In this document: positions 1 to 64,000 of the stretch, in pieces
How the letters are laid out: every line of letters begins with the position of its first letter
Numbering within the stretch: the stretch's first letter is position 1
NCBI RefSeq assembly: GCF_003626735.1
Contig: NZ_RBHX01000001.1
Coordinates: 2,418,001-2,482,000, forward strand
DNA: 64,000 nucleotides
Reading direction: 5' to 3'
Source of the DNA: Microbacterium sp. CGR2
GTDB lineage: Bacteria; Actinomycetota; Actinomycetes; Actinomycetales; Microbacteriaceae
Position numbers and translations under genes: made by a program
The notes under the pieces: generated by a model
What the model saw: the letters and a program-made list of their open reading frames with translations, nothing else
The model's database searches: none
What the model was told of the DNA's origin: nothing

Positions 1-471
1 GCCGCACTGTGGCGGTTCGCGCTGCAACACGATCTCGTCGACGAGGTGACGGCGGACTCCCGGCCCGTGGACGACACGCTGCCGTGGCTGGTCGCCGATC
101 AGCGCGCGGTGACGCAGACCGTGCACGACCACGGCTGGCTGAGGGTCCTCGACGTTCCGGCCGCTCTCACCGCGCGCCGCTACTCGGCGGCGCTCGAGCT
201 CGTGATGCACGTCGAAGATTCCCTCGGGTTCGCGCACGGTGACTGGCGGCTGCGCGTCGACGGCACCGGCTCAGCGACGGTGGAACCGGCTGAAGACGGC
301 GACGCCGATGTCACGCTCGACGTCTCGGCGCTGTCTGCGCTGTACGCCGGTGGAGTGCGGGCGGCGTCGTTGCACGGCGCGGGGAGGATCACCGCGGACG
401 CGCCCGCCGTCGAGGCGCTCGACCGCGCGTTCATCTCGTTCCCCGCTCCGTCTCTCGACATCTGGTACTGA
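1..471 (+). CDS. Eis-like GNAT N-acetyltransferase, C-terminal part
   Basis: The gene is cut by the left edge; 156 codons remain, open from base 1 to a TGA at 469-471. The remaining part resembles the C-terminal half of Eis-type acetyltransferases: a short GNAT-fold tail followed by a sterol-carrier-like domain with the features LRVLDVPAAL, the segment VTLDVSALSALYAGGVRAASL, and a final hydrophobic-aromatic tail ending in WY that in this family serves as the C-terminal carboxylate of the active site. Eis proteins transfer acetyl from acetyl-CoA to amines, including aminoglycosides; the substrate here is unknown. It converges on kgd with a shared hairpin terminator between them. Family assignment is from motif recognition only. 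Confidence 0.75.
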   Translation, partial: AALWRFALQHDLVDEVTADSRPVDDTLPWLVADQRAVTQTVHDHGWLRVLDVPAALTARRYSAALELVMHVEDSLGFAHGDWRLRVDGTGSATVEPAEDGDADVTLDVSALSALYAGGVRAASLHGAGRITADAPAVEALDRAFISFPAPSLDIWY

Positions 472-487
472 ACCGTCTTCACACGAA

Positions 488-521
488 GAGAGGCGCCCGA
501 CCTGTCGGTCGGGCGCCTCTC
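488..521. terminator. Bidirectional terminator between acetyltransferase and kgd
   Basis: A perfect 15-bp inverted repeat (488-502 with 507-521) around a TGTC loop, followed by TTTC on the plus strand. It lies between two converging genes, so it can end both transcripts. Confidence 0.85.
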
Positions 522-549
522 TTTCTCCCTGTGCGGGCCAGGCGACGTA

Positions 550-3500
550 TCAGCCGAGAGTCAGTGCTTCGCGCAGCAGCGCTGCCTGCTCTGCGGCATG
601 CACCTTCGAAGATCCTGTGGCCGGCGACGCCGAGGCCGATCGAGCCACCGTGCGGAAGGACCGGTCGCCGGGAACGTCGGCGAACGCGAGCGCCAAGAAC
701 GGCCAGGCGCCCTGGTTCTCCGGCTCCTCCTGAACCCACACCAGTTCGGCGTTGGGGTAGGAGTCGGTGATCTCCTTGAGTCGGTCGATCGGGGTGGGGT
801 ACAGCTGCTCCAACCGGACCAGCGCGACCGCCGGGTTCGGGTTCTTCTCAAGCTCCGCACGCAGATCCCAGTGCACCTTGCCCGAGTGCACGAGCACGCG
901 CTGCACGCCGGAGCGGTCGAGATCGCGGTGGTCGTCGATCACCGGTTCGAAGCGGCCCTGCGTGAACGCTTCGACCGGGCTCGTGGCACCGCGCAGACGC
1001 AGCATCGCCTTCGGGGTGAAGACGATCAGCGGCTTGCGTGGTCGGGCGTACGCCTGGCGACGAAGCAGATGGAAGTGCGATGCCGGGGTCGACGGCCTGG
1101 CCACGATCATGTTCTCCTGCGCGCACAGCTGCAGGAAGCGCTCGATGCGAGCCGACGAGTGGTCCGGTCCCTGGCCCTCGTAACCGTGGGGGAGCAGCAG
1201 CGTGACGCTGGAATTCTGACCCCACTTCTGCTCGGCGGCCGAGATGTACTCGTCGATGACGGATTGCGCACCGTTGACGAAATCGCCGAACTGTGCCTCC
1301 CACAGCACGAGAGCTTCCGGAGCCTCGACCGAGTAGCCGTATTCGAAGCCGAGGGCAGCGTACTCGCTGAGCAGGGAGTCGTACACGAAGAACCGACCCT
1401 GCGCATCCGACAGGTTGGACAGCGGCAGCCATTCCTGGCCGTTGGCGCGATCGTGCAGGGTGGCGTGGCGCTGCACGAAGGTGCCGCGGCGGGAGTCCTG
1501 TCCGGCGAGTCGCACCGACGTGCCCTCGACGAGCAGCGAACCGAAGGCGAGCAGTTCGCCGAAGCCCCAGTCGATCCCACCGTTGCGGCTCATGTCGTGG
1601 CGCTTCTCGAGCAGCTGCTGGATCTTCGGGTGCACGGAGAAGCCCTCGGGCTTGTTCACGAACGCATCGCCGATGAGCTGGATGACCTCGTTGGGCACGC
1701 CCGTGACATCGGGTGCGCCGACCTGCTCCTCGGGCGGCAGGGTGTCGGGGATCGTCTCGTTCGTGCCGGTCTGGGCTGCGTGCGTTTCGGCGAACGCGAT
1801 CTCCAGACGGTTCTGGAAGTCGGCCTTCGCCTCCTCGTACTCCTGCTCGGTGATGTCGCCACGGCCGACCAGGGACTCGGTGTAGAGCTTTCGGACAGAC
1901 CGCTTCGCCTGGATCAGGTCGGTCATCAGCGGCTGAGTCATCGAGGGGTCGTCGCCCTCGTTGTGGCCGCGTCGGCGGTAGCAGACGAGGTCGATCACGA
2001 CGTCACGGTGGAAGCGCTCACGGTACTCGAACGCCAGCTGCGCGACGTGGATCACGGATTCGGGGTCGTCACCGTTCACGTGGAACACCGGCGCCTGGAT
2101 CGTCTTGGCGACGTCCGTGGAGTACACCGAGGAACGCGCGTCGCTGGGCGTCGTGGTGAAGCCGACCTGGTTGTTGACGACGACGTGGATCGTGCCACCG
2201 GTGCGGTATCCACGCAACTGCGACATCTGCAGCGTCTCGACGACGACGCCCTGACCGGCGAACGCCGCGTCGCCGTGCACCAGGATCGGGAGCCACGCGA
2301 AGGTTCCGATGGGCTTGCGATCCTGCTTGGCGCGGACGATACCCTCGAGCACTCCGTCGACGGTCTCGAGGTGCGAGGGGTTGGCGGCCAGGTAGACGGG
2401 GAGCTCGGACTTGTCGTCGGCGACGAAGGTGCCCTCGGTGCCGAGGTGATACTTCACGTCGCCGGATCCGCGCCGGTTGCCGGGCGTCTGGGTGCCCTCG
2501 AACTCGCGGAACACCTGACCGTACGTCTTGCCGGCGATGTTGGTGAGCACGTTCAGGCGGCCGCGGTGGGCCATGCCGATCGCGGCGCCTTCGAGGCCGG
2601 CGGTCGCTGCGCCCTGCAGGATCTCGTCGAGAAGGGGGATGAGCGACTCACCGCCTTCGAGCGAGAAGCGCTTCTGACCGACGAACTTGGTCTGCAGGAA
2701 CGTCTCGAACGCTTCGGCCTCGTTCAGTTTCCGCAGGACGCGCAGCTGCTCGTCGTGGCCGGGCTTCTGATACTTGACTTCGACCTTCTCCTGGAACCAG
2801 CGGCGCTGCTCCGGGTCCTGGATATGCATGTACTCGATGCCGAGCGTGCGGCAGTAGGAATCGCGGAGGACGCCGAGGATGTCTCGCAGCTTGGCGACGC
2901 GACGACCTCCGAAGCCGCCGGTGACGAACTCCCGATCGAGGTCCCAGAAGGTGAGCCCGTGGCTCTCGATCTCGAGGTCGGGGTGCGAGCGCTGCACGTA
3001 CTCGAGCGGGTCGATGTCAGCCATGAGGTGGCCGCGCACGCGGAACGAGTTGATCAGCTCCTGCACGCGCGACTGCTTGTCGACGCGCTCGGCGAGGTCG
3101 ACGGCGATGTCGGGGTTCCAGCGGATCGGCTGGTAGGGGATGCGCAGCGCCGCGAAGATGTCGTCGTAGAAGCCACGCTGCCCGATGAGCAGTTCATGCA
3201 CCTTCTTGAGGAACTCCCCGGAGCCGGCACCCTGGATCACGCGGTGGTCGTATGTGCTCGTGAGAGTGATGGTCTTGCCGATGGCGAGTTCGTTGAGGGT
3301 CCGCGCGCTCGCGCCCTGGAACTCCGCCGGGTACTCGAGTGCACCGGCGCCGACGATGCAGCCCTGGCCCTTCATCAGACGCGGCACCGAATGCACCGTG
3401 CCGATGCCGCCCGGGTTCGTCAACGAGACGGTCGTTCCCTGGAAGTCGGCCGCCGTCAGCTTGTTGCCGCGAGCGCGGGTGACGAGGTCTTCATAGGCGA

Positions 3501-4218
3501 TGAGGTACTCGCTGAAGCTCATCGTGTCGGCGCGCTTGATGCTCGGCACCATGAGCGCACGGGTGCCGTCGGGCTTGGGCAGGTCGATCGCGATGCCGAG
3601 GTTGACGTGCGCCGGCGCGACGACCGAGGGCTTGCCGTCGATCTCGGCGTAGAACACGTTCTGGCTGCGGAACTCGTCGAGCGTGCGGATGAGCGCCCAG
3701 CCGATGAGGTGGGTGAAGCTGATCTTGCCACCGCGGGTGCGCGCCATGTGGTTGTTGATGACGATCCGATTGTCGATCATCAGCTTGGCGGGCACCGTGC
3801 GCACGCTGGTCGCGGTCGGGACGGTCAGCGACTCGTCCATGTTCGCCGCGAGAGTCTTGGGCAGACCGCGGAGCGGGGTGACCTTGTCTTCCTCGGCGGC
3901 ATCCACGGCTTCCTTCGCCGCAGGCTTGGGTGCCTGGGCGGGAATGGGAGCGGCCGCGGCGGGCTTGGTGGTCGTGCGAGCCACCGGCTGCGATCCGATG
4001 ACGGGGATCGGAGCGGTGACGGGATGCTCGGGCTGCGCGGCCGGTGGTGGAGTGCCTTCGGCCGTATCCGCCTCGGAGTGGTACTTCTCCAGGATGGGCC
4101 ACCACTCCTTGTCGACGGAGTCGCGGTTCACCTTGAACTGCTCGTAGAGCTCTTCGACGAGCCACGAGTTGGCTCCGAACCCCCCGTCGCCGCCGACGCC
4201 GGTCACCTGGTTCGACAC
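550..4218 (-). CDS. kgd: Multifunctional 2-oxoglutarate dehydrogenase E1/E2 (Kgd/OdhA type)
   Basis: A 1222-residue protein, the usual length for actinobacterial Kgd/OdhA. It decarboxylates 2-oxoglutarate with thiamine diphosphate and carries its own E2 succinyltransferase core; it has no lipoyl domain, which other complex members supply. In order: an E1-type N-terminal helix (residues about 20-46), a Pro/Ala-rich linker (50-110), an E2 catalytic core (about 115-345) with catalytic His325 in STYDHRVIQG, then the E1 part with AHRGRLNVL and the diphosphate-binding NGDDPE region followed by RRGHNEGDDP. The GTG start at 4218 is chosen because AGAGGG lies about 9 bases upstream and MSNQVTG matches the family N-terminus; a longer frame runs to 4380 without a ribosome site. 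Monocistronic, divergent from guaB1. Confidence 0.95.
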   Translation of the reverse strand: MSNQVTGVGGDGGFGANSWLVEELYEQFKVNRDSVDKEWWPILEKYHSEADTAEGTPPPAAQPEHPVTAPIPVIGSQPVARTTTKPAAAAPIPAQAPKPAAKEAVDAAEEDKVTPLRGLPKTLAANMDESLTVPTATSVRTVPAKLMIDNRIVINNHMARTRGGKISFTHLIGWALIRTLDEFRSQNVFYAEIDGKPSVVAPAHVNLGIAIDLPKPDGTRALMVPSIKRADTMSFSEYLIAYEDLVTRARGNKLTAADFQGTTVSLTNPGGIGTVHSVPRLMKGQGCIVGAGALEYPAEFQGASARTLNELAIGKTITLTSTYDHRVIQGAGSGEFLKKVHELLIGQRGFYDDIFAALRIPYQPIRWNPDIAVDLAERVDKQSRVQELINSFRVRGHLMADIDPLEYVQRSHPDLEIESHGLTFWDLDREFVTGGFGGRRVAKLRDILGVLRDSYCRTLGIEYMHIQDPEQRRWFQEKVEVKYQKPGHDEQLRVLRKLNEAEAFETFLQTKFVGQKRFSLEGGESLIPLLDEILQGAATAGLEGAAIGMAHRGRLNVLTNIAGKTYGQVFREFEGTQTPGNRRGSGDVKYHLGTEGTFVADDKSELPVYLAANPSHLETVDGVLEGIVRAKQDRKPIGTFAWLPILVHGDAAFAGQGVVVETLQMSQLRGYRTGGTIHVVVNNQVGFTTTPSDARSSVYSTDVAKTIQAPVFHVNGDDPESVIHVAQLAFEYRERFHRDVVIDLVCYRRRGHNEGDDPSMTQPLMTDLIQAKRSVRKLYTESLVGRGDITEQEYEEAKADFQNRLEIAFAETHAAQTGTNETIPDTLPPEEQVGAPDVTGVPNEVIQLIGDAFVNKPEGFSVHPKIQQLLEKRHDMSRNGGIDWGFGELLAFGSLLVEGTSVRLAGQDSRRGTFVQRHATLHDRANGQEWLPLSNLSDAQGRFFVYDSLLSEYAALGFEYGYSVEAPEALVLWEAQFGDFVNGAQSVIDEYISAAEQKWGQNSSVTLLLPHGYEGQGPDHSSARIERFLQLCAQENMIVARPSTPASHFHLLRRQAYARPRKPLIVFTPKAMLRLRGATSPVEAFTQGRFEPVIDDHRDLDRSGVQRVLVHSGKVHWDLRAELEKNPNPAVALVRLEQLYPTPIDRLKEITDSYPNAELVWVQEEPENQGAWPFLALAFADVPGDRSFRTVARSASASPATGSSKVHAAEQAALLREALTLG

Positions 4219-4378
4219 GCTGTATCGCCCTCTTTCATCGCTGAAGCACTCTGGTGCCGACACAGACGCAGGATGCGCTCGGGTCCGCACACTCTCAACC
4301 ATCAAGCCTAACGTGTTTCGCTTCGGTAATCGCCGAAGCCATGCGCCGAGCGCACAGAGATCTGGGTACCGTGGAGAC
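4219..4378. promoter_or_regulatory. Divergent kgd / guaB1 promoter region
   Basis: 160 bases between divergent starts, the longest gene-free stretch in the window. It holds an inverted repeat at 4320-4339 (GCTTCGG, 6-base spacer, CCGAAGC) that could be an operator. No canonical -35/-10 pair for kgd stands out. Confidence 0.4.
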
Positions 4379-4381
4379 ATG
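4367..4381 (+). promoter_or_regulatory. Leaderless promoter of guaB1
   Basis: TACCGT (4367-4372), GGAGAC, then ATG at 4379. The -10-like box ends six bases before the start codon, so transcription would begin at or next to the A of ATG. The GGAG is too close to the start to act as a normal ribosome site. Confidence 0.6.
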
Positions 4382-5833
4382 GAGTTCTCCGGCGCGCATC
4401 CGACTGTCGATCTGACCTATTCGGACGTCTTCCTGGTGCCGCGACGCTCCGCGGTCACCAGCCGCCTGCAGGTGGATCTCGCCCCGCAGGACGGCACTCC
4501 CGCGACCCTGCCGCTGGTCGCTTCGAATATGAACTCCGTGACCGGGCCGCGGCTGGCCGCCGTGATCGCCAGAAGAGGCGGACTCGGCGTGCTCCCGCAG
4601 GACCTTCCGCTGCAGGAGTTGGATGCCGCCATCCGCGACGTGAAGGCGCAGCCGGTCCTGTGGGACACGCCCATCATCCTCCCGCCGGAGGCATCCGTCG
4701 CAGACGCGCTCCGTCTCCTCCCGCCGACCGCGGGCCACGGCATCGTCGTCGCACGCGGACGCGGAACGATCGAGGTCGGTGACATCCTCGGCATCCTGCC
4801 GGCCACGCGCCTCGCCACCGCCCTGCCCGACGCGCAGCTCGGCGATCTCGTCCACACGGGCGTCCCGTCGATCGACGCCGACGACATCGGGTCCGAACGG
4901 CACGCCTTCGATGTCATCACCGACGCCGATGTGGAGATGGTCACGGTCATCCACCACGGACACCTCGTCGGAACCCTGAGCGCCCGCAGCGCTCTGCGCT
5001 CCACGCTCTACCGGCCGGCTCTCGACACCGGCGGTCGACTGGCGGTGGCTGCGGCCGTCGGCATCAACGGCGATGTGGCGGCGAAGGCCAAGGCGCTCGC
5101 TGCGGCCGGTGTCGACGCACTCGTCGTCGACACCGCCCACGGGCACCAGGACGGGATGCTCCACGCGCTGCGCGCCGTATCGGACCTGGGACTCGGTCTG
5201 CCGATCGTCGCAGGCAACATCGTCACGGCTGACGGCGTGCGGGATCTGGTCGACGCCGGCGCGACGATCCTGAAGGTCGGGGTCGGTCCCGGCGCGATGT
5301 GCACCACCCGCATGATGACCGCTGTCGGTCGGCCGCAGTTCTCTGCTGTGCTCGAGACCGCGCAGGCGGCTGCCGAAGCCGGTGCGCACGTCTGGGCGGA
5401 CGGTGGCGTGCGATACCCCCGCGACGTGGCGCTCGCGCTCGCCGCCGGCGCAGCATCCGTCATGGTCGGGTCGTGGTTCGCCGGAACGATCGAGGCGCCG
5501 GGGGAGCTGCAGCGCGAGCCGGACGGCCGTATCTTCAAGGAGTCCTGGGGTATGGCCTCGACCAAGGCCGTGCAGGCGAGGTTCGGTCGACTCGACGCGT
5601 ACGAGCGGGCGCGCAAGGAACTGTTCGCCGAAGGGATCTCATCCTCGAAGATCTACCTCGACCCGCTCCGCCCCGGACTGGAGGATCTGCTCGACATGAT
5701 CACTTCCGGCGTGCGGTCCTCATTCACATACGCCGGGGCTTCCTCTGTGCCGGAGTTCCACGATCGTGCGCTCGTCGGGCTGCAGTCCGCGGCAGGGTAT
5801 GAAGAGGGCAAGGCCCTGCCGGTCAGCTGGTGA
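4379..5833 (+). CDS. guaB1: GuaB1 family IMPDH-like protein (probable GMP reductase)
   Basis: A 484-residue TIM-barrel protein of the IMPDH/GMPR family with an inserted CBS pair (about 95-210). The catalytic loop reads GVGPGAMCTTR with Cys308; the C-T-T-R form is typical of GMP reductases, whereas IMP dehydrogenases usually have C-I-T-R. The mycobacterial GuaB1 has been characterised as a GMP reductase, converting GMP to IMP with NADPH, so that is the likely reaction in purine salvage. The start at 4379 is chosen from the leaderless TACCGT-N6-ATG layout; longer in-frame extension would run into the kgd promoter region. Two CNNM-type genes follow, an order also seen in Mycobacterium (Rv1843c-Rv1841c), which suggests a conserved link. 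Confidence 0.88.
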   Translation: MEFSGAHPTVDLTYSDVFLVPRRSAVTSRLQVDLAPQDGTPATLPLVASNMNSVTGPRLAAVIARRGGLGVLPQDLPLQELDAAIRDVKAQPVLWDTPIILPPEASVADALRLLPPTAGHGIVVARGRGTIEVGDILGILPATRLATALPDAQLGDLVHTGVPSIDADDIGSERHAFDVITDADVEMVTVIHHGHLVGTLSARSALRSTLYRPALDTGGRLAVAAAVGINGDVAAKAKALAAAGVDALVVDTAHGHQDGMLHALRAVSDLGLGLPIVAGNIVTADGVRDLVDAGATILKVGVGPGAMCTTRMMTAVGRPQFSAVLETAQAAAEAGAHVWADGGVRYPRDVALALAAGAASVMVGSWFAGTIEAPGELQREPDGRIFKESWGMASTKAVQARFGRLDAYERARKELFAEGISSSKIYLDPLRPGLEDLLDMITSGVRSSFTYAGASSVPEFHDRALVGLQSAAGYEEGKALPVSW

Positions 5834-5860
5834 CTGAGTCGCACTCACGGCGGCTTTCTG

Positions 5861-5944
5861 TAGAATCATCCGCATAATGGACGACCCTCCCAGTTGTAGA
5901 TTCTCGCCCCACTGTCCGCCCCTCTCATCGGAGGGGAATCACTG
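5861..5944 (+). promoter_or_regulatory. Leader of CNNM operon with SD-sequestering hairpin
   Basis: TAGAAT at 5861-5866 is a good -10 box. The transcribed leader of about 70 bases ends in a hairpin, CCCCTC (5919-5924) with GAGGGG (5931-5936), whose right arm is the Shine-Dalgarno sequence of the next gene. CCCTCC at 5886-5891 could pair with the same GGAGGG, so alternative folds exist. Suggests control of translation; the signal is unknown and I recognise no named riboswitch. Confidence 0.4.
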
Positions 5945-7261
5945 ATGGATTACATCATGTTGGGCGTGGGGCTCCTCCTCACGGTCGGCACGGGACTCTT
6001 CGTCGCAAGCGAGTTCGCGCTGGTCAATCTCGACCGCGCCGACCTCGAAGCGCGCCAGGCGCGCGGCGAATCCCGACTGTCTCTCACCATCAGTGCTCTC
6101 CGGCACACGTCGACTCATCTTTCCTCCGCGCAGCTCGGCATCACGCTGACCACGCTGCTCACCGGTTACACGATGGAACCGGCGCTGTCGAACCTTCTCC
6201 GCCCCACACTCGTAGCCTGGAACATCCCCGAAGCCGCTGTGGCTCCGATCGCGACCGTCGTCGCGATGCTGGTCGCCACCGTGCTGTCGATGATCCTCGG
6301 TGAGTTGGTGCCGAAGAACTTCGCTCTCGCGCTGCCACTGGCGACGGCGAAACTCGTCGTGCCGTTCCAGATCGCCTTCACGACAGTGTTCAAGCCCGCG
6401 GTCGTCGTGCTCAACGGCAGTGCCAACGGCGTGCTTCGCAGTATGGGCATCGAGCCGAAAGAAGAGCTCTCCGGGGCACGCACGGCGGAGGAGCTCTCCT
6501 CGCTCGTCCGGCGGTCGGCGAGTGCCGGCCTTCTCGAAGCCGACACCGCGACACTGCTCGACCGGACGCTGACATTCTCCCGGCTCACCGCTGCCGACGT
6601 GATGACGGCACGACCGAGCATGCACGCGATCGCCGGCGGTGACTCGGCCGATGACGTCATCCAACTCGCGCGTCGCACGGGCCACAGCCGCTTCCCGGTC
6701 TTCGACGACGACCTCGATGACATCACCGGGGTGGTGCACCTGAAGGCGGCGATCTCGGTGCCGCGTGAGCGGCGGACCGAGGTGCCCGTCGGTGCGCTCG
6801 CCACGGAGCCGCTCCGCGTTCCGGAGACCGTGCACATCGACGGCCTGATCGCGGAACTCCGCGCGCGCGGGTATCAGCTCGCCGTCGTCGTCGACGAGTA
6901 CGGCGGAACGGCCGGGCTCGTGACCCTGGAAGACCTGGTCGAAGAGCTCGTCGGCGAAGTGTCCGATGAGCACGACCGCACCAGGGCCGGCGTCGTGCGC
7001 GGTCGGGACGGCATCACGTTCCCGGGCGAGCTGCGGCCCGACGAATTGCGTCGCCGCGCCGGAGTGGTCGTCCCCGAAGGCGACGTGTACGACACCGTCG
7101 CCGGATTCATCATGAGCGTCCTGGAGCGCGTTCCGCGCGTCGGCGATGAGGTGCCGCTGGACAGCGGCACCCTCCACGTGGTCCGGATGGACGGGCGCCG
7201 CGTCGACCGCATCCGCTACGTCCCGAGACCGCACGAACCAGGAGAGGAGGCCTCCCGATGA
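5945..7261 (+). CDS. CNNM/CorC (HlyC) family membrane protein, first copy
   Basis: 438 residues. An N-terminal CNNM (DUF21) transmembrane domain of about four helices (about 1-160) is followed by a CBS pair (about 215-335) with VHLKAA and YGGTAGLVTLEDLVEELVGE, and a C-terminal CorC/HlyC transporter-associated domain ending near LHVVRMDGRRVDRIRYV. The family is implicated in Mg2+/Co2+ handling or efflux at the cytoplasmic membrane; the ion is not shown here. The SD is GAGGGG eight bases upstream. The stop overlaps the next start (ATGA at 7258-7261), so the two CNNM proteins are translationally coupled and may form a heteromer. Confidence 0.88.
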   Translation: MDYIMLGVGLLLTVGTGLFVASEFALVNLDRADLEARQARGESRLSLTISALRHTSTHLSSAQLGITLTTLLTGYTMEPALSNLLRPTLVAWNIPEAAVAPIATVVAMLVATVLSMILGELVPKNFALALPLATAKLVVPFQIAFTTVFKPAVVVLNGSANGVLRSMGIEPKEELSGARTAEELSSLVRRSASAGLLEADTATLLDRTLTFSRLTAADVMTARPSMHAIAGGDSADDVIQLARRTGHSRFPVFDDDLDDITGVVHLKAAISVPRERRTEVPVGALATEPLRVPETVHIDGLIAELRARGYQLAVVVDEYGGTAGLVTLEDLVEELVGEVSDEHDRTRAGVVRGRDGITFPGELRPDELRRRAGVVVPEGDVYDTVAGFIMSVLERVPRVGDEVPLDSGTLHVVRMDGRRVDRIRYVPRPHEPGEEASR

Positions 7262-8319
7262 GCGATTGGGGAGGACTGGCCTGGCTGGTCGTGCTGCTCG
7301 CGGCGAACGCCTTCTTCGTCGGCGCCGAGTTCGCCGTGATCTCGGCGCGACGCTCGCAGATCGAGCCGCGGGCGGAACAGGGTTCTCGCGCGGCGAAGAC
7401 GGCCTTGTACGCGATGGAGCACGCGACGCTGATGCTCGCGACCTCGCAACTCGGCATCACGATCTGCTCCCTGCTGATCCTGAACGTCTCGGAGCCGGCG
7501 ATCCACCACCTGCTGGCCGTGCCGCTGCACGCGTTCGGGTGGTCGGACGGTGTCGTCGACGTCGTCGCGTTCGTGATCGCGCTGTTGATCGTCTCGTTCC
7601 TGCACGTGGTCTTCGGCGAGATGGTGCCGAAGAACCTGGCGTTCTCGGTGCCGGATCGCGCGGTGCTGATCCTCGCGCGACCGCTGGTGTGGGTCTCGCG
7701 GGTGTTCATGCCCGTGATCTGGGTGCTGAACGCGGCGGCGAACGGCGTGCTGCGATTGTTCCGAGTGGAGCCGAAGAACGAGGCGGCCTCGACCTTCACG
7801 CTCGAAGAGGTGGCGACGATCGTGGATCAGTCCCGTCGTGAGGGGCTGCTGAACGACGCAGCGGGGGCTGTCGCAGCCGCCGTGGAGTTCACGGACAAGA
7901 AGGCGCGCGACATCGCGGTACCACTGGGCGACCTGGTCACCTTGCCGCAGACGACGACGCCGGATGCCATCGAGAAAGCTGTCGCTCGCTACGGATTCTC
8001 GCGCTACGTGATCGTGGACGATTCGGGTGCCCCGGTGGGTTACGTCCACCTCAAGGACATCCTGCGGGCGTCCGAAGGTCCGGGATCCGCCACGAAGCTC
8101 GTGGAGCCGGTCCCCGCGAAGCGGATCCACCACATGGTGCCGGTGCAGGAGGACACGGACCTCGAGGACGCCCTGGCTCTCATGCGCCGGGCGGGTCGCC
8201 ATCTCGCCAAGGTGCGCGACGCCGAGGGACGGACGACCGCGGTGCTCTTCCTCGAAGACATCCTGGAGGAGTTGGTCGGCGAGGTGCAGGACGCGACGCG
8301 TCGCATCCGAGGACACTGA
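7258..8319 (+). CDS. CNNM/CorC family membrane protein, second copy
   Basis: 353 residues, paralogous to the preceding gene but shorter. It has the CNNM membrane domain (about 1-165, with FGEMVPKNLAF, the conserved segment also seen as LGELVPKNFAL in the first copy) and a CBS pair (about 205-345) ending FLEDILEELVGEVQDA. It lacks the C-terminal CorC/HlyC domain of the first protein. A 4-base ATGA overlap couples it to that gene, and a strong hairpin terminator follows. The asymmetric pair, one with and one without the C-terminal domain, is the same arrangement known beside guaB1 in mycobacteria. Confidence 0.87.
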   Translation: MSDWGGLAWLVVLLAANAFFVGAEFAVISARRSQIEPRAEQGSRAAKTALYAMEHATLMLATSQLGITICSLLILNVSEPAIHHLLAVPLHAFGWSDGVVDVVAFVIALLIVSFLHVVFGEMVPKNLAFSVPDRAVLILARPLVWVSRVFMPVIWVLNAAANGVLRLFRVEPKNEAASTFTLEEVATIVDQSRREGLLNDAAGAVAAAVEFTDKKARDIAVPLGDLVTLPQTTTPDAIEKAVARYGFSRYVIVDDSGAPVGYVHLKDILRASEGPGSATKLVEPVPAKRIHHMVPVQEDTDLEDALALMRRAGRHLAKVRDAEGRTTAVLFLEDILEELVGEVQDATRRIRGH

Positions 8320-8331
8320 ACCCGCTGAGCA

Positions 8332-8379
8332 GATGCGAGGGCCGCAGATCCGTCACGGATCGGCGGCCCTCTTCGCATC
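8332..8379. terminator. Bidirectional terminator, CNNM operon / namA
   Basis: Long imperfect hairpin: GAGGGCCGC (8337-8345) with GCGGCCCTC (8363-8371), an inner GATCCG/CGGATC stem around TCA, and an outer GATGCG/CGCATC extension. It sits between converging genes. Confidence 0.8.
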
Positions 8380-8385
8380 GTTCGG

Positions 8386-9453
8386 TCAGCGCCAGCGAGC
8401 CCGCTCGTACTGGGGCGGCCACGCCACATCAGCGCCGAGCTCATGGGCGGCGCGAAGTGCGAAGTGCGGATCACGGAGCCACTCACGGCCCGCGAAGATC
8501 GCGTCGGCCGCGCCGTCCACCAGGACCTGCTCGGCCTGAGCGGATGCCGTGATCAGGCCCACCGCCGACACGGGGATGCGACCGCCCGTGCGGACGGTGG
8601 CGGCCAGGGGAACCTGGTAGCCGGGGAACACGGTGATCTGCTGGTGCGCCACCAGGCCGCCACTGGAGACGTCGATGAGATCAGCGCTGTGCTGAGCCGC
8701 CCAATCGCCGACGATCGCCGCTTCTTCTGCGGTGAAGCCGCCCTGGGCGTGATCGGTGGCCGAGATGCGGACGAGGAGCGGCACTTCGTCGCCTGCCTCA
8801 CCCCGGACGGCGTCGATCACCTGGAGCAGCAGCCGCGCCCGGTTCTCCAGAGAACCGCCGTACTCGTCGTCGCGCAGGTTCGACAGCGGTGAGAGGAACT
8901 GGTGCAGCAGGTAGCCGTGAGCCGCGTGGATCTCGAGCACGTCGAAGCCTGCATCCAGCGCACGCCTGGTCGCCGCAGTGAACGCCTCGACGACGCGGTC
9001 GATGCCCGCGGCATCCAGAGCGACGGGTGCGGCGAAGCCGTCGAAGGCGATCGCCGACGGCGCGGTCGTCGTCCACCCGCCGTCGGAAGGAGGGACGGAT
9101 CCGCGCTCGGGCGCCCACGGCCACCATGTGGACGCCTTGCGTCCGGCGTGCGCGAGCTGGATGCCGGCGATGGCGCCGCGGTCGTGGATGGCGTCCACGA
9201 CCGGCGCCCATGCATCGCGCTGGGCATCGTTCCACAGACCGGCATCGCGGGGTGAGATGCGCCCCTCCGGCACGACAGCGGTTGCCTCGGCGACGATGAG
9301 TCCCGCGCCACCGGAGGCGAACTGTGCCAGATGGGAGTGGTGCCATTCCTGCACCACCCCGTCGACAGCGCTGTACATGCACATCGGAGAGACCCAGAGG
9401 CGGTTGCGGAAAGTGACGGATCGGATGCTCAGAGGGGAGAAGAGAAGACTCAC
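8386..9453 (-). CDS. namA: NADPH dehydrogenase / Old Yellow Enzyme (NamA/YqjM-like)
   Basis: 355 residues, a flavin-dependent TIM barrel of the OYE family. Visible motifs: SPMCMYSA near residue 25 (the YqjM-type Cys near the flavin), QLAHAGRKAS, HAAHGYLLHQFLSPLSN, and the phosphate-binding VGLITASAQAEQVL with FAGREWLRDPHF. It would reduce activated C=C bonds of electrophilic compounds with NADPH and FMN in the cytosol. Two starts are adjacent: ATG at 9456 and GTG at 9453. GTG is chosen because it sits exactly six bases after TACCGT, the spacing seen at many starts in this window, and gives MSLLFSPLS. Divergent from nnrD. Confidence 0.88.
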   Translation of the reverse strand: MSLLFSPLSIRSVTFRNRLWVSPMCMYSAVDGVVQEWHHSHLAQFASGGAGLIVAEATAVVPEGRISPRDAGLWNDAQRDAWAPVVDAIHDRGAIAGIQLAHAGRKASTWWPWAPERGSVPPSDGGWTTTAPSAIAFDGFAAPVALDAAGIDRVVEAFTAATRRALDAGFDVLEIHAAHGYLLHQFLSPLSNLRDDEYGGSLENRARLLLQVIDAVRGEAGDEVPLLVRISATDHAQGGFTAEEAAIVGDWAAQHSADLIDVSSGGLVAHQQITVFPGYQVPLAATVRTGGRIPVSAVGLITASAQAEQVLVDGAADAIFAGREWLRDPHFALRAAHELGADVAWPPQYERARWR

Positions 9454-9465
9454 CATTCGACGGTA
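9451..9465 (-). promoter_or_regulatory. Leaderless promoter of namA
   Basis: On the minus strand TACCGT-CGAATG-GTG. The spacing decides GTG 9453 over the ATG three bases upstream. Confidence 0.5.
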
Positions 9466-9496
9466 CCCCGAGTGCGTATGCCGAGGCTCGCCGCAC

Positions 9497-9511
9497 TAAC
9501 GTGGAGTCATG
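9497..9511 (+). promoter_or_regulatory. Leaderless promoter of nnrD
   Basis: TAACGT (9497-9502), GGAGTC, ATG at 9509; same composite as at guaB1. Confidence 0.6.
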
Positions 9512-10345
9512 GTCGAGGTCCGCGCGTGGTCCCAGGGCGATGCCGCACGGCACTTCCGGGTGCCGACGGACGACGATGACAAGTACTCCCGCGGGGTCGT
9601 CGCGCTGCGTACCGGGTCTTCTGCATATCCCGGCGCTGCGGTGCTCGGCGTCGAAGCAGCGTGGCGTGCTGGTGCCGGGTTCGTCCGTTACGTGGGTGCG
9701 GAGAGAGCGGGCGACGCCGTCCTCGCCCGACGACCGGAGACGGTCGTCGCCACGGACATCGGACGCACGCGGGTCGACGCCTGGGTGATCGGCTCCGGCA
9801 CCGACCCCGCCGATCGAACCGAAATCGAGGCGTCGGCGCTGCGAGACATCCTCTCCGGCTCCGCCTCCGTCATCGTCGACGCCGGGGCATTGGATCTCGC
9901 GCCAGGCGCGTCCGCCCCTTTCCTCGTCACACCCCACGCCCGAGAGTTCGCCAAGGTGCAGGAACGGCTGGGACTGCCGTCGTCCGACGATGACGACCGC
10001 ACAGAGGCCGCGGCACGGGCCGCCGTCGAGATCGGTGGGGTCGTGCTGGTGAAGGGGGCCCGAACGGTGATCGCCGACCCGGCAGGAAGGATCATCGCCG
10101 TCAGTGGTGCGACGGGCTGGCTTTCCACTGCCGGCACCGGTGACGTCCTGGCCGGCGTGATCGGCGCGGTCGCGGCTGCGAATCGCGGAGCACCGCTCGC
10201 AGAGGTGGCGGCGTCAGCAGTCTGGTTGCACGGGCACGCCGCGCGGATCGCGGCAACGGCGCTCGGCAGCGCAGCGGGACATCCGATCGTGGCGATGGAC
10301 GTCGCCGACGCGCTTCCGCTTGCGATCGCGGACGTCCTGGCGTGA
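9509..10345 (+). CDS. nnrD: ADP/ATP-dependent NAD(P)H-hydrate dehydratase
   Basis: 278 residues, ribokinase-like fold of the YjeF C-terminal/NnrD family. It repairs hydrated NAD(P)H, returning it to NAD(P)H with ATP or ADP. Visible: YSRGVVALRTGSSAYPGAAVL near the N-terminus, LVTPHAREFAKV in the middle, and the nucleotide-binding GATGWLSTAGTGDVLAGVIGA near residue 210 containing the conserved catalytic Asp. The epimerase half (YjeF N-terminal) is not fused here. Leaderless-type start. A GTGA overlap couples it to the next gene, although no functional link is obvious. Confidence 0.9.
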   Translation: MVEVRAWSQGDAARHFRVPTDDDDKYSRGVVALRTGSSAYPGAAVLGVEAAWRAGAGFVRYVGAERAGDAVLARRPETVVATDIGRTRVDAWVIGSGTDPADRTEIEASALRDILSGSASVIVDAGALDLAPGASAPFLVTPHAREFAKVQERLGLPSSDDDDRTEAAARAAVEIGGVVLVKGARTVIADPAGRIIAVSGATGWLSTAGTGDVLAGVIGAVAAANRGAPLAEVAASAVWLHGHAARIAATALGSAAGHPIVAMDVADALPLAIADVLA

Positions 10346-11580
10346 CCCGATCTGCACACGCCCGCACTGCGGCACTCTGGAGCGCGTTCCTCCTCGCGCA
10401 TCTCGTGACGGCGTGGACGGGCTGGGTGTACCCGAGCCAGCCCATGGGCGACGTCGTGCTCGTGTACGAGCCCTGGGCCGCGTCGGCGCTCAGCGGTGGC
10501 GGGGTCGTCGGCGTCACAGAGACGTGGGTTTACCCGCAGCTGGCGCTCGTTCCGATGCTGGTCGCCAAGGTTCTGGCCACGCCGCTCGTGCCGCTGCTCG
10601 GCGTCTCCAGCGCGTATCTCGTCGCGTGGGCGACGCTGATCACGGTCTGCGACGCCATCGCCTTCGCCGTGTTGGCAGGGCGCTCGCCATCACGGCCGCG
10701 TCGCGCCGCCGCCTGCTTCTGGAGCGCTGCGCTCGTTCTGCTCGGACCCATCGCGATCTACCGCATCGACGCGATCACCGTGCCGATCGCGGTGGTCGGC
10801 GGACTCTGGCTGATCTCGCGACCTGTCATCGCCGCGGCGCTCCTGACCGTAGGCGCATGGATCAAGATCTGGCCGGGAGTCCTCGTGGTCGCGGCAGTGG
10901 CCGCCGGCCGGGCGCGGATTCGGATGCTGCTCAGCGCTGCCGCCGTCACTGCCGGTGTCATGGCGAGCTTGGTTCTCCTCGGCGCGGACACCGAGCTTCT
11001 CGGCTTCCTCACGGAGCAGGCGGGGCGCGGCCTGCAGATAGAGGCCGTCGCGGCGACACCTTTCCTCTGGCTCGCCGCCTACGGAGGTGCCAGGGTCGAG
11101 TACAGCCTCGAGATCCTGACCTTCCAGATCGCCGCGCCAGGAGTCGATGTCGTCTCGGCGGTGCTCACGCCCGTGATGCTCCTCGCGGTGGCGGGCGTGA
11201 CGGCTGTGGGCGCGGTGAAGGGATTGCGCGGAGCATCCTTTTCTCGACTCTTCCCGCCGTTGGCTCTGGCGCTGGTGACTGTGCTGATCGTGACGAACAA
11301 GGTCGGCTCGCCGCAGTTCCAGACCTGGCTGATCGTCCCGGTGATCCTGTGGATCGTGTTCGACGGCACCCGGGCTCGCATGCCCGCCCTGATCGTGCTC
11401 ATCCTGTGTGCGCTGACCTGCCTGGTCTATCCGCTCGGCTACGACGGCCTGCTCCGCACCGAGTTGCTGCCCATCCTGGTGCTCACGCTGCGCAACCTGC
11501 TTCTTCTCGTCCTGCTCGCCGTCGGCATCCGTGCCCTCGTGCGTGTGCCCGTCCCTCGTCGTCCGAAACCCCAGGAGTGA
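10342..11580 (+). CDS. Polytopic membrane protein, likely GT87/DUF2029 glycosyltransferase
   Basis: 412 residues with about ten predicted membrane helices. The pattern of an early acidic loop after helix 1 (PMGDVVLVYEPWA), a mid-protein GAWIKIWPGVLV and a late QFQTWLIVPVILW resembles polyprenyl-phosphate-mannose-dependent GT-C mannosyltransferases (GT87, old DUF2029), which glycosylate lipoglycans or cell-wall glycans outside the membrane. The GTG start overlaps the nnrD stop (GTGA). The assignment rests on topology and these short motifs; a different GT-C family is possible. Confidence 0.6.
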   Translation: MTRSAHARTAALWSAFLLAHLVTAWTGWVYPSQPMGDVVLVYEPWAASALSGGGVVGVTETWVYPQLALVPMLVAKVLATPLVPLLGVSSAYLVAWATLITVCDAIAFAVLAGRSPSRPRRAAACFWSAALVLLGPIAIYRIDAITVPIAVVGGLWLISRPVIAAALLTVGAWIKIWPGVLVVAAVAAGRARIRMLLSAAAVTAGVMASLVLLGADTELLGFLTEQAGRGLQIEAVAATPFLWLAAYGGARVEYSLEILTFQIAAPGVDVVSAVLTPVMLLAVAGVTAVGAVKGLRGASFSRLFPPLALALVTVLIVTNKVGSPQFQTWLIVPVILWIVFDGTRARMPALIVLILCALTCLVYPLGYDGLLRTELLPILVLTLRNLLLLVLLAVGIRALVRVPVPRRPKPQE

Positions 11581-11583
11581 AAC

Positions 11584-11913
11584 ATGCTGATCGCCTTTTC
11601 CGTCGCCCCCAGTGGCACGCCTGCCGATGGAGCGGAGCGCGCCGGCGACTCCGTGCACGATGCGGTGGCTGCGGCCGTGCGCGTCGTCCGAGATTCGGGC
11701 TTGCCGCACCGCACCACGAGTATGTTCACCGAGATCGAGGGGCCCGATTGGGACACGGTCATGGGTGTCGTCAAGCAGGCGACCGAGGCGGTGATGCCCT
11801 TCGGATCACGCGTGTCGTTGGTGCTCAAGGCTGACATCCGTCCCGGGTACTCCGGTGAGCTGGATGCGAAGGTCGAGCGCCTCGAAGCCGCGATCGAAGA
11901 ATCCGGCGAGTAG
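11584..11913 (+). CDS. Thiamine-binding protein (MTH1187/YkoF family)
   Basis: 109 residues, one ferredoxin-like domain of the Thiamine_BP family (MTH1187/YqgV type). The pattern starts LIAFSVAPSG and includes HRTTSMFTEIEGPDWDTVM and a central VSLVLKADIRPGY. Members bind thiamine or related pyrimidine compounds in the cytosol. SD AGGAG lies six bases upstream; the gene follows the glycosyltransferase by three bases and is probably co-transcribed with it. A heptanucleotide repeat array follows the stop codon. Confidence 0.8.
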   Translation: MLIAFSVAPSGTPADGAERAGDSVHDAVAAAVRVVRDSGLPHRTTSMFTEIEGPDWDTVMGVVKQATEAVMPFGSRVSLVLKADIRPGYSGELDAKVERLEAAIEESGE

Positions 11914-11917
11914 ACCT

Positions 11918-11980
11918 GCACGCCGCACGCCGCACGCCGCACGCCGCACGCCGCACGCCGCACGCCGCACGCCGCACGCC
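11918..11980. repeat. Heptanucleotide tandem array, (GCACGCC) x 9
   Basis: Nine exact, uninterrupted copies of GCACGCC (63 bases) directly after the thiamine-binding gene stop and before the 3' end of the converging DUF2000 gene. A degenerate continuation (GGACGCG, GGACGCC, GGCGTGC) runs to about 12007. It looks like a slippage-prone minisatellite in the shared 3' region. Confidence 0.95.
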
Positions 11981-12029
11981 GGACGCGTCGGGACGCCTGC
12001 GGCGTGCGGTCGCTAAGTCGTGCGGTCGC

Positions 12030-12527
12030 TCAGTCGTGCATCCGCGCGCCTTTGACGATGCGGTCGACGGCGTTCCGAGGACCGCGGAGCGCGATGCCGA
12101 CGAGGTCGAGGTCGAGCGCCGCCACCGCTTCGACCGCGGCACGATTCGCCTCGTCGTGACCGGTGCCGAACAGGTCGCGTGTGTAGATCGCGATCGACGT
12201 GTCCTCGCGTGCGGCGGCCTTGCTCCGCGCAGTGCTCAGCAGTTCGGCGTCCGCCGTCATCACGAGCACCGGCTGCCGCAGCATCGGAAGATACACGGTG
12301 CCGTCGGCGTCCCGGTAAGGGTCGCCGGTGAGGTCGCTCGTGCTGACCGCGATACCCGACATCAGGAAAGCAGTCACGTTCAGCTTCTGCCATGCCGGGA
12401 GATCGTCGCGGAGGACGACGACCACCTTCGTGTCGAAGCGCGGACCGGGGCGTGTCTCGTCGGACATTGAGCGTGACGTTGACGTTGACGTTGACGGTGA
12501 GGGTGAGGGTGTGATCGACGCGGTCAT
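12030..12527 (-). CDS. DUF2000 family protein
   Basis: 165 residues from GTG/ATG candidate 12527. The core matches DUF2000: VVVLRDDLPAWQKLNVTAFL, then GDPYRDADGTVYLPML and a C-terminal LDLVGIALRGPRNAVDRIV. The family is structurally related to a peptidyl-tRNA-hydrolase-like fold; its function is not known. Start is uncertain: ATG 12527 has GATGCT six bases upstream (weak -10 layout) and gives an N-terminal Ser/Thr/Pro repeat encoded by the hexamer array; ATG 12467 gives a 145-residue protein starting at the conserved core but has no ribosome site or -10. Divergent from an AraC regulator, a pairing that suggests regulation by it. Confidence 0.75.
   Translation of the reverse strand: MTASITPSPSPSTSTSTSRSMSDETRPGPRFDTKVVVVLRDDLPAWQKLNVTAFLMSGIAVSTSDLTGDPYRDADGTVYLPMLRQPVLVMTADAELLSTARSKAAAREDTSIAIYTRDLFGTGHDEANRAAVEAVAALDLDLVGIALRGPRNAVDRIVKGARMHD
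12474..12509. repeat. Hexanucleotide tandem array at DUF2000 N-terminus
   Basis: Six units of six bases: TGACGT x3, TGACGG, TGAGGG x2 on the plus strand. It lies between the two possible starts of the DUF2000 gene and keeps its frame, encoding alternating Ser-Thr and Ser-Pro. Confidence 0.9.
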
Positions 12528-12563
12528 CGCCCCAGCATCGCCCGGTTGCGCGTTGCGGTCTTG

Positions 12564-12578
12564 TACGTTTCTTGCATG
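12564..12578 (+). promoter_or_regulatory. Leaderless promoter of AraC regulator
   Basis: TACGTT, TCTTGC, ATG at 12576. This spacing picks the start over an in-frame ATG at 12546. Confidence 0.55.
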
Positions 12579-13358
12579 GCAGAACGATTGCGTGCGTGGC
12601 ATCCTGCGGTGCCATCGCTCCGCGAGGTCTATCACGCGTCGTTCGCGCACGCCTACCCGATGCACGCGCACGACGACTGGGCGGTCATGCTGGTCGACGA
12701 CGGAGCCGTCTCGTACGACCTGGATGGTTCGCGGCATCTCGCGACCTCGGCAGCAGTGACTCTCCTCCCACCGGGCATCCCTCACGACGGGCGTCCGGCT
12801 GTCGACGGACGGGGATACCGGAAGCGAGTCCTGTACTTCGAGAACGGATGGCTCCCCGAGCCGTTCCGTGGCAGCGCTGCGCGTCGGCCCACGGTGCCGG
12901 GCGCGGTCGTCACGATGGCACGCCGTGTGCATTCCGCGGTCGGTGGGCAGGGCGATCTCCTGGCGGCGGAGCACTGGGCGCTCGAACTCCGCAGACACCT
13001 GCTCACGCACATCGGGGCACAGTCGACGACCGCGCGGGATGCGCCGCTGGCCCAGCGGCTGCAGACTCTCCTCGATGACCGGTTCACGGAGACCTTCACG
13101 ATCGCCTCCGTGGCCGAAGAGTTCGGCACCCACCCGAGTCATCTCACCCGTGTGTTCGCTCAGGCCTACGGGATCGCGCCGCACCAATACCTCGTCAGCC
13201 GCCGGATCGACCTGGCGCGACGGCTCCTTCTCGACGGCCACTCTCCGGCAACGGCGGCGGCGGTCACCGGATTCCACGACCAGGCGCACCTCACCCGTCA
13301 TTTCCGTCGGGTGCTCGGGACGACGCCGGCGGCGTTCGCCGGGCGCGATCGCCGCTAA
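12576..13358 (+). CDS. AraC family transcriptional regulator
   Basis: 260 residues. An N-terminal cupin sensor domain (about 15-150; HAHDDWAVMLVDDGAVSYDLDG and LLPPGIPHDGRP) is followed by two AraC helix-turn-helix motifs (about 175-255; FTIASVAEEFGTHPSHLTRVF and the second ending VTGFHDQAHLTRHFRRVLGTTPAAF). It probably senses a small ligand and controls the divergent DUF2000 gene and the downstream MFS exporter. The MFS promoter box begins inside this gene's TAA stop codon. Confidence 0.9.
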   Translation: MAERLRAWHPAVPSLREVYHASFAHAYPMHAHDDWAVMLVDDGAVSYDLDGSRHLATSAAVTLLPPGIPHDGRPAVDGRGYRKRVLYFENGWLPEPFRGSAARRPTVPGAVVTMARRVHSAVGGQGDLLAAEHWALELRRHLLTHIGAQSTTARDAPLAQRLQTLLDDRFTETFTIASVAEEFGTHPSHLTRVFAQAYGIAPHQYLVSRRIDLARRLLLDGHSPATAAAVTGFHDQAHLTRHFRRVLGTTPAAFAGRDRR

Positions 13359-13370
13359 ACTGAACCGGTG
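13356..13370 (+). promoter_or_regulatory. Leaderless promoter of MFS gene, overlapping upstream stop
   Basis: TAAACT (its TAA is the AraC stop codon), GAACCG, GTG at 13368. Confidence 0.5.
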
Positions 13371-14597
13371 AATCCCTCGACTGAATCGAGGGGTGCGGCG
13401 AAGAGGGCGCTCCTCTCTCTCGCCATCGGCAGCTTCGGAATCGGCATGACCGAGTTCGTGATCATGGGTCTGCTCCCGAACATCGCCGCCGACCTCCTGC
13501 CCACCGTCTGGGACGCCAGCCCGGAAGACGCTCTGAGTCAGGCCGGGTGGCTGATCTCGCTCTACGCACTCGGAGTCGTGATCGGAGCGCCGACGATCGC
13601 GGGCTTCGTGGCCCGGTTCCCGCGCCACCGGGTGATGATCGTGCTCGCGGTGGCCCTCACCGTGTTCAATGCCCTCACCGTGGTCCTTCCGACTTTCGAA
13701 CTCGTCGGTGCATCCCGATTGCTGGCAGGGTTGCCGCACGGCGCCTACTTCGGCATCGGCGCGCTCGTGGCCGCCGACGTGATGGGCCCGGGGAACCGCG
13801 CCAAGGGCGTCGCTTTCATCCTGACGGGTCTCACGGTCGCGAACGTGGTGGGCGTACCGCTGGGCACCTTCCTCGGCCAGCAGTGGGGGTGGCGTACCGC
13901 CTTCGCCGTGGTGGCGCTCGTCTTCGCTCTGGCGACGGCGTGCATCGCGTGCTTCGTGCCGGCGCATCCGGGCGACCCGGGCCGCACCATGCGCGCCGAG
14001 CTCCGCGTGTTCCGGATCCCCCAGGTGTGGTTCACCCTCGCCGTCGGTGCGATCGGGTTCGGCGGCTTCTTCGCGGTGTACAGCTACATCGCACCACTGG
14101 TGACCGAGGTCGCCGGTTCGCCGGAATGGGCCGTGCCGATCGTGCTGGTCCTCATGGGCCTCGGCATGACGGCGGGAAACCTCGTCGGCGGTCACCTCGC
14201 CGACATCAATCTTCGTCGCACGCTGCTGACGGGCCTGGCGATCATGGCCGTCGTCTTCGCCCTGCTCGCCGTGGTGTCGCTCTGGATCGTCGGCCTCGGC
14301 CTGGTGGTGCTCATCGTCGGATTCGTGTCCTCGGCGCTCAGCCCGACGATTCAGACCCGTCTCATGGACGTCGCCGAAGACAACCAGTCGATCGCAGCGG
14401 CGCTGAACCACTCGGCGCTGAACATCGGCAACACCCTCGGAGCCTTCCTCGGTGGCACGGTCATCGCCGTCGGCTGGGGCTTCACCGCGCCCGCGTGGGC
14501 CGGAGCGGCGCTCGCTGTGGCGGGGCTGCTGATCGCGCTGCTGTCGTACCGGATCGAAGCGCGTCGCACCGCGGTCCCGGAACTCATCGACGCGTAG
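13368..14597 (+). CDS. MFS transporter, DHA1-type drug/arabinose exporter family
   Basis: 409 residues with twelve predicted membrane helices. The N-terminal SFGIGMTEFVIMGLLPNIA and helix 4 ASRLLAGLPHGAYFGIGALVAADV are hallmarks of the AraJ/YdhP/chloramphenicol-resistance-like DHA1 efflux group; LNHSALNIGNTLGAFLGG in helix 11 agrees. It would export a small molecule with proton antiport. The substrate is unknown. Start GTG 13368 follows the TAAACT-N6 box; it lies nine bases after the AraC regulator, which may control it. Confidence 0.88.
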   Translation: MNPSTESRGAAKRALLSLAIGSFGIGMTEFVIMGLLPNIAADLLPTVWDASPEDALSQAGWLISLYALGVVIGAPTIAGFVARFPRHRVMIVLAVALTVFNALTVVLPTFELVGASRLLAGLPHGAYFGIGALVAADVMGPGNRAKGVAFILTGLTVANVVGVPLGTFLGQQWGWRTAFAVVALVFALATACIACFVPAHPGDPGRTMRAELRVFRIPQVWFTLAVGAIGFGGFFAVYSYIAPLVTEVAGSPEWAVPIVLVLMGLGMTAGNLVGGHLADINLRRTLLTGLAIMAVVFALLAVVSLWIVGLGLVVLIVGFVSSALSPTIQTRLMDVAEDNQSIAAALNHSALNIGNTLGAFLGGTVIAVGWGFTAPAWAGAALAVAGLLIALLSYRIEARRTAVPELIDA

Positions 14598-14609
14598 AGT
14601 GTCGGCGTG
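14595..14609 (+). promoter_or_regulatory. Leaderless promoter of Nudix gene, overlapping upstream stop
   Basis: TAGAGT (its TAG is the MFS stop codon), GTCGGC, GTG at 14607. Confidence 0.5.
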
Positions 14610-15218
14610 CGGCCCGACGATGAATCACTGCCCGTCGCGGGAACAGTCGTGCTGCTGCGCGACGCCGACCCGGGCTTCGAGGTTCTGCTGATCCGCAGGC
14701 CCGATCGCGGCTCCTTCGCCAGCGCATGGGTGTTCCCCGGGGGCAAGGTCGAGCCCGCCGACCACCGCGTGGGCGACCAGGAGAGCGAGGATGCTCGTCG
14801 GGCCGGCATCCGGGAGACCTTCGAAGAGGTGGGGCTCACGGTGGACGAGCCGGTGCTGCTTTCGCAATGGCATCCGCCGGTCGGAGCACCGACGCGGATC
14901 CGCACCTGGTTCTTTCTGGCACAGGCACCCGAGGAGGATCCCACTCCCGCTCCGGATGAAGTGGTGGACCTCGCCTGGGTGCGACCGGCGGAAGCGCTTG
15001 CCCGTCACGCTGCCGGCGATTGGACGCTGTTCCCTCCCACGTGGGTGACGCTTCATCGACTCGCCCGCTTCGTCGACGCCGATTCCGCATTGTCGTCCGG
15101 CGGCGCAGCGGAGTTCTTTCACACACGAGCGCTCGAGGGGGAGGGCGGCACCACGTTCGAGTGGAAGCAGGGGCGCCTCGAAGCGGGGAGTCTGCCCTGG
15201 CGATTCATCGCCGGGTGA
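14607..15218 (+). CDS. Nudix hydrolase with extended Nudix box
   Basis: 203 residues. An N-terminal Nudix fold (VAGTVVLLRD..FEVLLIRRP) carries the catalytic REtfEEvGL half at about 71-79, but between GGKVEPAD and that half there are about ten extra residues compared with the classic G-x5-E-x7-REUxEE spacing. This extended box is known in NUDT19/RP2-like acyl-CoA pyrophosphatases. The C-terminal part (WTLFPPTWVTLHRLARFVD) also fits that group. It may hydrolyse CoA derivatives; other nucleoside diphosphate substrates are possible. Start GTG 14607 is chosen from the TAGAGT-N6 layout. Confidence 0.8.
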   Translation: MRPDDESLPVAGTVVLLRDADPGFEVLLIRRPDRGSFASAWVFPGGKVEPADHRVGDQESEDARRAGIRETFEEVGLTVDEPVLLSQWHPPVGAPTRIRTWFFLAQAPEEDPTPAPDEVVDLAWVRPAEALARHAAGDWTLFPPTWVTLHRLARFVDADSALSSGGAAEFFHTRALEGEGGTTFEWKQGRLEAGSLPWRFIAG

Positions 15219-15239
15219 GGTCCGGACCTGTTCGCCCGG
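15211..15239. terminator. Weak convergent hairpin, Nudix / metX
   Basis: CCGGG (15211) pairs with CCCGG (15239), with an inner AGGTCCGGACCT palindrome (15218-15229). No T run; low confidence. Confidence 0.3.
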
Positions 15240-15242
15240 CGG

Positions 15243-16448
15243 TCAGCTGTCCAGCAGTCGTCGGAGATGACCGCCGACCGCCTGGGTCTCGATGAGGAAC
15301 CCGTCGTGACCGAAGTCACTGGTGAGCACGACGGCCCGCTCATCGAGGACGTGCGGGATGCTGCGGGCGATCCGCTGCTGCCCGTCGACCGGGAACAGCC
15401 GGTCCGTGTCGATCCCGAGGACGAGAGTGGTGGCGGTGACGGCGCGCAACGCCTCCTCCACACCGCCTCGGTCGCGGCCGACGTCGTGCGAGTTCATGGC
15501 CTCGACGAGGGTGATGTAGCTGTTGGCATCGAACCGGCGCGTGAACTTGTTCCCGTGGAAGTCCAGGTAGGACTCCACCGCGAAACGGCCGCCGTGGCCC
15601 AGCGGGGACACGCCTGACTGCCAGGAGCGCTGGAATCGCTGATTGAGTTCGATCGGACTGCGGTAGTTCAGCAGCGCCATCCGTCGGGCGAGAGCGAGGC
15701 CGCGGTGCGGCCCGTCACCGTCTCCGAGGTCGTAGTACTCGCCGCCCTGGAAGCGCGGGTCCATCCGGATCGCCTCGAGTTGGACGGTGTTCAGAGCGAT
15801 CTGGTCGGCCGTGGTGATCGGAGGAGAGGACAGCACAGCGAGTCGGGCGACGCGGTCGGGGTGCGTGACTGCCCACTCGAGGGCGTGCATGCCGCCCATC
15901 GAGCCGCCGACCACTGCCGCCCATGTCTCGATTCCGAGCGCGTCGGCGAGGCGGACCTGGGCCGCCACCTGATCGCGGATGGTGATGTAGGGGAAGCGTG
16001 AGGCCCACTCGTAGCCGTCGGGAGCGACACTCGCCGGCCCCGTGGACCCCTGGCAGCCACCCAGCATGTTCGGGGCGATCACGAACCAGCGGCCGGTGTC
16101 CAGGGGGGCACCAGGGCCCGTCACGTCTTCCCACCAGCCCGCGGTCGGATGACCCGCGCCGGCCTCGCCGCGCACGTGGCTGTCTCCCGTGAGCGCGTGC
16201 AGCACGAGGACCGCGTTGTCTCGTGCCGCGTTCAGTTCACCCCACGTCTCGTACGCGATGCGGATCCCCGGGAGCTCAGCGCCGCTTTCAGTGAGGAACG
16301 GGCCGAAGGACGCGAAGTTCCTGCCGCCGACGCGGTCGCCGTCGCGCCAGGCGCCGGTAGCCGGTGGCCGCGCGCGGAGCAGACGGACGTCGGCCTCCGT
16401 CACCGGTGCCGACGGCACCGTGTCTTCGGAGGTCGTCTGCCAGTCCAT
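15243..16448 (-). CDS. metX: Homoserine O-acetyltransferase
   Basis: 401 residues, alpha/beta hydrolase fold of the MetX family. Nucleophile Ser183 lies in GGSMGGMHALEW; the Asp is in GIDTDRLFP and the His in DFGHDGFL near the C-terminus. NMLGGCQGSTGPAS is the MetX oxyanion/substrate loop. It acetylates L-homoserine with acetyl-CoA, the first committed step of methionine synthesis by direct sulfhydrylation. The ATG at 16448 lies after GAGAAT-N6 and is the last plausible start; a longer frame has no support. It lies 154 bases downstream of metY, whose product uses the O-acetylhomoserine. Confidence 0.93.
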   Translation of the reverse strand: MDWQTTSEDTVPSAPVTEADVRLLRARPPATGAWRDGDRVGGRNFASFGPFLTESGAELPGIRIAYETWGELNAARDNAVLVLHALTGDSHVRGEAGAGHPTAGWWEDVTGPGAPLDTGRWFVIAPNMLGGCQGSTGPASVAPDGYEWASRFPYITIRDQVAAQVRLADALGIETWAAVVGGSMGGMHALEWAVTHPDRVARLAVLSSPPITTADQIALNTVQLEAIRMDPRFQGGEYYDLGDGDGPHRGLALARRMALLNYRSPIELNQRFQRSWQSGVSPLGHGGRFAVESYLDFHGNKFTRRFDANSYITLVEAMNSHDVGRDRGGVEEALRAVTATTLVLGIDTDRLFPVDGQQRIARSIPHVLDERAVVLTSDFGHDGFLIETQAVGGHLRRLLDS

Positions 16449-16551
16449 ACATCCATTCTCGCGTGGTCCGGACATTCTCGACCGCAGGTTACGTCGTGCG
16501 CCCGCTTGCCGGCCTCCCCGGGCGGAGTGGCGGGGCCCGTCGAGAGACACG

Positions 16552-16582
16552 GATGCCCCGGACCGCAGCGGCCCGGGGCATC
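16552..16582 (-). terminator. Hairpin between metY and metX
   Basis: GATGCCCCGGACCGC (16552-16566) nearly pairs with GCGGCCCGGGGCATC (16568-16582), one mismatch. It lies after metY and before metX; no strong T tract follows, so partial termination (attenuation of metX) or mRNA processing is possible. Confidence 0.55.
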
Positions 16583-16602
16583 ATGCTCTTGCGTGCGAGA
16601 AA

Positions 16603-17925
16603 TCAGGCGCGAGCGGCCTCTGACACTCGTCGTGCCGCCGCGAGAGCCTGGTCGAGGTCTGCCTTCAGGTCGTCCACGTTCTCCAGGCCGACCGAGAGCC
16701 GCACCAGTCCCGGGGTCACTCCGGAGGTGAGCTGCTGCTCGGGGGTGAGCTGCGCGTGCGTGGTGGATGCCGGGTGGATGACGAGCGAGCGCACGTCGCC
16801 GATGTTGGCGAGGTGACTGAACAGCGACAGGCTGTTGACGAATTCACGACCGGCCTCGACGCCGCCCTTGAGCTCGAACGAGAGCACGGCGCCGACTCCC
16901 TTGGGCGCATACTCGTTCGCTTTGGCGTACCACGGCGAGGAGGGCAGACCCGAATAGTTGACCGTCGCGACGTCGTCGCGGTTGTCGAGCCACTCGGCGA
17001 TCTCCTGGGCGTTCTGCACGTGACGCTCGATGCGCAGCGACAGCGTTTCGACACCCTGGATGAGGTTCCAGGCGCTCTGCGGGGCGATCGCCGAACCGAG
17101 GTCGCGCAGCAGCTGCACGCGCGCCTTGATGATGTAGGCCAGACCGTCGCCGACGGCGGCGGTGTAGCTGGCACCGTGGTAGGACGGGTCGGGCTCGGTG
17201 AGGCCGGGGAACTTCTCGACGTTCTCGGACCACTCGAACGAGCCGCCGTCGATGATGACGCCACCGATCGTGGTGCCGTGCCCACCGAGGAACTTGGTCA
17301 CCGAGTGCACGACGATGTCGGCGCCGAACTCGAACGGACGGATCAGGTACGGCGTGGCGATCGTGTTGTCGACGATCAGCGGTACACCGCTCTCGTGCGC
17401 GACGTCGGCGACGGTACGGATGTCGAGGATGTTGATCTGCGGGTTGCCGATCGTCTCCGCGAAGAACAGCTTGGTGTTGGGGCGGACGGCGCGGCGCCAC
17501 TCTTCGGGGTCGTCCTGGTTCTCGACGAAGGTGACCTCGATGCCGAGCTTCGCGAGGGTGTATTTGAAGAGGTTGTAGGTTCCTCCGTAGATCGAGCTGG
17601 ACGCGACGAAGTGGTCGCCTGCCTGAGCGATGTTCAGCACGGCGAAGGTCGAGGCCGCCTGACCGCTGGCGAGCACGAGTGCGCCGGTGCCGCCTTCGAG
17701 CGCGGCGAGGCGCTGTTCCAGGACGTCCTGCGTCGGGTTCTGGATGCGGGTGTAGATGTTGCCGAACTCGGCGAGGGCGAAGAGGTTCGCTGCGTGGTCG
17801 GCGTTGTCGAACACATACGAGGTGGTCTGGTAGATCGGCGTGGCACGCGCCTTCGTGACCGGATCGGGTGCGGCACCCGAGTGGATCTGCTTGGTCTCGA
17901 AGCGCCAGGACTCGGGTGCGGACAT
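16603..17925 (-). CDS. metY: O-acetylhomoserine sulfhydrylase
   Basis: 440 residues, PLP-dependent Cys/Met metabolism family, length typical of MetY. Motifs: YGGTYNLFKYTL, the PLP lysine in HSVTKFLGGHGT, the C-terminal IGDVRSLVIHPASTTH (conserved substrate-binding segment). It makes homocysteine from O-acetylhomoserine and sulfide, or cysteine from O-acetylserine. SD GGGGGAA lies five bases before ATG 17925. First gene of the metY-metX unit, so sulfide incorporation and acetyl donor formation are co-located. Confidence 0.94.
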   Translation of the reverse strand: MSAPESWRFETKQIHSGAAPDPVTKARATPIYQTTSYVFDNADHAANLFALAEFGNIYTRIQNPTQDVLEQRLAALEGGTGALVLASGQAASTFAVLNIAQAGDHFVASSSIYGGTYNLFKYTLAKLGIEVTFVENQDDPEEWRRAVRPNTKLFFAETIGNPQINILDIRTVADVAHESGVPLIVDNTIATPYLIRPFEFGADIVVHSVTKFLGGHGTTIGGVIIDGGSFEWSENVEKFPGLTEPDPSYHGASYTAAVGDGLAYIIKARVQLLRDLGSAIAPQSAWNLIQGVETLSLRIERHVQNAQEIAEWLDNRDDVATVNYSGLPSSPWYAKANEYAPKGVGAVLSFELKGGVEAGREFVNSLSLFSHLANIGDVRSLVIHPASTTHAQLTPEQQLTSGVTPGLVRLSVGLENVDDLKADLDQALAAARRVSEAARA

Positions 17926-17975
17926 GTGTTCCCCCTGGAACGATGGAAGGTCTGTTGGCGGATGCCGTTGCAGCG

Positions 17976-18004
17976 ACAGTACGGAATACCGCCGCTGTCA
18001 ACAA
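17976..18004 (-). promoter_or_regulatory. Candidate metY promoter
   Basis: On the minus strand TTGTTG (18004-17999), 17-base spacer, TACTGT (17981-17976), predicting a leader of about 45 bases. No SAM-riboswitch-sized leader is present. Confidence 0.4.
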
Positions 18005-18068
18005 GGACGGGGAAATGTGACGTAACAGATTCCGCACGAAATCCGTGCATCGCCGAGGCCGGCGTGAT

Positions 18069-18084
18069 TAGTCTGGGTGCTGTG
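18069..18084 (+). promoter_or_regulatory. Candidate promoter of Tat-exported protein gene
   Basis: TAGTCT (18069-18074), seven bases, then an in-frame GTG at 18082. Either the start is leaderless here or this is the promoter for a 55-base leader to GTG 18136. Confidence 0.35.
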
Positions 18085-18135
18085 CTGAGGGCATCGGTCG
18101 CGACGACGCGACCGCTCGATTCGGGAGGCGTGACG

Positions 18136-18750
18136 GTGACTGAGGAACAGAAGCCCGCAACTGCTGGGCCACAGAACGAACGCGCGAGCACGAGCGGCGT
18201 CGCGCGCAGAACGGTGCTGACGGGGGCAGCGTGGTCGCTCCCCGTCGTCGCGCTGGCGGTTTCGACGCCGATGGCCGCAGCGTCCGTCGGCGCGCTCGGA
18301 GCATTCGTGATCGAGTCGATGCTCGGAGGCACGTGGGTCAACACGCAGTACTACGGGGCGTCCATTCAGCTGCGAAACGACGACACCCGCGCCACGGCCC
18401 TGCCCGTCGAAGACATCACCAGCGGAACGGTGACCGTGACCTTCCCGCGTGCGGCCGTCGGCGCGATCGAGCCGGCCGTCATCGCGAATGCCGGTGGATC
18501 GAGTCCGACCGTCGGTGCCCTTCCGGCGACCGACCCCACCTGGACCGCGGGTGGGGCAAGCGACAACGGCGACGGCACGGTGAGCTACGTCCTGCTGTTC
18601 TCCGGCAGCCTCCCCGGCCAAGGCGTCACGAACGTGAGCTTCGGCATCCTCGGAGCCCAACCGCTGCAGCAGGGCATCTCGGTGACGGTCACGTCCACGG
18701 GAAGTCCTACGGACGGCACCGTGAGTTCGCGCACGGTGACTCTCTACTGA
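18136..18750 (+). CDS. Secreted protein with Tat-like signal, unknown function
   Basis: 204 residues from GTG 18136. I do not recognise the family. The N-terminus has ARRTVLTGAAWSLPVVALAV, a twin-arginine motif plus hydrophobic core, with a likely cleavage near STPMAAAS (residue about 57). The rest is Thr/Gly/Ser-rich, predicted all-beta, with no cysteines, ending TDGTVSSRTVTLY, like small cell-surface or fimbrial-type domains. GGGAGG eight bases upstream supports 18136; GTG 18130 and GTG 18082 are in frame and possible. Single gene between metY and an SDR, codon use like its neighbours. Confidence 0.7.
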   Translation: MTEEQKPATAGPQNERASTSGVARRTVLTGAAWSLPVVALAVSTPMAAASVGALGAFVIESMLGGTWVNTQYYGASIQLRNDDTRATALPVEDITSGTVTVTFPRAAVGAIEPAVIANAGGSSPTVGALPATDPTWTAGGASDNGDGTVSYVLLFSGSLPGQGVTNVSFGILGAQPLQQGISVTVTSTGSPTDGTVSSRTVTLY

Positions 18751-18799
18751 CATTCGCTCTCGCGGCATCGTCCGCCGCAGAATACGTCGAGGAACGTCG

Positions 18800-18814
18800 T
18801 ACGGTGGAGGCATG
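18800..18814 (+). promoter_or_regulatory. Leaderless promoter of SDR gene
   Basis: TACGGT, GGAGGC, ATG at 18812; same composite as at guaB1 and nnrD. Confidence 0.6.
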
Positions 18815-19594
18815 GTGATCAGACGTGCAGTGGTGACAGGTGCGAGTTCCGGGATCGGGGCTGCAACGGTGCGGGCACTCCGCGCGCGGGGATGGGAAGT
18901 CGTCGGCGTCGCACGTCGCGAGAACCGACTGTCTGCGCTCGCCGACGAGACCGGCGCTTCGGCCATCGCCTGCGACCTGACCGATCCGGCCGCCGTCGAC
19001 GCGCTCGTGGCGGAGCTCGAGAGGTCCGGGCCGGTGCACGCTCTCGTGCAGGTCGCCGGGGGTGCCCGGGGTACCGACCGCGTCGAGGATGGGTCGACCG
19101 AGGACTGGCAGTGGATGTTCGACGCCAACGTCCTCGCCACGCAGCGCCTGGTCGCCGCTCTTCTGCCGCTGCTGCGCCGCGCAGCTGCTACGGACGGGCA
19201 CGCCGATGCCGTCTTCGTGACATCGACCGCCGCGCAGACCGCATACGCGGGTGGAGCGGGCTACAACGCCGCCAAGGCAGCCGAGGCGATGCTCGTGCGC
19301 GTGCTTCGTCAGGAACTCAACGGCGAGCCGATCCGCGTCGTCGAGGTCGCTCCTGGGTTGGTCCACACGGAGGAGTTCACCCTGAACCGCCTGGGTGGAG
19401 ACGCTGTCGCGGCCGAGGCGGTGTACTCGGGTGTCGAGGCACCGCTGGTCGCCGACGATGTGGCCGACGTCATCGGCTACGCTCTGGATTCGCCGTCGCA
19501 CGTCAATCTCGACCTCATCACCATGCGGCCGGTCGCGCAGTCCGCACAGCACCTTCTCGCACGCGGTCCGCTGCGGGTGCGGTCGTCCGACTGA
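18812..19594 (+). CDS. Short-chain dehydrogenase/reductase
   Basis: 260 residues, classical SDR. Nucleotide site [15 protein letters not shown] at residues about 8-22; the NNAG-equivalent is VAGGA; the catalytic Ser-Tyr-Lys is [20 protein letters not shown] with Y-x3-K. Resembles the YdfG/serine dehydrogenase-like group (clan with NADP-dependent 3-hydroxy acid dehydrogenases), but the substrate cannot be told. The next gene, ung, starts three bases after its stop. Confidence 0.87.
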
Positions 19595-19596
19595 CG

Positions 19597-20325
19597 ATGG
19601 CACGCACTCTCACAGAACTCGCAGAAGACGGTCACGTCGATCCCGGGTGGGCGGAGGCGCTCGCTCCGGTGCAGGACGAGATCACGGCGCTGGGGGAGCG
19701 CCTTCGTGCCGAGCAGGCAGCGGGGCGCGGATACCTGCCCGCAGGTGGCGATGTACTCCGGGCCTTTCAGCGCCCGCTCTCCGAGGTCAAGGTCCTCATC
19801 ACCGGACAGGACCCGTATCCGACACCGGGGCACCCCATAGGTCTCTCCTTCGCAGTCGACAGGGACGTGCGGCCACTGCCGAGAAGCCTTGCGAACATCT
19901 ACAAGGAGCGCGAGACCGACCTCGGCATCCCGCCCGCGCCGCACGGCGATCTCACGGCCTGGAGCGACCAGGGCGTGCTGCTGCTGAACAGAGTGCTCAC
20001 GGTGCAGCCGGGTGCCGCCGCCTCACACCGGGGATGGGGGTGGGAGACGGTCACAGAGCACGCGATCCGCACGCTCGTCGCCCGCGATCAGCCGCTCGTC
20101 GCGATTCTCTGGGGGAAGGATGCCGCGAACCTGCAGCCGCTGCTGGGCGACACCCCCGTGATCGCATCGGCTCATCCGTCGCCGCTGTCGGCCCGTCGCG
20201 GCTTCTTCGGTTCCCGCCCCTTCTCGCGGGCGAACACGCTCCTCGAAGAACTCGGCGCCGTTCCGGTGGACTGGCGGGTCGAGGGCGAGCCGGCCGACCG
20301 CGAACTTTCGAATCAGGGAGCCTGA
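19597..20325 (+). CDS. ung: Uracil-DNA glycosylase, family 1
   Basis: 242 residues. Motif [19 protein letters not shown] holds the catalytic Asp, with Pro replacing the usual His after Tyr as is common in actinobacterial Ung; motif B is [17 protein letters not shown] (catalytic His and DNA-intercalating loop). [14 protein letters not shown] and ILWGKDA are also conserved. It excises uracil from DNA to start base-excision repair, which matters in high-GC genomes with frequent cytosine deamination. The start ATG 19597 is three bases after the SDR stop; read-through from the SDR promoter is likely. Confidence 0.93.
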
Positions 20326-20351
20326 CCACCCGCGCCGCACAGGCGCTCGGA

Positions 20352-20366
20352 TATCCTGAGCGCATG
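20352..20366 (+). promoter_or_regulatory. Leaderless promoter of GNAT gene
   Basis: TATCCT, GAGCGC, ATG at 20364. Confidence 0.55.
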
Positions 20367-20981
20367 CAGTTCGAACCGGGGGACCGTCGCCGCGTCCTGC
20401 CGCGTCACCTCCGGCCGGAACCGGCGCCGGAAGTGTTCTCGTACACGATCCGCCCGGCGAGAACCACCGATCTCGCCCACGTACGCGAGATCTACAACCA
20501 CTTCGTGAGCAACTCGGCCGTCACGCTCGATGAGCGGCGCAGCAGCATCCCGTACTGGCGCGACAAGTTCGCCCTGCTCGACCGGCTCAAGCTCCCCTTC
20601 CTCGTCGCGGTCTCGCCGGCGGGTGTCGTGCTCGGATACGCGCTGGCGCAGCCGTGGGCGGGAAAGAACGCGTACCGCTACACGGTCGAGGACTCGATCT
20701 ACCTCGGCCCGGGCGCCGCCGGCAAAGGCCTCGGGGCTGCGCTTCTGCAAGCGCTCATCGACGCATGCGAGCAGATCGGGTTGCGAGAGATGGTCGCCGT
20801 CATCAGTGACAGCGGGGCCGAGGCATCGATCCGGTTGCACGCGAAGCTCGGATTCGTCGAAGCGGGACGGATGGGGCGCGTCGGGCACAAATTCGGGCGA
20901 GAACTCGGGACCGTGTACATGCGGCGGGTGCTGAAGCCGACGGGGCGGCGGCGGGGGAGCTTCTTCGGGTCGCGGCGCTGA
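20364..20981 (+). CDS. GNAT N-acetyltransferase (phosphinothricin acetyltransferase-like)
   Basis: 205 residues. A GNAT domain (about 29-190) with the N-terminal IRPARTTDLAHVREIYNHFV, the acetyl-CoA loop GAAGKGLGAALLQALI (R/Q-x-x-G-x-G/A variant) and the late LHAKLGFVEAGRMGRVGHKFG is characteristic of the Pat/YwnH group that acetylates phosphinothricin or methionine sulfoximine-like amines. A basic tail (GRRRGSFFGSRR) follows the domain. The start is taken from the leaderless layout; the 28 residues before the domain are not conserved in kind. Confidence 0.82.
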   Translation: MQFEPGDRRRVLPRHLRPEPAPEVFSYTIRPARTTDLAHVREIYNHFVSNSAVTLDERRSSIPYWRDKFALLDRLKLPFLVAVSPAGVVLGYALAQPWAGKNAYRYTVEDSIYLGPGAAGKGLGAALLQALIDACEQIGLREMVAVISDSGAEASIRLHAKLGFVEAGRMGRVGHKFGRELGTVYMRRVLKPTGRRRGSFFGSRR

Positions 20982-21089
20982 TCTGGGTGGTCCGGGCGGT
21001 GAGCGGGGCGTTTCGTCTCGCGGGCGCTTGCTCGACGACCGGGAGAGGTGCTCGCTCACGGGTCCCTCGACGTGGCGCGCGGGCGCGTG

Positions 21090-21887
21090 TCAGCGACCGG
21101 GAGAGCCGGGGATCACGGGGATCGCCGCAAGCAACGCCTTCGTGTAGTCGTGCTGCGGGTGGAGCAGCACGGCATCCGTCGTACCGCGCTCGACGATGTG
21201 ACCGTCTTTCATGACGACCACCGTGTCGCACAGGTTCTGCACCACTCCGATGTCGTGCGACACCAGCACGAGGGTGAGATCCGTCGTTCGTCGCAACTCG
21301 ATCAGCAGCTCGAGGATCTGCGCCCGCACCGTCACGTCGAGAGCCGAGAGCGGTTCGTCACCGACGAGGATGCGCGGGCGATGCACGATGGCCCGTGCGA
21401 TCGCGATGCGCTGGCGCTGACCGCCGGAGAACTCATGCGGATACCGGTCCGCCATCTCGGGCTCCAAGCCCACCTGTGCGAGAACCTCGCGCACCCGCGC
21501 CCGGCGATCGCCGTCGATGTCGAGGGCCCACAGCGGCTCGGCGATGATCTGTCCCGCGGTCATCCGCGGGTCGAGCGACGCATAGGGATCCTGGAACACG
21601 AGTCCGGTCTGCCGTCGCAGCCAGTGCAACGACTTCGCGGATGCCGAGGCGTCGACCGGACGCCCGTCGACGAGGACCGTGCCGCCCGTCGGTCGGTCGA
21701 GGCCAAGCAGCAGCCGCACCAGCGTGGACTTCCCCGACCCCGACTCGCCGATGATCCCCACCGAAGAGCCCTCGACGATGTCGAGGTCGGTGGGGGCGAG
21801 GGCCGTCTGCGTGCGCGTGCGTTCGAACGCCGCCCGCTTCGGGACGAAGAAGTCGCGGGACAGTCCGCGCGCTTCGATCAGACTCAT
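21090..21887 (-). CDS. Peptide ABC transporter ATP-binding protein (DppF/OppF-like)
   Basis: 265 residues, last gene of the importer operon. Walker [11 protein letters not shown]-loop [13 protein letters not shown], signature [14 protein letters not shown], Walker [13 protein letters not shown] and switch SHDIGVV are all present. Second ATPase of a heterodimeric peptide/nickel (Opp/Dpp) importer. ATG 21887 overlaps the upstream stop (ATGA), so the reading that starts at 21911 is not needed. It lacks the long C-terminal oligo_HPY extension beyond a short [12 protein letters not shown]. Confidence 0.9.
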
Positions 21888-22675
21888 GCCTCGCCTCCCC
21901 TCGGACGCCACAGTGTCGCCGTGGCGTCGCGCAGCAAGCCCTGCGTGATCGGCGAGGTCGGCGTCGTCAGGAGCGCTGACACGGGTGCCGCTTCGACGAC
22001 GCGGCCGTGCTCGAGCACGACACCCTCGGTGGCGACCTGCGACAGCACCGCCAGGTCGTGGGTGATGAACACCAGCGACATGCCCTCGTCGGCGACGAGC
22101 GACAGCAGCAGCGAGAGGATCTCGGCCTGGATGGTCACGTCGAGCGCGGTGGTCGGCTCATCGGCGATCAGAAGTCGAGGACGGCAGGCGAGCGCCATGG
22201 CGATGGCCACGCGCTGACGCTGGCCACCCGACAGCTGATGGGGGTACCTGTCTACGATCGACTCGGGGTCGGGCAGCCGCACGCGGGCAGCTTCGGCGAT
22301 CGCGCGCTCCCGGGCTTCGCGGCGCCCGAGGCCCTCGTGGATCCGGATCGACTCGGCGATCTGTCGCCCGACAGTCCGTATCGGGTTCAGCGCCGTCCGT
22401 GGCTCCTGGAACACGATGCCGATGTCGTCGCCCCGCAGTCTCGCCAATTCGCGATCGGACATCCCGATCAGCTCGGTGCCGTTCCACCGGATGCTGCCAC
22501 TCGCGGTCGCACCGTCGGGGAGCAGCCCGAGCACAGCCAGCGCGGTGAGCGACTTGCCGGAACCGGATTCGCCGATCAGGCCGAGGCGCTCCCCGTCGGG
22601 CACCTCGAAGGAGACGCCGTCGACCACGCGACGACCGTCGATCTCCACGACCAGTCTCTCGACCACCAAGCTCAT
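21884..22675 (-). CDS. Peptide ABC transporter ATP-binding protein (DppD/OppD-like)
   Basis: 263 residues. Walker [12 protein letters not shown]-loop [12 protein letters not shown], signature [15 protein letters not shown], Walker [13 protein letters not shown], switch [10 protein letters not shown]. First ATPase of the importer. Its ATG overlaps the stop of the permease gene and its stop overlaps the next ATPase start, so four genes are translationally chained by ATGA overlaps. Confidence 0.9.
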
Positions 22676-23541
22676 GCGATCACCGCCGGCGTGTGCACTT
22701 CAGCGGCGCGGTGCCGCAGCGTGGGGTCGGTCGCCTCGCGCAGCCCGTCGCCGAGCAGATTCAGGGCGAGCACGGTGAGCGTGATCGCGAGTCCCGGCCA
22801 GATCACCGACAGCGGATGCACACCGATGTAGCGCTGCAGATCGGCGAGGAGAAGCCCCCAGCTGGGCTCGACGACGGAGGCGCCGAAGCCGAGGTAGGAC
22901 AGCCCGGCCTCCGCGAGCACGGCGACCGCCATCGACCACGAGAGCTGCACGATGAACACCGGGGCGACGTTGGGCAGCAGATGCCGTACGAGGCTCTGAG
23001 CCGGCGTGAGCCCCGACGCCCGTGCCGCGAGCACGAAGTCGCTCTGCTGCACCCGACGCAGCTCCGGTCGCGTCACACGGGCGATGTTGACGCCGAAGCC
23101 GATGCCGACCGCCCAGATCACCACCCACAGCGATCCGCCCCACACCGAGGAGATCATCATCGCTATCAGCAGGACGGGGAAGGCGATGAGGATGTCGACC
23201 AGGACAGCGACGGTCTCGCGCATCCACCGTGCGGTGAGAGCGCCGAGGGCAGCGAGGGCGATCCCGACGGCGGTCGCCACCAGCCCCGCACCGACGCTGA
23301 CGAACAGGGTCGTCCGCGCGCCGGCCATGATCAGGCTGAGGATGTCGCGACCGGTGTCGTCGGTGCCCAGCAGATGCGGCCAGCTCGGGGGAAGCCATCG
23401 GTCGCCGATGTCGGAGGCCTGCGGATCGAACGGGGTCCAGAGGGTCGAGACGAGCGCGGTCCCGACGATCACGGCGACCACGGTGAGGCCGAAGCGGCCC
23501 GTCGCCGTCTGCCAGAGTTTCACGAACCAGCCGCGGGTCAT
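22672..23541 (-). CDS. Peptide ABC transporter permease (DppC/OppC-like)
   Basis: 289 residues with six predicted membrane helices. N-terminal cytoplasmic start, first helix LTVVAVIVGTALVSTLW, then the PPSWPHLLGTDDTGRDILS segment typical of DppC, and the EAA loop ARASGLTPAQSLVRHLLPN that contacts the ATPases. Pairs with the DppB-like permease immediately upstream, with an ATGA overlap. Confidence 0.92.
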   Translation of the reverse strand: MTRGWFVKLWQTATGRFGLTVVAVIVGTALVSTLWTPFDPQASDIGDRWLPPSWPHLLGTDDTGRDILSLIMAGARTTLFVSVGAGLVATAVGIALAALGALTARWMRETVAVLVDILIAFPVLLIAMMISSVWGGSLWVVIWAVGIGFGVNIARVTRPELRRVQQSDFVLAARASGLTPAQSLVRHLLPNVAPVFIVQLSWSMAVAVLAEAGLSYLGFGASVVEPSWGLLLADLQRYIGVHPLSVIWPGLAITLTVLALNLLGDGLREATDPTLRHRAAEVHTPAVIA

Positions 23542-24488
23542 GCTGCCTCCCGCTGTCGGGGATCGATCGTGCGATGCAGCAGATCGACCAGGAAGCCGAC
23601 GACCAGCACGAAGCCGGTCAGCACAAGCAGTTCACTCTGCACCTTGACGAGGTCGCGGGTCCCGACGTCTGCCACCAGCATCCGCCCGATGCCGGGCAGC
23701 GTGAACAGCTGCTCGATCACGACCGAACCGACGATGATGCCGGCGACCTGGAGACCCAGGACCGTGATGATCGAGAGTCCGACGGCGGGGATGCCGTGCT
23801 GGATCAAGGCGCGAGTGCGCGTCAACCCCTTCGCGGCGGCCGTGCGGACGAAGTCCTGGCCTGCCGCCTGCAGCGTGGCACTGCGCACGAAGCGCATCAG
23901 CATCGCCCCCTCAACGATCCCGATGGTCAGCGCCGGGAGAAGGAGAGACTCGATCGCCCGTCCGGGCGTGGACCACCCCGTACGCGGGAAGCCCTGTGGA
24001 GGCAACCATCCCAGCCAGACGGAGAACACGACGACCAGCATCATCCCCGCCCAGACGACGGGGACGGCGGCCAGAGCCTGCGCACCGATGCTGAGCGCTG
24101 TGCCACCACGCCGACCCCGCAGCAAGGCCGCGAGGATTCCGAACGGGACGGCGATCAGGATGGCGATGACCAGTGACATGATGCCGAGCGGGACGGTGAC
24201 CTGCGCCTTGAGCAGCAGTTCCTCGCCGACGGACGCTCCCGAGAGCAGCGACGTGCCGAGGTCGCCTCGGAAGATCCCGCCGATCCAGTCGGTGTACTGG
24301 GCGAGAAGCGGCCGATTCAGACCGAGCGCCTCGCGAAGTGCGTCGACTTCGGACGGAGAGGCCTGAGTTCCGGCGATCAGCTGGGCGACGTCACCGGGAA
24401 AGACCCGCAGTGTGAGGAAGATCAGCGCGCTCGACACGAGGAGCCCTGCAATGAGCAGGACTCCTCGGACGAGCGTGTAGCGGATCAC
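23538..24488 (-). CDS. Peptide ABC transporter permease (DppB/OppB-like)
   Basis: 316 residues from GTG 24488, six predicted helices. First helix RGVLLIAGLLVSSALIFLTL, the LGLNRPLLAQYTDWIGGIFRGDLG periplasmic segment and the EAA loop RTAAAKGLTRTRALIQHGI fit DppB. The GTG at 24488 gives the common IRYTLVR start; GTG 24530 is also in frame, adding 14 residues and overlapping the binding-protein gene. No clear ribosome site decides between them. Confidence 0.9.
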   Translation of the reverse strand: MIRYTLVRGVLLIAGLLVSSALIFLTLRVFPGDVAQLIAGTQASPSEVDALREALGLNRPLLAQYTDWIGGIFRGDLGTSLLSGASVGEELLLKAQVTVPLGIMSLVIAILIAVPFGILAALLRGRRGGTALSIGAQALAAVPVVWAGMMLVVVFSVWLGWLPPQGFPRTGWSTPGRAIESLLLPALTIGIVEGAMLMRFVRSATLQAAGQDFVRTAAAKGLTRTRALIQHGIPAVGLSIITVLGLQVAGIIVGSVVIEQLFTLPGIGRMLVADVGTRDLVKVQSELLVLTGFVLVVGFLVDLLHRTIDPRQREAA

Positions 24489-24504
24489 AGCCGGATGCCG
24501 GTCG

Positions 24505-26025
24505 TCAGTTCTCCGCGGAGACGGTGACACCCGCGAGGTTGATGCGCGAGTTGATCGAGTCCTCGGGGAATCCGGAGACGACCGGGCTCACCGCCGTGAT
24601 GGTCTCGCCGTTGTACAGCCAGTCCACCGGGTGGTCTTCTGACACGATGCGGGCCGCTTCGGCGAGGAGCTCGGCAGACGCATCGGGATCGACCTCGGCC
24701 TGTGCCTGGGCGTACAGCTCCTGCACCTCGGCGTTGTCGTAGCCGAAGTAGTAGTCGGGGTCGGCGAAGTTGCCGAAGTCGCGCGGCTCGACGTGCAGCA
24801 CGAAGCTGAGGTCGTAGTCCTTGTTCGTGTAGACGTCTTCCAGCCAGGACGGGAACTCGACCGAGTCGACCTCGAGCGCGACACCGACCTCCTTGAAATC
24901 GGAGATCAGTACCTTGGGCACCGTCGTGCCGTAGAACGACGGGATGGTCAAGGTGAGCTCGAGATCCTCCTGACCTGCTTCGGCGAGCAGTTCCTCGGCC
25001 TTCACCGGGTCGTACGACACGACGTCCGAGAGATCCTCATATCCGGGGTCGAGCTCGGGGATCGGACCGTACAGCGGTGTGCCGGCGCCCACAGCTTCGA
25101 TCAGGGCGTCATGGTCGATGGCGAGACGCAGCGCCTCACGTACGCGCACGTCGTCCAGCGGTGCCTTCTTGTTGTTGAACGCGAGTGTCGCCTTGTCGGT
25201 GGTGCGGCCCTTCGTGAGCGTGAAGTCACCGGAGTCCTCCAGCTGAGGGGCGAGGTTCGGGTCGACCGCGGTGAGCACATCGACGTCACCGGCGAGAGCG
25301 GCGTTGACGCCGGCGGTGAAGTCGGGGATGTACTGGAACGCCACCTCCGCGACTCCTGTCGGCTCGCCCCAGTAGGTGTCGTTGCGTGCGAAGGTGATGC
25401 TGCTGCCCTTGTTCCAGCGCGTCAGGGTGAACGGGCCTGTCCCGTTCTCGGCACTCTTCAGATCGGTGGTGTCGCCCTTCTTGAACACGAGCCCGGCCGG
25501 CCCGGTGAGAACGAAGAGGAAGTTCTGGTTCGGTGCGGTGAGCACGATCTGCACCGTCGTCGCGTCCGGGGCGCTGACAGAGGCGACAGAGGCGAACTCC
25601 GCGTTGCCCTGCACAGTGGCATCCGTGCGGACCGTCTCGTACGAGGCCACGACATCGGCCGACGTCAATGCCGTGCCGTCGTGGAACGCTATGCCTTCGT
25701 TGAGGGTGAAGATGTAGGTCAGTCCATCTTCGGAGACCTCGTAGTCGGAGGCGAGACGGCCCTCGATCTCATTCTGCTGGGTGCGGGTGACGAGGCCCTC
25801 GTAGATGTTGTCGATGAGGATCTGCTCGAGCGCGGCGCCGCTGGTGTGTCGGATGTCGAGGTTGGTCGGCTCGAGCACCAGACCGACGTTCAACGTCGCG
25901 TCGGGATCCGGTGTGCCCGTGGGGGCCGAGGGCTCCTGCTCGCGGGTGCCGGAGCAGGCGCTCAGGACCACGGCGGTGGCCGCGAGGGCGGAGATGAGCG
26001 CGAGACGTCGGGTACGTCGGAACAT
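24505..26025 (-). CDS. Peptide/oligopeptide ABC transporter substrate-binding lipoprotein (family 5)
   Basis: 506 residues. Lipoprotein signal MFRRTRRLALISALAATAVV with lipobox LSAC; the mature protein is a family 5 solute-binding protein (LNVGLVLEPTNLDIR, YEGLVTRTQQN, DYEVSEDGLTYIFTLNEGI). It would capture peptides or related compounds outside the cell and hand them to the DppBC permease. SD GAGGAAA lies five bases before ATG 26025, which outranks the upstream in-frame ATG at 26049. First gene of the five-gene importer operon; the substrate is not predictable from sequence alone. Confidence 0.93.
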   Translation of the reverse strand: MFRRTRRLALISALAATAVVLSACSGTREQEPSAPTGTPDPDATLNVGLVLEPTNLDIRHTSGAALEQILIDNIYEGLVTRTQQNEIEGRLASDYEVSEDGLTYIFTLNEGIAFHDGTALTSADVVASYETVRTDATVQGNAEFASVASVSAPDATTVQIVLTAPNQNFLFVLTGPAGLVFKKGDTTDLKSAENGTGPFTLTRWNKGSSITFARNDTYWGEPTGVAEVAFQYIPDFTAGVNAALAGDVDVLTAVDPNLAPQLEDSGDFTLTKGRTTDKATLAFNNKKAPLDDVRVREALRLAIDHDALIEAVGAGTPLYGPIPELDPGYEDLSDVVSYDPVKAEELLAEAGQEDLELTLTIPSFYGTTVPKVLISDFKEVGVALEVDSVEFPSWLEDVYTNKDYDLSFVLHVEPRDFGNFADPDYYFGYDNAEVQELYAQAQAEVDPDASAELLAEAARIVSEDHPVDWLYNGETITAVSPVVSGFPEDSINSRINLAGVTVSAEN

Positions 26026-26117
26026 GAAAGTTTCCTCTCGGTGCGGCACTCGCTGTGTGCCGTTGAATCGAGCCTAGAGACAGCAGGTGGGCAGAAGGGC
26101 GGATGAGGAACGAAACG
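26026..26117 (-). promoter_or_regulatory. Region upstream of the ABC importer operon
   Basis: 92 bases between the alpha/beta hydrolase stop and the binding-protein start. AGCCTA at 26071-26076 reads TAGGCT on the minus strand, a possible -10 with a leader of about 40 bases. No obvious -35. Confidence 0.3.
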
Positions 26118-27035
26118 TCACAATCCCGGAGCGGCAGCGATCAGGGACGCCAGCGCTGCAGGAGCCGTCTCCTGCACGTTGTGAGTCGCATCGATAGCCA
26201 CGACCCGGGCTCCGGGCACGCGGCGCTGCAGTTCTACGGCATCCGGCTCGCTGACGAAGCCCCGGGTGGCACGCACCAGAGTGAGGCGGGCGCGGACATT
26301 CGACAGGTCGTCCCACCCCGTCTCGTGGAGCATCGACGGGCTGGCGGCCGACCCGGGGTCGTGTGCGGCGAGGGCCTGGGCGGCGAGGTGCGCGAAGTGA
26401 TGTTTCCATTCGATCCGCCCGTCGTCACGAACGCGGGTGTTGAGGAACACGCCCCGCTCGGTCTCCGGACGACTTCCGCCGAAGCCGAGCGACATGGCCT
26501 TGTCGACGAGTTCGTCGCGTGTCGCGAAGTCGGTGGGGCCCGCGTAGAACTCGCGAAGGGCGGCGGGACCGGCCGAGGTGTCGATACCGGGCGTGATGTC
26601 GACGATGATGAGCTCTGAGACGAGATCAGGGCGGGAAGCCGCGAGAGCCGCTCCGGTGAGACCGCCGAGCGACTGCCCGACGACGACCTGCGGTTGAGAG
26701 GTCCACGCGTCCAAGGCCGCCGCGACATCGAGCGCGAGCGTGCGGGGCGTGTAGTCGGCATCCGCCCGCCACGAGGAATCGCCGTGACCGGCGAGGTCGA
26801 TCGCCAGCAGCGGTCCGCCCAGCGCCAGCGAGGTGTTGTCCCAGGTGTGCGCGTTCAGACCCGCTCCGTGAAGAAGCGTGACGCGCGGAGAATCTTCTCC
26901 GAACCGCAACGCGCTCAGGCGTCGTCCATCGGGCAGTGACAGGGTGAGCCGCTCCACTTCCGGGAGTGGCACGCCGAGGGCTGCTGCCTGCGCGGGAAGA
27001 TAGCTGAACTCGGAGATGTCGATCGCCACGTTCAT
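26118..27035 (-). CDS. Alpha/beta hydrolase
   Basis: 305 residues. Alpha/beta hydrolase fold with oxyanion LLHGAGLNAHTWD, nucleophile elbow VGQSLGGLTGAAL (Ser), and late His in DATHNVQETAP. The cap region contains FAGPTDFATRDEL-like helices. Substrate unknown; esterase or epoxide/lactone hydrolase families are equally possible. ATG 27035 gives a compact start; a longer in-frame reading to 27248 would overlap the divergent AhpD gene. Possibly co-transcribed with the peptide importer downstream. Confidence 0.85.
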   Translation of the reverse strand: MNVAIDISEFSYLPAQAAALGVPLPEVERLTLSLPDGRRLSALRFGEDSPRVTLLHGAGLNAHTWDNTSLALGGPLLAIDLAGHGDSSWRADADYTPRTLALDVAAALDAWTSQPQVVVGQSLGGLTGAALAASRPDLVSELIIVDITPGIDTSAGPAALREFYAGPTDFATRDELVDKAMSLGFGGSRPETERGVFLNTRVRDDGRIEWKHHFAHLAAQALAAHDPGSAASPSMLHETGWDDLSNVRARLTLVRATRGFVSEPDAVELQRRVPGARVVAIDATHNVQETAPAALASLIAAAPGL

Positions 27036-27056
27036 ATTCTGCCTGCCAGGGGCGAA

Positions 27057-27071
27057 TATCATGAACGCATG
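27057..27071 (+). promoter_or_regulatory. Leaderless promoter of AhpD-like gene
   Basis: TATCAT, GAACGC, ATG at 27069. Confidence 0.6.
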
Positions 27072-27545
27072 ACCGAGACGCGCGTGCACCTGTCCAAGAC
27101 CGAGCCCGCCGCCTACCAGGCGCTGGATGCCTTCTCGAAGACCGTCGGCGAGATCTGCGCGGCGAACGGAATCGACGATCGACTCAAAGAGATCGTCATG
27201 ATCCACTGCTCGCAGCTCAACGGATGCAGCTACTGCACCCGCATCCACGTCGATCGCGCGCTCGCCGCGGGGCTCGACACCGACACGATCATGCAGATCG
27301 CCGCCTGGCGCGAGAGCGGCGTCTTCAGCGACCGCGAACGTGCGGCGCTCGAGCTCGCTGAGTCGTTCACGTTCATCTCGGAGGAGGGTATCTCCGACGA
27401 GGTGTACGACAGCGTCGGAAGCGTCTTCACCGAAAAGGAGTACGCCGCCCTCAGCTGGGCGTGCATCTCGATCAACGCCTTCAACAGGGTCGTCATCGCC
27501 GGACGCTACCCCGTGCCTCCGCGAACCTCGCAGGCCCCGGCGTGA
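27069..27545 (+). CDS. Carboxymuconolactone decarboxylase/AhpD family protein
   Basis: 158 residues. AhpD core with E-x-x-M-I-H-C and the redox motif GCSYCTRIH (C-x2-C-x3-H), a proton-relay Glu upstream at about residue 43, and the helical repeat after it. Family members act as alkylhydroperoxidases or thiol-disulfide partners of peroxiredoxins. The CxxC plus His set is complete, so peroxide reduction is plausible. Its stop overlaps the phosphatase start (GTGA). Confidence 0.88.
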   Translation: MTETRVHLSKTEPAAYQALDAFSKTVGEICAANGIDDRLKEIVMIHCSQLNGCSYCTRIHVDRALAAGLDTDTIMQIAAWRESGVFSDRERAALELAESFTFISEEGISDEVYDSVGSVFTEKEYAALSWACISINAFNRVVIAGRYPVPPRTSQAPA

Positions 27546-28258
27546 CCGTCCTCGACATCGATGGCGTCAACAACGTCCGTGACGTCGGCGGCATCCCGAC
27601 CGACGACGGGGGCCGCATCCGCCCGGGCGTGCTGCTGCGGTCGGGGCAGCTGTCCGGCGCCACGACCAACGGCGCGACGGCGCTGCGTCGCAGCATCCAG
27701 CACATCATCGATCTGCGCGACGGTGAAGAGGTCGCCGCGGAGCCGACCGAGATCGAGGGCCCCGACACGACGCACCTGCCGCTTTTCCTCGGCTCCGTGC
27801 GGTCGTTCTTCGAGACCGACACCAGCCTCGACGACCTGTATCTCCATCTCCTCGAGGAGAGCGGCGATCGGCTGGTCGCCGCCATCCGCATCATCGCCCA
27901 GGGCGCGCCCACACTCGTGCACTGCACCGTCGGCAAAGACCGGACCGGAGTGACGGTCGCTCTCGCTCTTTCCGCCGTCGGTGCCGACCGCGAAGCCGTC
28001 ATCGCGGACTACGCCCTCACCGCGTCGCAGTTGCCTGAGCAGCGGTCGCAGCGCATCGCCGCCTACCTCAGGGCGCAGCATCCGGAGGCGGTCCACGCGG
28101 TCGCCCTGGCGACGGAGTCGCCGGCGCCCGTGATGCGGCATCTTCTGGAGCAGATCGATGAGCGGTGGGGTTCGGCTGCCGGGTACCTCCGCGCGAGCGG
28201 AATGACCGAGGACGAGTTGGCCGCTCTGCGGAGTGCGCTCGTGGAGCCCGTGTCCTGA
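27542..28258 (+). CDS. Tyrosine-protein phosphatase (PtpB-like)
   Basis: 238 residues. Dual-specificity-type phosphatase of the Y_phosphatase3 (PtpB/LipA) family: N-terminal NVRDVGGIPTDDGGRIRPG, RSGQLSG, DLRDGEEVAAEP, and catalytic P-loop HCTVGKDRTG with Cys and Arg. C-terminal helices include EQIDERWGSAAGYLRASG. Start GTG 27542 overlaps the AhpD stop. Mycobacterial PtpB is secreted; no signal peptide is seen here, so this one may stay in the cytosol and act on protein tyrosine or phosphoinositide. Confidence 0.88.
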   Translation: MTVLDIDGVNNVRDVGGIPTDDGGRIRPGVLLRSGQLSGATTNGATALRRSIQHIIDLRDGEEVAAEPTEIEGPDTTHLPLFLGSVRSFFETDTSLDDLYLHLLEESGDRLVAAIRIIAQGAPTLVHCTVGKDRTGVTVALALSAVGADREAVIADYALTASQLPEQRSQRIAAYLRAQHPEAVHAVALATESPAPVMRHLLEQIDERWGSAAGYLRASGMTEDELAALRSALVEPVS

Positions 28259-28277
28259 TGTGACGCTGACGTTCGAG

Positions 28278-28310
28278 GAAGGTTAGGCAAGCCTTCACTT
28301 GGTGTAGCAT
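28278..28310 (+). promoter_or_regulatory. DtxR/IdeR-type iron box and promoter of SIP-domain gene
   Basis: GAAGGTTAGGCAAGCCTTC (28278-28296) matches the DtxR/IdeR iron-box style (TTAGGTTAGGCTAACCTAA) with its AGGTTAGGC half. TAGCAT at 28305-28310 is a -10 box; the iron box covers the -35 position, so iron-loaded repressor would block transcription. Confidence 0.7.
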
Positions 28311-28319
28311 GAAGTCATC

Positions 28320-28793
28320 ATGAACACCGCTCTCGAGACCCGCGGCACGCGCGCCGAACGCCGCGCAGCCCGTCGTCGTGCGCACCATCTCGTCACGGCG
28401 GACGAGCACTCGCTCGCCGAACTCGAGGTGTTCCTGACCACACTTCCGCTGTGCGCATCGGGGCGTATCTTCATCGAGGTGCCGGACGCAACCGACATCG
28501 GCGTGATCGACGCTCCAGGGCGCATGACCGTCACCTGGCTGGCGCGGGGGCAGCGTTCCGGCGCCCCCGGCTCCGGACGGTCCTGTTCACCGGGTGAGGC
28601 GCTCGCTCGTGCCACGTCGGCGTGGGCGGACGAGATGATGTGTGACGCCGAGATCGAGACGCAGGTCACTCTTCTCGGTGGATACCTCGGTACCGCCGAC
28701 ATCGTGGATCACCTGACCAATGCGCTGGGCGTCGAGCACGCGCTCATCCGCGTACCGGAACGCTTCGGCCTGCGGCCGACCGAGCAGCGCTGA
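28320..28793 (+). CDS. SIP-domain protein (siderophore-interacting protein, C-terminal domain only)
   Basis: 157 residues. After a basic N-terminus (RRAARRRAHH) the protein is the C-terminal domain of siderophore-interacting proteins (SIP): SLAELEVFLTTLPLCASGRI, FIEVPDATDIG, MTVTWLARG, SPGEALARATSAWADEMM and GGYLGTADIVDHLT. The FAD-binding domain that reduces ferric siderophores in full SIPs is missing, so it may pair with a separate reductase or act as a binding module. Expression is probably repressed by iron (box 28278-28296). It converges on the next gene with only four bases between stops. Confidence 0.8.
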   Translation: MNTALETRGTRAERRAARRRAHHLVTADEHSLAELEVFLTTLPLCASGRIFIEVPDATDIGVIDAPGRMTVTWLARGQRSGAPGSGRSCSPGEALARATSAWADEMMCDAEIETQVTLLGGYLGTADIVDHLTNALGVEHALIRVPERFGLRPTEQR

Positions 28794-28797
28794 TCCG

Positions 28798-29235
28798 TCA
28801 GGAGGAGCGGCGCACGTAGTTGCCGTCTTCCAGACCCGCCTCGATCTCGAAGCGATTGCGCAGCGGATCCCGCCCGGCGAACAGGTAGAGCACGGGCATC
28901 AGGATGCCGTAGCGCAGCCATTGCGCCTTGTGCACGGCCTCATGGCGAAGCACCGCGTCGCTCGGCCTGGCATCGCCCGTGAGGAAGCACCCGCCCACGC
29001 AGACGCCGCCCCGACGGAAGGTCCAGCGCGGCATGCCGCGGAACACCCACAGGCCCGCGCGTCGCTCGACCGGGCCTGTGCTCCAGAGACCGCCCCAGAG
29101 CCATCCGACGGCCGTGCCCCACCAGAAACCCGCGCGGCTGATCGGCGACCGAAGCAGCACGGCAGGGATGCGCCGATCGAAGCGCCGACCCCTGGCGAGT
29201 GCTTCCTCGGCATCGGTCCGCCAGTCGGCACTCAT
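28798..29235 (-). CDS. Uncharacterised protein with HExxH motif, coupled to arginase-family gene
   Basis: 145 residues, family not recognised. It has two short hydrophobic stretches (about 22-50: a Trp-rich GFWWGTAVGWLWGGLW) and, in the second half, RHEAVHKAQWLRYG, an HExxH zinc-protease-type motif, followed by YLFAGRDPLRNRFEIEAGL with a downstream Glu that could be the third zinc ligand. This looks like a small membrane-associated peptidase-like domain (DUF4157-like pattern), but that is inference. ATG 29235 overlaps the arginase-family stop (ATGA). Confidence 0.65.
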   Translation of the reverse strand: MSADWRTDAEEALARGRRFDRRIPAVLLRSPISRAGFWWGTAVGWLWGGLWSTGPVERRAGLWVFRGMPRWTFRRGGVCVGGCFLTGDARPSDAVLRHEAVHKAQWLRYGILMPVLYLFAGRDPLRNRFEIEAGLEDGNYVRRSS

Positions 29236-30035
29236 GCGACTGCCCCGACCAGGCGGAGCAGAGCGCCGAGGTCGTCGACCGCGTCGACGGGGGACCGCGG
29301 CGCGAAACCGGCGATCGTCGCGCCGGCCAGCGGGAAGTCTTCGCGCAGCCGTCGAATCGCAGCGCTGAGAGCCGCCGGAGAGAGACCGAAAGGTGCGGCG
29401 GCGGAAACACCGGCGAACTCCGAAGGGTCGAGGACGTCGACGTCGATGTGAATCCACACCCGCGAGGCGCCGGTGGCGCGCACGGCCTCGATCAGCGCAT
29501 CCGGTCGTGCGAGATCTTCGACCGACAGGTTGGTGAAGGATGCGAGTTCCGCACCTTCCGGTTCGTCGATGTCGCGCACGCCGACGGTGACGATCTTGTC
29601 GCGGGCGATCCCCGGTGAGAGCGCGAGCTGTTCTTCGCCCTCGCCGACGACGGCACGCAAGGCCATCCCGGAGAATGCTCCGGACGGAGAGGTTTCGGGG
29701 GTGTGCATGTCGGCGTGCGCGTCGCACCAGACGACAGCGACGTCGTCGGTGCCTCCGTCGAGGGCGTCGAGCGCGGCGACGGTCACGCTGCAGTCACCAC
29801 CGATAACGACGGTGTCGGCGCGGAGGTGCTCGCCCACCAGTTCACGGGTGCGTTGAATCGCGCTGAGACGCCGGACACCTGTGCCCAGCGACTCGCCCGC
29901 CTCGACGGGAACGTCCAGCACGGTGGTGGATGCGCGCGGAAGGTCACCGGCGATCGCCCCCGCTCCGTCGACGAGCAGCATCGCGCGTGGCGCGGGCGAG
30001 CCCTGCCACTGCGGGACGACGAGAAAACGCACCAT
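29232..30035 (-). CDS. Arginase/agmatinase/formiminoglutamase family protein
   Basis: 267 residues, ureohydrolase fold. The Mn-binding motifs are present: GGDCSVTVAAL (usually GGDHS; here Cys replaces His), VVWCDAHADMHTP and HIDVDVLDPSEFAG. The first-metal His to Cys change is unusual and may alter the metal site. The substrate could be arginine, agmatine or formiminoglutamate. SD GGAGG five bases before ATG 30035 fixes the start. First gene of a two-gene unit with the HExxH protein. Confidence 0.82.
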   Translation of the reverse strand: MVRFLVVPQWQGSPAPRAMLLVDGAGAIAGDLPRASTTVLDVPVEAGESLGTGVRRLSAIQRTRELVGEHLRADTVVIGGDCSVTVAALDALDGGTDDVAVVWCDAHADMHTPETSPSGAFSGMALRAVVGEGEEQLALSPGIARDKIVTVGVRDIDEPEGAELASFTNLSVEDLARPDALIEAVRATGASRVWIHIDVDVLDPSEFAGVSAAAPFGLSPAALSAAIRRLREDFPLAGATIAGFAPRSPVDAVDDLGALLRLVGAVA

Positions 30036-30055
30036 GGGACCTCCGAGGAAAAGGG

Positions 30056-30089
30056 CGGATGCCCCGGACACTCGGGTCCGGGGCATCCG
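30056..30089 (-). terminator. Rho-independent terminator after pspA
   Basis: CGGATGCCCCGGAC (30056-30069) pairs with GTCCGGGGCATCCG (30076-30089), 14 bp; on the minus strand it is followed by CCCTTTTCC. It ends the TPM-pspA transcript just before the arginase gene. Confidence 0.8.
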
Positions 30090-30097
30090 TGGTCGTG

Positions 30098-30841
30098 TCA
30101 GTTGCCTTCGATCGCCTGACGCGGAGCGCTGCCGCCGGCCTTCAGCTCGGCGAGGCGAGCTTCGACCTCCGTCAGCTCGCCGAGGTCTTCCAGACTCTCG
30201 AACTGAGCGTCCAGGCTGGATGCGGCGAGCTCCATCTTGCCCTGCGCGAGCGCCTCCTGCCGACGGACCTTGTCTTCGAAGCGTCCGAGCTCGCTGGTGG
30301 GATCCAGCACGTTGATAGAACCGACAGCGTCCTGCACCTTGGTCTGCGCCTCGGCGACCTTGGCGCGGGCCAGGAGCTCGCTGCGCTTGTTCTTGAGCTC
30401 GCCGAGCTTGTCCTTCATGCCGTTGAGGCCGGTCTTGAGCCGGTCGACGATCTCGGTCTGCGACGCGATCTGCGGCTCGGCTCCGGTGGCCTCGCGCTCG
30501 GCGGTGATCTGGCGCTGCAGCGCGATCTTGGCGAGGTTGTCGAACTTGTCGGCGTCGCCGGCGTTACCCGTCGTGCGCATCTCGTCGGCCTTGCGGCTGG
30601 CCGCCAGTGCTTTGTTGCCCCACTCGGTGGCAGCCTGGACGTCTTCTTCGTGGTCGCGCTCGAGGAGGCGCAGGTTTCCGATGGTCTCGGCGATCGCGGA
30701 CTCCGCGTCGGCGATGCTGTTGGTGTAATCGCGGACGAGCTGATCGATCATCTTCTGCGGGTCTTCCGCAGAGTCCAGGAGCGAGTTGATGTTCGCGCGG
30801 ACGAGGGTCGAGATACGTCCGAAGATGGACTGCTTGGTCAT
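30098..30841 (-). CDS. pspA: PspA/IM30 family phage shock protein A
   Basis: 247 residues, almost entirely coiled coil. It starts SIFGRISTLVRANINSLLDSAEDPQKM, the amphipathic membrane-sensing helix of PspA/IM30, followed by long helices rich in E/K/A. PspA oligomerises on damaged membrane and holds it together, and in actinobacteria is part of envelope stress response. SD AAGGAAC. It is second in an operon with the TPM-domain gene; a strong terminator follows. Confidence 0.92.
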   Translation of the reverse strand: MTKQSIFGRISTLVRANINSLLDSAEDPQKMIDQLVRDYTNSIADAESAIAETIGNLRLLERDHEEDVQAATEWGNKALAASRKADEMRTTGNAGDADKFDNLAKIALQRQITAEREATGAEPQIASQTEIVDRLKTGLNGMKDKLGELKNKRSELLARAKVAEAQTKVQDAVGSINVLDPTSELGRFEDKVRRQEALAQGKMELAASSLDAQFESLEDLGELTEVEARLAELKAGGSAPRQAIEGN

Positions 30842-30899
30842 GCGTGGTTCCTTTCAGAGGGTGGGACTCGAGAGCTTTACGATCATGACGGGGTGCGAA

Positions 30900-32939
30900 T
30901 CAGAAGCGTCTACCTCCGGATCGGCCGCTGCGTCCGCTGCTTCGCGAACTGCTGCGTGAGCCGCCGCCGAAACCGGAGCTGCGGTAGCCGCCCCCGCCCC
31001 CGGAACGCCAGCTGCTGCCGCGCGAGGATCCGCCGCCGCCGGCGAGGAGGCCGCCGATGATCCCGCCGAGGATGTCGCCGCCGAGACCGGAGCTGCCGGA
31101 TCGCGAACCCGACCCCCCGAACAGTCCGCCCCAGCTGTCGTCGCTGCCGCCGGGGGAGGAGAACGACTGCACGTCCGACTGGGCGGAGTACGTGGCCTGG
31201 CGGACGAGTTCGAGAGCTCGATTCGCCTCCGCCAGCGCGGCGTCCGGGTCGGCCGCACGCAGGCTCAGCGCGCTAGACAGGCTCGCCTCCGCCGCAGCCA
31301 ACCTCGTTCGCGCCGTCGAACCCACGGTGCCGCGGCGCGTCTCGATGTAGTCCCGGGTCCCGCGGATCTCCGATTCGGCTTGGGAGAGCGCCTGGTCGAG
31401 CATCAGCCGAACACGGCGCGCTCGTTCCGCCGTCTCCTGGCCGCGGGCGATCGCGGCGTCGATCTGCGCGTTGGCCGCGGCGAGGGCATCGAGAGCGCGC
31501 TGCGGGTGGCGTGCGGCGCCGGTGAGGTCACTCTGTGCGGCCTGGATCTGCGACGCCGTCACGGCCGCGGCGGCCGCGATGGCGCCGTCGGCGTCGGGGA
31601 GCGCCTGCGCGGCGGCGAGATCGGTCTGGAGCTCGGCGATCAGCGCCTGCGCCTGCGCTTCGATCGAGGCGAGGTCGGATCCCAACGTGGTCACGGCGTG
31701 GGCGAGCTGAGCGGCCTGGGCGACGGCCTGTTCGGCGGTCCGGATCGCGAACGCCGCCTCGCCCGTCCGTCCGGCGGCCAATGCCTCGGCACCGGCCTGG
31801 AGCGCACGGTCGGCGAGGGTGGCGCGTTCCTGAGCCTGTTCGGGGTTGTCGCGCACCGTATTCAGCGCAGCGGGGTCGTGGGCCTCGGCCAATGCGGCCA
31901 GTGCAGGGGCGACCGAAGCGAGGACCGGACCGAGCGCTGCTCGCTCGCCGCGTACGCGCTCCAGCTCCTGCGGGGCGTTCTGTTCGAGCTTTCGCAGGGC
32001 GTCGAACGCCTCGGTGTTGTCGTCGAGGACGTCGTCGACCTCTTCGGCGAGGCCGATGATGCGGATGTGCCAGGCGCGACGGTCGTGAATGGTGTCTTCG
32101 ACCTCGTCGTCGAGCTTCTGCTTGAGGTCGAATGCCTCGGCCATCTTCGCTTTGGCCGTCTCGATCGCTTGCGTGAACTCCGACGTGGCGCCTTCGCCGA
32201 ACTGGGCGATCGCGAAACCCAGCTCTTCTCTGCTGGAGGTGATCGCGTCGTCGGCCTGGACGAGCGCGATCCCCGCCTGCGTCTCGACCTGCTCGTCGGT
32301 GAGCGTCGAGAAGGGGTCGTTGGGATCGGGATGCTCGGGCATCGCCCCGCGTCGGCGGATCTCGGCCTGGCGACGTGCGCGTCTGACGAGCGCGACGATG
32401 AGCCAGACGATGAGACCCGCGGCCACGATCGCGCCGACGATGAGCATCGTCCGGAGTGCTCCTGCGCCCCCGTCGCCCTGGATCTCGTCGGCTGCGAGGG
32501 TGATCGCGCCCGCCCAGTCGTCTGCGGAGGCGAGCGGCACCATCTCGTTCTCGATCTCATCGAGCTTGCTGTCGCTGAGCGGGCCGTCGGGTGCTGCCGA
32601 GATGTAGAAGCTGCGGCCGTCGACGGCGATCGCGAGGAGGTACTGGTCTTGGCCGAGATTGTTGTTCTCGGCGACGGTGTCTGCCCACTCGACGTTGTCG
32701 GCGGGCGAGGTGAATTCATCGACGAGCACCACGAACAGATCGGCGTTCGAATTCTCGGTGAGCTCCTGCAGTCGAGCTTCGACGGCCTCTTCTTCGGAGG
32801 CGCTCAGCACTCCGGCCTGATCGGTCACGTACCCGGAATCGAGCGTGAGCGGGTCGGTGGCGGATGCTGCGGAGGCGGAGAACGCTCCGATCGCCGCGGC
32901 GAGCGTCAGCGCGGTCAGCGTCAGCCACCGTCTCGTCAT
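30900..32939 (-). CDS. TPM-domain membrane protein with Gly/Ser-rich tail
   Basis: 679 residues. Signal peptide (MTRRWLTLTALTLAAAIGAF ending near SASATDP), then a TPM/YgcG domain (about 38-160: DQAGVLSASEEEAVEARLQEL, LFVVLVDEF, YLLAIAVDGRSF), one membrane helix (about 163-190), a long cytoplasmic coiled coil (about 210-590) and a low-complexity Gly/Ser/Arg tail (about 600-679). TPM proteins are linked to photosystem repair in plants and envelope stress in bacteria. SD GGAGGAAA. It precedes pspA in one transcript; this pairing is typical of actinobacteria. Confidence 0.9.
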   Translation of the reverse strand: MTRRWLTLTALTLAAAIGAFSASAASATDPLTLDSGYVTDQAGVLSASEEEAVEARLQELTENSNADLFVVLVDEFTSPADNVEWADTVAENNNLGQDQYLLAIAVDGRSFYISAAPDGPLSDSKLDEIENEMVPLASADDWAGAITLAADEIQGDGGAGALRTMLIVGAIVAAGLIVWLIVALVRRARRQAEIRRRGAMPEHPDPNDPFSTLTDEQVETQAGIALVQADDAITSSREELGFAIAQFGEGATSEFTQAIETAKAKMAEAFDLKQKLDDEVEDTIHDRRAWHIRIIGLAEEVDDVLDDNTEAFDALRKLEQNAPQELERVRGERAALGPVLASVAPALAALAEAHDPAALNTVRDNPEQAQERATLADRALQAGAEALAAGRTGEAAFAIRTAEQAVAQAAQLAHAVTTLGSDLASIEAQAQALIAELQTDLAAAQALPDADGAIAAAAAVTASQIQAAQSDLTGAARHPQRALDALAAANAQIDAAIARGQETAERARRVRLMLDQALSQAESEIRGTRDYIETRRGTVGSTARTRLAAAEASLSSALSLRAADPDAALAEANRALELVRQATYSAQSDVQSFSSPGGSDDSWGGLFGGSGSRSGSSGLGGDILGGIIGGLLAGGGGSSRGSSWRSGGGGGYRSSGFGGGSRSSSRSSGRSGRSGGRRF

Positions 32940-33048
32940 ACTGTTTCCTCCGACCGACAGCCGTGCGCCATGTCACGAGTCTATGCACAGAGTCCGACAC
33001 GCGACAGCTTCCACCGGGTGTTCTGCGTTCGCCGTCAGCGGAGGCACA

Positions 33049-33064
33049 TACGCTGGAGGGCATG
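33049..33064 (+). promoter_or_regulatory. Near-leaderless promoter of DUF3097 gene
   Basis: TACGCT, GGAGGGC (seven bases), ATG at 33062. Confidence 0.5.
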
Positions 33065-33904
33065 GACGACAGGTACGGATCGGACGTGCTCGCATCGGGG
33101 TGGCGTGAGCGCGCCACGAAGAAGGTGCCCCAGGTGCCGGCGGAGACGGATCTCGTCGTCGAGGTCGCGGATGACGGCTACTGCGGGGCCGTGACGCGCG
33201 TGCAGGGCGGCGCGGTGGAACTGGAGGATCGGCTCGGCCGCAAGCGGGTGTTCCCGCTCGGCGGCGGATTCCTGATCGACGGTTCACCGGTCCGTCTGGT
33301 CGTGCCCGCGGCGAAGGTGCAAGGTCCGCGTCGTACGGCATCTGGTTCGTTCGTCGTCGCCGACCAGCGTGCTCGCGTCGCGCTGCCCAGCCGCATCCTG
33401 GTGGAGGGCAAGCACGACGCGGAGCTCGTCGAGAAGGTGTGGGGCGCCGACCTGCGCGCCGAGGGCGTGGTCGTGGAGTTCCTGCAGGGTGTCGACCTTC
33501 TCGACGACCTGCTCGCCGCCGAGCCGCCGAGTGCGAGCCGCCGATACGGAGTGCTCGTCGACCACCTGGTTCCGGGATCCAAGGAGACTCGCATCGCGGA
33601 AGCGGTGGCCCGCGGACCGCACGGGCCCCACGTCCGCATCGTCGGGCATCCCTTCGTCGACGTCTGGCAGTGCGTGACCCCGCGCGCGCTCGGCATCGCG
33701 AAGTGGCCGGAGATTCCCCGCGGCATCGAGTGGAAGATCGGCATCTGTCGTGCGTTCGGCTGGCCGCACGAGACGCAGGCCGACACCGCGCGCGCGTGGC
33801 AGCACATTCTGTCGAAGGTGACGACGTACCGGGATCTGGAGCCGGCGCTGCTGGGCAGGGTCGAGGAGCTCATCGATTTCGTGACGGCGCCCGCCGCCGG
33901 CTGA
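33062..33904 (+). CDS. DUF3097 family protein
   Basis: 280 residues, the actinobacterial DUF3097 family. The order is a small beta-rich N-terminal part (RYGSDVLASGWRERATKKVPQ, VTRVQGGAVELEDRLGRKRVF), then a Toprim-like central region (ILVEGKHDAELVEKVWGADLR, VEFLQGVDLLDDLL, YGVLVDHLVPGSKE with an acidic D-x-L) and a C-terminal helical part (WKIGICRAFGWPHETQADTARAW). The Toprim-like E...D pattern suggests nucleic-acid metabolism, as in primases and RNase M5, but this is inference. No published function that I know. trmB follows after 50 bases. Confidence 0.88.
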   Translation: MDDRYGSDVLASGWRERATKKVPQVPAETDLVVEVADDGYCGAVTRVQGGAVELEDRLGRKRVFPLGGGFLIDGSPVRLVVPAAKVQGPRRTASGSFVVADQRARVALPSRILVEGKHDAELVEKVWGADLRAEGVVVEFLQGVDLLDDLLAAEPPSASRRYGVLVDHLVPGSKETRIAEAVARGPHGPHVRIVGHPFVDVWQCVTPRALGIAKWPEIPRGIEWKIGICRAFGWPHETQADTARAWQHILSKVTTYRDLEPALLGRVEELIDFVTAPAAG

Positions 33905-33942
33905 TCGTCGGGCGGCGGGAACGGATGCAGTGGCCCGGCGAC

Positions 33943-33957
33943 TACCCTGGAAACATG
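33943..33957 (+). promoter_or_regulatory. Leaderless promoter of trmB
   Basis: TACCCT, GGAAAC, ATG at 33955. Confidence 0.55.
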
Positions 33958-34680
33958 CCCGAACCCCGTACTTTCCGCGACGAGCCGGTGTCGTTCGTGC
34001 GCCGAAGCGGCCGGATGTCCGAGGCGCAGGACCGCGCCTTCGCCGAGCTCGCACCGCACTACCTCCTCGACGTGCCGCGCGACGTCGCCTGGACCTCCGT
34101 GCACCCGGAAGCGCGACTCGATCCGACCACCGAGTACGGCCGAACCGCCGACTTGTATGTGGAGATCGGCTCCGGGCAGGGACACGCCATCGTGGCGGCG
34201 GCATCCTCCCGCCCCGACGACGACTTCCTGGCTGTGGAGGTGTTCCGCGCGGGGCTCGCGAGAACCATGCTCGACGCCGACCGCGAGGGTGCGCGCAACG
34301 TGCGGGTCGTCGAGGCCAACGCACCCGAGGTGCTGTCGTCGTATCTGCCGGAAGCGGCGGCACGCGAGGTCTGGATCTTCTTCCCGGACCCCTGGCACAA
34401 GAAGAAGCACACCAAGCGCCGCCTCGTCCGCGCGGGTTTCGGGGCCACGGCGGCGCGTGCGCTGCGAAACGGTGGTCTTCTGCGCCTTGCCACGGACTGG
34501 GAGGACTACGCCCTGCAGATGCGAGAGGTGCTCGACGCCGACCCGCTCTTCGAGCGCGCGTTCGAGGGGGAGTGGGCGGAGCGGTTCGAGGGACGAGTGA
34601 TGACGGCGTTCGAGCGGAAGGGCATCGCGAAGGGGCGCGACATCCGCGATCTGGTGTACCGACGCACGGAACGCTCGTGA
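33955..34680 (+). CDS. trmB: tRNA (guanine-N7-)-methyltransferase
   Basis: 241 residues, Rossmann-fold SAM methyltransferase of the TrmB family: YVEIGSGQGHAIV (motif I), FLAVEVFRAGLA, FFPDPWHKKKHTKRRLV (the PDPWPKKRH family signature, here with His), and LRLATDWEDYALQM with the C-terminal FERKGIAKGRDIRDLVYRR. It methylates G46 in the variable loop of tRNAs. The GTGA overlap couples it to the membrane gene downstream. Confidence 0.94.
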   Translation: MPEPRTFRDEPVSFVRRSGRMSEAQDRAFAELAPHYLLDVPRDVAWTSVHPEARLDPTTEYGRTADLYVEIGSGQGHAIVAAASSRPDDDFLAVEVFRAGLARTMLDADREGARNVRVVEANAPEVLSSYLPEAAAREVWIFFPDPWHKKKHTKRRLVRAGFGATAARALRNGGLLRLATDWEDYALQMREVLDADPLFERAFEGEWAERFEGRVMTAFERKGIAKGRDIRDLVYRRTERS

Positions 34681-35567
34681 CCGAGGTGACGCACGGCACG
34701 ACACTTCGTGCAGGGCTCGCTCCGGCGCTTCTCGTCTGCGCGGCGGCTCCGGCGTTCTTCGTCCTGCAGATTCCGTGGCTGGGTTGGGCGTTGCTGGCGC
34801 TGGGGGTCGGAGCCGCCTGGCTGGTCGAGCGAGGACGCACCGCGGAGGACTCGACGGTGCGCGTCGGTGCCCGGCGCGAGACCGCTCGGGTGATCGGCGA
34901 CCATCGGGCGCCCTCGCTGACGCGCGACCTGTCGTTGATCGCCTTCGGCATGCTGATCGTGAGCATCATCCCGTTGGCGGCCGAGCTCGACAACCTGGCG
35001 ATGCTGCGATTCACGCTGGCGCTGGGCGGCGCTGTCGCCGTTCCGTACGTGATCTCGCGATATGTCTACCGCGACCGTGCCATCAGCTTCCCATGGCGGA
35101 CGCACCGCCGGTGGGGGCGCCTGCAGTGGGGCTGGCTGGTCGCCGTGCTCGTGCTGGGGTGGCTCATCCTGCCGTTCTATTTCATCACCAGCGGCGTCTA
35201 CCAGAACTGGCCGGTGGTGGACACACCCGACCTGATCGCTCGACTGTTCGTGGGTGTCGGCGCTGTCGGCATCTGGGACGAGCTTTTCTTCATCTGCACG
35301 GTCTTCGCGCTGCTGCGGCGGCACTTCCCCGATCTCGTCGCGAACCTGCTGCAGGCGATCGTGTTCGTATCGTTCCTGTGGGAGCTCGGCTACCGTGAGT
35401 GGGGTCCGCTGCTGACCATCCCGTTCGCGCTTCTGCAGGGCTTCATCTTCCTGCGGACGCATTCTCTCGCCTACGTGGTCACCGTGCATCTGCTCTTCGA
35501 TGCCGTGGTGTTCGCCGTCCTCGTGCACGCGCACAATCCGGGGCTCCTGCCGATCTTCCTCGTCTGA
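34677..35567 (+). CDS. CPBP-family-like membrane protein with altered protease motif
   Basis: 296 residues with about eight membrane helices. The layout resembles CPBP (CaaX protease and bacteriocin-processing) family proteins: helix 5 region holds IWDELFFICTVFALLRR in place of the usual E-E-x-x-x-R (the first Glu is Asp and the Arg position is Ile), helix 6 THSLAYVVTVHLLFDAVVF has the H-x3-N/D. The second catalytic Glu and the His are kept. It may be an inactive or divergent member. Start GTG 34677 overlaps the trmB stop. Confidence 0.55.
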   Translation: MTEVTHGTTLRAGLAPALLVCAAAPAFFVLQIPWLGWALLALGVGAAWLVERGRTAEDSTVRVGARRETARVIGDHRAPSLTRDLSLIAFGMLIVSIIPLAAELDNLAMLRFTLALGGAVAVPYVISRYVYRDRAISFPWRTHRRWGRLQWGWLVAVLVLGWLILPFYFITSGVYQNWPVVDTPDLIARLFVGVGAVGIWDELFFICTVFALLRRHFPDLVANLLQAIVFVSFLWELGYREWGPLLTIPFALLQGFIFLRTHSLAYVVTVHLLFDAVVFAVLVHAHNPGLLPIFLV

Positions 35568-35613
35568 CGACGCGGGGTTTGGCGAACCGGTCGTCGGGCA
35601 GGAGAATCAGGGC

Positions 35614-36006
35614 ATGCTCATCGTCGGTCTCGTCCTCGCAGCCGCTGCTGCGGCCTTCCACGTCTTCATCTTCGCCCTCGAGTCGCTGCGGTGGACGGAA
35701 CCCGAGACGCGCAAGATCTTCGGCGTCGCGAGTGAGGCGGATGCCATCACCATGAAGCCGCTCGCCTTCAACCAAGGGTTCTACAACCTGTTCCTGGCAC
35801 TGACGACGCTGCTGGGCGTCGGTCTCGTCATCGTCGGCTTCGGCACCGTCGGCGTGACGTTGGTGTTTGCCGGGACGGCGATGATGGTCGCTGCCGCACT
35901 GGTGCTCGTTCTGTCGGATCGCACGAAGGCGCGCGCTGCCGCGATGCAGGGCGTCCTTCCGCTGGCTGCGATCATCGCGACGTCGATCGGGGTCGCGATC
36001 AGCTGA
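35614..36006 (+). CDS. DUF1304 family small membrane protein
   Basis: 130 residues with four predicted membrane helices. DUF1304 hallmarks: HVFIFALESLRW, TRKIFGV, and the AFNQGFYNLFLAL segment. Function unknown. The start ATG 35614 follows GAGAAT-N6 and also has AGGAGA about nine bases upstream, so either leaderless or SD initiation is possible. Confidence 0.88.
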   Translation: MLIVGLVLAAAAAAFHVFIFALESLRWTEPETRKIFGVASEADAITMKPLAFNQGFYNLFLALTTLLGVGLVIVGFGTVGVTLVFAGTAMMVAAALVLVLSDRTKARAAAMQGVLPLAAIIATSIGVAIS

Positions 36007-36047
36007 CAGGGGTGACATCCGCCGCGTCGAGCGTCACACTCGTTTGC

Positions 36048-37127
36048 ATGGCCGAATGGGTGCTGCACGTGGACATGGATCAGTTCATCGCCGCGGTGGA
36101 GGTGTTGCGTCGTCCTGAGCTGGCGGGCCTTCCGGTGATCGTCGGAGGACGCGGTGATCCGACCGAGCGGGCGGTCGTGTCGACGGCGTCGTACGAGGCA
36201 CGGGCTTTCGGCATCGGCTCCGGGATGCCGTTGAAGATCGCCGCGCGAAAGGCACCGGACGACGCGGTCTTCCTGCCGGTGGATCACGAGGCCTACGAGG
36301 CCGCCTCGGCGGAGGTGATGTCGACGCTGCGGGCTCTGCCGGGTGTCGTGCTCGAGGTCATCGGCTGGGACGAGTGCTTCCTCGGAGTGACCACCGATGA
36401 CCCCGAGCAGAAGGCTCGTGACGCGCAGGAAGCCGTCCTCGAAGCCACCGGGCTGCACTGCTCCGTCGGCATCGGTGACAACAAGGTCCGCGCCAAGATC
36501 GCGACGGAGTTCGGCAAGCCGCGGGGGAGCTTCCGCCTGACCGAGGCCAACTGGTTCGAGGTGATGGGCGCCAGACCCACGCGCGATCTGTGGGGTGTCG
36601 GAGCGAAGGTGCAGAAGCGGCTCGCGGAGCACGGCATCGACACAGTGCGGCAACTCGCCGACGCCGACGAGCAGGAGCTCGTCCGCGAGTTCGGTCCGAA
36701 GATGGGCGTCTGGTATCACGGGCTGGGCTCAGGTCTGGGCCCGAGCGTGGTCGACGACACGCCGTGGGTCGCGCGCAACCACAGCCGGGAGACGACCTAC
36801 CAGCAGAATCTCACGTCATCGGAGCAGGTCGAAGCGGCGGTTCGCGAGCTCGCCGCTGCTGCCTTCGATGACTGCGCCGCCGAGGGACGCGCGGTGATGC
36901 GCGTGCATCTCAAGATTCGCTATGCGCCCTTCGAGACGAAGACGCTCGGGCGAAAGCTCTCTGCACCCACATCCCGCCGCGACGATGTGGTGGCCGCTGC
37001 CGTCGGCCTCGCCACCGGCACTCTGGACCCTTCGCGAGAAGTGCGTCTGCTCGGCGTCCGCGCAGAGATGGCCATGCCCGAAACGGCGGATGCCGCCGAG
37101 CGAACACCGGTTCGCGGCCGGTTCTGA
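36048..37127 (+). CDS. dinB2: Y-family DNA polymerase, DinB2 type
   Basis: 359 residues. Resembles mycobacterial DinB2 (Rv3056) rather than DinB1: N-terminal WVLHVDMDQFIAAVEVLRRPE, DPTERAVVSTASYEARAFGI, GWDECFLGVT with the catalytic Asp-Glu, SVGIGDNKVRAKIATEFGKP, and a C-terminal little-finger domain ending without a beta-clamp QLxLF motif. The steric-gate residue, aromatic in most Y-family polymerases, is Ile14 here (DMDQF-I), as in the Leu14 of M. smegmatis DinB2 that lets it use ribonucleotides. Start ATG 36048 is supported by this N-terminus; a weak CACACT box lies seven bases upstream. Confidence 0.9.
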   Translation: MAEWVLHVDMDQFIAAVEVLRRPELAGLPVIVGGRGDPTERAVVSTASYEARAFGIGSGMPLKIAARKAPDDAVFLPVDHEAYEAASAEVMSTLRALPGVVLEVIGWDECFLGVTTDDPEQKARDAQEAVLEATGLHCSVGIGDNKVRAKIATEFGKPRGSFRLTEANWFEVMGARPTRDLWGVGAKVQKRLAEHGIDTVRQLADADEQELVREFGPKMGVWYHGLGSGLGPSVVDDTPWVARNHSRETTYQQNLTSSEQVEAAVRELAAAAFDDCAAEGRAVMRVHLKIRYAPFETKTLGRKLSAPTSRRDDVVAAAVGLATGTLDPSREVRLLGVRAEMAMPETADAAERTPVRGRF

Positions 37128-37160
37128 GTTCGCTCGGCGGCGGGTGCCGGTCAGAACCGG
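37118..37160. terminator. Convergent inverted repeat over both stop codons
   Basis: CCGGTTCTGA (37118-37127) and TCAGAACCGG (37151-37160), 10-bp arms around 23 bases. Each arm contains a stop codon of one of the two converging genes. It may form a shared terminator stem, but no T run follows. Confidence 0.35.
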
Positions 37161-38128
37161 AGCAGAACCTTGCCCACGCGCCCCGGAGTTCCGCTGGCCC
37201 GGACGGCGTCAGCGATGTCGGACGCGTCGAAGATGCCTGCGACCGGCAGAGTGAGGGTGCCGTCGGTGACACGCTGCACCAGCTCGCCGAAGAGGGCGCT
37301 CCTCGTCGCAGGGTCCAGCGCCGGCATGACCTTGCTGCCCCAGAATCCCTTCACCGTGGCTTGCTTGAAGATCACGTCGGACGAGGAGATCTCCATCACG
37401 GGCGAGTCCATCGCGCCGAAGGCCACCAGGGTGCCGCCCTCGGCCAGCAGCGACAGGACATCGCCGGCGGACGAGCCGCCGACCGAGTCGACGCCGGCGA
37501 CGATCGGCGCACCACCGGTGATGGCGGAGACCTGATCCTTCCAGTCGTCCTGATCCGTGGCGACCACGTTCTCGATGCCCTGCGAGCGAAGCTCATCGAC
37601 ACCGGCGCTGCGGCGCACCAGACCGAGCACGTTGACGCCTCGCGCTGCGCCCAGCTGCGCAAGCATTCGCCCGACAGCACCGTTGGCGGCGTTCTGCACG
37701 ACCCATTGACCGCCCTGCACGTCCAGAGAGTCCAGCAGGGTGATGGTGCTGAAGGGCATCGAGACGAGCTGTGCGGCGCTCTCGTCGGAAAGCGAATCCG
37801 GCACCGGGATGAGTCCGGCCGCGTTGGTGACGACATACTCCGCCCAGGCGCCGAAAGTGCCGCCGGTCGCGACGCGCTGTCCGACGACGAGGTGGTCGAC
37901 GCCCTCGCCGACGGCGTCCACGACGCCCATCGCTTCCGTCCCGGAGGCGGCGGGAAGGTCCGGCTTGAACCCGTAGGTCCCGCGGACGGTCCAGAGGTCG
38001 TGGTTGTGGATGGGGGAGAGGACGATCCGCAACCGTACCTGGCCCGCCTCGGGCTCCGGCACCGGGCGTTCTTCCACCTCGAGGACCTCTTCGGGCTTGC
38101 CGAACGTGGAATGGGTGAGTGCGCGCAT
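37151..38128 (-). CDS. MDR-family zinc-type dehydrogenase / quinone oxidoreductase-like
   Basis: 325 residues, medium-chain dehydrogenase fold: N-terminal GroES-like half (GKPEEVLEVEERPVPEPEAGQVRLRI) and Rossmann half with AANGAVGRMLAQLGAARGVNVLGL. The zinc-ligand cysteines of alcohol dehydrogenases are absent, so it belongs to the quinone oxidoreductase-like branch (NADPH-dependent reduction of quinones or enones). SD AAGGAG before ATG 38128. It sits downstream of the ohrR-ohr unit with 19 bases between and may be co-regulated in oxidative stress. Confidence 0.86.
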   Translation of the reverse strand: MRALTHSTFGKPEEVLEVEERPVPEPEAGQVRLRIVLSPIHNHDLWTVRGTYGFKPDLPAASGTEAMGVVDAVGEGVDHLVVGQRVATGGTFGAWAEYVVTNAAGLIPVPDSLSDESAAQLVSMPFSTITLLDSLDVQGGQWVVQNAANGAVGRMLAQLGAARGVNVLGLVRRSAGVDELRSQGIENVVATDQDDWKDQVSAITGGAPIVAGVDSVGGSSAGDVLSLLAEGGTLVAFGAMDSPVMEISSSDVIFKQATVKGFWGSKVMPALDPATRSALFGELVQRVTDGTLTLPVAGIFDASDIADAVRASGTPGRVGKVLLRF

Positions 38129-38147
38129 GATGCTCCTTCTTTCGAGA

Positions 38148-38570
38148 TCAGTCGTCGGAGACGGTGATCGTGACGTCGATGTTGCCGCGGGTCGCGTTGG
38201 AGTACGGGCAGATCAGATGGGCGGCGTCGGCCAGCGCCTGCGCCTGCTCATGGGGAATCTCGGGAACGATGACCTCGAGTTCGACGGCGAGACCGAAGCC
38301 GCCGTCGCCGTTGGGGCCGATCTGCACGCGGGCGCCCACCGAGGAATCGGCGATGGGCACCTTCTGGGCGCGGGCGACACTCTGCAGTGCCGAGTGGAAG
38401 CACGCGGCGTATCCGGCGGCGAAGAGCTGCTCGGGATTCGCGCCGTCGCCGCTGCCGCCCAGCTCCTTCGGTGCAGCGAGGTCGAACTCGACGCGGCGGT
38501 CGCTCGTGGCGACGTGCCCGTTTCGTCCGGCGCCGGTGGCCAGGGCCTCGGCGGTGTACAGAACGTCCAT
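38148..38570 (-). CDS. ohr: Organic hydroperoxide resistance protein (OsmC/Ohr)
   Basis: 140 residues. The two redox cysteines are in AACFHSAL and LICPYSNATRGN; VLYTAEALATGGRNGHV-type N-terminus and LGGSGDGANPEQLFAAGYAA are typical Ohr. A homodimeric thiol peroxidase that destroys organic hydroperoxides using lipoylated donors. SD AAAGGAAG before ATG 38570. It is 26 bases downstream of its regulator gene ohrR, in one transcript. Confidence 0.94.
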   Translation of the reverse strand: MDVLYTAEALATGAGRNGHVATSDRRVEFDLAAPKELGGSGDGANPEQLFAAGYAACFHSALQSVARAQKVPIADSSVGARVQIGPNGDGGFGLAVELEVIVPEIPHEQAQALADAAHLICPYSNATRGNIDVTITVSDD

Positions 38571-38596
38571 GGGTGTTCTTCCTTTCGCGGGAATCG

Positions 38597-39058
38597 TCAC
38601 GCGCGCGCGGCCCGGTCGGCCGGCGCGTCGATGGTGGCGGACTGCAGTCGGGTCGTCAGATCTTGCAGTTCGGCGATCAGTCGACGACGGTGATCGTCGT
38701 CTCGGATGCCGGAGAAGCCGGCGATCTGCGCAGGGATGGAGGCGAGCTCCTGCTTCAGCGCGTGTCCGGCCGGGGTGAGGACGACGGAGACGACGCGCTC
38801 ATCGTCGGCTCGACGTGCTCGCGCGACGTGACCGGCCTGCTCCAGACGTCGGACGAGCGGCGACAGCGTGCCGGAGTCGAGCTGCATGGCTTCGCCGAGG
38901 GAGCCGACGGTCTGATCGCCTTCGTGCCAGAGGATGGCGAGCACAAGATACTGCGGGTAGGTCAGGCCCCACGGGGCGAGGAGCGCGCGGTACGCCTGAG
39001 TGGTCGCGCGCGCAGCGGAGTAGAGGGAGAAGCACACGAGCTCATCGGTCACGGCCAT
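38597..39058 (-). CDS. ohrR: MarR family regulator OhrR
   Basis: 153 residues. MarR winged helix with the OhrR signature: an N-terminal sensing Cys in LVCFSLYSAARA (residue 9), PQYLVLAILWHEGDQTV with the conserved Tyr, recognition helix LDSGTLSPLVRRLE, and wing RADDERVVSVVLT. Reduced OhrR represses; Cys oxidation by organic hydroperoxide releases DNA. Its promoter overlaps the operator below, so it is autoregulated. The start ATG 39058 lies six bases after AATACT. Confidence 0.93.
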   Translation of the reverse strand: MAVTDELVCFSLYSAARATTQAYRALLAPWGLTYPQYLVLAILWHEGDQTVGSLGEAMQLDSGTLSPLVRRLEQAGHVARARRADDERVVSVVLTPAGHALKQELASIPAQIAGFSGIRDDDHRRRLIAELQDLTTRLQSATIDAPADRAARA

Positions 39059-39064
39059 CCAGCA

Positions 39065-39093
39065 AGTATTGCACTCAACTAGATTGTGTGCAA
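39065..39093 (-). promoter_or_regulatory. ohrR promoter and OhrR operator
   Basis: Inverted repeat TTGCACTCAA (39069-39078), five bases, TTGTGTGCAA (39084-39093), one mismatch. On the minus strand TTGCAC (39093-39088), 17 bases, AATACT (39070-39065) form -35 and -10, fully overlapped by the repeat. AT-rich, unlike the surrounding DNA. Confidence 0.85.
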
Positions 39094-39098
39094 TTCAA

Positions 39099-40238
39099 TT
39101 AACGGATGCGGAGCCATACGCGCCGTCGACGAACCGAGGTCACGGGTGTCGGTTCCGGCGTCGGAGGTACGGCCGTGCGGTCGCCGGAAAGCCATCGCAG
39201 CCACGTCGTGCCCGGATCACCCTCGAGGATCAGCGCCCGCGCGAGCAGAGTGAGCGGGATCGAGAGGATCGCTCCGAGGGGGCCGATGATGAAAGTCCAG
39301 AAGACCACCGACAGGAAGCTCAGCGTCAAGCTGAGGTCGACCGCGTCGCTGACGAATTTGGGCTGGACCAGCACCTGCAGCACCACGTTGACGATCGTGT
39401 ACACGGCGATGACACCCAGCAGGAGTGGCCAGCCGCCCACGACGAACGCGAGGATCGCCGGCGGGACGAGTCCCAGGACGAACCCGATGTTGGGGATGAA
39501 GTTCGTCACGAAAGCGAGGATCGCCCAGACCACGGGGACCGGGATCCCCATCCACCACAGCGCGAGCCCGTCGATGATCGCGACGATGACGCCGAAGGTG
39601 GCGTTGACGATGTAGTACCGCCGGATGCCGGAGTTCAGGTGCGAGATGCCTGCGATGACCGCGCCCTTCGTCGCCGCGAACAGAGCGGGCGCCTGTCGAT
39701 AGCGGGCAGCATCCACCGCCATGAAGATGATGTAGGCGCAGACGAAGAACAGGGCCGTCGCGACGCTGAGGACGGTGCCGCCCACGCTGCGTGCGACGGC
39801 GAGCAGGGTGTCGGGATCGAGGACGGATGCCGCGGCATCCGATGCCTCTTCGTCGAGCCCCAGCGACTGCAGCCAGGCGACGAGTTCGTCGGCGGTGCGC
39901 ATCAACCCGTCCTGGGAGGCGAGATCGCCTACCAAGCGGACGAACTGCGTTCCTGCGAGCCACAGCAGCGCGCCCATCGCCAACAGGATGAGGTAGGCCA
40001 GCCCGATCACCGCGGTCGTGCTCGCCCAACGCGGCCAGCCGCGGCGGTCGAGAGGACGTCGGAAGGGCTCGACGATGATCACGATCACGATGGCGAGCGC
40101 GACCGGCCCGAAGACGTCTCGCACGAAGTAGACGCCGGCGAGAGCGATGGTCGTCGCCGCCAGGGTCAGGAGTACGCGAAGGCTCGGCGACAGGGATCGT
40201 TCCGGAGCGGGGCCTGACGGCATGGGGGAGGCGGTCAC
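39099..40238 (-). CDS. AI-2E family transporter, copy 1
   Basis: 379 residues with eight predicted membrane helices. AI-2E (PF01594) features: paired helices near the N-terminus, the long central amphipathic region, NATFGVIVAIIDGLALWWMGIPVPVVWAI, NFIPNIGFVLGLVPPAILAF, and QVLVQPKFVSDAVDLS. Family members export signalling or osmolyte molecules; YdjX-like functions are unproven. The GTG start at 40238 follows TACGCT-N6; an upstream in-frame ATG run is part of mscS. Copy 2 is at 46517. It is 44 bases after mscS. Confidence 0.88.
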   Translation of the reverse strand: MTASPMPSGPAPERSLSPSLRVLLTLAATTIALAGVYFVRDVFGPVALAIVIVIIVEPFRRPLDRRGWPRWASTTAVIGLAYLILLAMGALLWLAGTQFVRLVGDLASQDGLMRTADELVAWLQSLGLDEEASDAAASVLDPDTLLAVARSVGGTVLSVATALFFVCAYIIFMAVDAARYRQAPALFAATKGAVIAGISHLNSGIRRYYIVNATFGVIVAIIDGLALWWMGIPVPVVWAILAFVTNFIPNIGFVLGLVPPAILAFVVGGWPLLLGVIAVYTIVNVVLQVLVQPKFVSDAVDLSLTLSFLSVVFWTFIIGPLGAILSIPLTLLARALILEGDPGTTWLRWLSGDRTAVPPTPEPTPVTSVRRRRVWLRIR

Positions 40239-40250
40239 CCGGCCAGCGTA
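40236..40250 (-). promoter_or_regulatory. Leaderless promoter of AI-2E copy 1
   Basis: TACGCT, GGCCGG, GTG on the minus strand; allows expression independent of mscS. Confidence 0.5.
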
Positions 40251-40282
40251 GTCCTCGGCCTCGGTGCTCCACCTGTGGTGGG

Positions 40283-41116
40283 TCATAGGGGATCCATGGC
40301 CGTGAGGGGGAGCGGCCCGGGGTGCGCGGCGACGACGCCGTCGAGCTCTGCCGCCTCCAGAGCGACGGACACCCGGCGCACAGCATCCGACACCACCGTC
40401 GAGGTGTGCAACGGGTGATGCCAGATCTGAAGCGTGAGGATCCAGCGTGTAGGCGAGACCGACTCGACAGACACGATCGGATGCTCCCTCGTGTGCACGC
40501 CCTCGATTTCTGCCGCTGCGCCGGCGATGACGCCCATCACCTCGTCCAGGTCGCGCGTGGGCGTCCGTGCCACGCGGACACCGAGCGCGCTGCGACGTGC
40601 GCCGTGCCGGGAATCGTTCACGAGCACAGCGGTGAGCAGCAACGAGTTGGGGACGTGCACGGTTCTGCCGTCCGCGGTGGTGAGGATGACCGAGCGGCCG
40701 GTCAGCTCTCGGACCACGCCGACGATCATGCCGTCCGGCCCTTCGACGCCGATCTGCTCGCCCAGCTTGACCGTCTGCCGGGACTGGATCAGCACGCCTG
40801 AGGCGAAGTTGTCGGCCACCCCACGCAGCACGAGGATGACGATGACGACGGCGACCGCCGTCATCGCCAGCAGAGGCTGCACATTCGCGCCGAGGAACGC
40901 GAGGCCGATGCCGATGCTCATCAACAGCAGCGCGTACTGCGTGAACCGGGCCGCGATCTGCGCGACGGAGTCGGAGACGCCCGGGGTTCTTCTCGCCAGG
41001 CGCAGCACGCCTCCGCGTGCGAAGTGCGACACGATCCACCCGATCAGCACGGAGAGCAGAGCGAGCACGATCTGCGCAGACGTCACGCCGGTGGGGAAGA
41101 GGTCGTCGAGACTCAT
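40283..41116 (-). CDS. MscS family mechanosensitive channel
   Basis: 277 residues. Three N-terminal helices, the pore helix (VVIVILVLRGVADNFASGVLI), and the MscS beta domain (RQTVKLGEQIGVEGPDGMIVGVVRELTGRSVILTTADGRTVHVPNSLL) followed by the alpha/beta vestibule domain. It opens under membrane tension to release solutes. Start ATG 41116 lies six bases after CATCCT. The promoter is divergent from the 41219 gene, and the 27-bp palindrome between them is 52 bases upstream of this start. Confidence 0.9.
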   Translation of the reverse strand: MSLDDLFPTGVTSAQIVLALLSVLIGWIVSHFARGGVLRLARRTPGVSDSVAQIAARFTQYALLLMSIGIGLAFLGANVQPLLAMTAVAVVIVILVLRGVADNFASGVLIQSRQTVKLGEQIGVEGPDGMIVGVVRELTGRSVILTTADGRTVHVPNSLLLTAVLVNDSRHGARRSALGVRVARTPTRDLDEVMGVIAGAAAEIEGVHTREHPIVSVESVSPTRWILTLQIWHHPLHTSTVVSDAVRRVSVALEAAELDGVVAAHPGPLPLTAMDPL

Positions 41117-41128
41117 CCGTCAAGGATG
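41114..41128 (-). promoter_or_regulatory. Leaderless promoter of mscS
   Basis: CATCCT, TGACGG, ATG on the minus strand. No -35-like sequence at the proper distance, fitting activation from the palindrome. Confidence 0.5.
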
Positions 41129-41154
41129 CTCGCAGACACGCACTCGAGGCCGGA

Positions 41155-41181
41155 GGTGCTCACCCGCCGCGGGTGAGCACC
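41155..41181. promoter_or_regulatory. Palindromic operator site 1 (mscS / 41219)
   Basis: Perfect 27-bp palindrome with 12-base arms: GGTGCTCACCC-GCCGC-GGGTGAGCACC. Its center (41168) is 52 bases from the mscS start and 51 from the 41219 start, i.e. the same distance upstream of both leaderless promoters. Confidence 0.7.
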
Positions 41182-41206
41182 GCTCCCACCGAGCTCGCAG
41201 GCCGAC

Positions 41207-41221
41207 CAGAATATCGACATG
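41207..41221 (+). promoter_or_regulatory. Leaderless promoter of 41219 gene
   Basis: CAGAAT, ATCGAC, ATG at 41219. Confidence 0.45.
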
Positions 41222-41848
41222 ACGGATCGTCCCGAACCCTCGCAAGGCACCCGGCAGCGTGCGCTCGAGATCACCACCGTGGTTCTCCTCTCCATCACCG
41301 CCGTGCTCACCGCGTGGTGCGGTTTCGAGTCGTCGAAGTGGGGTGGCGAGATGTCCATCGCCTTCAGCCAGGCATCCAGCGCACGGATCCAGGCAGCTTC
41401 TGCCCAGGCCACGGCGCAGGCTGCGCGTCAATACGACCTGACGCTCTACACCGAGTGGGTCCTGGCCGGCGCCGACGGTCGTGAGGATCTGGTGGCTTTC
41501 GTCGAAGAGAGATTCACGGACGAGTTCGCGGTCGCCTTCGACGCATGGACGGCCGAGGGCAGAGCTTCACGCGGGCCGTTCGTGATGGCCGAGTACGTCC
41601 CGCCCGGAACGGTCGAAGCGGAGGAGCTCAACGCGCGAGCGGACGAGAAATTCGAAAAGGCGCTGGTGAACAATCAGCGCGGGGACAACTATTCGCTGCT
41701 GACTGTGCTGTTCGCCCTCGTCCTCTTCTTCGCCGCCCTCTCGCAGAATCAGCGGGCCGATTGGCGGCGGAGGGTCTTCGTCGCGCTCAGTGCAGGCATC
41801 GCCCTCGTCGGCGTGGTCGTGCTCGCGACCTTCCCCGTGAAGATCTGA
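41219..41848 (+). CDS. Uncharacterised membrane protein with coiled extracytoplasmic domain
   Basis: 209 residues. One N-terminal helix (LEITTVVLLSITAVLTAW), a helical region rich in Ala/Gln/Glu (about 35-150; SAQATAQAARQYDLTLYTEW), and two C-terminal helices (SLLTVLFALVLFFAALS and VALSAGIALVGVVVLA). I do not recognise a family with certainty; the shape resembles DUF4337-like proteins. It starts a two-gene unit with the 41851 gene (2-base gap) and is controlled by palindrome site 1. Confidence 0.75.
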   Translation: MTDRPEPSQGTRQRALEITTVVLLSITAVLTAWCGFESSKWGGEMSIAFSQASSARIQAASAQATAQAARQYDLTLYTEWVLAGADGREDLVAFVEERFTDEFAVAFDAWTAEGRASRGPFVMAEYVPPGTVEAEELNARADEKFEKALVNNQRGDNYSLLTVLFALVLFFAALSQNQRADWRRRVFVALSAGIALVGVVVLATFPVKI

Positions 41849-41850
41849 CC

Positions 41851-42909
41851 GTGTCGGCCCCGCGAGATCTGCTCACCCAGGCCCGCGCGAACGGCGAGAC
41901 GCGCGAGCGCGCACGCGAAGCCATCGGCCTCCAGATCGCGATCGTCGCTTTCATCCTCGCGGCGCTCATCGCGATCCCGGCCCTGCGTTGGCAGTCCGTG
42001 CCCATCGCCGGTCCCGAATCCCTCGGGCAATTCGTCGCGATCGCGTCCGCGGCCACAGCGCTCGTCGTCTTCGTGCTCGGACGGATCGTGGCAGCCGATC
42101 CCGGCCGTCGCCATCCCCTCGGCATCCTCGATTTCGTCGACATCGGTGCCTTCGCCTTCGCGCACGCGATGATCGCGCTGCTGGGCTGGACTCTGGTGGC
42201 CACCATCATGGAACAGGGTCTCATCGGAGCCGTCGTCTTCCCCGTCCCGTCGCTGCTGCTCTCCGGCGCCGCGGCGGCGTTGACCGCCTATGTCGTCTAC
42301 TTCTCCTCGACGCATCTAGATCTGCAGCTTCTGGCGACAGTCCTGGCGGTCTTCCTGGTGTTCGGTGTCGTGGCGAGCATGCTGACCGCCAGCGACCCGC
42401 AGTGGTGGCAGGAGAACCTCAGCGCGCTGGGCATGACGGACGACCTGTCCGCACGAACCTTCAACCTCACCCTGATCGTCGCCGGCGTCCTCGTGACGAC
42501 CCTCTCGCGCTACGCGACGCGAGGCATTCCGTCCTCGCATCCGCGCGGGGTCGGTTCCGTGCGGACCTGCCTGATCGTCATCGGGATCTTCCTGGGCTTG
42601 GTGGGTGTGTTCCCCGTCGATCGGTACTTCGTGTTGCACACCGGTGTGGCATCCGGCATGGCGGTGACCTACGGCATCCTCGTGATCGCACTGCGACGGT
42701 GGATTCCCGACGTCTCACGCACCTTCCTCGGCCTCGGCTACCTCTTCCTCGTCCTGATCGTCGTTCTCGCCGTGTTCTTCGTCGTCGGCTACTACACGCT
42801 CACCGCGGTCGAGCTGGTGGCGGGCGTCGTCATCTTCAGCTGGATCATCCTGTTCATCCGCACGGCGGATGCACTCAGGCGTGATGCCGGAGTCGCCTCC
42901 GAGGAGTGA
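41851..42909 (+). CDS. Polytopic membrane protein (DUF998-like)
   Basis: 352 residues with about ten predicted helices. Members of the DUF998 group show a similar even distribution of helices; here the features are ALIAIPALRW, RIVAADPGRRHPLGILDFVDIGAFAF, and FVVGYYTLTAVELVAGVVIFSWII. No catalytic motif. The start GTG 41851 is two bases after the previous stop; no ribosome site of note. Function unknown. It follows its partner and precedes the LuxR regulator. Confidence 0.75.
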   Translation: MSAPRDLLTQARANGETRERAREAIGLQIAIVAFILAALIAIPALRWQSVPIAGPESLGQFVAIASAATALVVFVLGRIVAADPGRRHPLGILDFVDIGAFAFAHAMIALLGWTLVATIMEQGLIGAVVFPVPSLLLSGAAAALTAYVVYFSSTHLDLQLLATVLAVFLVFGVVASMLTASDPQWWQENLSALGMTDDLSARTFNLTLIVAGVLVTTLSRYATRGIPSSHPRGVGSVRTCLIVIGIFLGLVGVFPVDRYFVLHTGVASGMAVTYGILVIALRRWIPDVSRTFLGLGYLFLVLIVVLAVFFVVGYYTLTAVELVAGVVIFSWIILFIRTADALRRDAGVASEE

Positions 42910-42946
42910 GACGAGGAAGTCCTTGAGTCCGGCGCACATCCGTCAG

Positions 42947-42961
42947 TAGGTTGATCCCATG
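42947..42961 (+). promoter_or_regulatory. Leaderless promoter of LuxR-family gene
   Basis: TAGGTT, GATCCC, ATG at 42959. Confidence 0.5.
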
Positions 42962-45505
42962 GTGTCTGCCGTGCGCACGACGAGGTCTGGACCAGCCGTG
43001 CGCTTTCGACCGCCGGCGCCGCAACCGGGAGCCATCCGGCGAGGCCGGATCACTGCGGCCATCACGGATGCCGCGCGGCTGAGCCCTCTCACCGTCGTCA
43101 GCGCACCGAGCGGTTTCGGCAAGACCACGGCGGTGGCCGATTGGGCCGCCGATCTGGAACACGTCGCCTGGCTTGCGTTGAGCTCCTCCGACTCCGACCC
43201 GTCCCGTCTCACTCAGGGGGTCGTCGATGCGCTCCTCGTCGGCGCGGAACTCGCGCACCGACCGCTCACCCTCCCACGGGATCTGGATGAGCCCGAACGC
43301 GCATACCGGGAGATCTGCCGAGCCGTCGAAGAGCTCGACGCCCCCGTCTATCTGATCGTCGACGACGCACACCGTGCGGGAGAGCACTGGCGTCAGGGTC
43401 TGCTCGGCATGCTCTCCGAACAGGCGCCAGACCAACTACGGATCGTGCTCGTGGGAACGACGTTGGTCGAACTCACCCTCTCCCGGCACCGTCTCACCAA
43501 TCCGGAGTCGTTCCTGGGCGCCGACATCCTGCGGTTCACGTCGGCCGAAGTGCGGATGCTTCTCGGTGACGGTCCGCTCGCTCTGTCACCGGAGGCCATC
43601 TTCGAAGAGACCGACGGGTGGCCCATTGCGGTCCGGCTGATGATGATCGGCGGAGCTCGCCCCGCCGCCGAGGCCGCGAGCGCTTCGAGTTTCCTCGGAG
43701 CGTATGTCCGCGAACACGTGCTCGGGGCTCTCTCGCCCGAGATCGCGAGCTTCGTGATCGATGCGAGCGTCCGCAGTGAGCTCACCGCCGAGTTGGCCGC
43801 CGCCGTGTCGGAACGGCCGGATGCTGGAGACCTGCTCGAATCCTGCATTCGGCTGGGTCTCTTCCTGGACAGATTCGACGGTGCACACGGACCCGTCTAC
43901 CGGTGGCATGCGTCGTTCGCCCGCCAGTGCGCCGACATCGGCGGCAGGGACGCCGAGCGACGCGCCGCCTGTCACCGGCGCGCGGCGGTCCATCTCGAGG
44001 CAGAGGACCCGCTGGCGTCGATATCCCACTCCCTGCACGCCGGCGACGCGGATGCTGCGCGCGAGACGCTGCTCCGCCACTGGGTGGGACTCGTGGTCGG
44101 CGCTTCCGCTGCCGAGGTCGAGTACACGACGATCGAGATGCTGCGCCACACACCGGACGACGCACAGGTGCTCCTCGTGCGCGCGTGCGCGACCGACGTG
44201 ATGGGCAGTCACCGTATCGCGCGCGAGCTGTTCCGGCGCGCCGAGGGAATGCTCGCGCGCGCGGACGACGACGTCGAGCCTGTGGTTCTCCGCATCGCGC
44301 GGCTGTTCGTCTCGGATGAGCGAGCCGACGTCGCGAACGCGAGCAACGACGTTCGGCAGATGCTGCTGCATGCCGACTCGACCGATCTGCATGATCGAGC
44401 AGCTCTCAACTATCTGCTCGGCTGGACGGAGATCCGGCACCGGGGCCACCCGGAGCTTCCCCTCGAATATTTCGCCGCGGCCGCGAGGGAGGCTCGGGTT
44501 TCGGATGATCGGGAACTGGCGAAGCGCGCGCTGGGGCACTTGGCATTCGGCCAGACCTGGGCGGGGCGGCTCCTCGATGCCAAGGAGTCGCTGGCCGAAG
44601 CCGAGGGCGAGGAGGACATCACCCTCCCGTGGAGCACCTATGCCGGGGGCAGCGCTGCGGCGGCCGCCGGCTACGTCGCGTACTGGTCCGGCGAACTCGA
44701 CGACGCACTGCGGGAGTTCCGCACGGTCATCAGCAGCGGCAGCTCCGACGGCTCTTTCAAGGGTGTCGCCCGGATGATGGTCGCGTATGCCGCGGCCGAG
44801 ACCGGTGATGTGGGGGCCTGCCGCCGCGCGGCCATCGGAATTCAGGAGATTCCGCTGCAGGTCGGGCACGGCGTCTCGTGGCCCGCGTTCCGAGAATCGT
44901 CCGTCGCCCTCCTGGAGGAAGCGGTGGGGCGACAGGATCGAGCTCTGCGCATCGCGAGGAAGTACACGAACACCCCCGATCTCCCGATCGTCAGTGTCGC
45001 CCTGGCAGGGCTGCTCCGCCGCGCCGGAGACCATTCAGCGGCTCTGGAGACACTGCGGTCGCTGCGGACATTCGCCGAGGTCTCCTACGTGAAGTCGGCG
45101 ACGCTCATCACCGCCGCGGTCCTGCGTCGACACGCCGGTCGGCACGAAGAAGCACACGAGTTGTGCGAGGCCGCCGTCGCGGTGGCGTCCGGGGAGAACA
45201 TCCGCTTGCTGTTCGGCCCGCGTGAGACCGCCGTGCGGAGACTGCTGAGCGAGCATGTCCACTTCGGCACCCAGTTCGAGGACTTCATCGGCCGGTGTCT
45301 CGCTGCCGATGCCGCCGGCTCTCTGACCGATTCGCTGTCGGAACGCGAGAGGGACGTCTTCCGCCAGTTGCAGACGGCGCGAACTCTGCCGGAGATCGCG
45401 CGCGAACTGAAGGTGTCCATCAATACGGTGAAGACTCACCAGCGCGCGATCTACCGGAAGCTCGGCGTCTCCTCCGGCCGTGAGGCCGTGCAGACGACGG
45501 TATAG
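42959..45505 (+). CDS. Large LuxR/MalT-type ATP-dependent transcriptional activator (LAL)
   Basis: 848 residues. N-terminal STAND NTPase: Walker A SAPSGFGKTTAVAD (about 48-61), Walker B PVYLIVDDAHRAG (about 129), then winged-helix and TPR-like helical repeats (about 300-750), and a C-terminal LuxR helix-turn-helix (LSERERDVFRQLQTARTLPEIARELK, VSINTVKTHQRAIYRKLGV). MalT-type proteins bind an inducer and ATP, oligomerise and activate sigma-70 promoters from sites just upstream of -35. It is the only transcription factor in the 39-57 kb block, so it is my first candidate for the CTCACCC-N5-GGGYGAG sites. Confidence 0.9.
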   Translation: MVSAVRTTRSGPAVRFRPPAPQPGAIRRGRITAAITDAARLSPLTVVSAPSGFGKTTAVADWAADLEHVAWLALSSSDSDPSRLTQGVVDALLVGAELAHRPLTLPRDLDEPERAYREICRAVEELDAPVYLIVDDAHRAGEHWRQGLLGMLSEQAPDQLRIVLVGTTLVELTLSRHRLTNPESFLGADILRFTSAEVRMLLGDGPLALSPEAIFEETDGWPIAVRLMMIGGARPAAEAASASSFLGAYVREHVLGALSPEIASFVIDASVRSELTAELAAAVSERPDAGDLLESCIRLGLFLDRFDGAHGPVYRWHASFARQCADIGGRDAERRAACHRRAAVHLEAEDPLASISHSLHAGDADAARETLLRHWVGLVVGASAAEVEYTTIEMLRHTPDDAQVLLVRACATDVMGSHRIARELFRRAEGMLARADDDVEPVVLRIARLFVSDERADVANASNDVRQMLLHADSTDLHDRAALNYLLGWTEIRHRGHPELPLEYFAAAAREARVSDDRELAKRALGHLAFGQTWAGRLLDAKESLAEAEGEEDITLPWSTYAGGSAAAAAGYVAYWSGELDDALREFRTVISSGSSDGSFKGVARMMVAYAAAETGDVGACRRAAIGIQEIPLQVGHGVSWPAFRESSVALLEEAVGRQDRALRIARKYTNTPDLPIVSVALAGLLRRAGDHSAALETLRSLRTFAEVSYVKSATLITAAVLRRHAGRHEEAHELCEAAVAVASGENIRLLFGPRETAVRRLLSEHVHFGTQFEDFIGRCLAADAAGSLTDSLSERERDVFRQLQTARTLPEIARELKVSINTVKTHQRAIYRKLGVSSGREAVQTTV

Positions 45506-45547
45506 ACCCGGGTCGATGCTCTCGGCGGGGTCGCTGCCAACGCCGCG

Positions 45548-45982
45548 TCACTGCCGCCGCAGCGCCGTCTCGAGGACCGCGTTCGCGACCGCGGCGGGGA
45601 TGGGCTGCGTGCTGACGATGCGGTCGCCGTGCGGACCGAGATCACGCGAGAGCCGTTCGCTCCAGGTCGGCTCGACGAGGATCAGCGCTGCGAGCGCGCC
45701 GACCGGGAGCGCGGGTACGAAGTGCCGGACGTCGTCCTCGGTCACGATGCCCGGGATGTAGAGTCCGAGGCCGGCGAGAGCGAAGTCGTCCGCATCGACC
45801 TCGGCGATCCGATAGTCGTCCACTGTGAGGCGTTGAACGACGACCACGTCGAGAAGACGCAGCGCGCCGGCTTCAACCTGCCGCAGCAGCGCCTCGAGGA
45901 CCGTGGGGCTGAGGTGGTCACTGTCGAGTTGCACGACGATGAACTCGACGTCGCCGAGCGCGTTCTGCATCACACCGACCAC
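45548..45982 (-). CDS. DUF6325 family protein, copy 1
   Basis: 144 residues, a soluble two-layer domain repeated in DUF6325 proteins: DVEFIVVQLDSDHLSPTVL, ALRLLDVVVVQRL, and the C-terminal VEPTWSERLSRDLGPHGDRI with PIPAAVANAVLE. The second copy (49439) matches over its length in these blocks. Function unknown. GTG 45982 with GAGGG five bases upstream; it follows the SHOCT gene by 14 bases in the same transcript. Confidence 0.8.
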   Translation of the reverse strand: MVGVMQNALGDVEFIVVQLDSDHLSPTVLEALLRQVEAGALRLLDVVVVQRLTVDDYRIAEVDADDFALAGLGLYIPGIVTEDDVRHFVPALPVGALAALILVEPTWSERLSRDLGPHGDRIVSTQPIPAAVANAVLETALRRQ

Positions 45983-45996
45983 CTCAACCCTCGCGA

Positions 45997-46383
45997 TCAG
46001 CGCAGAGCGCGCGCCTTGATGGCGGCGAACTCTTCGTTGGTGATGGTTCCGGCCGCGAGCAGCTTGGATGCCTTGTCGATCTCATCGCTGGGACTCGAAC
46101 CGGCGACGCTGCGGATGTACGAGTCGGCTGCGTGCTGCTGCTCTCGGTAGGCCGACGCGGTGCGCTCCGCCATGCCACCGCCGCGCGCGATGAGGTAGAC
46201 GAGCGCCGTCAGGAAGGGCACGAAGACCAGGAAGATCATCCAGATCGCCTTCACCCACCCCTTCACCGCGGAGTCCCGGAACAGGTCGGCGATGATGTTG
46301 AACAGCACCATCAGGTACGAGATGAACACGAACGCCCAGAAGAACCATCCGATGATGGCCCAGAAGCTTTCCCAGAGAGACAC
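45997..46383 (-). CDS. Membrane protein with PLDc_N and SHOCT domains
   Basis: 128 residues. N-terminal two helices with WESFWAIIGWFFWAFVFISYLMVLFNII and WVKAIWMIFLVFVPFLTALVYLI, the PLDc_N (phospholipase D-nuclease N-terminal) type membrane segment, then a short linker and a C-terminal SHOCT domain (DEIDKASKLLAAGTITNEEFAAIKARAL), which is a small oligomerisation or binding helix pair. SD AAAGGAG before GTG 46383. Promoter CAATAT at 46425-46420 is 39 bases from palindrome site 2. Confidence 0.85.
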   Translation of the reverse strand: MSLWESFWAIIGWFFWAFVFISYLMVLFNIIADLFRDSAVKGWVKAIWMIFLVFVPFLTALVYLIARGGGMAERTASAYREQQHAADSYIRSVAGSSPSDEIDKASKLLAAGTITNEEFAAIKARALR

Positions 46384-46419
46384 TGCGGACTCCTTTCGTC
46401 GAGGTACTGCAGTATCGCG

Positions 46420-46425
46420 ATATTG
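46420..46425 (-). promoter_or_regulatory. -10 box of SHOCT-DUF6325 operon
   Basis: CAATAT on the minus strand, predicting a start near 46413 and a 30-base leader with a good ribosome site. Confidence 0.4.
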
Positions 46426-46454
46426 ACACCGCGCGAGCGGGCTCGCGCGCGCAG

Positions 46455-46473
46455 CTCACCCGGATAGGGCGAG
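46455..46473. promoter_or_regulatory. Palindromic operator site 2 (SHOCT operon / AI-2E copy 2)
   Basis: CTCACCC-GGATA-GGGCGAG, one mismatch to symmetry. Center 46464 lies 51 bases from the predicted minus-strand start (46413) and 53 from the plus-strand leaderless start (46517). Confidence 0.65.
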
Positions 46474-46504
46474 CCGACTCGTCGGCTCCCCGTGGCGGCC
46501 CCGG

Positions 46505-46519
46505 TAACCTCACCGTATG
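46505..46519 (+). promoter_or_regulatory. Leaderless promoter of AI-2E copy 2
   Basis: TAACCT, CACCGT, ATG at 46517. Confidence 0.5.
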
Positions 46520-47644
46520 AGCGGTGCCGAGCCCCAGCCGGGCATGAGCGAAGACGACGGTGACAGCCGATCGCGGCTGACCAGAGTCCTGCCCGCCAGG
46601 CCCCTGCTGTCGGGCTTCAGCGTGGGAGTCGGGGTGATCCTCGCCATCGCGCTCGCCGCCACCATCGCCGGTATCTCCACCGTCCTCATCTCGATCTTCC
46701 TCGGCATGTTCCTCGCGCTCGGCCTCGATCCTGCGGTGCGCGCGCTGGAGCGCCGGGGCATCCGTCGTCCGGTGGGCGTCGCGATCGTGGCCGCGGTGTT
46801 CCTCGCTTTCGTGATGGTGATTCTGCTCGTCGTCGTGCCGGCCACGGTTCGACAGCTCGCCGCGGCGATCCAGGCGGCCCCCGAGGGCATCGAAGCGATG
46901 CAGCAGGCGCAGTGGTACACCGAACTGGAGCAGAGTCTCGGCGTCGACCTGTCCGACGTCATCGCAGACGGGGTGCATTCGCTCACGACGCTGTCGTCCT
47001 TCCTCGCCATCTCCGGCGGCGTCCTCCGTGTGGGGATCGGTGTGATCGGCGGCGTCTCGAGTTTCATCATGGTCGTCGTCCTCACCCTGTACTTCGTGAC
47101 TTCGCTCGAGAGCATCAAAGGAGCGATCGCCAGCCTCGTGCCGCGCTACCGTCGAGAGCGCTTCGTCCGTCTCCTCGACGAGATCACCGGGTCGGTCGGC
47201 GGCGTGGTGGCGGGCGGCGTCACCTTGTCGACCGTCAACGCGGCTGTCGTCCTGGTCATACAGCTGGCCGTGGGTTCGTCGATCCCCGCGGTCATGGCGA
47301 TCGCCGCTTTCTTCATCACGCTGGTACCGATGATCGGCTCGCTGGTGTTCCTGGTCGTCGGCACCGTCTCGACTCTGTTCGTCAGCCCGACCGCCGCCCT
47401 GATCTTCGCCGTCGCCTATCTCGTGTACATCCAGGTGGAGGCCTACTACGTCACGCCGAGGGTCATGGGACGAGCAGCCGCGGTGCCGGGCGTCCTCGTC
47501 ATCATCGGCGCGATGGTCGGTGCGACCCTGATGGGCCTCCTCGGAGCGCTCGTCGCGATACCGATCACAGCCTCGATCCTGATCGTCATCAGACAGGTGT
47601 GGATCCCTCGGCAGAACCGGCGGACGGTGCCGCCGGACGACTGA
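46517..47644 (+). CDS. AI-2E family transporter, copy 2
   Basis: 375 residues, eight predicted helices, AI-2E type: LISIFLGMFLALGLDPAVRALERRGIRRP, RLLDEITGSVGGVVAGGVTLS, FFITLVPMIGSLVFLVVG, and IQVEAYYVTPRVMGRAAAVPG. Diverged from copy 1 at 39099 but of the same family. It may export small molecules. It lies between palindrome sites 2 and 3. Confidence 0.88.
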   Translation: MSGAEPQPGMSEDDGDSRSRLTRVLPARPLLSGFSVGVGVILAIALAATIAGISTVLISIFLGMFLALGLDPAVRALERRGIRRPVGVAIVAAVFLAFVMVILLVVVPATVRQLAAAIQAAPEGIEAMQQAQWYTELEQSLGVDLSDVIADGVHSLTTLSSFLAISGGVLRVGIGVIGGVSSFIMVVVLTLYFVTSLESIKGAIASLVPRYRRERFVRLLDEITGSVGGVVAGGVTLSTVNAAVVLVIQLAVGSSIPAVMAIAAFFITLVPMIGSLVFLVVGTVSTLFVSPTAALIFAVAYLVYIQVEAYYVTPRVMGRAAAVPGVLVIIGAMVGATLMGLLGALVAIPITASILIVIRQVWIPRQNRRTVPPDD

Positions 47645-47650
47645 GCCGTG

Positions 47651-47669
47651 CTCACCCCATTGGGGTGAG
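47651..47669 (+). promoter_or_regulatory. Palindromic operator site 3 (sulP1 operon)
   Basis: CTCACCC-CATTG-GGGTGAG, a perfect 19-bp palindrome. Its center is 42 bases before CATGAT (47702-47707), the likely -10 box, with a predicted transcription start near 47713. Confidence 0.65.
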
Positions 47670-47701
47670 ATTGCGAACCGCAGCTGTGCGGGCGATGCCA
47701 G

Positions 47702-47707
47702 CATGAT
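47702..47707 (+). promoter_or_regulatory. -10 box of sulP1 operon
   Basis: CATGAT; the -35 position (about 47679) has no recognisable element, consistent with need for an activator. Confidence 0.35.
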
Positions 47708-47748
47708 TGGCACATCGTTCTGCGTGGCGAGGGCACGGAGGTGAAGAG

Positions 47749-49446
47749 GTGCAGAGACCGCTGGTCGGGTTGACGCGGAGGAATCTGCTGCGTGAGCTTC
47801 TCGCCGGTGTCACGCTGCTGGCCATCGCCATGCCGCTCAACATCGGCTACGCCCAGATCGCCGGCCTTCCGCCGACCGCGGGGCTGTACGCGCTGGTGGT
47901 CCCGACGATCGTCTACGTGCTGGTGGTGTCCTCCCGGCAGGTCGTCGCCTCCCCGGATGCTGCGGCGGCGGCGCTCGTCGCCTCGTCCATCGGAGGACTG
48001 GCGGCGGCAGGCTCTGAGGACTACGCGACGATGGCCCTCGCGCAGGCGATCCTCTGCGGAGTCATGTTCATCCTGCTCTCGGTGTTCAAGCTCGGCCTCC
48101 TGGCGAACTTCCTTTCCAAGCCCATCCTCGTCGGGTTCGTGGGTGGCCTGGCTCTCGACATCCTCGTGTCGCAGGTCGCGAAGATGCTGGGCGTGAAGAT
48201 CGACTCGGGCGGCGAGTTCCTCGAGAAGCTGGGCGACCTGCTCGGTGGGCTGGGTACTGCGAACGTGTGGGCCGTCGTCATCTCCGTGGCATCCGTGGCG
48301 GTCCTCCTGCTCGGGAAGAAGTTCCTGGGCATGGTGCCGTGGGCGCTGGTGGTCATGGTCGCCGCGACGCTTCTCGTCGTCAGCGCAGGCCTGGATGCAA
48401 AGGGCGTGGCCGTACTCGGGGAGGTGCCGGCGGGAGCGCCGACTCTCACCTGGCCGATGCTGGACTGGCAGACCTGGCTGCTTCTCGTGCCGTCGGCGAT
48501 GGCTCTCACTCTCGTCACGACCGCCGAAGGACTGCTCGTCTCTCGCTCCTACGGCGAGAAACGTCACTACCGCACCGAGCCGAACCGCGACCTGCTGGCC
48601 TTCGGCGTCGCGAACATCGCCGCGGGCGCGCAGGGAAGCTTCGCCGTGGGATCCTCCACGAGTCGTACCGCCGCCATGGACCAGTCCGGGTCGCGCACCC
48701 AGTTGCCCTCGCTCGTCCTCGCGGTCGGCACCTTGCTGCTGCTCCTGTTCGGCACCGGGCTGCTGGACAGTATCCCGTCGCCTGCGATCGGAGCCATCGT
48801 CGGTGTCGCCATCCTGCCGCTGCTCGGATTCCGGGAGTTCGCGGCGCTGTGGCGTATCGACCGGTTCGAGTTTCTGATCGGTGCGGTCTGCTTCCTCGTC
48901 ACGCTGTTCATCGGATCCATCCCCGGCATCCTCGTCGCTTTCGTGCTTGCGCTGATCAACATCGCCAAGCGTGCGGCCACGCCCGCCATCGACGTACTGG
49001 CAGACAACGACAACCCCCGTGAATCGCTCCTCCAAGAAGCACCGCAGGGTTCGACCACCGCGCCGGGCCTCGTGGTCGTGCGAATGGCGGCGCCGCTCTT
49101 CTTCGCCAACGGTGACACGTTCACCCAAGCCGTCCGTCATGCGGTGACCTTTCCCGGCCCCGGTGCCGTCCGGCACGTGGTGATCGATATGGAGGCGGTC
49201 ACGGATGCCGACGTCACCGCCGCCGAATCCTTCGATGGACTGGTGAGTTGGCTCGACGATCAGGGAGTCACACTGTCGTTCAGTCGCCTCCGCGCCAGCG
49301 CCCGTACACGGCTCGAGCGGTTGGGCATTCTCGGTGGGCAGCGAATCTTCGACACGAACCGCGCGGCCGTCGCGGAACTGGCCGCCCCGCGATCGCAGAC
49401 CAGTGGGCCAGCCTCCCACCCAGAGAAAGGGAAACTTCATGAATGA
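47749..49446 (+). CDS. SulP/SLC26 family anion transporter with STAS domain, copy 1
   Basis: 565 residues. Membrane domain (about 15-430, roughly 12-14 helices) with AMPLNIGYAQIAGLPPTAGLYALVVP, the signature of SulP helices 1-2, SFAVGSSTSRTAA (substrate region) and a C-terminal STAS domain (about 445-550) containing VVIDMEAVTDADVTAAESF. The family moves sulfate, bicarbonate or other anions. SD CACGGAGG seven bases before GTG 47749. First gene of an operon running through sulP2. Its stop overlaps the DUF6325 start. Confidence 0.92.
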   Translation: MQRPLVGLTRRNLLRELLAGVTLLAIAMPLNIGYAQIAGLPPTAGLYALVVPTIVYVLVVSSRQVVASPDAAAAALVASSIGGLAAAGSEDYATMALAQAILCGVMFILLSVFKLGLLANFLSKPILVGFVGGLALDILVSQVAKMLGVKIDSGGEFLEKLGDLLGGLGTANVWAVVISVASVAVLLLGKKFLGMVPWALVVMVAATLLVVSAGLDAKGVAVLGEVPAGAPTLTWPMLDWQTWLLLVPSAMALTLVTTAEGLLVSRSYGEKRHYRTEPNRDLLAFGVANIAAGAQGSFAVGSSTSRTAAMDQSGSRTQLPSLVLAVGTLLLLLFGTGLLDSIPSPAIGAIVGVAILPLLGFREFAALWRIDRFEFLIGAVCFLVTLFIGSIPGILVAFVLALINIAKRAATPAIDVLADNDNPRESLLQEAPQGSTTAPGLVVVRMAAPLFFANGDTFTQAVRHAVTFPGPGAVRHVVIDMEAVTDADVTAAESFDGLVSWLDDQGVTLSFSRLRASARTRLERLGILGGQRIFDTNRAAVAELAAPRSQTSGPASHPEKGKLHE

Positions 49447-49873
49447 CTTCCGTTTCGGACCTGCCGAGTTCTATCTCGTCGGGTTCGAGGGCGCGCGCCC
49501 CGATCCGGCGACCTTCAGCGCGTTGACCGACCTCATCAAGAGCGGGACTGTGCGTCTCCTCGACTTCGTCCTGCTCAGCAAGTCGGCAGCGGGCGAAGTC
49601 GAGATCCTCGAGCTCGAGTCGGAGGACGGGGCGCCAGGGTTGGGCGGCTTCGAACCGATCGCCGCCGGACTCGCGGGCGACGAAGACGTCGAGGCGCTGG
49701 CGAGCGCCGTGCCTCCAGGACAATCCGCCGCGATCGTCGTCCTCGAACTCGCGTTCGCCCGGACGCTCGCCCAGAACCTCGCCGCAGCAGGCGGTCAGGT
49801 GCTCCGAAGTGAGCGCGTACCGGCACCTGTGGTGAACGCCATGATGGACATCCTCGACCAGGAAGGTGAATGA
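49439..49873 (+). CDS. DUF6325 family protein, copy 2
   Basis: 144 residues. GPAEFYLVGFEGARPDPATFSAL, SGTVRLLDFVLLSKSA, DEDVEALASAVPPGQSAAIVVLELAFA and GGQVLRSERVPAPVVNAMMD align with copy 1 (45548). No signal peptide or membrane helix, so cytoplasmic. SD AAAGGGAAA; overlaps the sulP1 stop by 8 bases and precedes the second SHOCT gene by one base, the same DUF6325-SHOCT pairing as in copy 1, in reverse order. Confidence 0.82.
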   Translation: MNDFRFGPAEFYLVGFEGARPDPATFSALTDLIKSGTVRLLDFVLLSKSAAGEVEILELESEDGAPGLGGFEPIAAGLAGDEDVEALASAVPPGQSAAIVVLELAFARTLAQNLAAAGGQVLRSERVPAPVVNAMMDILDQEGE

Positions 49874-49874
49874 C

Positions 49875-50216
49875 ATGCCCTTGAGAAGATTCGGCCGACC
49901 CGGACTGATCGGTCTCGCCGCTCGGACGGCCGTGGTGGCGGGAACCGCGTCCGCCGTGCAGGGTGCCGCGACCAGGAATCAGCAGCAGCGTGCGCAGAGC
50001 CAGTACGAGCAGCAGCAGTACGAGGCAGCGCAGCAGCAGGCTCAGATCGATGCGGCGGCTCAGAATGCGGCGGCGCAATATGCCACTCCCGCACCGGCGG
50101 CTCCGGCAGGAGGGGATGACCTGATCGCCAAGTTGCAGCAGCTCGCTTCGCTCAAGGACTCGGGAGTGCTTTCCGAGGAGGAGTTCGCGGCGGCGAAACA
50201 GAAACTGCTCGGCTAG
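49875..50216 (+). CDS. SHOCT-domain small protein, copy 2
   Basis: 113 residues. Basic N-terminus, a hydrophobic stretch GLIGLAARTAVVAGTASAVQGAA that may anchor it in the membrane, a Gln-rich coiled segment (NQQQRAQSQYEQQQYEAAQQQ), and a C-terminal SHOCT domain (DLIAKLQQLASLKDSGVLSEEEFAAAKQKLLG). SD AGGAAGG eight bases before ATG 49875. Differs from copy 1 in its N-terminal part but shares the SHOCT end. Confidence 0.85.
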   Translation: MPLRRFGRPGLIGLAARTAVVAGTASAVQGAATRNQQQRAQSQYEQQQYEAAQQQAQIDAAAQNAAAQYATPAPAAPAGGDDLIAKLQQLASLKDSGVLSEEEFAAAKQKLLG

Positions 50217-50248
50217 ATGATCCACCGCAACGTCGAAGGAGGATGAGC

Positions 50249-50923
50249 ATGGGACCGATCATCGGCGAGTTGCTGCCGCTTGCTGTGGGTATCGCGATCA
50301 GTCCGATTCCGATCATCGCCGGCATCCTGATGCTGCTGTCGCCGCGCGCGCGGTCGACGGGCGTCGGTTTCCTGCTCGGATGGCTCGCCGGCATCATCGT
50401 CGTCACGACCGTGTTCACCCTCCTCTCTTCGGTGCTGCCGGAGGAGTCCGAAGACTCGTCGAAGCCGGTTCTGGGCGTGGTGCAGGTCCTGCTCGGAGCG
50501 CTCCTGGTGCTGCTCGCTGTGAAGCAGTGGCGGGGACGGCCCCGCGGCGGTGCTGAGGCGGCCATGCCGAAATGGATGCAGCAGATAGACGGGATGTCGT
50601 TCGTCTCGGCTCTCGGGCTCGGGCTGCTCCTGTCGGGCGTGAACCCGAAGAACCTGCTTCTCGGTGCGAGCGCAGGATTGTCGCTCGGCGGTGCAGATCT
50701 GTCGGGAGGCGAGACGGCGCTGTCGGTCTTCGTCTTCACCGTCCTCGCCGGGTCCACAGTGCTCATCCCGGTCATGGGCTTCCTGCTCGCGTCGGAGAAG
50801 CTGCGGCAGCCCCTCGACCGATTGCGCGACTGGCTTCAGGCCGAGAACGCGGTCATCATGACCGTCCTGCTGCTCGTGCTCGGAGTCGTCGTGATCGGCA
50901 AGGGCCTCACCGCGTTCGGCTGA
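50249..50923 (+). CDS. GAP family (Sap-like) membrane protein, copy 1
   Basis: 224 residues with six predicted helices. GAP (glycolipid addressing protein) family: IIGELLPLAVGIAISPIPIIAGILML, GFLLGWLAGIIVVTTVF, MSFVSALGLGLLLSGVNPKNLLL and LDRLRDWLQAENAVIMTVLLLVLG. Mycobacterial GAP/Sap helps move glycopeptidolipids to the surface, so a role in envelope lipid transport is possible. SD AAGGAGG before ATG 50249; the ATG at 50243 sits on the ribosome site. Confidence 0.86.
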   Translation: MGPIIGELLPLAVGIAISPIPIIAGILMLLSPRARSTGVGFLLGWLAGIIVVTTVFTLLSSVLPEESEDSSKPVLGVVQVLLGALLVLLAVKQWRGRPRGGAEAAMPKWMQQIDGMSFVSALGLGLLLSGVNPKNLLLGASAGLSLGGADLSGGETALSVFVFTVLAGSTVLIPVMGFLLASEKLRQPLDRLRDWLQAENAVIMTVLLLVLGVVVIGKGLTAFG

Positions 50924-50972
50924 GCCGCCGCACTGTCGACAAGCGTGTCATCCAACCGGAGGGAATGAGCGA

Positions 50973-52373
50973 ATGGGTGAAGTCGAAGACCTGCGCGCGC
51001 GACTGCAGCAGCTCGAGCAGGAGAATGACGCCCTGAGGAAACCGCGCCGCAGAGTCTCCGGCAGGAGTATCGTCGCCGGGATCCTGCTGGTGCTGGCCGT
51101 CGTGATGGCACCGATCGCCGCCATGGGAACCTGGGCGCGGCTGCAGCTCGTCGACGCTGATCGGTTCGTCGCGACCTTCGCACCGCTGGCGGAAGACCCC
51201 GACGTTCAGGACTTCGTCGCCGATCAGGTGACCGCTGCCATCGACGAGCGCGTCGACCTCACTGCCGTGGTGGGCGACGTGTTCGACGGCTTGCGCACCC
51301 TCGATCTTCCTCCGCGCGCAGACTCTGCTCTCACGCTTCTGGAGGCTCCGGCGGCGACCGGATTGAGATCGCTGGTCGATGGCGTCGTGCGCGATGTCGT
51401 CGCCTCGGAGCAGTTCGCCGACATCTGGGCGCAGTCGCTGAGATTCACGCATGAGCGCGCGGTCGCGATCATGCAGAACAGCCCCGACACCGCGCTGCAG
51501 CTGGCCGACGACGGTGTGCTGTCGGTCGATCTCGGCATCGTCGTCGAGCGGGTCAAGACCGTGTTGACGGAGAGGGGCGTCGGGTTCGCCGACTTGATCC
51601 CCGAGATCGATCGATCGGTTCCGATCGCTCAGGCCGATGCGCTGATCATGGTGCGGACGCTCTATCAGGTGGCGGTCGCTGCCGGTTTCTGGATGCCTTG
51701 GGTTGTTCTCGGATTGTTCGTCGTCGGCGTGCTTGTCGCCCGCAGCCGCTCGCGTGCCCTGCTGTGGACCAGCGCGGCGTTCGCCGTGGTCTTCCTGCTC
51801 TTCGCCGCCGGCGTCGGGGTGGGGAGAGGATTCTTCGTCGGCGCGGTGAGTCCGTCCGTGATGTCGGCAGCAGCGGCGGAGTCGGTCTTCGACGAACTCA
51901 CGTCCCTACTGAGTTCGACGGTCGTCGCGTTGGCGCTGGTCGGTGTGCTCATAGCTGTCTGGGCGTGGCTTGCCGGTTCGAGTCGGAACGCCGCGGCGGT
52001 GCGCGGTGCCTTCGAGAGCGGGTTCTCGTCGATCCGGAGGGCGGGGGAGCGGCGAGGGTTGTCGACCGGCCGGTTCGGAGCCGGCGTCGACCGCTTCCGC
52101 GGACCGATCCTCATCGCCGGGTTGCTCATCGGGGTGCTCGTCCTCATCACGACGCGGCCCGTCACCTTCGGCGCGGTCGTCGGGGTCTCCGTCGGTCTGC
52201 TGGTGCTCGTTCTCCTGGTCGAGGTGCTGCGGAGACCTGACGAAGGGCATCCCGACGCCGTGGATCCCGAAGAGGACGTTTCCGCGGGGACGTCGAACAT
52301 CGACGTGCCGCTCGCGGATTCCCGCGTGCCGGATGCGGTCCCGGACTCGTCCTCCCGCACCGGGACGCCGTGA
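50973..52373 (+). CDS. Multi-pass membrane protein with N-terminal coiled coil, unknown function
   Basis: 466 residues. Cytoplasmic coiled coil (EVEDLRARLQQLEQENDALRK), helix 1 (SIVAGILLVLAVVMAPIAAMG), an extracytoplasmic domain (about 60-240; DADRFVATFAPLAEDPDVQDFV, TLLEAPAATGLRSLVDGVV), then three or more helices (about 215-310) and two helices near 370-410 with an acidic tail. I do not recognise the family; a similar layout is found in actinobacterial membrane proteins of unknown role. SD GGAGGG nine bases before ATG 50973. It lies between the two GAP genes. Confidence 0.75.
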   Translation: MGEVEDLRARLQQLEQENDALRKPRRRVSGRSIVAGILLVLAVVMAPIAAMGTWARLQLVDADRFVATFAPLAEDPDVQDFVADQVTAAIDERVDLTAVVGDVFDGLRTLDLPPRADSALTLLEAPAATGLRSLVDGVVRDVVASEQFADIWAQSLRFTHERAVAIMQNSPDTALQLADDGVLSVDLGIVVERVKTVLTERGVGFADLIPEIDRSVPIAQADALIMVRTLYQVAVAAGFWMPWVVLGLFVVGVLVARSRSRALLWTSAAFAVVFLLFAAGVGVGRGFFVGAVSPSVMSAAAAESVFDELTSLLSSTVVALALVGVLIAVWAWLAGSSRNAAAVRGAFESGFSSIRRAGERRGLSTGRFGAGVDRFRGPILIAGLLIGVLVLITTRPVTFGAVVGVSVGLLVLVLLVEVLRRPDEGHPDAVDPEEDVSAGTSNIDVPLADSRVPDAVPDSSSRTGTP

Positions 52374-52390
52374 GCCGTCTGGCGTGACAG

Positions 52391-53106
52391 ATGTTCGGTG
52401 CCCTGTGGCAACTCATCCCGGTGGCCATCGGCGTGATTGCGAGCCCGGTGGCCGTGATGGCGCTGATCGGCGTCCTGTTGTCTCAGAATTCGCGGCGCAA
52501 CGGTGCCGCGTTCCTGGCGGGGTGGGTGGTCAGCGCGACCGTGCTGTGACCGTGGGACTGCTGGCGTTCTCGGCGGCGGACACACCTGGCGCGTTCCGAT
52601 CGGCTCCCTGGGTGCCCATCGTCCACGCGGTCATCGGCGTCGTCTGCACCGGAGGTGCGCTGTGGACTTTCTTCCGGGCCCGACTGGTGGTCGCGCGGGT
52701 GGCCGAGGCGCATACGCCCGACGAGCTCACCGCGGCCACGCCGCAGCTGCCTGGTCTCGTCCGCTCGGTCGAGCGGTTCACCCCGGGACGCTCGTTCCTG
52801 CTCGGGTTCGGGATCTTCCTCACGCCGATGAACATCGCCCTCGTGGCCGCAGCGGCGATCGGAATCGTGCTCGCCCGGCTGCCGGAGCCTCAGCTTCTCC
52901 TCACGGTGTGCGGGTTCCTCGCGGCGGCCGCGGCCCCCGTGGCGATTCCCGTCTTCAGCGTGCTGGCACGCGGCGAGGAGGCTGACCCGATGCTTCGACG
53001 ATTGCGGCGATGGATGCTGCACCGCAGCGGGTTCCTCACGGCGGCGGTGCTGCTGCTCGTCGGCGTCCTCCAATTCGTGAAAGCACTTCAGGGGTGGTTC
53101 TCGTGA
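52391..53106 (+). pseudogene. GAP family membrane protein, copy 2, split by a one-base frameshift
   Basis: The first frame begins at ATG 52391 (ALWQLIPVAIGVIASPVAVM, AFLAGWVVSATVL) and stops at TGA 52547-52549 after 52 codons. The remaining GAP homology, TVGLLAFSAADTPGAF.. to the C-terminal VLQFVKALQGWFS, is in the next frame to 53106. Adding one G after CTG at 52546 would restore GWVVSATVL-VTVGLLAF, matching GWLAGIIVVTTVFTLL of copy 1. The break creates GTGA (52546-52549), so the second part could restart by coupling; a split functional gene is therefore an alternative to a pseudogene or a sequencing error. Confidence 0.8.
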
Positions 53107-54785
53107 CAGTCGGGCAGAGCTGGAGCCGGTACCGTCGTCGGTTCGGATCGCGGAAGACGATCGCGCAAGACCTCAAGGCCGGGATCGTCCTGGGCGTCGA
53201 GAGCGTGCCGGACGGCCTCGCCGCCGGGCTTCTCGCGGGCGTCAACCCGTTGTATGGTCTCAACGCCTACATCGTGGGCACCCTGTTCGGCGCAGTGGCG
53301 ACCGGGTCGGTCTTCATGACGGTGCAGGCGACGGGAGCGATGGCCGTCATCGTCGCGGACGTCCCCGAGATCCACGGTCCGGATGCCGTCGGCGCGATGG
53401 CGATGATGACCGTCATGGCGGGGATAGCGATGCTGGCGCTCGGGATGGCCGGACTCGGCAAGCTCGTCCGCTTCATCCCCGCCGCCGTGCTCATCGGCTT
53501 CGTCAACGCCGTGGCGGTCAATATCGTCCTCAGCCAGCTCGCGAACTTCACGGGTTTCGTCAGCACCTCCGGCAACCGCCTGACCCGCGCGGTGGACACC
53601 GTGCTGCATATCGCGCAGGTGAGCTGGCTGTCGATCCTGGTCGGGGCCGTCACCGTCCTGCTGATCCTCGTGCTGGAGCGCACCCGACTGGGTGCACTGT
53701 CGATGGTCGTGGGGATCGTGGTCGGCTCCGCTCTGGCGCAACTCCTTCCCCACGGCGCGGTGGCCATGATCTCGGATGTCGCGGAGGTCGAGCGCGGCAT
53801 CCCGAGGCTTTCGCTGCCGGATCCGTCCATGCTCCTCGCGCTGATCGTTCCGGCACTCTCCCTCGCCCTTGTGGGCCTGGTGCAGGGAGCCGGGATCTCC
53901 GGATCCATCCCCAACCCCGACGGCAGGTACCCGGACGCCTCCGCCGACTTCCGGGGCCAGGGGATCGCCAACATCGCCACGGGAATGCTGCAGGGCATGC
54001 CCGTCGGCGGATCGATGTCGGCGACCGCGCTCGCGCGGGCGGCGGGAGCGAAGAGCGCGTCAGCGAACCTCTTCGCGGGGATCGTGATGGTGTCGATCGT
54101 GCTGCTGTTCGCTCCGCTGATCGGCTACATCGCGATGCCCGCGCTCGCCGGCCTGCTGATCATCATCGGAGTGCGCACGTTCAAGACCGAACAGATCATC
54201 ATGGTCTTGAAGACGGGACCGGTCCAGATCGCAGTCTTCCTCGTGACCTTCGCGCTCACCCTGCTCATCCCGCTGCAGTACGCCGTTCTGACCGGGGTCG
54301 GACTCGCCGTCGTTCTGCACATCGCCCGCCAGTCCAATCGCGTGCGGATGAAGCGGTGGGTCTTCGACGACGACAGCGGACGGCCACTCGAGACGACGCC
54401 GCCCGAGACGCTGGGCGCGGGGGAGACCGTCATCCTGACTCCGTACGGGAGTCTGTTCTTCGCGTCGGCGGACTCGTTTCGACAGCAACTCCCCACACCG
54501 GAGAGGGATGCGACGGACGCGTTCGTCATCCTCCGCCTCCGCGGGACGGATGAACTGGGTGTGACCTTCCTCACGATGCTGCGCGCCTACGCCGCCGAGG
54601 TACGGGCGGCCGGAGCGACGCTGATGGTGGCGGGGATCGGTCCACGTGTTTCCGCACAACTGGCATCCACGGGCGTGCACCGTGCGATCGGCGAGGCGAA
54701 TCTGTTTCTCGAACGGCCCCGGGTCGGGGATGCGGTGCACGAGGCCGTGGCCGAAGTGTCGCGACGGAGAACGCAGACAGGATGA
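53103..54785 (+). CDS. SulP/SLC26 family anion transporter with STAS domain, copy 2
   Basis: 560 residues. Membrane domain (about 25-420) with GIVLGVESVPDGLAAGLLAGVNPLYGLNAYIVG, GNRLTRAVDT and MPVGGSMSATALARAAGAKS, then a STAS domain (about 445-545; ETVILTPYGSLFFASADSFR). It differs strongly from copy 1, so the two may move different anions. Its GTG start overlaps the GAP stop (GTGA). It is the last gene of the sulP1 operon and converges with the HAD gene. Confidence 0.9.
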   Translation: MTVGQSWSRYRRRFGSRKTIAQDLKAGIVLGVESVPDGLAAGLLAGVNPLYGLNAYIVGTLFGAVATGSVFMTVQATGAMAVIVADVPEIHGPDAVGAMAMMTVMAGIAMLALGMAGLGKLVRFIPAAVLIGFVNAVAVNIVLSQLANFTGFVSTSGNRLTRAVDTVLHIAQVSWLSILVGAVTVLLILVLERTRLGALSMVVGIVVGSALAQLLPHGAVAMISDVAEVERGIPRLSLPDPSMLLALIVPALSLALVGLVQGAGISGSIPNPDGRYPDASADFRGQGIANIATGMLQGMPVGGSMSATALARAAGAKSASANLFAGIVMVSIVLLFAPLIGYIAMPALAGLLIIIGVRTFKTEQIIMVLKTGPVQIAVFLVTFALTLLIPLQYAVLTGVGLAVVLHIARQSNRVRMKRWVFDDDSGRPLETTPPETLGAGETVILTPYGSLFFASADSFRQQLPTPERDATDAFVILRLRGTDELGVTFLTMLRAYAAEVRAAGATLMVAGIGPRVSAQLASTGVHRAIGEANLFLERPRVGDAVHEAVAEVSRRRTQTG

Positions 54786-54817
54786 CCGCGGAGCGGCTCA
54801 TCCGACCGGGGGAGCCG

Positions 54818-55774
54818 TCACCGGGCGTCGGCCGGAGAAGCCGAAGGATCGGGGAACACCGTCGCCCAGTCCTCTCGCACGCTGACCACCGTGTAGTCGT
54901 TGTCGGGAGCGGCGGCGAGGGCCTTGTCCGCCCCGGCGTCATAGGGCGCGTCGCCTCGCCCGTCGTCGTCGTGATGGACCAGCAGAGCGAATCCCGGGCG
55001 AGGTCCGCGGCGGGCGAAGTCCAGCATCGGCATGTCGCCGTTGGAGTTTCCTGCTGCGAACAGCGGGCGTCGTCCGATCCTGGCCCAGATCCGGATCGGC
55101 TTCTCTCCTCCGTCGTCGAAGAAGTCCAGCGCGGGGGAGTAGCGCACGGTGGCGGCATCCTCGTCGTAGGTGAGCCCGAAGGCCGAGCCGATCACGCGCT
55201 CCGGCGGGATGCCGTAGTTGGTCTGCGTCATCGGACGCATGAAGTCGCGCTCGCCGCCCGAGACGATGTAGCACGTGAAGCCGTGGCGCTCGAGGTATCG
55301 CAGCAGCTCGACCATCGGCTGATAGACCGCTTCGGCGTAGGGGCGCCGGGAGATCGGATGCCGTGCTGTGCGATAGAACTCGCTCACGGCCTCCGCGTAG
55401 TCCTCGACGCTCATACCGTCGTTGAGGCCGACGAGCGCCGAGAGCAGCACCTTCAGGTCCGAGTCGTCGCCCGCGTAGTGCTTGTCGATCGCGGTGCCGA
55501 GCCACGCGAGATCGCCGCTCGTCGCCGCCAGATAGGGCTGTCGTCGGGCGAGCTCAGGATTGCGCTCCGCCACGACTCGCCATCGCTCCACGACGTAGTG
55601 AAGTTGCGTGGGCATCGGCTTCTCCGCCCAGAGAGTGCCGTCGTTGTCGAACACCGCGATGCGTTCCTCGATCGGCACGGCACGCGGACCGTCGACGACC
55701 GAAGCGACGAACGCCTCGATGGCCCTGCGTGTGGGGGTGTCGCGCCACGAGGTCAGTCCAGCCGGATCATTCAT
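54818..55774 (-). CDS. HAD-family phosphatase
   Basis: 318 residues. HAD motif I FDNDGTLWAEKP, motif II VSGGERDF (Ser), motif IV FAAGNSNGDMPML. The N-terminal cap (about 50-150) is typical of nonspecific acid-phosphatase-like HAD proteins. Substrate unknown; no signal peptide. ATG 55774 has GAGGAAGAGA upstream; the in-frame ATG at 55813 is not needed. Site 4 and CACCAT (-10) lie upstream. Confidence 0.87.
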   Translation of the reverse strand: MNDPAGLTSWRDTPTRRAIEAFVASVVDGPRAVPIEERIAVFDNDGTLWAEKPMPTQLHYVVERWRVVAERNPELARRQPYLAATSGDLAWLGTAIDKHYAGDDSDLKVLLSALVGLNDGMSVEDYAEAVSEFYRTARHPISRRPYAEAVYQPMVELLRYLERHGFTCYIVSGGERDFMRPMTQTNYGIPPERVIGSAFGLTYDEDAATVRYSPALDFFDDGGEKPIRIWARIGRRPLFAAGNSNGDMPMLDFARRGPRPGFALLVHHDDDGRGDAPYDAGADKALAAAPDNDYTVVSVREDWATVFPDPSASPADAR

Positions 55775-55803
55775 TCTCTTCCTCGCTCTTCGGTCGACGT
55801 TCC

Positions 55804-55858
55804 ATGGTGCCATCGGGCGCCGAGGGGGAGCCCGACGGGGTCACCCGGCATGGGCGAG
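55804..55858 (-). promoter_or_regulatory. Palindromic operator site 4 and -10 box of the HAD gene
   Basis: GTCACCC-GGCAT-GGGCGAG (55840-55858), two mismatches to perfect symmetry; CACCAT on the minus strand at 55809-55804 is 40 bases from its center, predicting a 22-base leader. Confidence 0.5.
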
Positions 55859-55862
55859 GGTC

Positions 55863-56576
55863 TCACGTCGCCATCTCGCGCGGCGGGGGCCGCCAGCCGG
55901 AGACGACCCGCGCCACCGCGATCACGAGAAACAGCTGCCCGGTGATCGCTTCGACGATCGCCACACTCTGGACCAGCGGCCCCACCGGCACCAGATTCCC
56001 GTAGCCGGTCGTCGTGAGCGTCGTGAAGGAGAAGAAGAGCAGGCTGGAGAGTGAGTCGTCCTCTGCGGAACCGAAGAGCGGTGTTGCGGTCCACAGCACG
56101 ATCAGGTTGTAGGCGAAGGTGAAGAACATGCCGACCATCACGTAGGCGGCGATGGACGCCAGAAGCGTCTGGCCATCGACGAGCGTCTTTCGGGACTGGT
56201 GCGCGATGATCGCGAACGGCGCGACGAAGTACGCCACCAGCGAGGCGAAAGCCAACGACACGTCCACCAGCTGGCCCGTGAGGCCGACCACCTGAGCGAT
56301 CACCGCGGCGACGCCGACAGCGGCGATGACGATCCAGCCGATCCGCCGGAGCCCCGGCCGCACGCGCGCGACGAACAGCGTGGCGGCGACCGTGACGAGC
56401 TGGAAGAGCAGCGCGATGGCATTGGGGGTGGTCGACTGCTGCACCGCACACACCACGTACGAGATCCCCAACAGTACGAGGACGACCCAATAGCCGGAGC
56501 GCCACGATGAGTGGTGCTCCGCGCCTGTAGGAGGGGTGCTGACGACCTCGCCGTCCCCTCGAGCTGGTTCGTCCAT
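55863..56576 (-). CDS. Potassium channel family protein (two-helix pore, Ion_trans_2)
   Basis: 237 residues. Four N-terminal helices (about 28-120), then a pore unit: outer helix AAYVMVGMFFTFAYNLIVLW, pore loop FTTLTTTGYGNLVPVG with the TTGYG selectivity filter, and inner helix VAIVEAITGQLFLVIAVARVV. It should conduct K+; no RCK regulatory domain. The gene sits between the HAD gene and a divergent acyl-CoA synthetase; its start ATG 56576 has GGCGGAG close upstream. Confidence 0.88.
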   Translation of the reverse strand: MDEPARGDGEVVSTPPTGAEHHSSWRSGYWVVLVLLGISYVVCAVQQSTTPNAIALLFQLVTVAATLFVARVRPGLRRIGWIVIAAVGVAAVIAQVVGLTGQLVDVSLAFASLVAYFVAPFAIIAHQSRKTLVDGQTLLASIAAYVMVGMFFTFAYNLIVLWTATPLFGSAEDDSLSSLLFFSFTTLTTTGYGNLVPVGPLVQSVAIVEAITGQLFLVIAVARVVSGWRPPPREMAT

Positions 56577-56677
56577 CGGCTCCGCCTCTCCTGCGCGCCG
56601 CTCACCCCATCGGGCGGGCCTTCACGCGATGGTAGCGCCGAGCGCGCTCGCCGCTCCCACCTTTCAGCGATTCGCGG

Positions 56678-56692
56678 CAGGATGGAGTCATG
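56678..56692 (+). promoter_or_regulatory. Leaderless promoter of acyl-CoA synthetase
   Basis: CAGGAT, GGAGTC, ATG at 56690. Confidence 0.45.
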
Positions 56693-58390
56693 TCCGGCAA
56701 TCCGTATGAATCCCGCCCCTGGCTCCGGTCCTACGCAGACGATGTCCCCGCGGACATCGCAGATCCGTCTCAGACGTTGCCCGAGATGATGTCCGCGAGC
56801 ATCAAGAGGTTCCGGCGTCACACGGCTCTCGAGTTCTTCGGCGCGACCACGACATACGAGCAGCTCGGTGAGCAGATCGAGAAAGCAGCGGAAGGACTTC
56901 GGCGGCTGGGAGTGGTCAAGGGCGATCGCGTCGCATTGGTGCTCCCGAACTGCCCGCAGCACGTGGTGGCCTTCTACGCGGCTCTGCGTCTCGGTGCGAT
57001 CGTGGTCGAGCACAACCCGCTCTACACGGCTCGTGAGCTCCGACACCAGTTCGAAGATCATGGCGCCCGCGTGGCTGTCGTCTGGGACAAGGTCGTCGAC
57101 ACGCTCGCCGATTTCCCGTCCGATCTGAAGCTCGCGCACATCGTGAGCGTGGACATCACCGCAGCGTTGCCGTTCGCCAAACGTCTGCTGCTTCGCCTGC
57201 CGCTGCCCAAGGCCCGCGCATCGCGGGCGAAGCTGACCGGAACGCCGAAGGCCCGGCATCGGCTCGCGTGGAAGAAGCTGCTCGATCACCGCCGGATCTC
57301 GCGCCGCGTCGAGGGTCCTGTTCTCGATGACATCGCGCTGCTGCAGTACACCAGCGGGACGACAGGCGACCCGAAGGGTGCGATCCTCACCCACGCGAAC
57401 CTCCGCGCCAACGCGATGCAGGGACGCGCCTGGGTTCCGGGTCTCATCGACGGCGAGGAGACCTTCTACGGGGTGCTGCCGCTGTTCCACGCCTATGGCA
57501 TGACACTCTGCCTCACGTTCGCGATGAGCATCGGCGCGAAGCTGGTGCTGTTCCCGACGTTCGACCTCGGGCTGGTGACGGATGCGGCGCGCACGAGCCC
57601 GCCGACATTCCTCCCGGCGGTGCCGCCGATCTACGACCAGCTTGCCCGCGCGGCATCCCGCGGCACGATCGATCTCTCGACGGTCCGATTCGCGATCTCC
57701 GGGGCGATGAGCCTCCCGGTGGCCACCGTGCAGCGTTGGGAGGAGGCGACGGGTGGATTGCTCGTCGAGGGCTACGGCATGACCGAGAGCTCACCGGTCG
57801 CGCTGGGCAATCCGATGGGCAGGACCCGACGGCCGGGGACCGTCGGCGTGCCGTTCCCCAGCACCGAGATCCGGGTCGTCGACCCCGACGACCCCGCGAT
57901 GGACAAGCCCGTCGGCGAGCGGGGCGAACTCCTCCTCCGCGGTCCGCAGGTGTTCCAGGGCTACTGGCAGCGGCCTGCCGACACCGCCGCCTCGCTCCTC
58001 GCCGACGGATGGCTCCGCACCGGCGACATCGCCGAGGTCGCGCCGGACGGCTTCGTGACGATCGTCGACCGGCTCAAAGAACTCATCATCACCGGGGGCT
58101 TCAACGTCTCTCCGAGTGAGGTCGAGGAAGCACTCGAGGCGCACCCCGACGTGGTGGGTGCGGCCGTTGTCGGCATGCCGCGTTCGAGCGGTGGCGAGGA
58201 GGTTGCGGCGGCGGTGATCCTCCGCGAAGGGGCAGAGCTCGATTCCGGCGCACTGCGCGACTTCTGTCGCACGCGGCTCACCGCGTACAAGGTGCCGCGG
58301 CGGGTCACCGCGGTCGATGACCTTCCGCGCTCGCTCATCGGCAAGGTGCTGCGTCGCCAGGTGCGGGAGCAACTGCTCGCCATGGAGTGA
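56690..58390 (+). CDS. AMP-binding long-chain fatty-acid-CoA ligase
   Basis: 566 residues, ANL superfamily. P-loop YTSGTTGDPKGAILTHAN (about 223-240), A5 YGMTESSP, A7/A8 GELLLRGPQVFQGYW and GDIAEVAPDG, with the DRLKELIITGGFNVSPSEVEE hinge, and C-terminal Lys in SLIGKVLRRQ. It activates a carboxylic acid with ATP to form its CoA thioester; long-chain fatty acid is likely from similarity to FadD-type enzymes. It converges on an alcohol dehydrogenase gene with two bases between the stops. Confidence 0.92.
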   Translation: MSGNPYESRPWLRSYADDVPADIADPSQTLPEMMSASIKRFRRHTALEFFGATTTYEQLGEQIEKAAEGLRRLGVVKGDRVALVLPNCPQHVVAFYAALRLGAIVVEHNPLYTARELRHQFEDHGARVAVVWDKVVDTLADFPSDLKLAHIVSVDITAALPFAKRLLLRLPLPKARASRAKLTGTPKARHRLAWKKLLDHRRISRRVEGPVLDDIALLQYTSGTTGDPKGAILTHANLRANAMQGRAWVPGLIDGEETFYGVLPLFHAYGMTLCLTFAMSIGAKLVLFPTFDLGLVTDAARTSPPTFLPAVPPIYDQLARAASRGTIDLSTVRFAISGAMSLPVATVQRWEEATGGLLVEGYGMTESSPVALGNPMGRTRRPGTVGVPFPSTEIRVVDPDDPAMDKPVGERGELLLRGPQVFQGYWQRPADTAASLLADGWLRTGDIAEVAPDGFVTIVDRLKELIITGGFNVSPSEVEEALEAHPDVVGAAVVGMPRSSGGEEVAAAVILREGAELDSGALRDFCRTRLTAYKVPRRVTAVDDLPRSLIGKVLRRQVREQLLAME

Positions 58391-58392
58391 CG

Positions 58393-59427
58393 TCAGGGCA
58401 CGACGACGGCGCGCCCGAGCACCTCCCCGTGGTGCAGTCGGCTGTAGGCCTCGACGGCCTGATCGATGTCGTAGCGCTCGACGTGCACGCTGACAGCGCC
58501 GGTCCGTGCGAGGTCGAGCACCTCGATGAGTTCACCGCGAGTACCCCAGTACGGAGCGCGGACGGCAGCACCCATCGCGGTGGAGAAGAACCCCGCAGGC
58601 AGGATGCCGCCGCCGATGCCGACGATGTGGATGAAGCTGTCGATCCCTGCGACCTCACGCGCCAGATCGACCGTCGGCTGCACACCCGCGAAGTCGAACA
58701 CGGCCGCGGCTCCGAGCCCGCCGGTCAGTTCGCGGATCTGTGCGGCGGCATCCGGGCCGGACACGACGGTGTGATGCGCGCCGACCTCCTTCGCCAGTTC
58801 CAGTTTGTCCTCGCTGATGTCGACGGCGATCACCGTGGCCTGCGAGATCGCGCGGATGATCTGCACGCCGACGTGCCCGAGGCCACCGACGCCGATCACG
58901 ACCGCTGTCGCTCCGGGGTAGAGCTTCTCCTTCGCGGAGACGATCGCGTGGTACGGGGTGAGCCCCGCGTCGGTGAGAGAGACGGTCTCGACAGGATCGA
59001 GGTCGCCCAACGGCGCCAGGTGGCGGGGATCGTCGACGATCACGTATTCGGCCATGGCCCCGGGGGCGCCGAGGCCGGGAGGTGTGATGCCCATCTCGGC
59101 GGCGTATGGGCAGTAGTTCTCGGCTCCCTGGGCGCAGGCGTGACAACGGCCGCACCCCCACGGCCCGTAGATCGCGTAGGCGGCGCCGAGTTCGATCCCC
59201 TCGACACCTTCGCCGAGCTTGTCCACGACCCCGGCACCCTCGTGCCCGAGAGTGAGCGGGAGACCGTAGGTGTACTGGTCCTCCGGAAGATCCATCACGA
59301 ACCAGTCCGAATGACACAGGCCCGCTGCAGTGACTTTCAGTCTGACCTGACCCGGCCCGGGTTCCGGGGTGGGGATCTCGACGACCTCAGGGCCTTTGCC
59401 GATTTCGCGGTACTGCACTGCCTTCAT
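58393..59427 (-). CDS. Zinc-dependent alcohol dehydrogenase (AdhP-like)
   Basis: 344 residues, MDR family. Catalytic zinc site GLCHSDW and GHEGAG, structural zinc with four Cys in CGRCHACAQGAENYC, Rossmann site VIGVGGLGHVGVQ. NAD-dependent interconversion of alcohols and aldehydes. SD AGAGGAAC before ATG 59427. The neighbouring acyl-CoA synthetase could take the acid product of alcohol oxidation, but no operon links them. Confidence 0.92.
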   Translation of the reverse strand: MKAVQYREIGKGPEVVEIPTPEPGPGQVRLKVTAAGLCHSDWFVMDLPEDQYTYGLPLTLGHEGAGVVDKLGEGVEGIELGAAYAIYGPWGCGRCHACAQGAENYCPYAAEMGITPPGLGAPGAMAEYVIVDDPRHLAPLGDLDPVETVSLTDAGLTPYHAIVSAKEKLYPGATAVVIGVGGLGHVGVQIIRAISQATVIAVDISEDKLELAKEVGAHHTVVSGPDAAAQIRELTGGLGAAAVFDFAGVQPTVDLAREVAGIDSFIHIVGIGGGILPAGFFSTAMGAAVRAPYWGTRGELIEVLDLARTGAVSVHVERYDIDQAVEAYSRLHHGEVLGRAVVVP

Positions 59428-59497
59428 GACGGTTCCTCTCAGCTTGTGGCGTCGTGAATCCTGCCCTTCCATCATGCCTCCCCGCACGGATTTCCGC

Positions 59498-59746
59498 TCA
59501 GGCAGCGGCTGCGCGCTCTTCCGTCACGGTCAGATCGAAGGAGCCCCCTGATCGGATCTCCAGGTCTCCGAGCCCCGGGAGCCGAACGACGCCCCGGACT
59601 CCGGTGGGGACCGAGAGGGTGTACCGGATGCCGTCGGCCACGCGCCGCCACTCGCCCTCGATGCGGCCGTAGGGAGACTGGAGATGGGCGGGATCGCGGC
59701 GCGCGTGCTCGTCGAGGAGATTCTGCGGCCCGAGCAGCACACGCAC
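59498..59746 (-). pseudogene. Remnant of an alpha-L-rhamnosidase (GH78) C-terminal domain
   Basis: 82 codons. From about residue 23 the sequence HLQSPYGRIEGEWRR, ADGIRYTLSVPTGVRGVVRL, LPGLGDLEIRSGGSFDL matches the C-terminal beta domain that closes GH78 rhamnosidases (typically SPYGxIxSxW, then VPxGxxAxVxLP, then SGxHxF). No catalytic (alpha/alpha)6 domain lies upstream; the sequence before it is an SGNH gene. I read it as a truncated gene, possibly still translated from GTG 59746. Confidence 0.55.
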
Positions 59747-59815
59747 GCGACCGTGACACTCAAACCTCGTCTCATCCGTCGCGCGAGCTCTTAGCCGCTC
59801 GTCGGATCGCGCTGG

Positions 59816-60499
59816 TCACAACGGCGGATCCAGCTGCGCGAGCGCAGCATCCATCTGCTCGGCGATGTGCCGGTAGCCGATGTCGGACGGATGCAGTTCA
59901 TCGGAGGCCATCCACGAGTCGGCGGACCCGGCGTAGTGGCCATCGAGCCAGCGGCTCGCGCCCGGTATCCAGTCCGCGTCGACCGCTGCGGCGGCATCCT
60001 CGACCCAGGCGATGATCGTCTCCACGGATTCGGGCCGTTGCTCGGCGTACCAGAACGGCTCGACGACGATGAGGCGAGACGACGGCAGCGCGTCGCGCAG
60101 CCGCGTGAGGTCCTCTGTGATCGTCGCGCGGATGAGCTCGGCGCGGCGGTCGAAGCTGAAGTTGTCATTCAGCCCCATCGTGACGAAGACGATGTCGGGC
60201 TCCGCCTCGATGATGAGCGCGGGCAGATCGTCGTCGCCGAAGTTCGTCCGTTGGTTGACGAACCCGAGTCCGTTGACGCTCGGGTTGAACTCGCGCCAGC
60301 CGCGGGAGGCGCTGATGATCGTCGACCAGCGTTTCGACGCGTCGCTCGCACCGGTGCCGAGCGTGTACGAATCTCCGTAGAAGGCAACGAGCGGTCCGCT
60401 GCCGGGCGTGGGAGCAGTGTCGGGCGCGGGCGCCGCGCTGCATGCCGTCAGGCCCACAGCGAGGGCGAGCACGGAAGCGAGTGATCGAAGTCGGCGCAT
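59816..60499 (-). CDS. SGNH/GDSL hydrolase lipoprotein
   Basis: 227 residues from ATG 60499. Lipoprotein signal MRRLRSLASVLALAVGLTAC with lipobox LTAC; SGNH blocks: FYGDSYTLGTGA (Ser), VNGLGFVN, VTMGLNDNF (Asn), and the C-terminal DELHPSDIGY (Asp, His). An extracytoplasmic esterase that could deacetylate or transacetylate cell-wall polymers. An in-frame GTG at 60577 overlaps the acyltransferase stop (GTGA), giving a longer N-terminus; either way it is coupled to that gene. Confidence 0.87.
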   Translation of the reverse strand: MRRLRSLASVLALAVGLTACSAAPAPDTAPTPGSGPLVAFYGDSYTLGTGASDASKRWSTIISASRGWREFNPSVNGLGFVNQRTNFGDDDLPALIIEAEPDIVFVTMGLNDNFSFDRRAELIRATITEDLTRLRDALPSSRLIVVEPFWYAEQRPESVETIIAWVEDAAAAVDADWIPGASRWLDGHYAGSADSWMASDELHPSDIGYRHIAEQMDAALAQLDPPL

Positions 60500-60573
60500 G
60501 CCCCTTGTTCGTCGCCCGGCGCGGGGTGGATGGGAACGTGGGGACATCGGAGTGGAGCCCCCGGCTGCCGCGC

Positions 60574-61614
60574 TCACGATCGCGTGGGGGTGAGGCGGCG
60601 CCCGATATCGGTGAGGGGGCGCTCATAGAGGCGGTAACAGAGCACGCTTCCGAGCAGTGTCGCGACGAGAGCGACGAGAGCGACGATGATCTCGGATGCT
60701 CGATCCCGCAGAACGATCGAGAACAGGGTGAACATGATCGGGTGGAGCAGGTACACCGAATAGCTCGCCTCGCCGAGAGTGCCGAGCGGGCGGTCGATCC
60801 AGCCGGGTGCATCGACCGCGAGCTTGTAGGCGACCGCACACAGCGCGACGCATGCTGCGGAGAACACGAATCGATTCACGCCGGTGACCAGGCTGATCTG
60901 GCCCTCTCCGGAGGGCCACGCGACGAAGATGAGAATCGAGACGGCCGCAACGGCGATCAGCGCCCAACGGGGTACGGACACATCTCTCAGCAGCTTTCCG
61001 ACACCGACGCCTGCGACGAACAGGAAGGACTGGTTCAGCGGGTTCACGTAGGCGGACCACTGCTCACTCAAGGGCGTTTGCGCGTCCAGCACGCTGAAGG
61101 CGAAGAACGCGCCGATCATGAAGAACAGGATGACCGCGCCCCAGAAAGCCCATCGTCGGCGAAGAGTGAGAGCGAGCAGGGGAAAGAGCGCGTAGAAGAA
61201 CAGCTCGTTGCCGATGGACCACGCTCCAAGGGCGATGTAGCCATCCCAATCGACGAACCCGAACAAGCCCGTGAAGTTCAGGATCACGGTCATCGGTTCC
61301 GGCCATTCCCGCGCGAGCACGATCGTCGCCATCGAGACGAGCCAGAGCAAGGGGAAGATGCGGAATGCGCGGCGGACGAAGAACGTGCGGATCTGCCGGA
61401 GCGTACGGATCCTCGTCGCGTACACGTGATACATCGTGAGACCGCTGAGCACGTAGAAGATCGCCACACCATAGATGCCGATACGGCCCAGGGGTGTCTG
61501 CGCGTCCTGTGGACCGGTCGTCCAGGAGGTGTAGTGATACGCGAGGATCCCGAGCGCGGCGAGTCCGCGAAGGTAGTCCAGATTGCTCAGACGAGAACCT
61601 GGTGCACCGGACAT
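60574..61614 (-). CDS. Acyltransferase 3 family integral membrane protein (OatA-like)
   Basis: 346 residues with ten to eleven predicted helices. Acyltransferase 3 features: LDYLRGLAALGILAYHYTSW (the conserved His), FFVRRAFRIFPLLWLV (the R-x-x-R-I-x-P region), GAWSIGNELFFYALFPLLAL, and EASYSVYLLHPIMFTLF. It would move an acetyl group across the membrane for O-acetylation of wall glycans or lipids. The start ATG 61614 follows TAGAGT by seven bases. The SGNH lipoprotein directly downstream could be its extracellular acceptor partner. Confidence 0.9.
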   Translation of the reverse strand: MSGAPGSRLSNLDYLRGLAALGILAYHYTSWTTGPQDAQTPLGRIGIYGVAIFYVLSGLTMYHVYATRIRTLRQIRTFFVRRAFRIFPLLWLVSMATIVLAREWPEPMTVILNFTGLFGFVDWDGYIALGAWSIGNELFFYALFPLLALTLRRRWAFWGAVILFFMIGAFFAFSVLDAQTPLSEQWSAYVNPLNQSFLFVAGVGVGKLLRDVSVPRWALIAVAAVSILIFVAWPSGEGQISLVTGVNRFVFSAACVALCAVAYKLAVDAPGWIDRPLGTLGEASYSVYLLHPIMFTLFSIVLRDRASEIIVALVALVATLLGSVLCYRLYERPLTDIGRRLTPTRS

Positions 61615-61627
61615 GCGCGTCACTCTA
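61612..61627 (-). promoter_or_regulatory. Near-leaderless promoter of acyltransferase
   Basis: TAGAGT, GACGCGC (seven bases), ATG at 61614 on the minus strand. Confidence 0.45.
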
Positions 61628-61643
61628 CCTACCTGGGAATGGG

Positions 61644-61675
61644 AGAAGGGACCGCCCTCGCGGACGGCCCCTTCT
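61644..61675 (-). terminator. Hairpin after tRNA-Arg
   Basis: AGAAGGG (61644-61650) pairs with CCCTTCT (61669-61675), inner CCG/CGG, one mismatch. It lies 10 bases downstream of the tRNA 3' end. Confidence 0.55.
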
Positions 61676-61684
61676 GCGATCACG

Positions 61685-61757
61685 TGCCCCCGACAGGAGT
61701 CGAACCTGCGACCTACGGTACCGGAAACCGGCGCTCTATCCACTGAGCTACGGAGGC
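61685..61757 (-). tRNA. tRNA-Arg, anticodon CCG
   Basis: 73 bases, cloverleaf visible: acceptor GCCTCCG/CGGGGGC with a G-U pair, D-arm GCTC AGTGGATA GAGC, anticodon loop TTCCGGT with CCG, T-arm GCAGG TTCGACT CCTGT, discriminator A; CCA not encoded. It reads the CGG arginine codon. The outer pair of the anticodon stem (C27, U43) is a mismatch. argS starts about 920 bases away on the opposite strand. Confidence 0.95.
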
Positions 61758-61773
61758 GTACCGATCGACAATA

Positions 61774-62586
61774 TCACTCGTCGGGGGTGGTCTCCGACTC
61801 ACGTGCTTCTGTGACCGGTGCGCCGCGCAACTCGTCCAAGGCGCCGGAGAGCCTTTCGGCCAGGTAGCGGTGGCCGTCGGTGGACGGATGCTTGCGACCG
61901 ATGCCCACGTCGATGACATCGAGGTAGTTCTGCTCGGTGATCCACTTCTGTCCGATCGGTGAGATGTACCACCAGCCTCGCGCACCGGCCAGCTCGGACA
62001 GGTCCGCGTCGATCCGCGACGTCTCGGCGCCGACGGGAAGCTCATGCGGGGCAGGACCGAGAACGACGATCTGCGCCTCCGGATAGGCGGCGGCGAGAGC
62101 ATCCCATGCGGCGGTCACGGCCTCGCGGTAGCCCGCGACGCCCTGGGCGCGGTCGTTGATGGAACCCTGGATGATGATCAGGTTCGGAGAGAGGGCGGGG
62201 TCGAGAAGGGCGATGCGCTCGCCGAAGGTCGGCCCGTCCAGTCCCGGCTTCAGGTATCCGCTCCCACGAACGCCGTCGACGACCGTCTCACCGGCGAGCA
62301 GATCCGCCAGGACGTACGCGTAGCCGAGCGTCGGGACGTTCGCGGCCGACCCGTACGTCCAGGAGTCGCCGAAGACCAGGACGGAGGGGTGCTCCGGCAG
62401 CGAGAGGGGGAGCGGAGCGATCATCGCGGGTGCGCTGCCTTCGCCCGCAGCGGCCCCGACCGGAGCGGCGGTGGGCGAAGGAGTCCACGGACGCCACACA
62501 CCGAGGACGCCGGCGATGACTGCGAAGAGCAGGGCGAAAGCGATTCCTGTCGTGCGCAATCGGCGTCGCGTCGAAGAGGCGTGCAT
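61774..62586 (-). CDS. SGNH/GDSL hydrolase, membrane-anchored, copy 2
   Basis: 270 residues. N-terminal helix (TGIAFALLFAVIAGVLGVW, signal anchor), then SGNH blocks: VFGDSWTYGSAA (Ser), VRGSGYLKPGL (Gly), IQGSINDRAQG (Asn), and RKHPSTDGHRYLAERL (Asp region, His). Probably an extracellular esterase. Different from the first SGNH gene, without lipobox. Start ATG 62586 lies six bases after TACTCT; the ATG 18 bases upstream is ignored. Separated from the acyltransferase by the tRNA. Confidence 0.86.
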   Translation of the reverse strand: MHASSTRRRLRTTGIAFALLFAVIAGVLGVWRPWTPSPTAAPVGAAAGEGSAPAMIAPLPLSLPEHPSVLVFGDSWTYGSAANVPTLGYAYVLADLLAGETVVDGVRGSGYLKPGLDGPTFGERIALLDPALSPNLIIIQGSINDRAQGVAGYREAVTAAWDALAAAYPEAQIVVLGPAPHELPVGAETSRIDADLSELAGARGWWYISPIGQKWITEQNYLDVIDVGIGRKHPSTDGHRYLAERLSGALDELRGAPVTEARESETTPDE

Positions 62587-62598
62587 TGCATGAGAGTA
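62584..62598 (-). promoter_or_regulatory. Leaderless promoter of SGNH copy 2
   Basis: TACTCT, CATGCA, ATG on the minus strand. Confidence 0.5.
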
Positions 62599-62663
62599 GA
62601 TCACCGGAACCGGATCACAAACTCCCCGCGCCCCTGGCCGACGGACTGCGACATCGCGCGCCC

Positions 62664-62681
62664 TAAACTGGGGAGGCTATG
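62664..62681 (+). promoter_or_regulatory. Promoter of argS
   Basis: TAAACT (62664-62669) ends nine bases before ATG 62679; GGGGAGG (62670-62676) lies between, so the message starts at most a few bases before the start codon. Confidence 0.5.
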
Positions 62682-64000
62682 AACCCTGAAAAGCTCGCCG
62701 AAGCCATCCTCGCCGTCCTCGCTCCCATCGCCGAGGAACGTCGTCCCGGCGAGCCGTTCGAGCTGGCGGCGTCCGACATCGTGTTCGAGCGCCCTCGTAA
62801 CCGCGACCACGGCGATTGGGCCTCCAACATCGCCATGCGTCTGGCGAAGACCTTCGGTACGAACCCGCGCGAACTCGCGCAGGAGATCGCCGCCGGGCTC
62901 GCCCACGTCGACGGCGTCGCCACCGCCGAGGTCGCCGGACCCGGGTTCATCAACATCCGTCTCGACGCCGCGGCCGCGGGTGCGCTCGCGAAGACCATCG
63001 TGGACGCCGGGTCCGCCTACGGCACGAACGACAGCCAGGCCGGCCGCAGCATCAACATCGAGTTCGTCAGCGCGAACCCGACCGGCCCGCTCCACATCGG
63101 CCACACCCGCTGGGCGGCGCTCGGTGACGCCATCGGCCGGGTGCTCGCGGCGTCGGGGGCGACGGTCGCCCGTGAGTTCTACGTCAACGACGCCGGTGCT
63201 CAGATGGAGCGGTTCGCGCACTCCGTGGTCGCTGCAGCGAAGGGCGATCCCACCCCCGAGGGCGGGTACGCCGGAAGCTACATCGCCGACCTCGCCGCTC
63301 GGGTCATCGCGGCCCGCCCCGACCTTCTCGATCTGCCCGCCGAGGAGCAGGTGGTCGTGGCCCGCGAGCTCGCCTACGAGTACCAGTTGGCCGAGCAGCA
63401 GGAGTCGCTGTCCAAGTTCAACGTGCACTTCGACGTCTGGTTCTCTGAGCGCACGCTGCACGCGAAGAACGCGGAGGGAGTCACCCTTGTCGACCAGGCC
63501 GTGGACCGCCTGCGCGAGCAGGGGCACGTGTTCGACCAGGACGATGCCGTGTGGGTCCGCACGACCGATTTCGGCGACGACAAAGACCGTGTCATCCGCC
63601 GCTCCAACGGCGAGTACACGTACTTCGCGGCCGACGCCGCCTACTACCTGAACAAGGGTGACCGCGGCTTCGCGCACAAGATCTACCTGCTGGGTGCGGA
63701 TCACCACGGGTACGTTCACCGTCTCAAGGCCCTCGCGGGTGCGGCGGGTGACGATCCCGAGAAGGATGTCGAGGTGCTGATCGGTCAGCTGGTCTCCGTC
63801 GGCGGAGCCCGCCTCAGCAAACGCGCGGGCAACATCATCGAGATGGACGACCTGCGCGAGTGGCTGGGCACCGACGCGCTCCGTTACTCGCTCGAGCGCT
63901 CGCCCGCCGACTCGCCCCTCGCCCTCGACCCGGAACTGCTGCAGAAGCGCACCAACGACAACCCCGTCTTCTATGTGCAATACGCCCACGCCCGCACGCA
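62679..64000 (+). CDS. argS: Arginyl-tRNA synthetase, N-terminal part
   Basis: 440 codons to the window edge, about four fifths of the protein. N-terminal tRNA D-arm-recognition domain (Arg_S N-terminal, about 1-85), then the Rossmann catalytic domain: SANPTGPLHIGHTR holds the HIGH motif, and GARLSKRAGN is the KMSKS-type loop. AADAAYYLNKGDR and YLLGADHHGYVHRL are also characteristic. It charges tRNA-Arg with arginine. The gene continues past the window; the anticodon-binding domain is outside. Confidence 0.95.
   Translation, partial: MNPEKLAEAILAVLAPIAEERRPGEPFELAASDIVFERPRNRDHGDWASNIAMRLAKTFGTNPRELAQEIAAGLAHVDGVATAEVAGPGFINIRLDAAAAGALAKTIVDAGSAYGTNDSQAGRSINIEFVSANPTGPLHIGHTRWAALGDAIGRVLAASGATVAREFYVNDAGAQMERFAHSVVAAAKGDPTPEGGYAGSYIADLAARVIAARPDLLDLPAEEQVVVARELAYEYQLAEQQESLSKFNVHFDVWFSERTLHAKNAEGVTLVDQAVDRLREQGHVFDQDDAVWVRTTDFGDDKDRVIRRSNGEYTYFAADAAYYLNKGDRGFAHKIYLLGADHHGYVHRLKALAGAAGDDPEKDVEVLIGQLVSVGGARLSKRAGNIIEMDDLREWLGTDALRYSLERSPADSPLALDPELLQKRTNDNPVFYVQYAHART

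Follow-up and report, generated by a model that had tools for sequence, protein, structure and literature searches.

A conserved palindromic site at the promoters of an envelope gene cluster in Microbacterium and its candidate LAL/MalT-like activator

Gene cluster and palindromic sites

The window is a stretch of 64,000 nucleotides from Microbacterium sp. CGR2. The following genes were identified in its cluster of mostly membrane and envelope genes:

39099 to about 40238, minus strand: AI-2E copy 1 (Pfam AI-2E_transport)
40283-41116, minus strand: mscS (Pfam MS_channel_2nd)
41219-41848, plus strand: gene without a Pfam match, hydrophobic by eye
41851-42909, plus strand: DUF998 gene, ending 49 nt before the LAL gene
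42959-45505, plus strand: LAL/MalT-like STAND-type regulator of 848 aa, proposed activator
45548-45982, minus strand: DUF6325 gene (domain match)
45997-46383, minus strand: SHOCT/PLDc_N protein gene (domain match)
46517-47644, plus strand: AI-2E family transporter, copy 2 (domain match)
47749-54785, plus strand: sulP1, DUF6325b, SHOCTb, SfLAP, the 50973 gene, second SfLAP and sulP2
54818-55774, minus strand: HAD-family hydrolase gene

In the sulP1-sulP2 unit, the second SfLAP is frameshifted and the 50973 gene has no Pfam match. The original prediction had described four copies of a palindrome with a 5-nt spacer upstream of these genes, and all four were found where it had placed them:

41159-41177, no strand: site 1, CTCACCC-N5-GGGTGAG, no mismatches, between the divergent mscS and 41219 genes
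46455-46473, no strand: site 2, no mismatches, between the divergent SHOCT/DUF6325 unit and AI-2E copy 2
47651-47669, no strand: site 3, no mismatches, upstream of the sulP1-DUF6325b-SHOCTb-SfLAP-...-sulP2 unit
55840-55858, no strand: site 4, ahead of the HAD gene, differing from the strict form at one position

Site 1 is enclosed by a perfect palindrome of 27 bp (41155-41181), and the half-sites of the four copies are GGGTGA or GGGCGA. From site 1, mscS and AI-2E copy 1 are presumably driven as one unit (39099-41116, minus strand). On the other side, the 41219 gene, DUF998 and the LAL gene are probably co-transcribed, and the LAL would hence be autoregulated.

The palindrome is real and not a chance arrangement. 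The relaxed pattern TCRYCC-N5-GGRYGA was matched four times in 39000-57000 and nowhere else in the window; its Markov expectation for this interval was a mean of 0.09 and a maximum of 1 in 400 sequences. For the strict form, three sites were observed against a first-order Markov mean of 0.0000 (maximum 0 in 400). A looser scan allowing three mismatches was rejected as evidence, its count being that of chance (28 matches against 32.8 in shuffles).

Conservation in relatives

The sites were compared across loci of 13 named Microbacterium relatives. They were shown to precede the same genes as in the window, with both arms kept and the spacers diverged. Sites were found upstream of the SHOCT gene in 13/13 loci, upstream of DUF6325b, which leads its unit in these loci, in 13/13, upstream of mscS in all 10 loci that hold it, and upstream of the HAD gene in all 11 with that region in view, counts in which conservation and co-absence are not independent given shared ancestry. 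All 57 of the relatives' sites lie outside homologues of the window genes, and these homologues cover 86% of the span. Lack of conservation upstream of orthologues and equal frequency in coding sequence had been named as findings that would speak against a regulon; neither was seen. The comparison thus supports a shared regulatory site and a local regulon of mostly membrane and envelope genes.

Promoter geometry

Six -10 elements were predicted around the four sites, three of them extended:

41126-41131, minus strand: predicted -10 of mscS, GAGCAT, starting 37 from the centre
41209-41214, plus strand: predicted -10 of the 41219 unit, GAATAT, starting 41 from the centre
46420-46428, minus strand: extended -10 of SHOCT, TGTCAATAT, TG at +36, hexamer starting 39 from the centre
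46505-46510, plus strand: predicted -10 of AI-2E copy 2, TAACCT, starting 41 from the centre
47696-47704, plus strand: extended -10 of the sulP1 unit, TGCCAGCAT, TG at +36, hexamer starting 39 from the centre
55804-55812, minus strand: extended -10 of HAD, TGGCACCAT, TG at +37, hexamer starting 40 from the centre

The distances given earlier were 39, 40, 41, 39, 42 and 40; taken in their original unit order, their range held and single values were off by up to 3. Across the aligned cluster promoters, an extended -10 pattern, TGnnAnnAT, stands at a fixed distance from the palindrome. AnnnT with its A at +40 was found at DUF6325b in 15/18 promoters, SHOCT in 16/18, HAD in 8/12, mscS in 6/11 and sulP1 in 3/3, against a background of 0.09-0.74 (mean over all offsets). 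The signal was weaker for gene 41219 (2/5 at +40 and two more at +41) and for the AI-2E/DUF998/DUF6325a set (11/28). The aligned promoters do lack a TTGACA-like -35, as had been claimed, and a weak preference for C at +19 was the only signal in that search. When the conserved A of the -10 is set as -11, the palindrome is centred at about -51 from the predicted starts and its downstream arm ends at about -43. The proposed class II-like position was not borne out, the arm ending short of -35.

Sites in the rest of the genome

In the whole genome, the relaxed form was found 15 times, against 2 with the reversed control; the strict form with two mismatches was only slightly in excess (77 against 61 and 50). 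Eleven of the relaxed sites lie beyond the cluster, and a crude codon-usage test placed 8 of them within ORFs and 3 elsewhere; therefore, in this genome the regulon looks essentially local to the cluster. The strict form with one mismatch gave 11 sites outside the cluster, four of them called intergenic (L006, L008, L012 and L014). AnnnT with its A at 39-41 was absent from the printed flanks of all four, on either side. A regulon extending beyond the cluster was rejected for this genome, 8 of the 11 outlying relaxed sites being in ORFs. The one-mismatch sites L006 and L008 touch ORF ends.

The regulator and its co-occurrence with the site

LAL regulators are common in actinobacteria. To our knowledge, operators and targets have been established for few of them. 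The product of 42959-45505 carries a P-loop NTPase and a LuxR HTH, and by this domain make-up it belongs to the LAL/MalT-type STAND family. A Walker A motif (APSGFGKT) lies at residue 49 and a Walker B-like LIVDD at 132. The MalT profile was matched at E 1.2e-45 over residues 16-410, below that model's cut-off, and the solved MalT chain 8bob at 2.7e-21 over 25-378. The GerE/LuxR HTH (PF00196) is C-terminal (E 4.9e-13, residues 791-845), and the middle of the protein gave only weak TPR matches (6e-5 and 5e-4, below curated cut-offs). The name MalT itself was ruled out, as the equivalog model NF003420 of NCBIfam scored 155.9 bits against a cut-off of 537.

The original prediction had pointed to this protein as the regulator, and comparison supports it in that the sites track LAL/MalT-like genes across clusters. 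With clusters selected according to whether they had the site, site density was 0.249/kb in 13 LAL loci, 0.200/kb in 12 divergent-LAL loci and 0.006/kb in 8 LAL-less loci; the reversed-pattern control gave 0 in all three groups. LAL presence at E 1e-50 proved misleading as the sole test of co-occurrence, since 13/42 DUF6325 genomes without a LAL of at least 43% identity had sites. Twelve of these 13 were fetched widely (G013 was left out), and a divergent LAL with 25-45% local identity was present in all 12. Of the 29 clusters that lacked the site by small pieces, 27 were without a LAL within the fetched stretch; the remaining two (L248 and L235) hold LALs of clade C, a clade discussed below. 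One wide stretch, L246, has two sites at 5.4 and 7.7 kb from a LAL of a distant clade, here class B.

The correspondence is not complete. In small pieces around DUF6325b, the site was found in only 14/22 genomes with a LAL of at least 43%, partly because DUF6325b is often, like its counterpart in the window, an internal gene of a longer unit. The exact site was absent within 20 kb in the LAL loci L234, L235, L236 and L242, and L237 and L238 have one exact site each within that distance; three of these loci carry one-mismatch sites (L081, L083 and L198). Sites with no LAL in view occur at L190 (one), L250 (one) and L263 (two), and no LAL was found in a further 13 kb at L263. Across the genus, the strict palindrome was present in 9/15 genomes with a LAL of at least 55% and in 13/183 others, for which the protein search scored only four candidates per genome.

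Proposed mechanism and alternatives

Very probably, the palindrome serves as operator for the LAL/MalT-like activator encoded within the cluster (42959-45505), which would switch on six units. Sequence comparison shows the site together with its conservation, the association with LAL genes and the promoter geometry; binding, activation, an inducer and a physiological role are what we infer for the protein. By analogy with MalT, the LAL would sense an inducer and ATP and then assemble. Its LuxR-type HTHs would bind a pair of inverted half-sites of the form GGRYGA, mostly GGGTGA, that lie 5 nt apart, with the centre some 51 bp ahead of the predicted start. Once bound, the LAL may bring in RNA polymerase at promoters that lack a recognisable -35 and carry an extended -10 (TGnnAnnAT). 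The units switched on would be mscS-AI-2E, 41219-DUF998-LAL, SHOCT-DUF6325, AI-2E, sulP1 to sulP2, and HAD, so that the LAL probably activates its own unit too.

That the LAL binds the site and represses, or both represses and activates, is unlikely. The sign of regulation is not derivable from sequence alone, and the LAL-type SCO6993 has been reported as a negative regulator (PMC9628970). Against repression, the site lies upstream of the -10 and does not cover it, the promoters combine the missing -35 with a fixed site-to--10 spacing, and the MalT of Actinoplanes is described as an activator on the basis of deletion and overexpression (PMC7567727). It is likewise unlikely that the site belongs to another protein, for example the MarR protein encoded nearby or a response regulator, with the LAL as a co-regulated neighbour. 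The few sites without a LAL in view would fit it. However, clusters that keep the order AI-2E, SHOCT, DUF6325, SHOCT, DUF998, AI-2E and lack the LAL (L186-L191, L249, L253 and L263) have no site at these genes, the motif resembles the MalT-type operator published in PMC7567727, and a MarR homologue was found in only 1/13 named loci (8-kb flanks).

A high-GC genome has many GC-rich palindromes, and loose matching is at chance level, as expected if the copies were terminators, hairpins, repeats or codon-bias coincidences. Such an origin is extremely improbable: spacers vary while both arms stay, the distance to the -10 is fixed, reversed-pattern controls are low (28 against 2, 15 against 2, and 0), and 0/57 sites fall in homologous genes.

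Comparison with known systems

The closest precedent is the MalT of Actinoplanes sp. SE50/110 (ACSP50_3915), shown by deletion and overexpression to be an activator (PMC7567727). It controls a large maltose-regulated genomic region with higher expression on maltose, and related species are described as having its motif, TCATCC-5nt-GGATGA, near their homologue of the gene (PMC7567727). Both systems have a large LuxR/MalT-like regulator inside the local region that it controls (inferred for the window), inverted hexamers, 5 nt apart, in front of many units of the regulator's cluster, and many unknown and membrane genes. The original prediction had called the regulon undescribed; comparison supports the regulon, but that word has to be qualified in view of this published example. 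The half-site is GGATGA in Actinoplanes and mainly GGGTGA in the window, and the distance from the 3' end of the motif to the start is 34.4 ± 1.0 nt in Actinoplanes, overlapping the -35, against about 43 nt to the predicted start in the window. Actinoplanes belongs to the Micromonosporaceae, unlike the window organism; Table 1 of the report lists amino-acid metabolism genes, and SHOCT, AI-2E and sulfate are absent from its main text (PMC7567727). What is new relative to that account is the GGGTGA form of the half-site, the gene set (DUF6325/SHOCT/AI-2E/SulP/MscS) and the pair of promoter geometries described below.

The MalT of E. coli and Klebsiella acts by a STAND mechanism (PMC4381067) and shares with the window LAL a MalT-like P-loop module and a C-terminal LuxR HTH, the profile match of the LAL being limited to the N-terminal module. 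The core GGA(T/G)GA of its box, quoted as GGGGA(T/G)GAGG in PMC7567727, resembles GGRTGA. It is described as activating maltose genes from repeated boxes, whereas the window promoters have one inverted pair. Streptomyces antibiotic clusters likewise contain their own regulators, PAS-LuxR and SARP-LAL proteins, which are LuxR-family or LAL-related, but the descriptions of these proteins set them apart by domain make-up and targets.

The outcome is a testable operator, a promoter geometry and a target list for one LAL clade. DUF6325, SHOCT, DUF998, SfLAP and AI-2E, families whose function is unknown or poorly understood, come under one proposed switch together with MscS and SulP. This grouping suggests that they share a role at the envelope.

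LAL clades and promoter architectures

Within the same genus, class B LAL promoters have the A of the -10 at +32/+33 and a centre at about -43, placing the -10 about 8 bp closer than in the window type. These promoters match the Actinoplanes MalT geometry, and the window-type promoters do not. It is possible, and put forward tentatively, that two remotely related MalT-like activators serve one rearranging envelope gene set through a near-identical palindrome with two promoter architectures, one at about -43 with an ordinary -10 as in Actinoplanes and one, that of the window, about 8 bp further upstream with an extended -10. On this reading, the palindrome would have survived a replacement of its regulator or been taken over by the new one, and the window-type LAL must engage RNA polymerase differently from what is described for MalT. 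A genus with both geometries would then offer a natural experiment on the contact between STAND activators and RNA polymerase. The 8-bp displacement is not a whole helical turn.

The GGATGA half-site accompanies clade C. The recognition helix has K with GGGTGA and R in 5/6 class C proteins with GGATGA, which hints at a K/R rule for half-site choice; L088 and the L231 regulator, with K beside GGATGA, are counter-examples. A class-wide search for TCATCC-N5-GGATGA gave 46 forward sites in 38/296 genomes, against 1 in the reversed control. The matches were mostly scattered, and the two site clusters that were fetched both hold LAL-like genes.

The palindrome and its conservation

The sequence check confirmed the four palindromes claimed by the original prediction, which are built of inverted GGRYGA half-sites around a 5-base spacer (strict form CTCACCC-N5-GGGYGAG, relaxed form TCRYCC-N5-GGRYGA). 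A LAL/MalT-like regulator, the proposed activator at these sites, is encoded among them.

41159-41177, palindrome (site 1)
42959-45505, + strand, gene of the LAL/MalT-like regulator (42959 protein)
46455-46473, palindrome
47651-47669, palindrome
55840-55858, palindrome

In two of the palindromes the inverted arms match perfectly, in one they differ at a single position, and the fourth is 1 base off the strict form. A scan of the window allowing 3 mismatches returned 28 matches against 32.8 in shuffled sequence, i.e., not above chance, so that only the closely matching class of sites is informative. This class has 4 members at 39000-57000 and 0 elsewhere in the window, for a first-order Markov expectation of 0.09. 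These palindromes are far from chance.

Alignment of related loci bears out that the sites are shared by orthologous promoters. In 13 named Microbacterium loci encoding an orthologue of the 42959 protein (64-77% identity), the site consensus is NTCAYCC-N5-GGGTGAN with some variation, and the 5-base spacers vary. The site was found upstream of SHOCT and of DUF6325b in 13/13 loci each, upstream of mscS in all 10 loci having this gene, and upstream of HAD in 11/11 loci with its upstream region in view (L052, a stretch without HAD, and L058, which is cut, are left out). None of the 57 relaxed sites in the 13 loci falls within a homologue, as defined by tblastn, of a gene of the window; these homologues make up 86% of the span and are the only genes that the count takes in. 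Across the genus, the strict palindrome occurs in 28 copies in 22/198 genomes (reversed control, 2). One genome, G184, carries it with an identical spacer on two contigs (C1:2295307 and C2:214938), which might reflect duplication of a promoter region.

Promoter geometry

From a set of 96 non-redundant promoters, those preceding DUF6325b, SHOCT, HAD, mscS and sulP1, 62 in all, were aligned by site centre; the profile does not include the remaining 34. The strongest block beyond the site was T36 G37 ... A40 ... A43 T44, an extended -10, and weaker columns of about 0.5 bit appeared at +19 and +51. Nothing resembling a TTGACA-like -35 was found in this profile, which upholds the earlier report that no -35 is visible. 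AnnnT with its A at +40 was present in 15/18 DUF6325b, 16/18 SHOCT, 3/3 sulP1, 8/12 HAD (4 at +41) and 6/11 mscS promoters (5 at +41), for mean backgrounds of 0.09-0.74 over all offsets in these groups. Therefore, non-homologous promoters agree in geometry. The signal is weaker for gene 41219 (2/5) and for the AI-2E/DUF998/DUF6325a set (11/28). In the window, predicted -10 hexamers begin 37-41 bases from the site centre. Taking the conserved A of the -10 as -11, the site would be centred at about -51 relative to the predicted start.

Regulator clades and related systems

The 42959 protein has 848 residues, with a P-loop (Walker A at 49, Walker B-like at 132) and a LuxR HTH. Its N-terminal module is MalT-like: the MalT profile matches at 1.2e-45, which falls short of the model's naming cut-off, and a solved MalT chain at 2.7e-21. 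In a midpoint-rooted tree of 39 proteins, the window-type LALs (class A) fall almost into a single group, which also takes in one motif-less protein, and a distant clade (class B) has 100/100 support and a long branch. Class B proteins extend roughly 8-15 residues further beyond the HTH.

The two classes accompany different geometries, as counted by AnnnT matches in flanks having an ORF start downstream, which include directions without a true promoter. In the 13 named class A loci (97 flanks), the A fell at 39-41 in 63 matches and at 31-33 in 7; three class A loci of 55-60% identity (15 flanks) gave 11 and 2, and nine more distant ones, including other genera of the family (24 flanks), gave 15 and 0. 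Class B gave 9 and 37 (71 flanks). A third group, clade C, gave 4 and 6 in 17 flanks, favouring neither geometry; its LALs accompany TCATCC-N5-GGATGA-like sites, some with one mismatch. LALs near TCATCC-N5-GGATGA sites, several adjoining sulP genes, were seen in L082, L084, L088 and L243, and the recognition helix has R in place of K in 5/6 clade C proteins. Outside the family, two loci (L231, G727 contig C57; L232, G635 contig C1) have exact TCATCC-N5-GGATGA palindromes grouped round LAL-like genes, probably further regulons of this kind.

A study in Actinoplanes describes a MalT-like regulator that sits inside the region it controls, has been shown to be an activator by deletion and overexpression, and is associated with an inverted hexamer with a 5-nt spacer, whose end lies 34.4 +/- 1.0 nt from the start (PMC7567727). 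Class B, in which the motif ends about 35 nt before the predicted start, matches this distance, whereas class A, with about 43 nt, differs. Because the same kind of switch is described there, the window system is ranked as a variant of it (PMC7567727). The claim of an undescribed regulon thus holds in part: no published account of the Microbacterium system was among the matches listed in the openly licensed literature (broader topics judged by top titles), but the kind of switch is already known from Actinoplanes (PMC7567727). DUF6325 gave no match in that literature.

Co-occurrence of sites and LALs

DUF6325b matches were found in 72 of 198 genus genomes, and small pieces round the gene from 64 were examined. 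In these pieces the site was present in 14/22 genomes with a LAL at >=43% and in 13/42 without one. A divergent LAL (25-45% local identity) was found in the cluster in all 12 of those 13 site-bearing genomes that were fetched widely. Of the 29 site-less genomes, 28 were fetched widely (8 + 20), and a LAL was found in one stretch (L248, clade C type, contig edge) and not in the other 27. In the remaining site-less genome, G154, a clade C LAL lies about 4 kb away from DUF6325b, and a 20-kb stretch contained no exact site. Over the first 20 clusters, a LAL was present in 12/12 site-bearing versus 0/8 site-less ones (p 8e-6 if treated as independent), a value that is descriptive only because clusters were picked by site and share ancestry.

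The 28 wide stretches do hold a few sites: one each in L190 and L250, and two each in L263 and L246. Extending L246 revealed a class B LAL 5.4 and 7.7 kb from its site pair; no LAL was found near those of L263 in 13 kb of added sequence. The plainest examples of joint absence are L186-L191, L249, L253 and L263, where the order AI-2E, SHOCT, DUF6325, SHOCT, DUF998, AI-2E is kept without a LAL and without a site at these genes. In L186-L191, SHOCT upstream regions differ from the site-bearing type and are mutually alike within subsets, as if served by another promoter type. In G089, L116 2004-2117, directly upstream of DUF6325b and with no site in 3.4 kb, matches only the LAL's first 38 residues (55%, E 3e-7, one-locus search) and failed 1e-5 in a wider search of that region (L251); judged from this match, it is possibly a remnant of a lost LAL.

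Proposed target genes

By profile, the proposed targets comprise MscS, two AI-2E, two SulP, DUF998, SfLAP, DUF6325, SHOCT and a HAD hydrolase. MscS, AI-2E, SulP, DUF998 and SfLAP are presumably membrane proteins, and DUF6325 and SHOCT are families of unknown function. One speculative role for them is a response concerned with the envelope or ion balance. The LAL gene starts 49 nt after the 41219-DUF998 pair, and site 1 therefore probably drives the LAL too, which would give positive feedback.

Two minor features of the window were also observed. A second SfLAP-family gene (52391-53107) is apparently split by a frameshift: two pieces in different frames match PF11139 one after the other, the first at 2.9e-6, which does not reach the curated cut-off, and the second at 1.2e-15. 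Relatives' second SfLAP-like copies align without such a break, and the split may be a sequencing error or decay. Upstream of the MarR gene, an AT-rich inverted repeat around TTGCAC...GTGCAA (39058-39100), unrelated to the palindrome, is perhaps an autoregulatory site.
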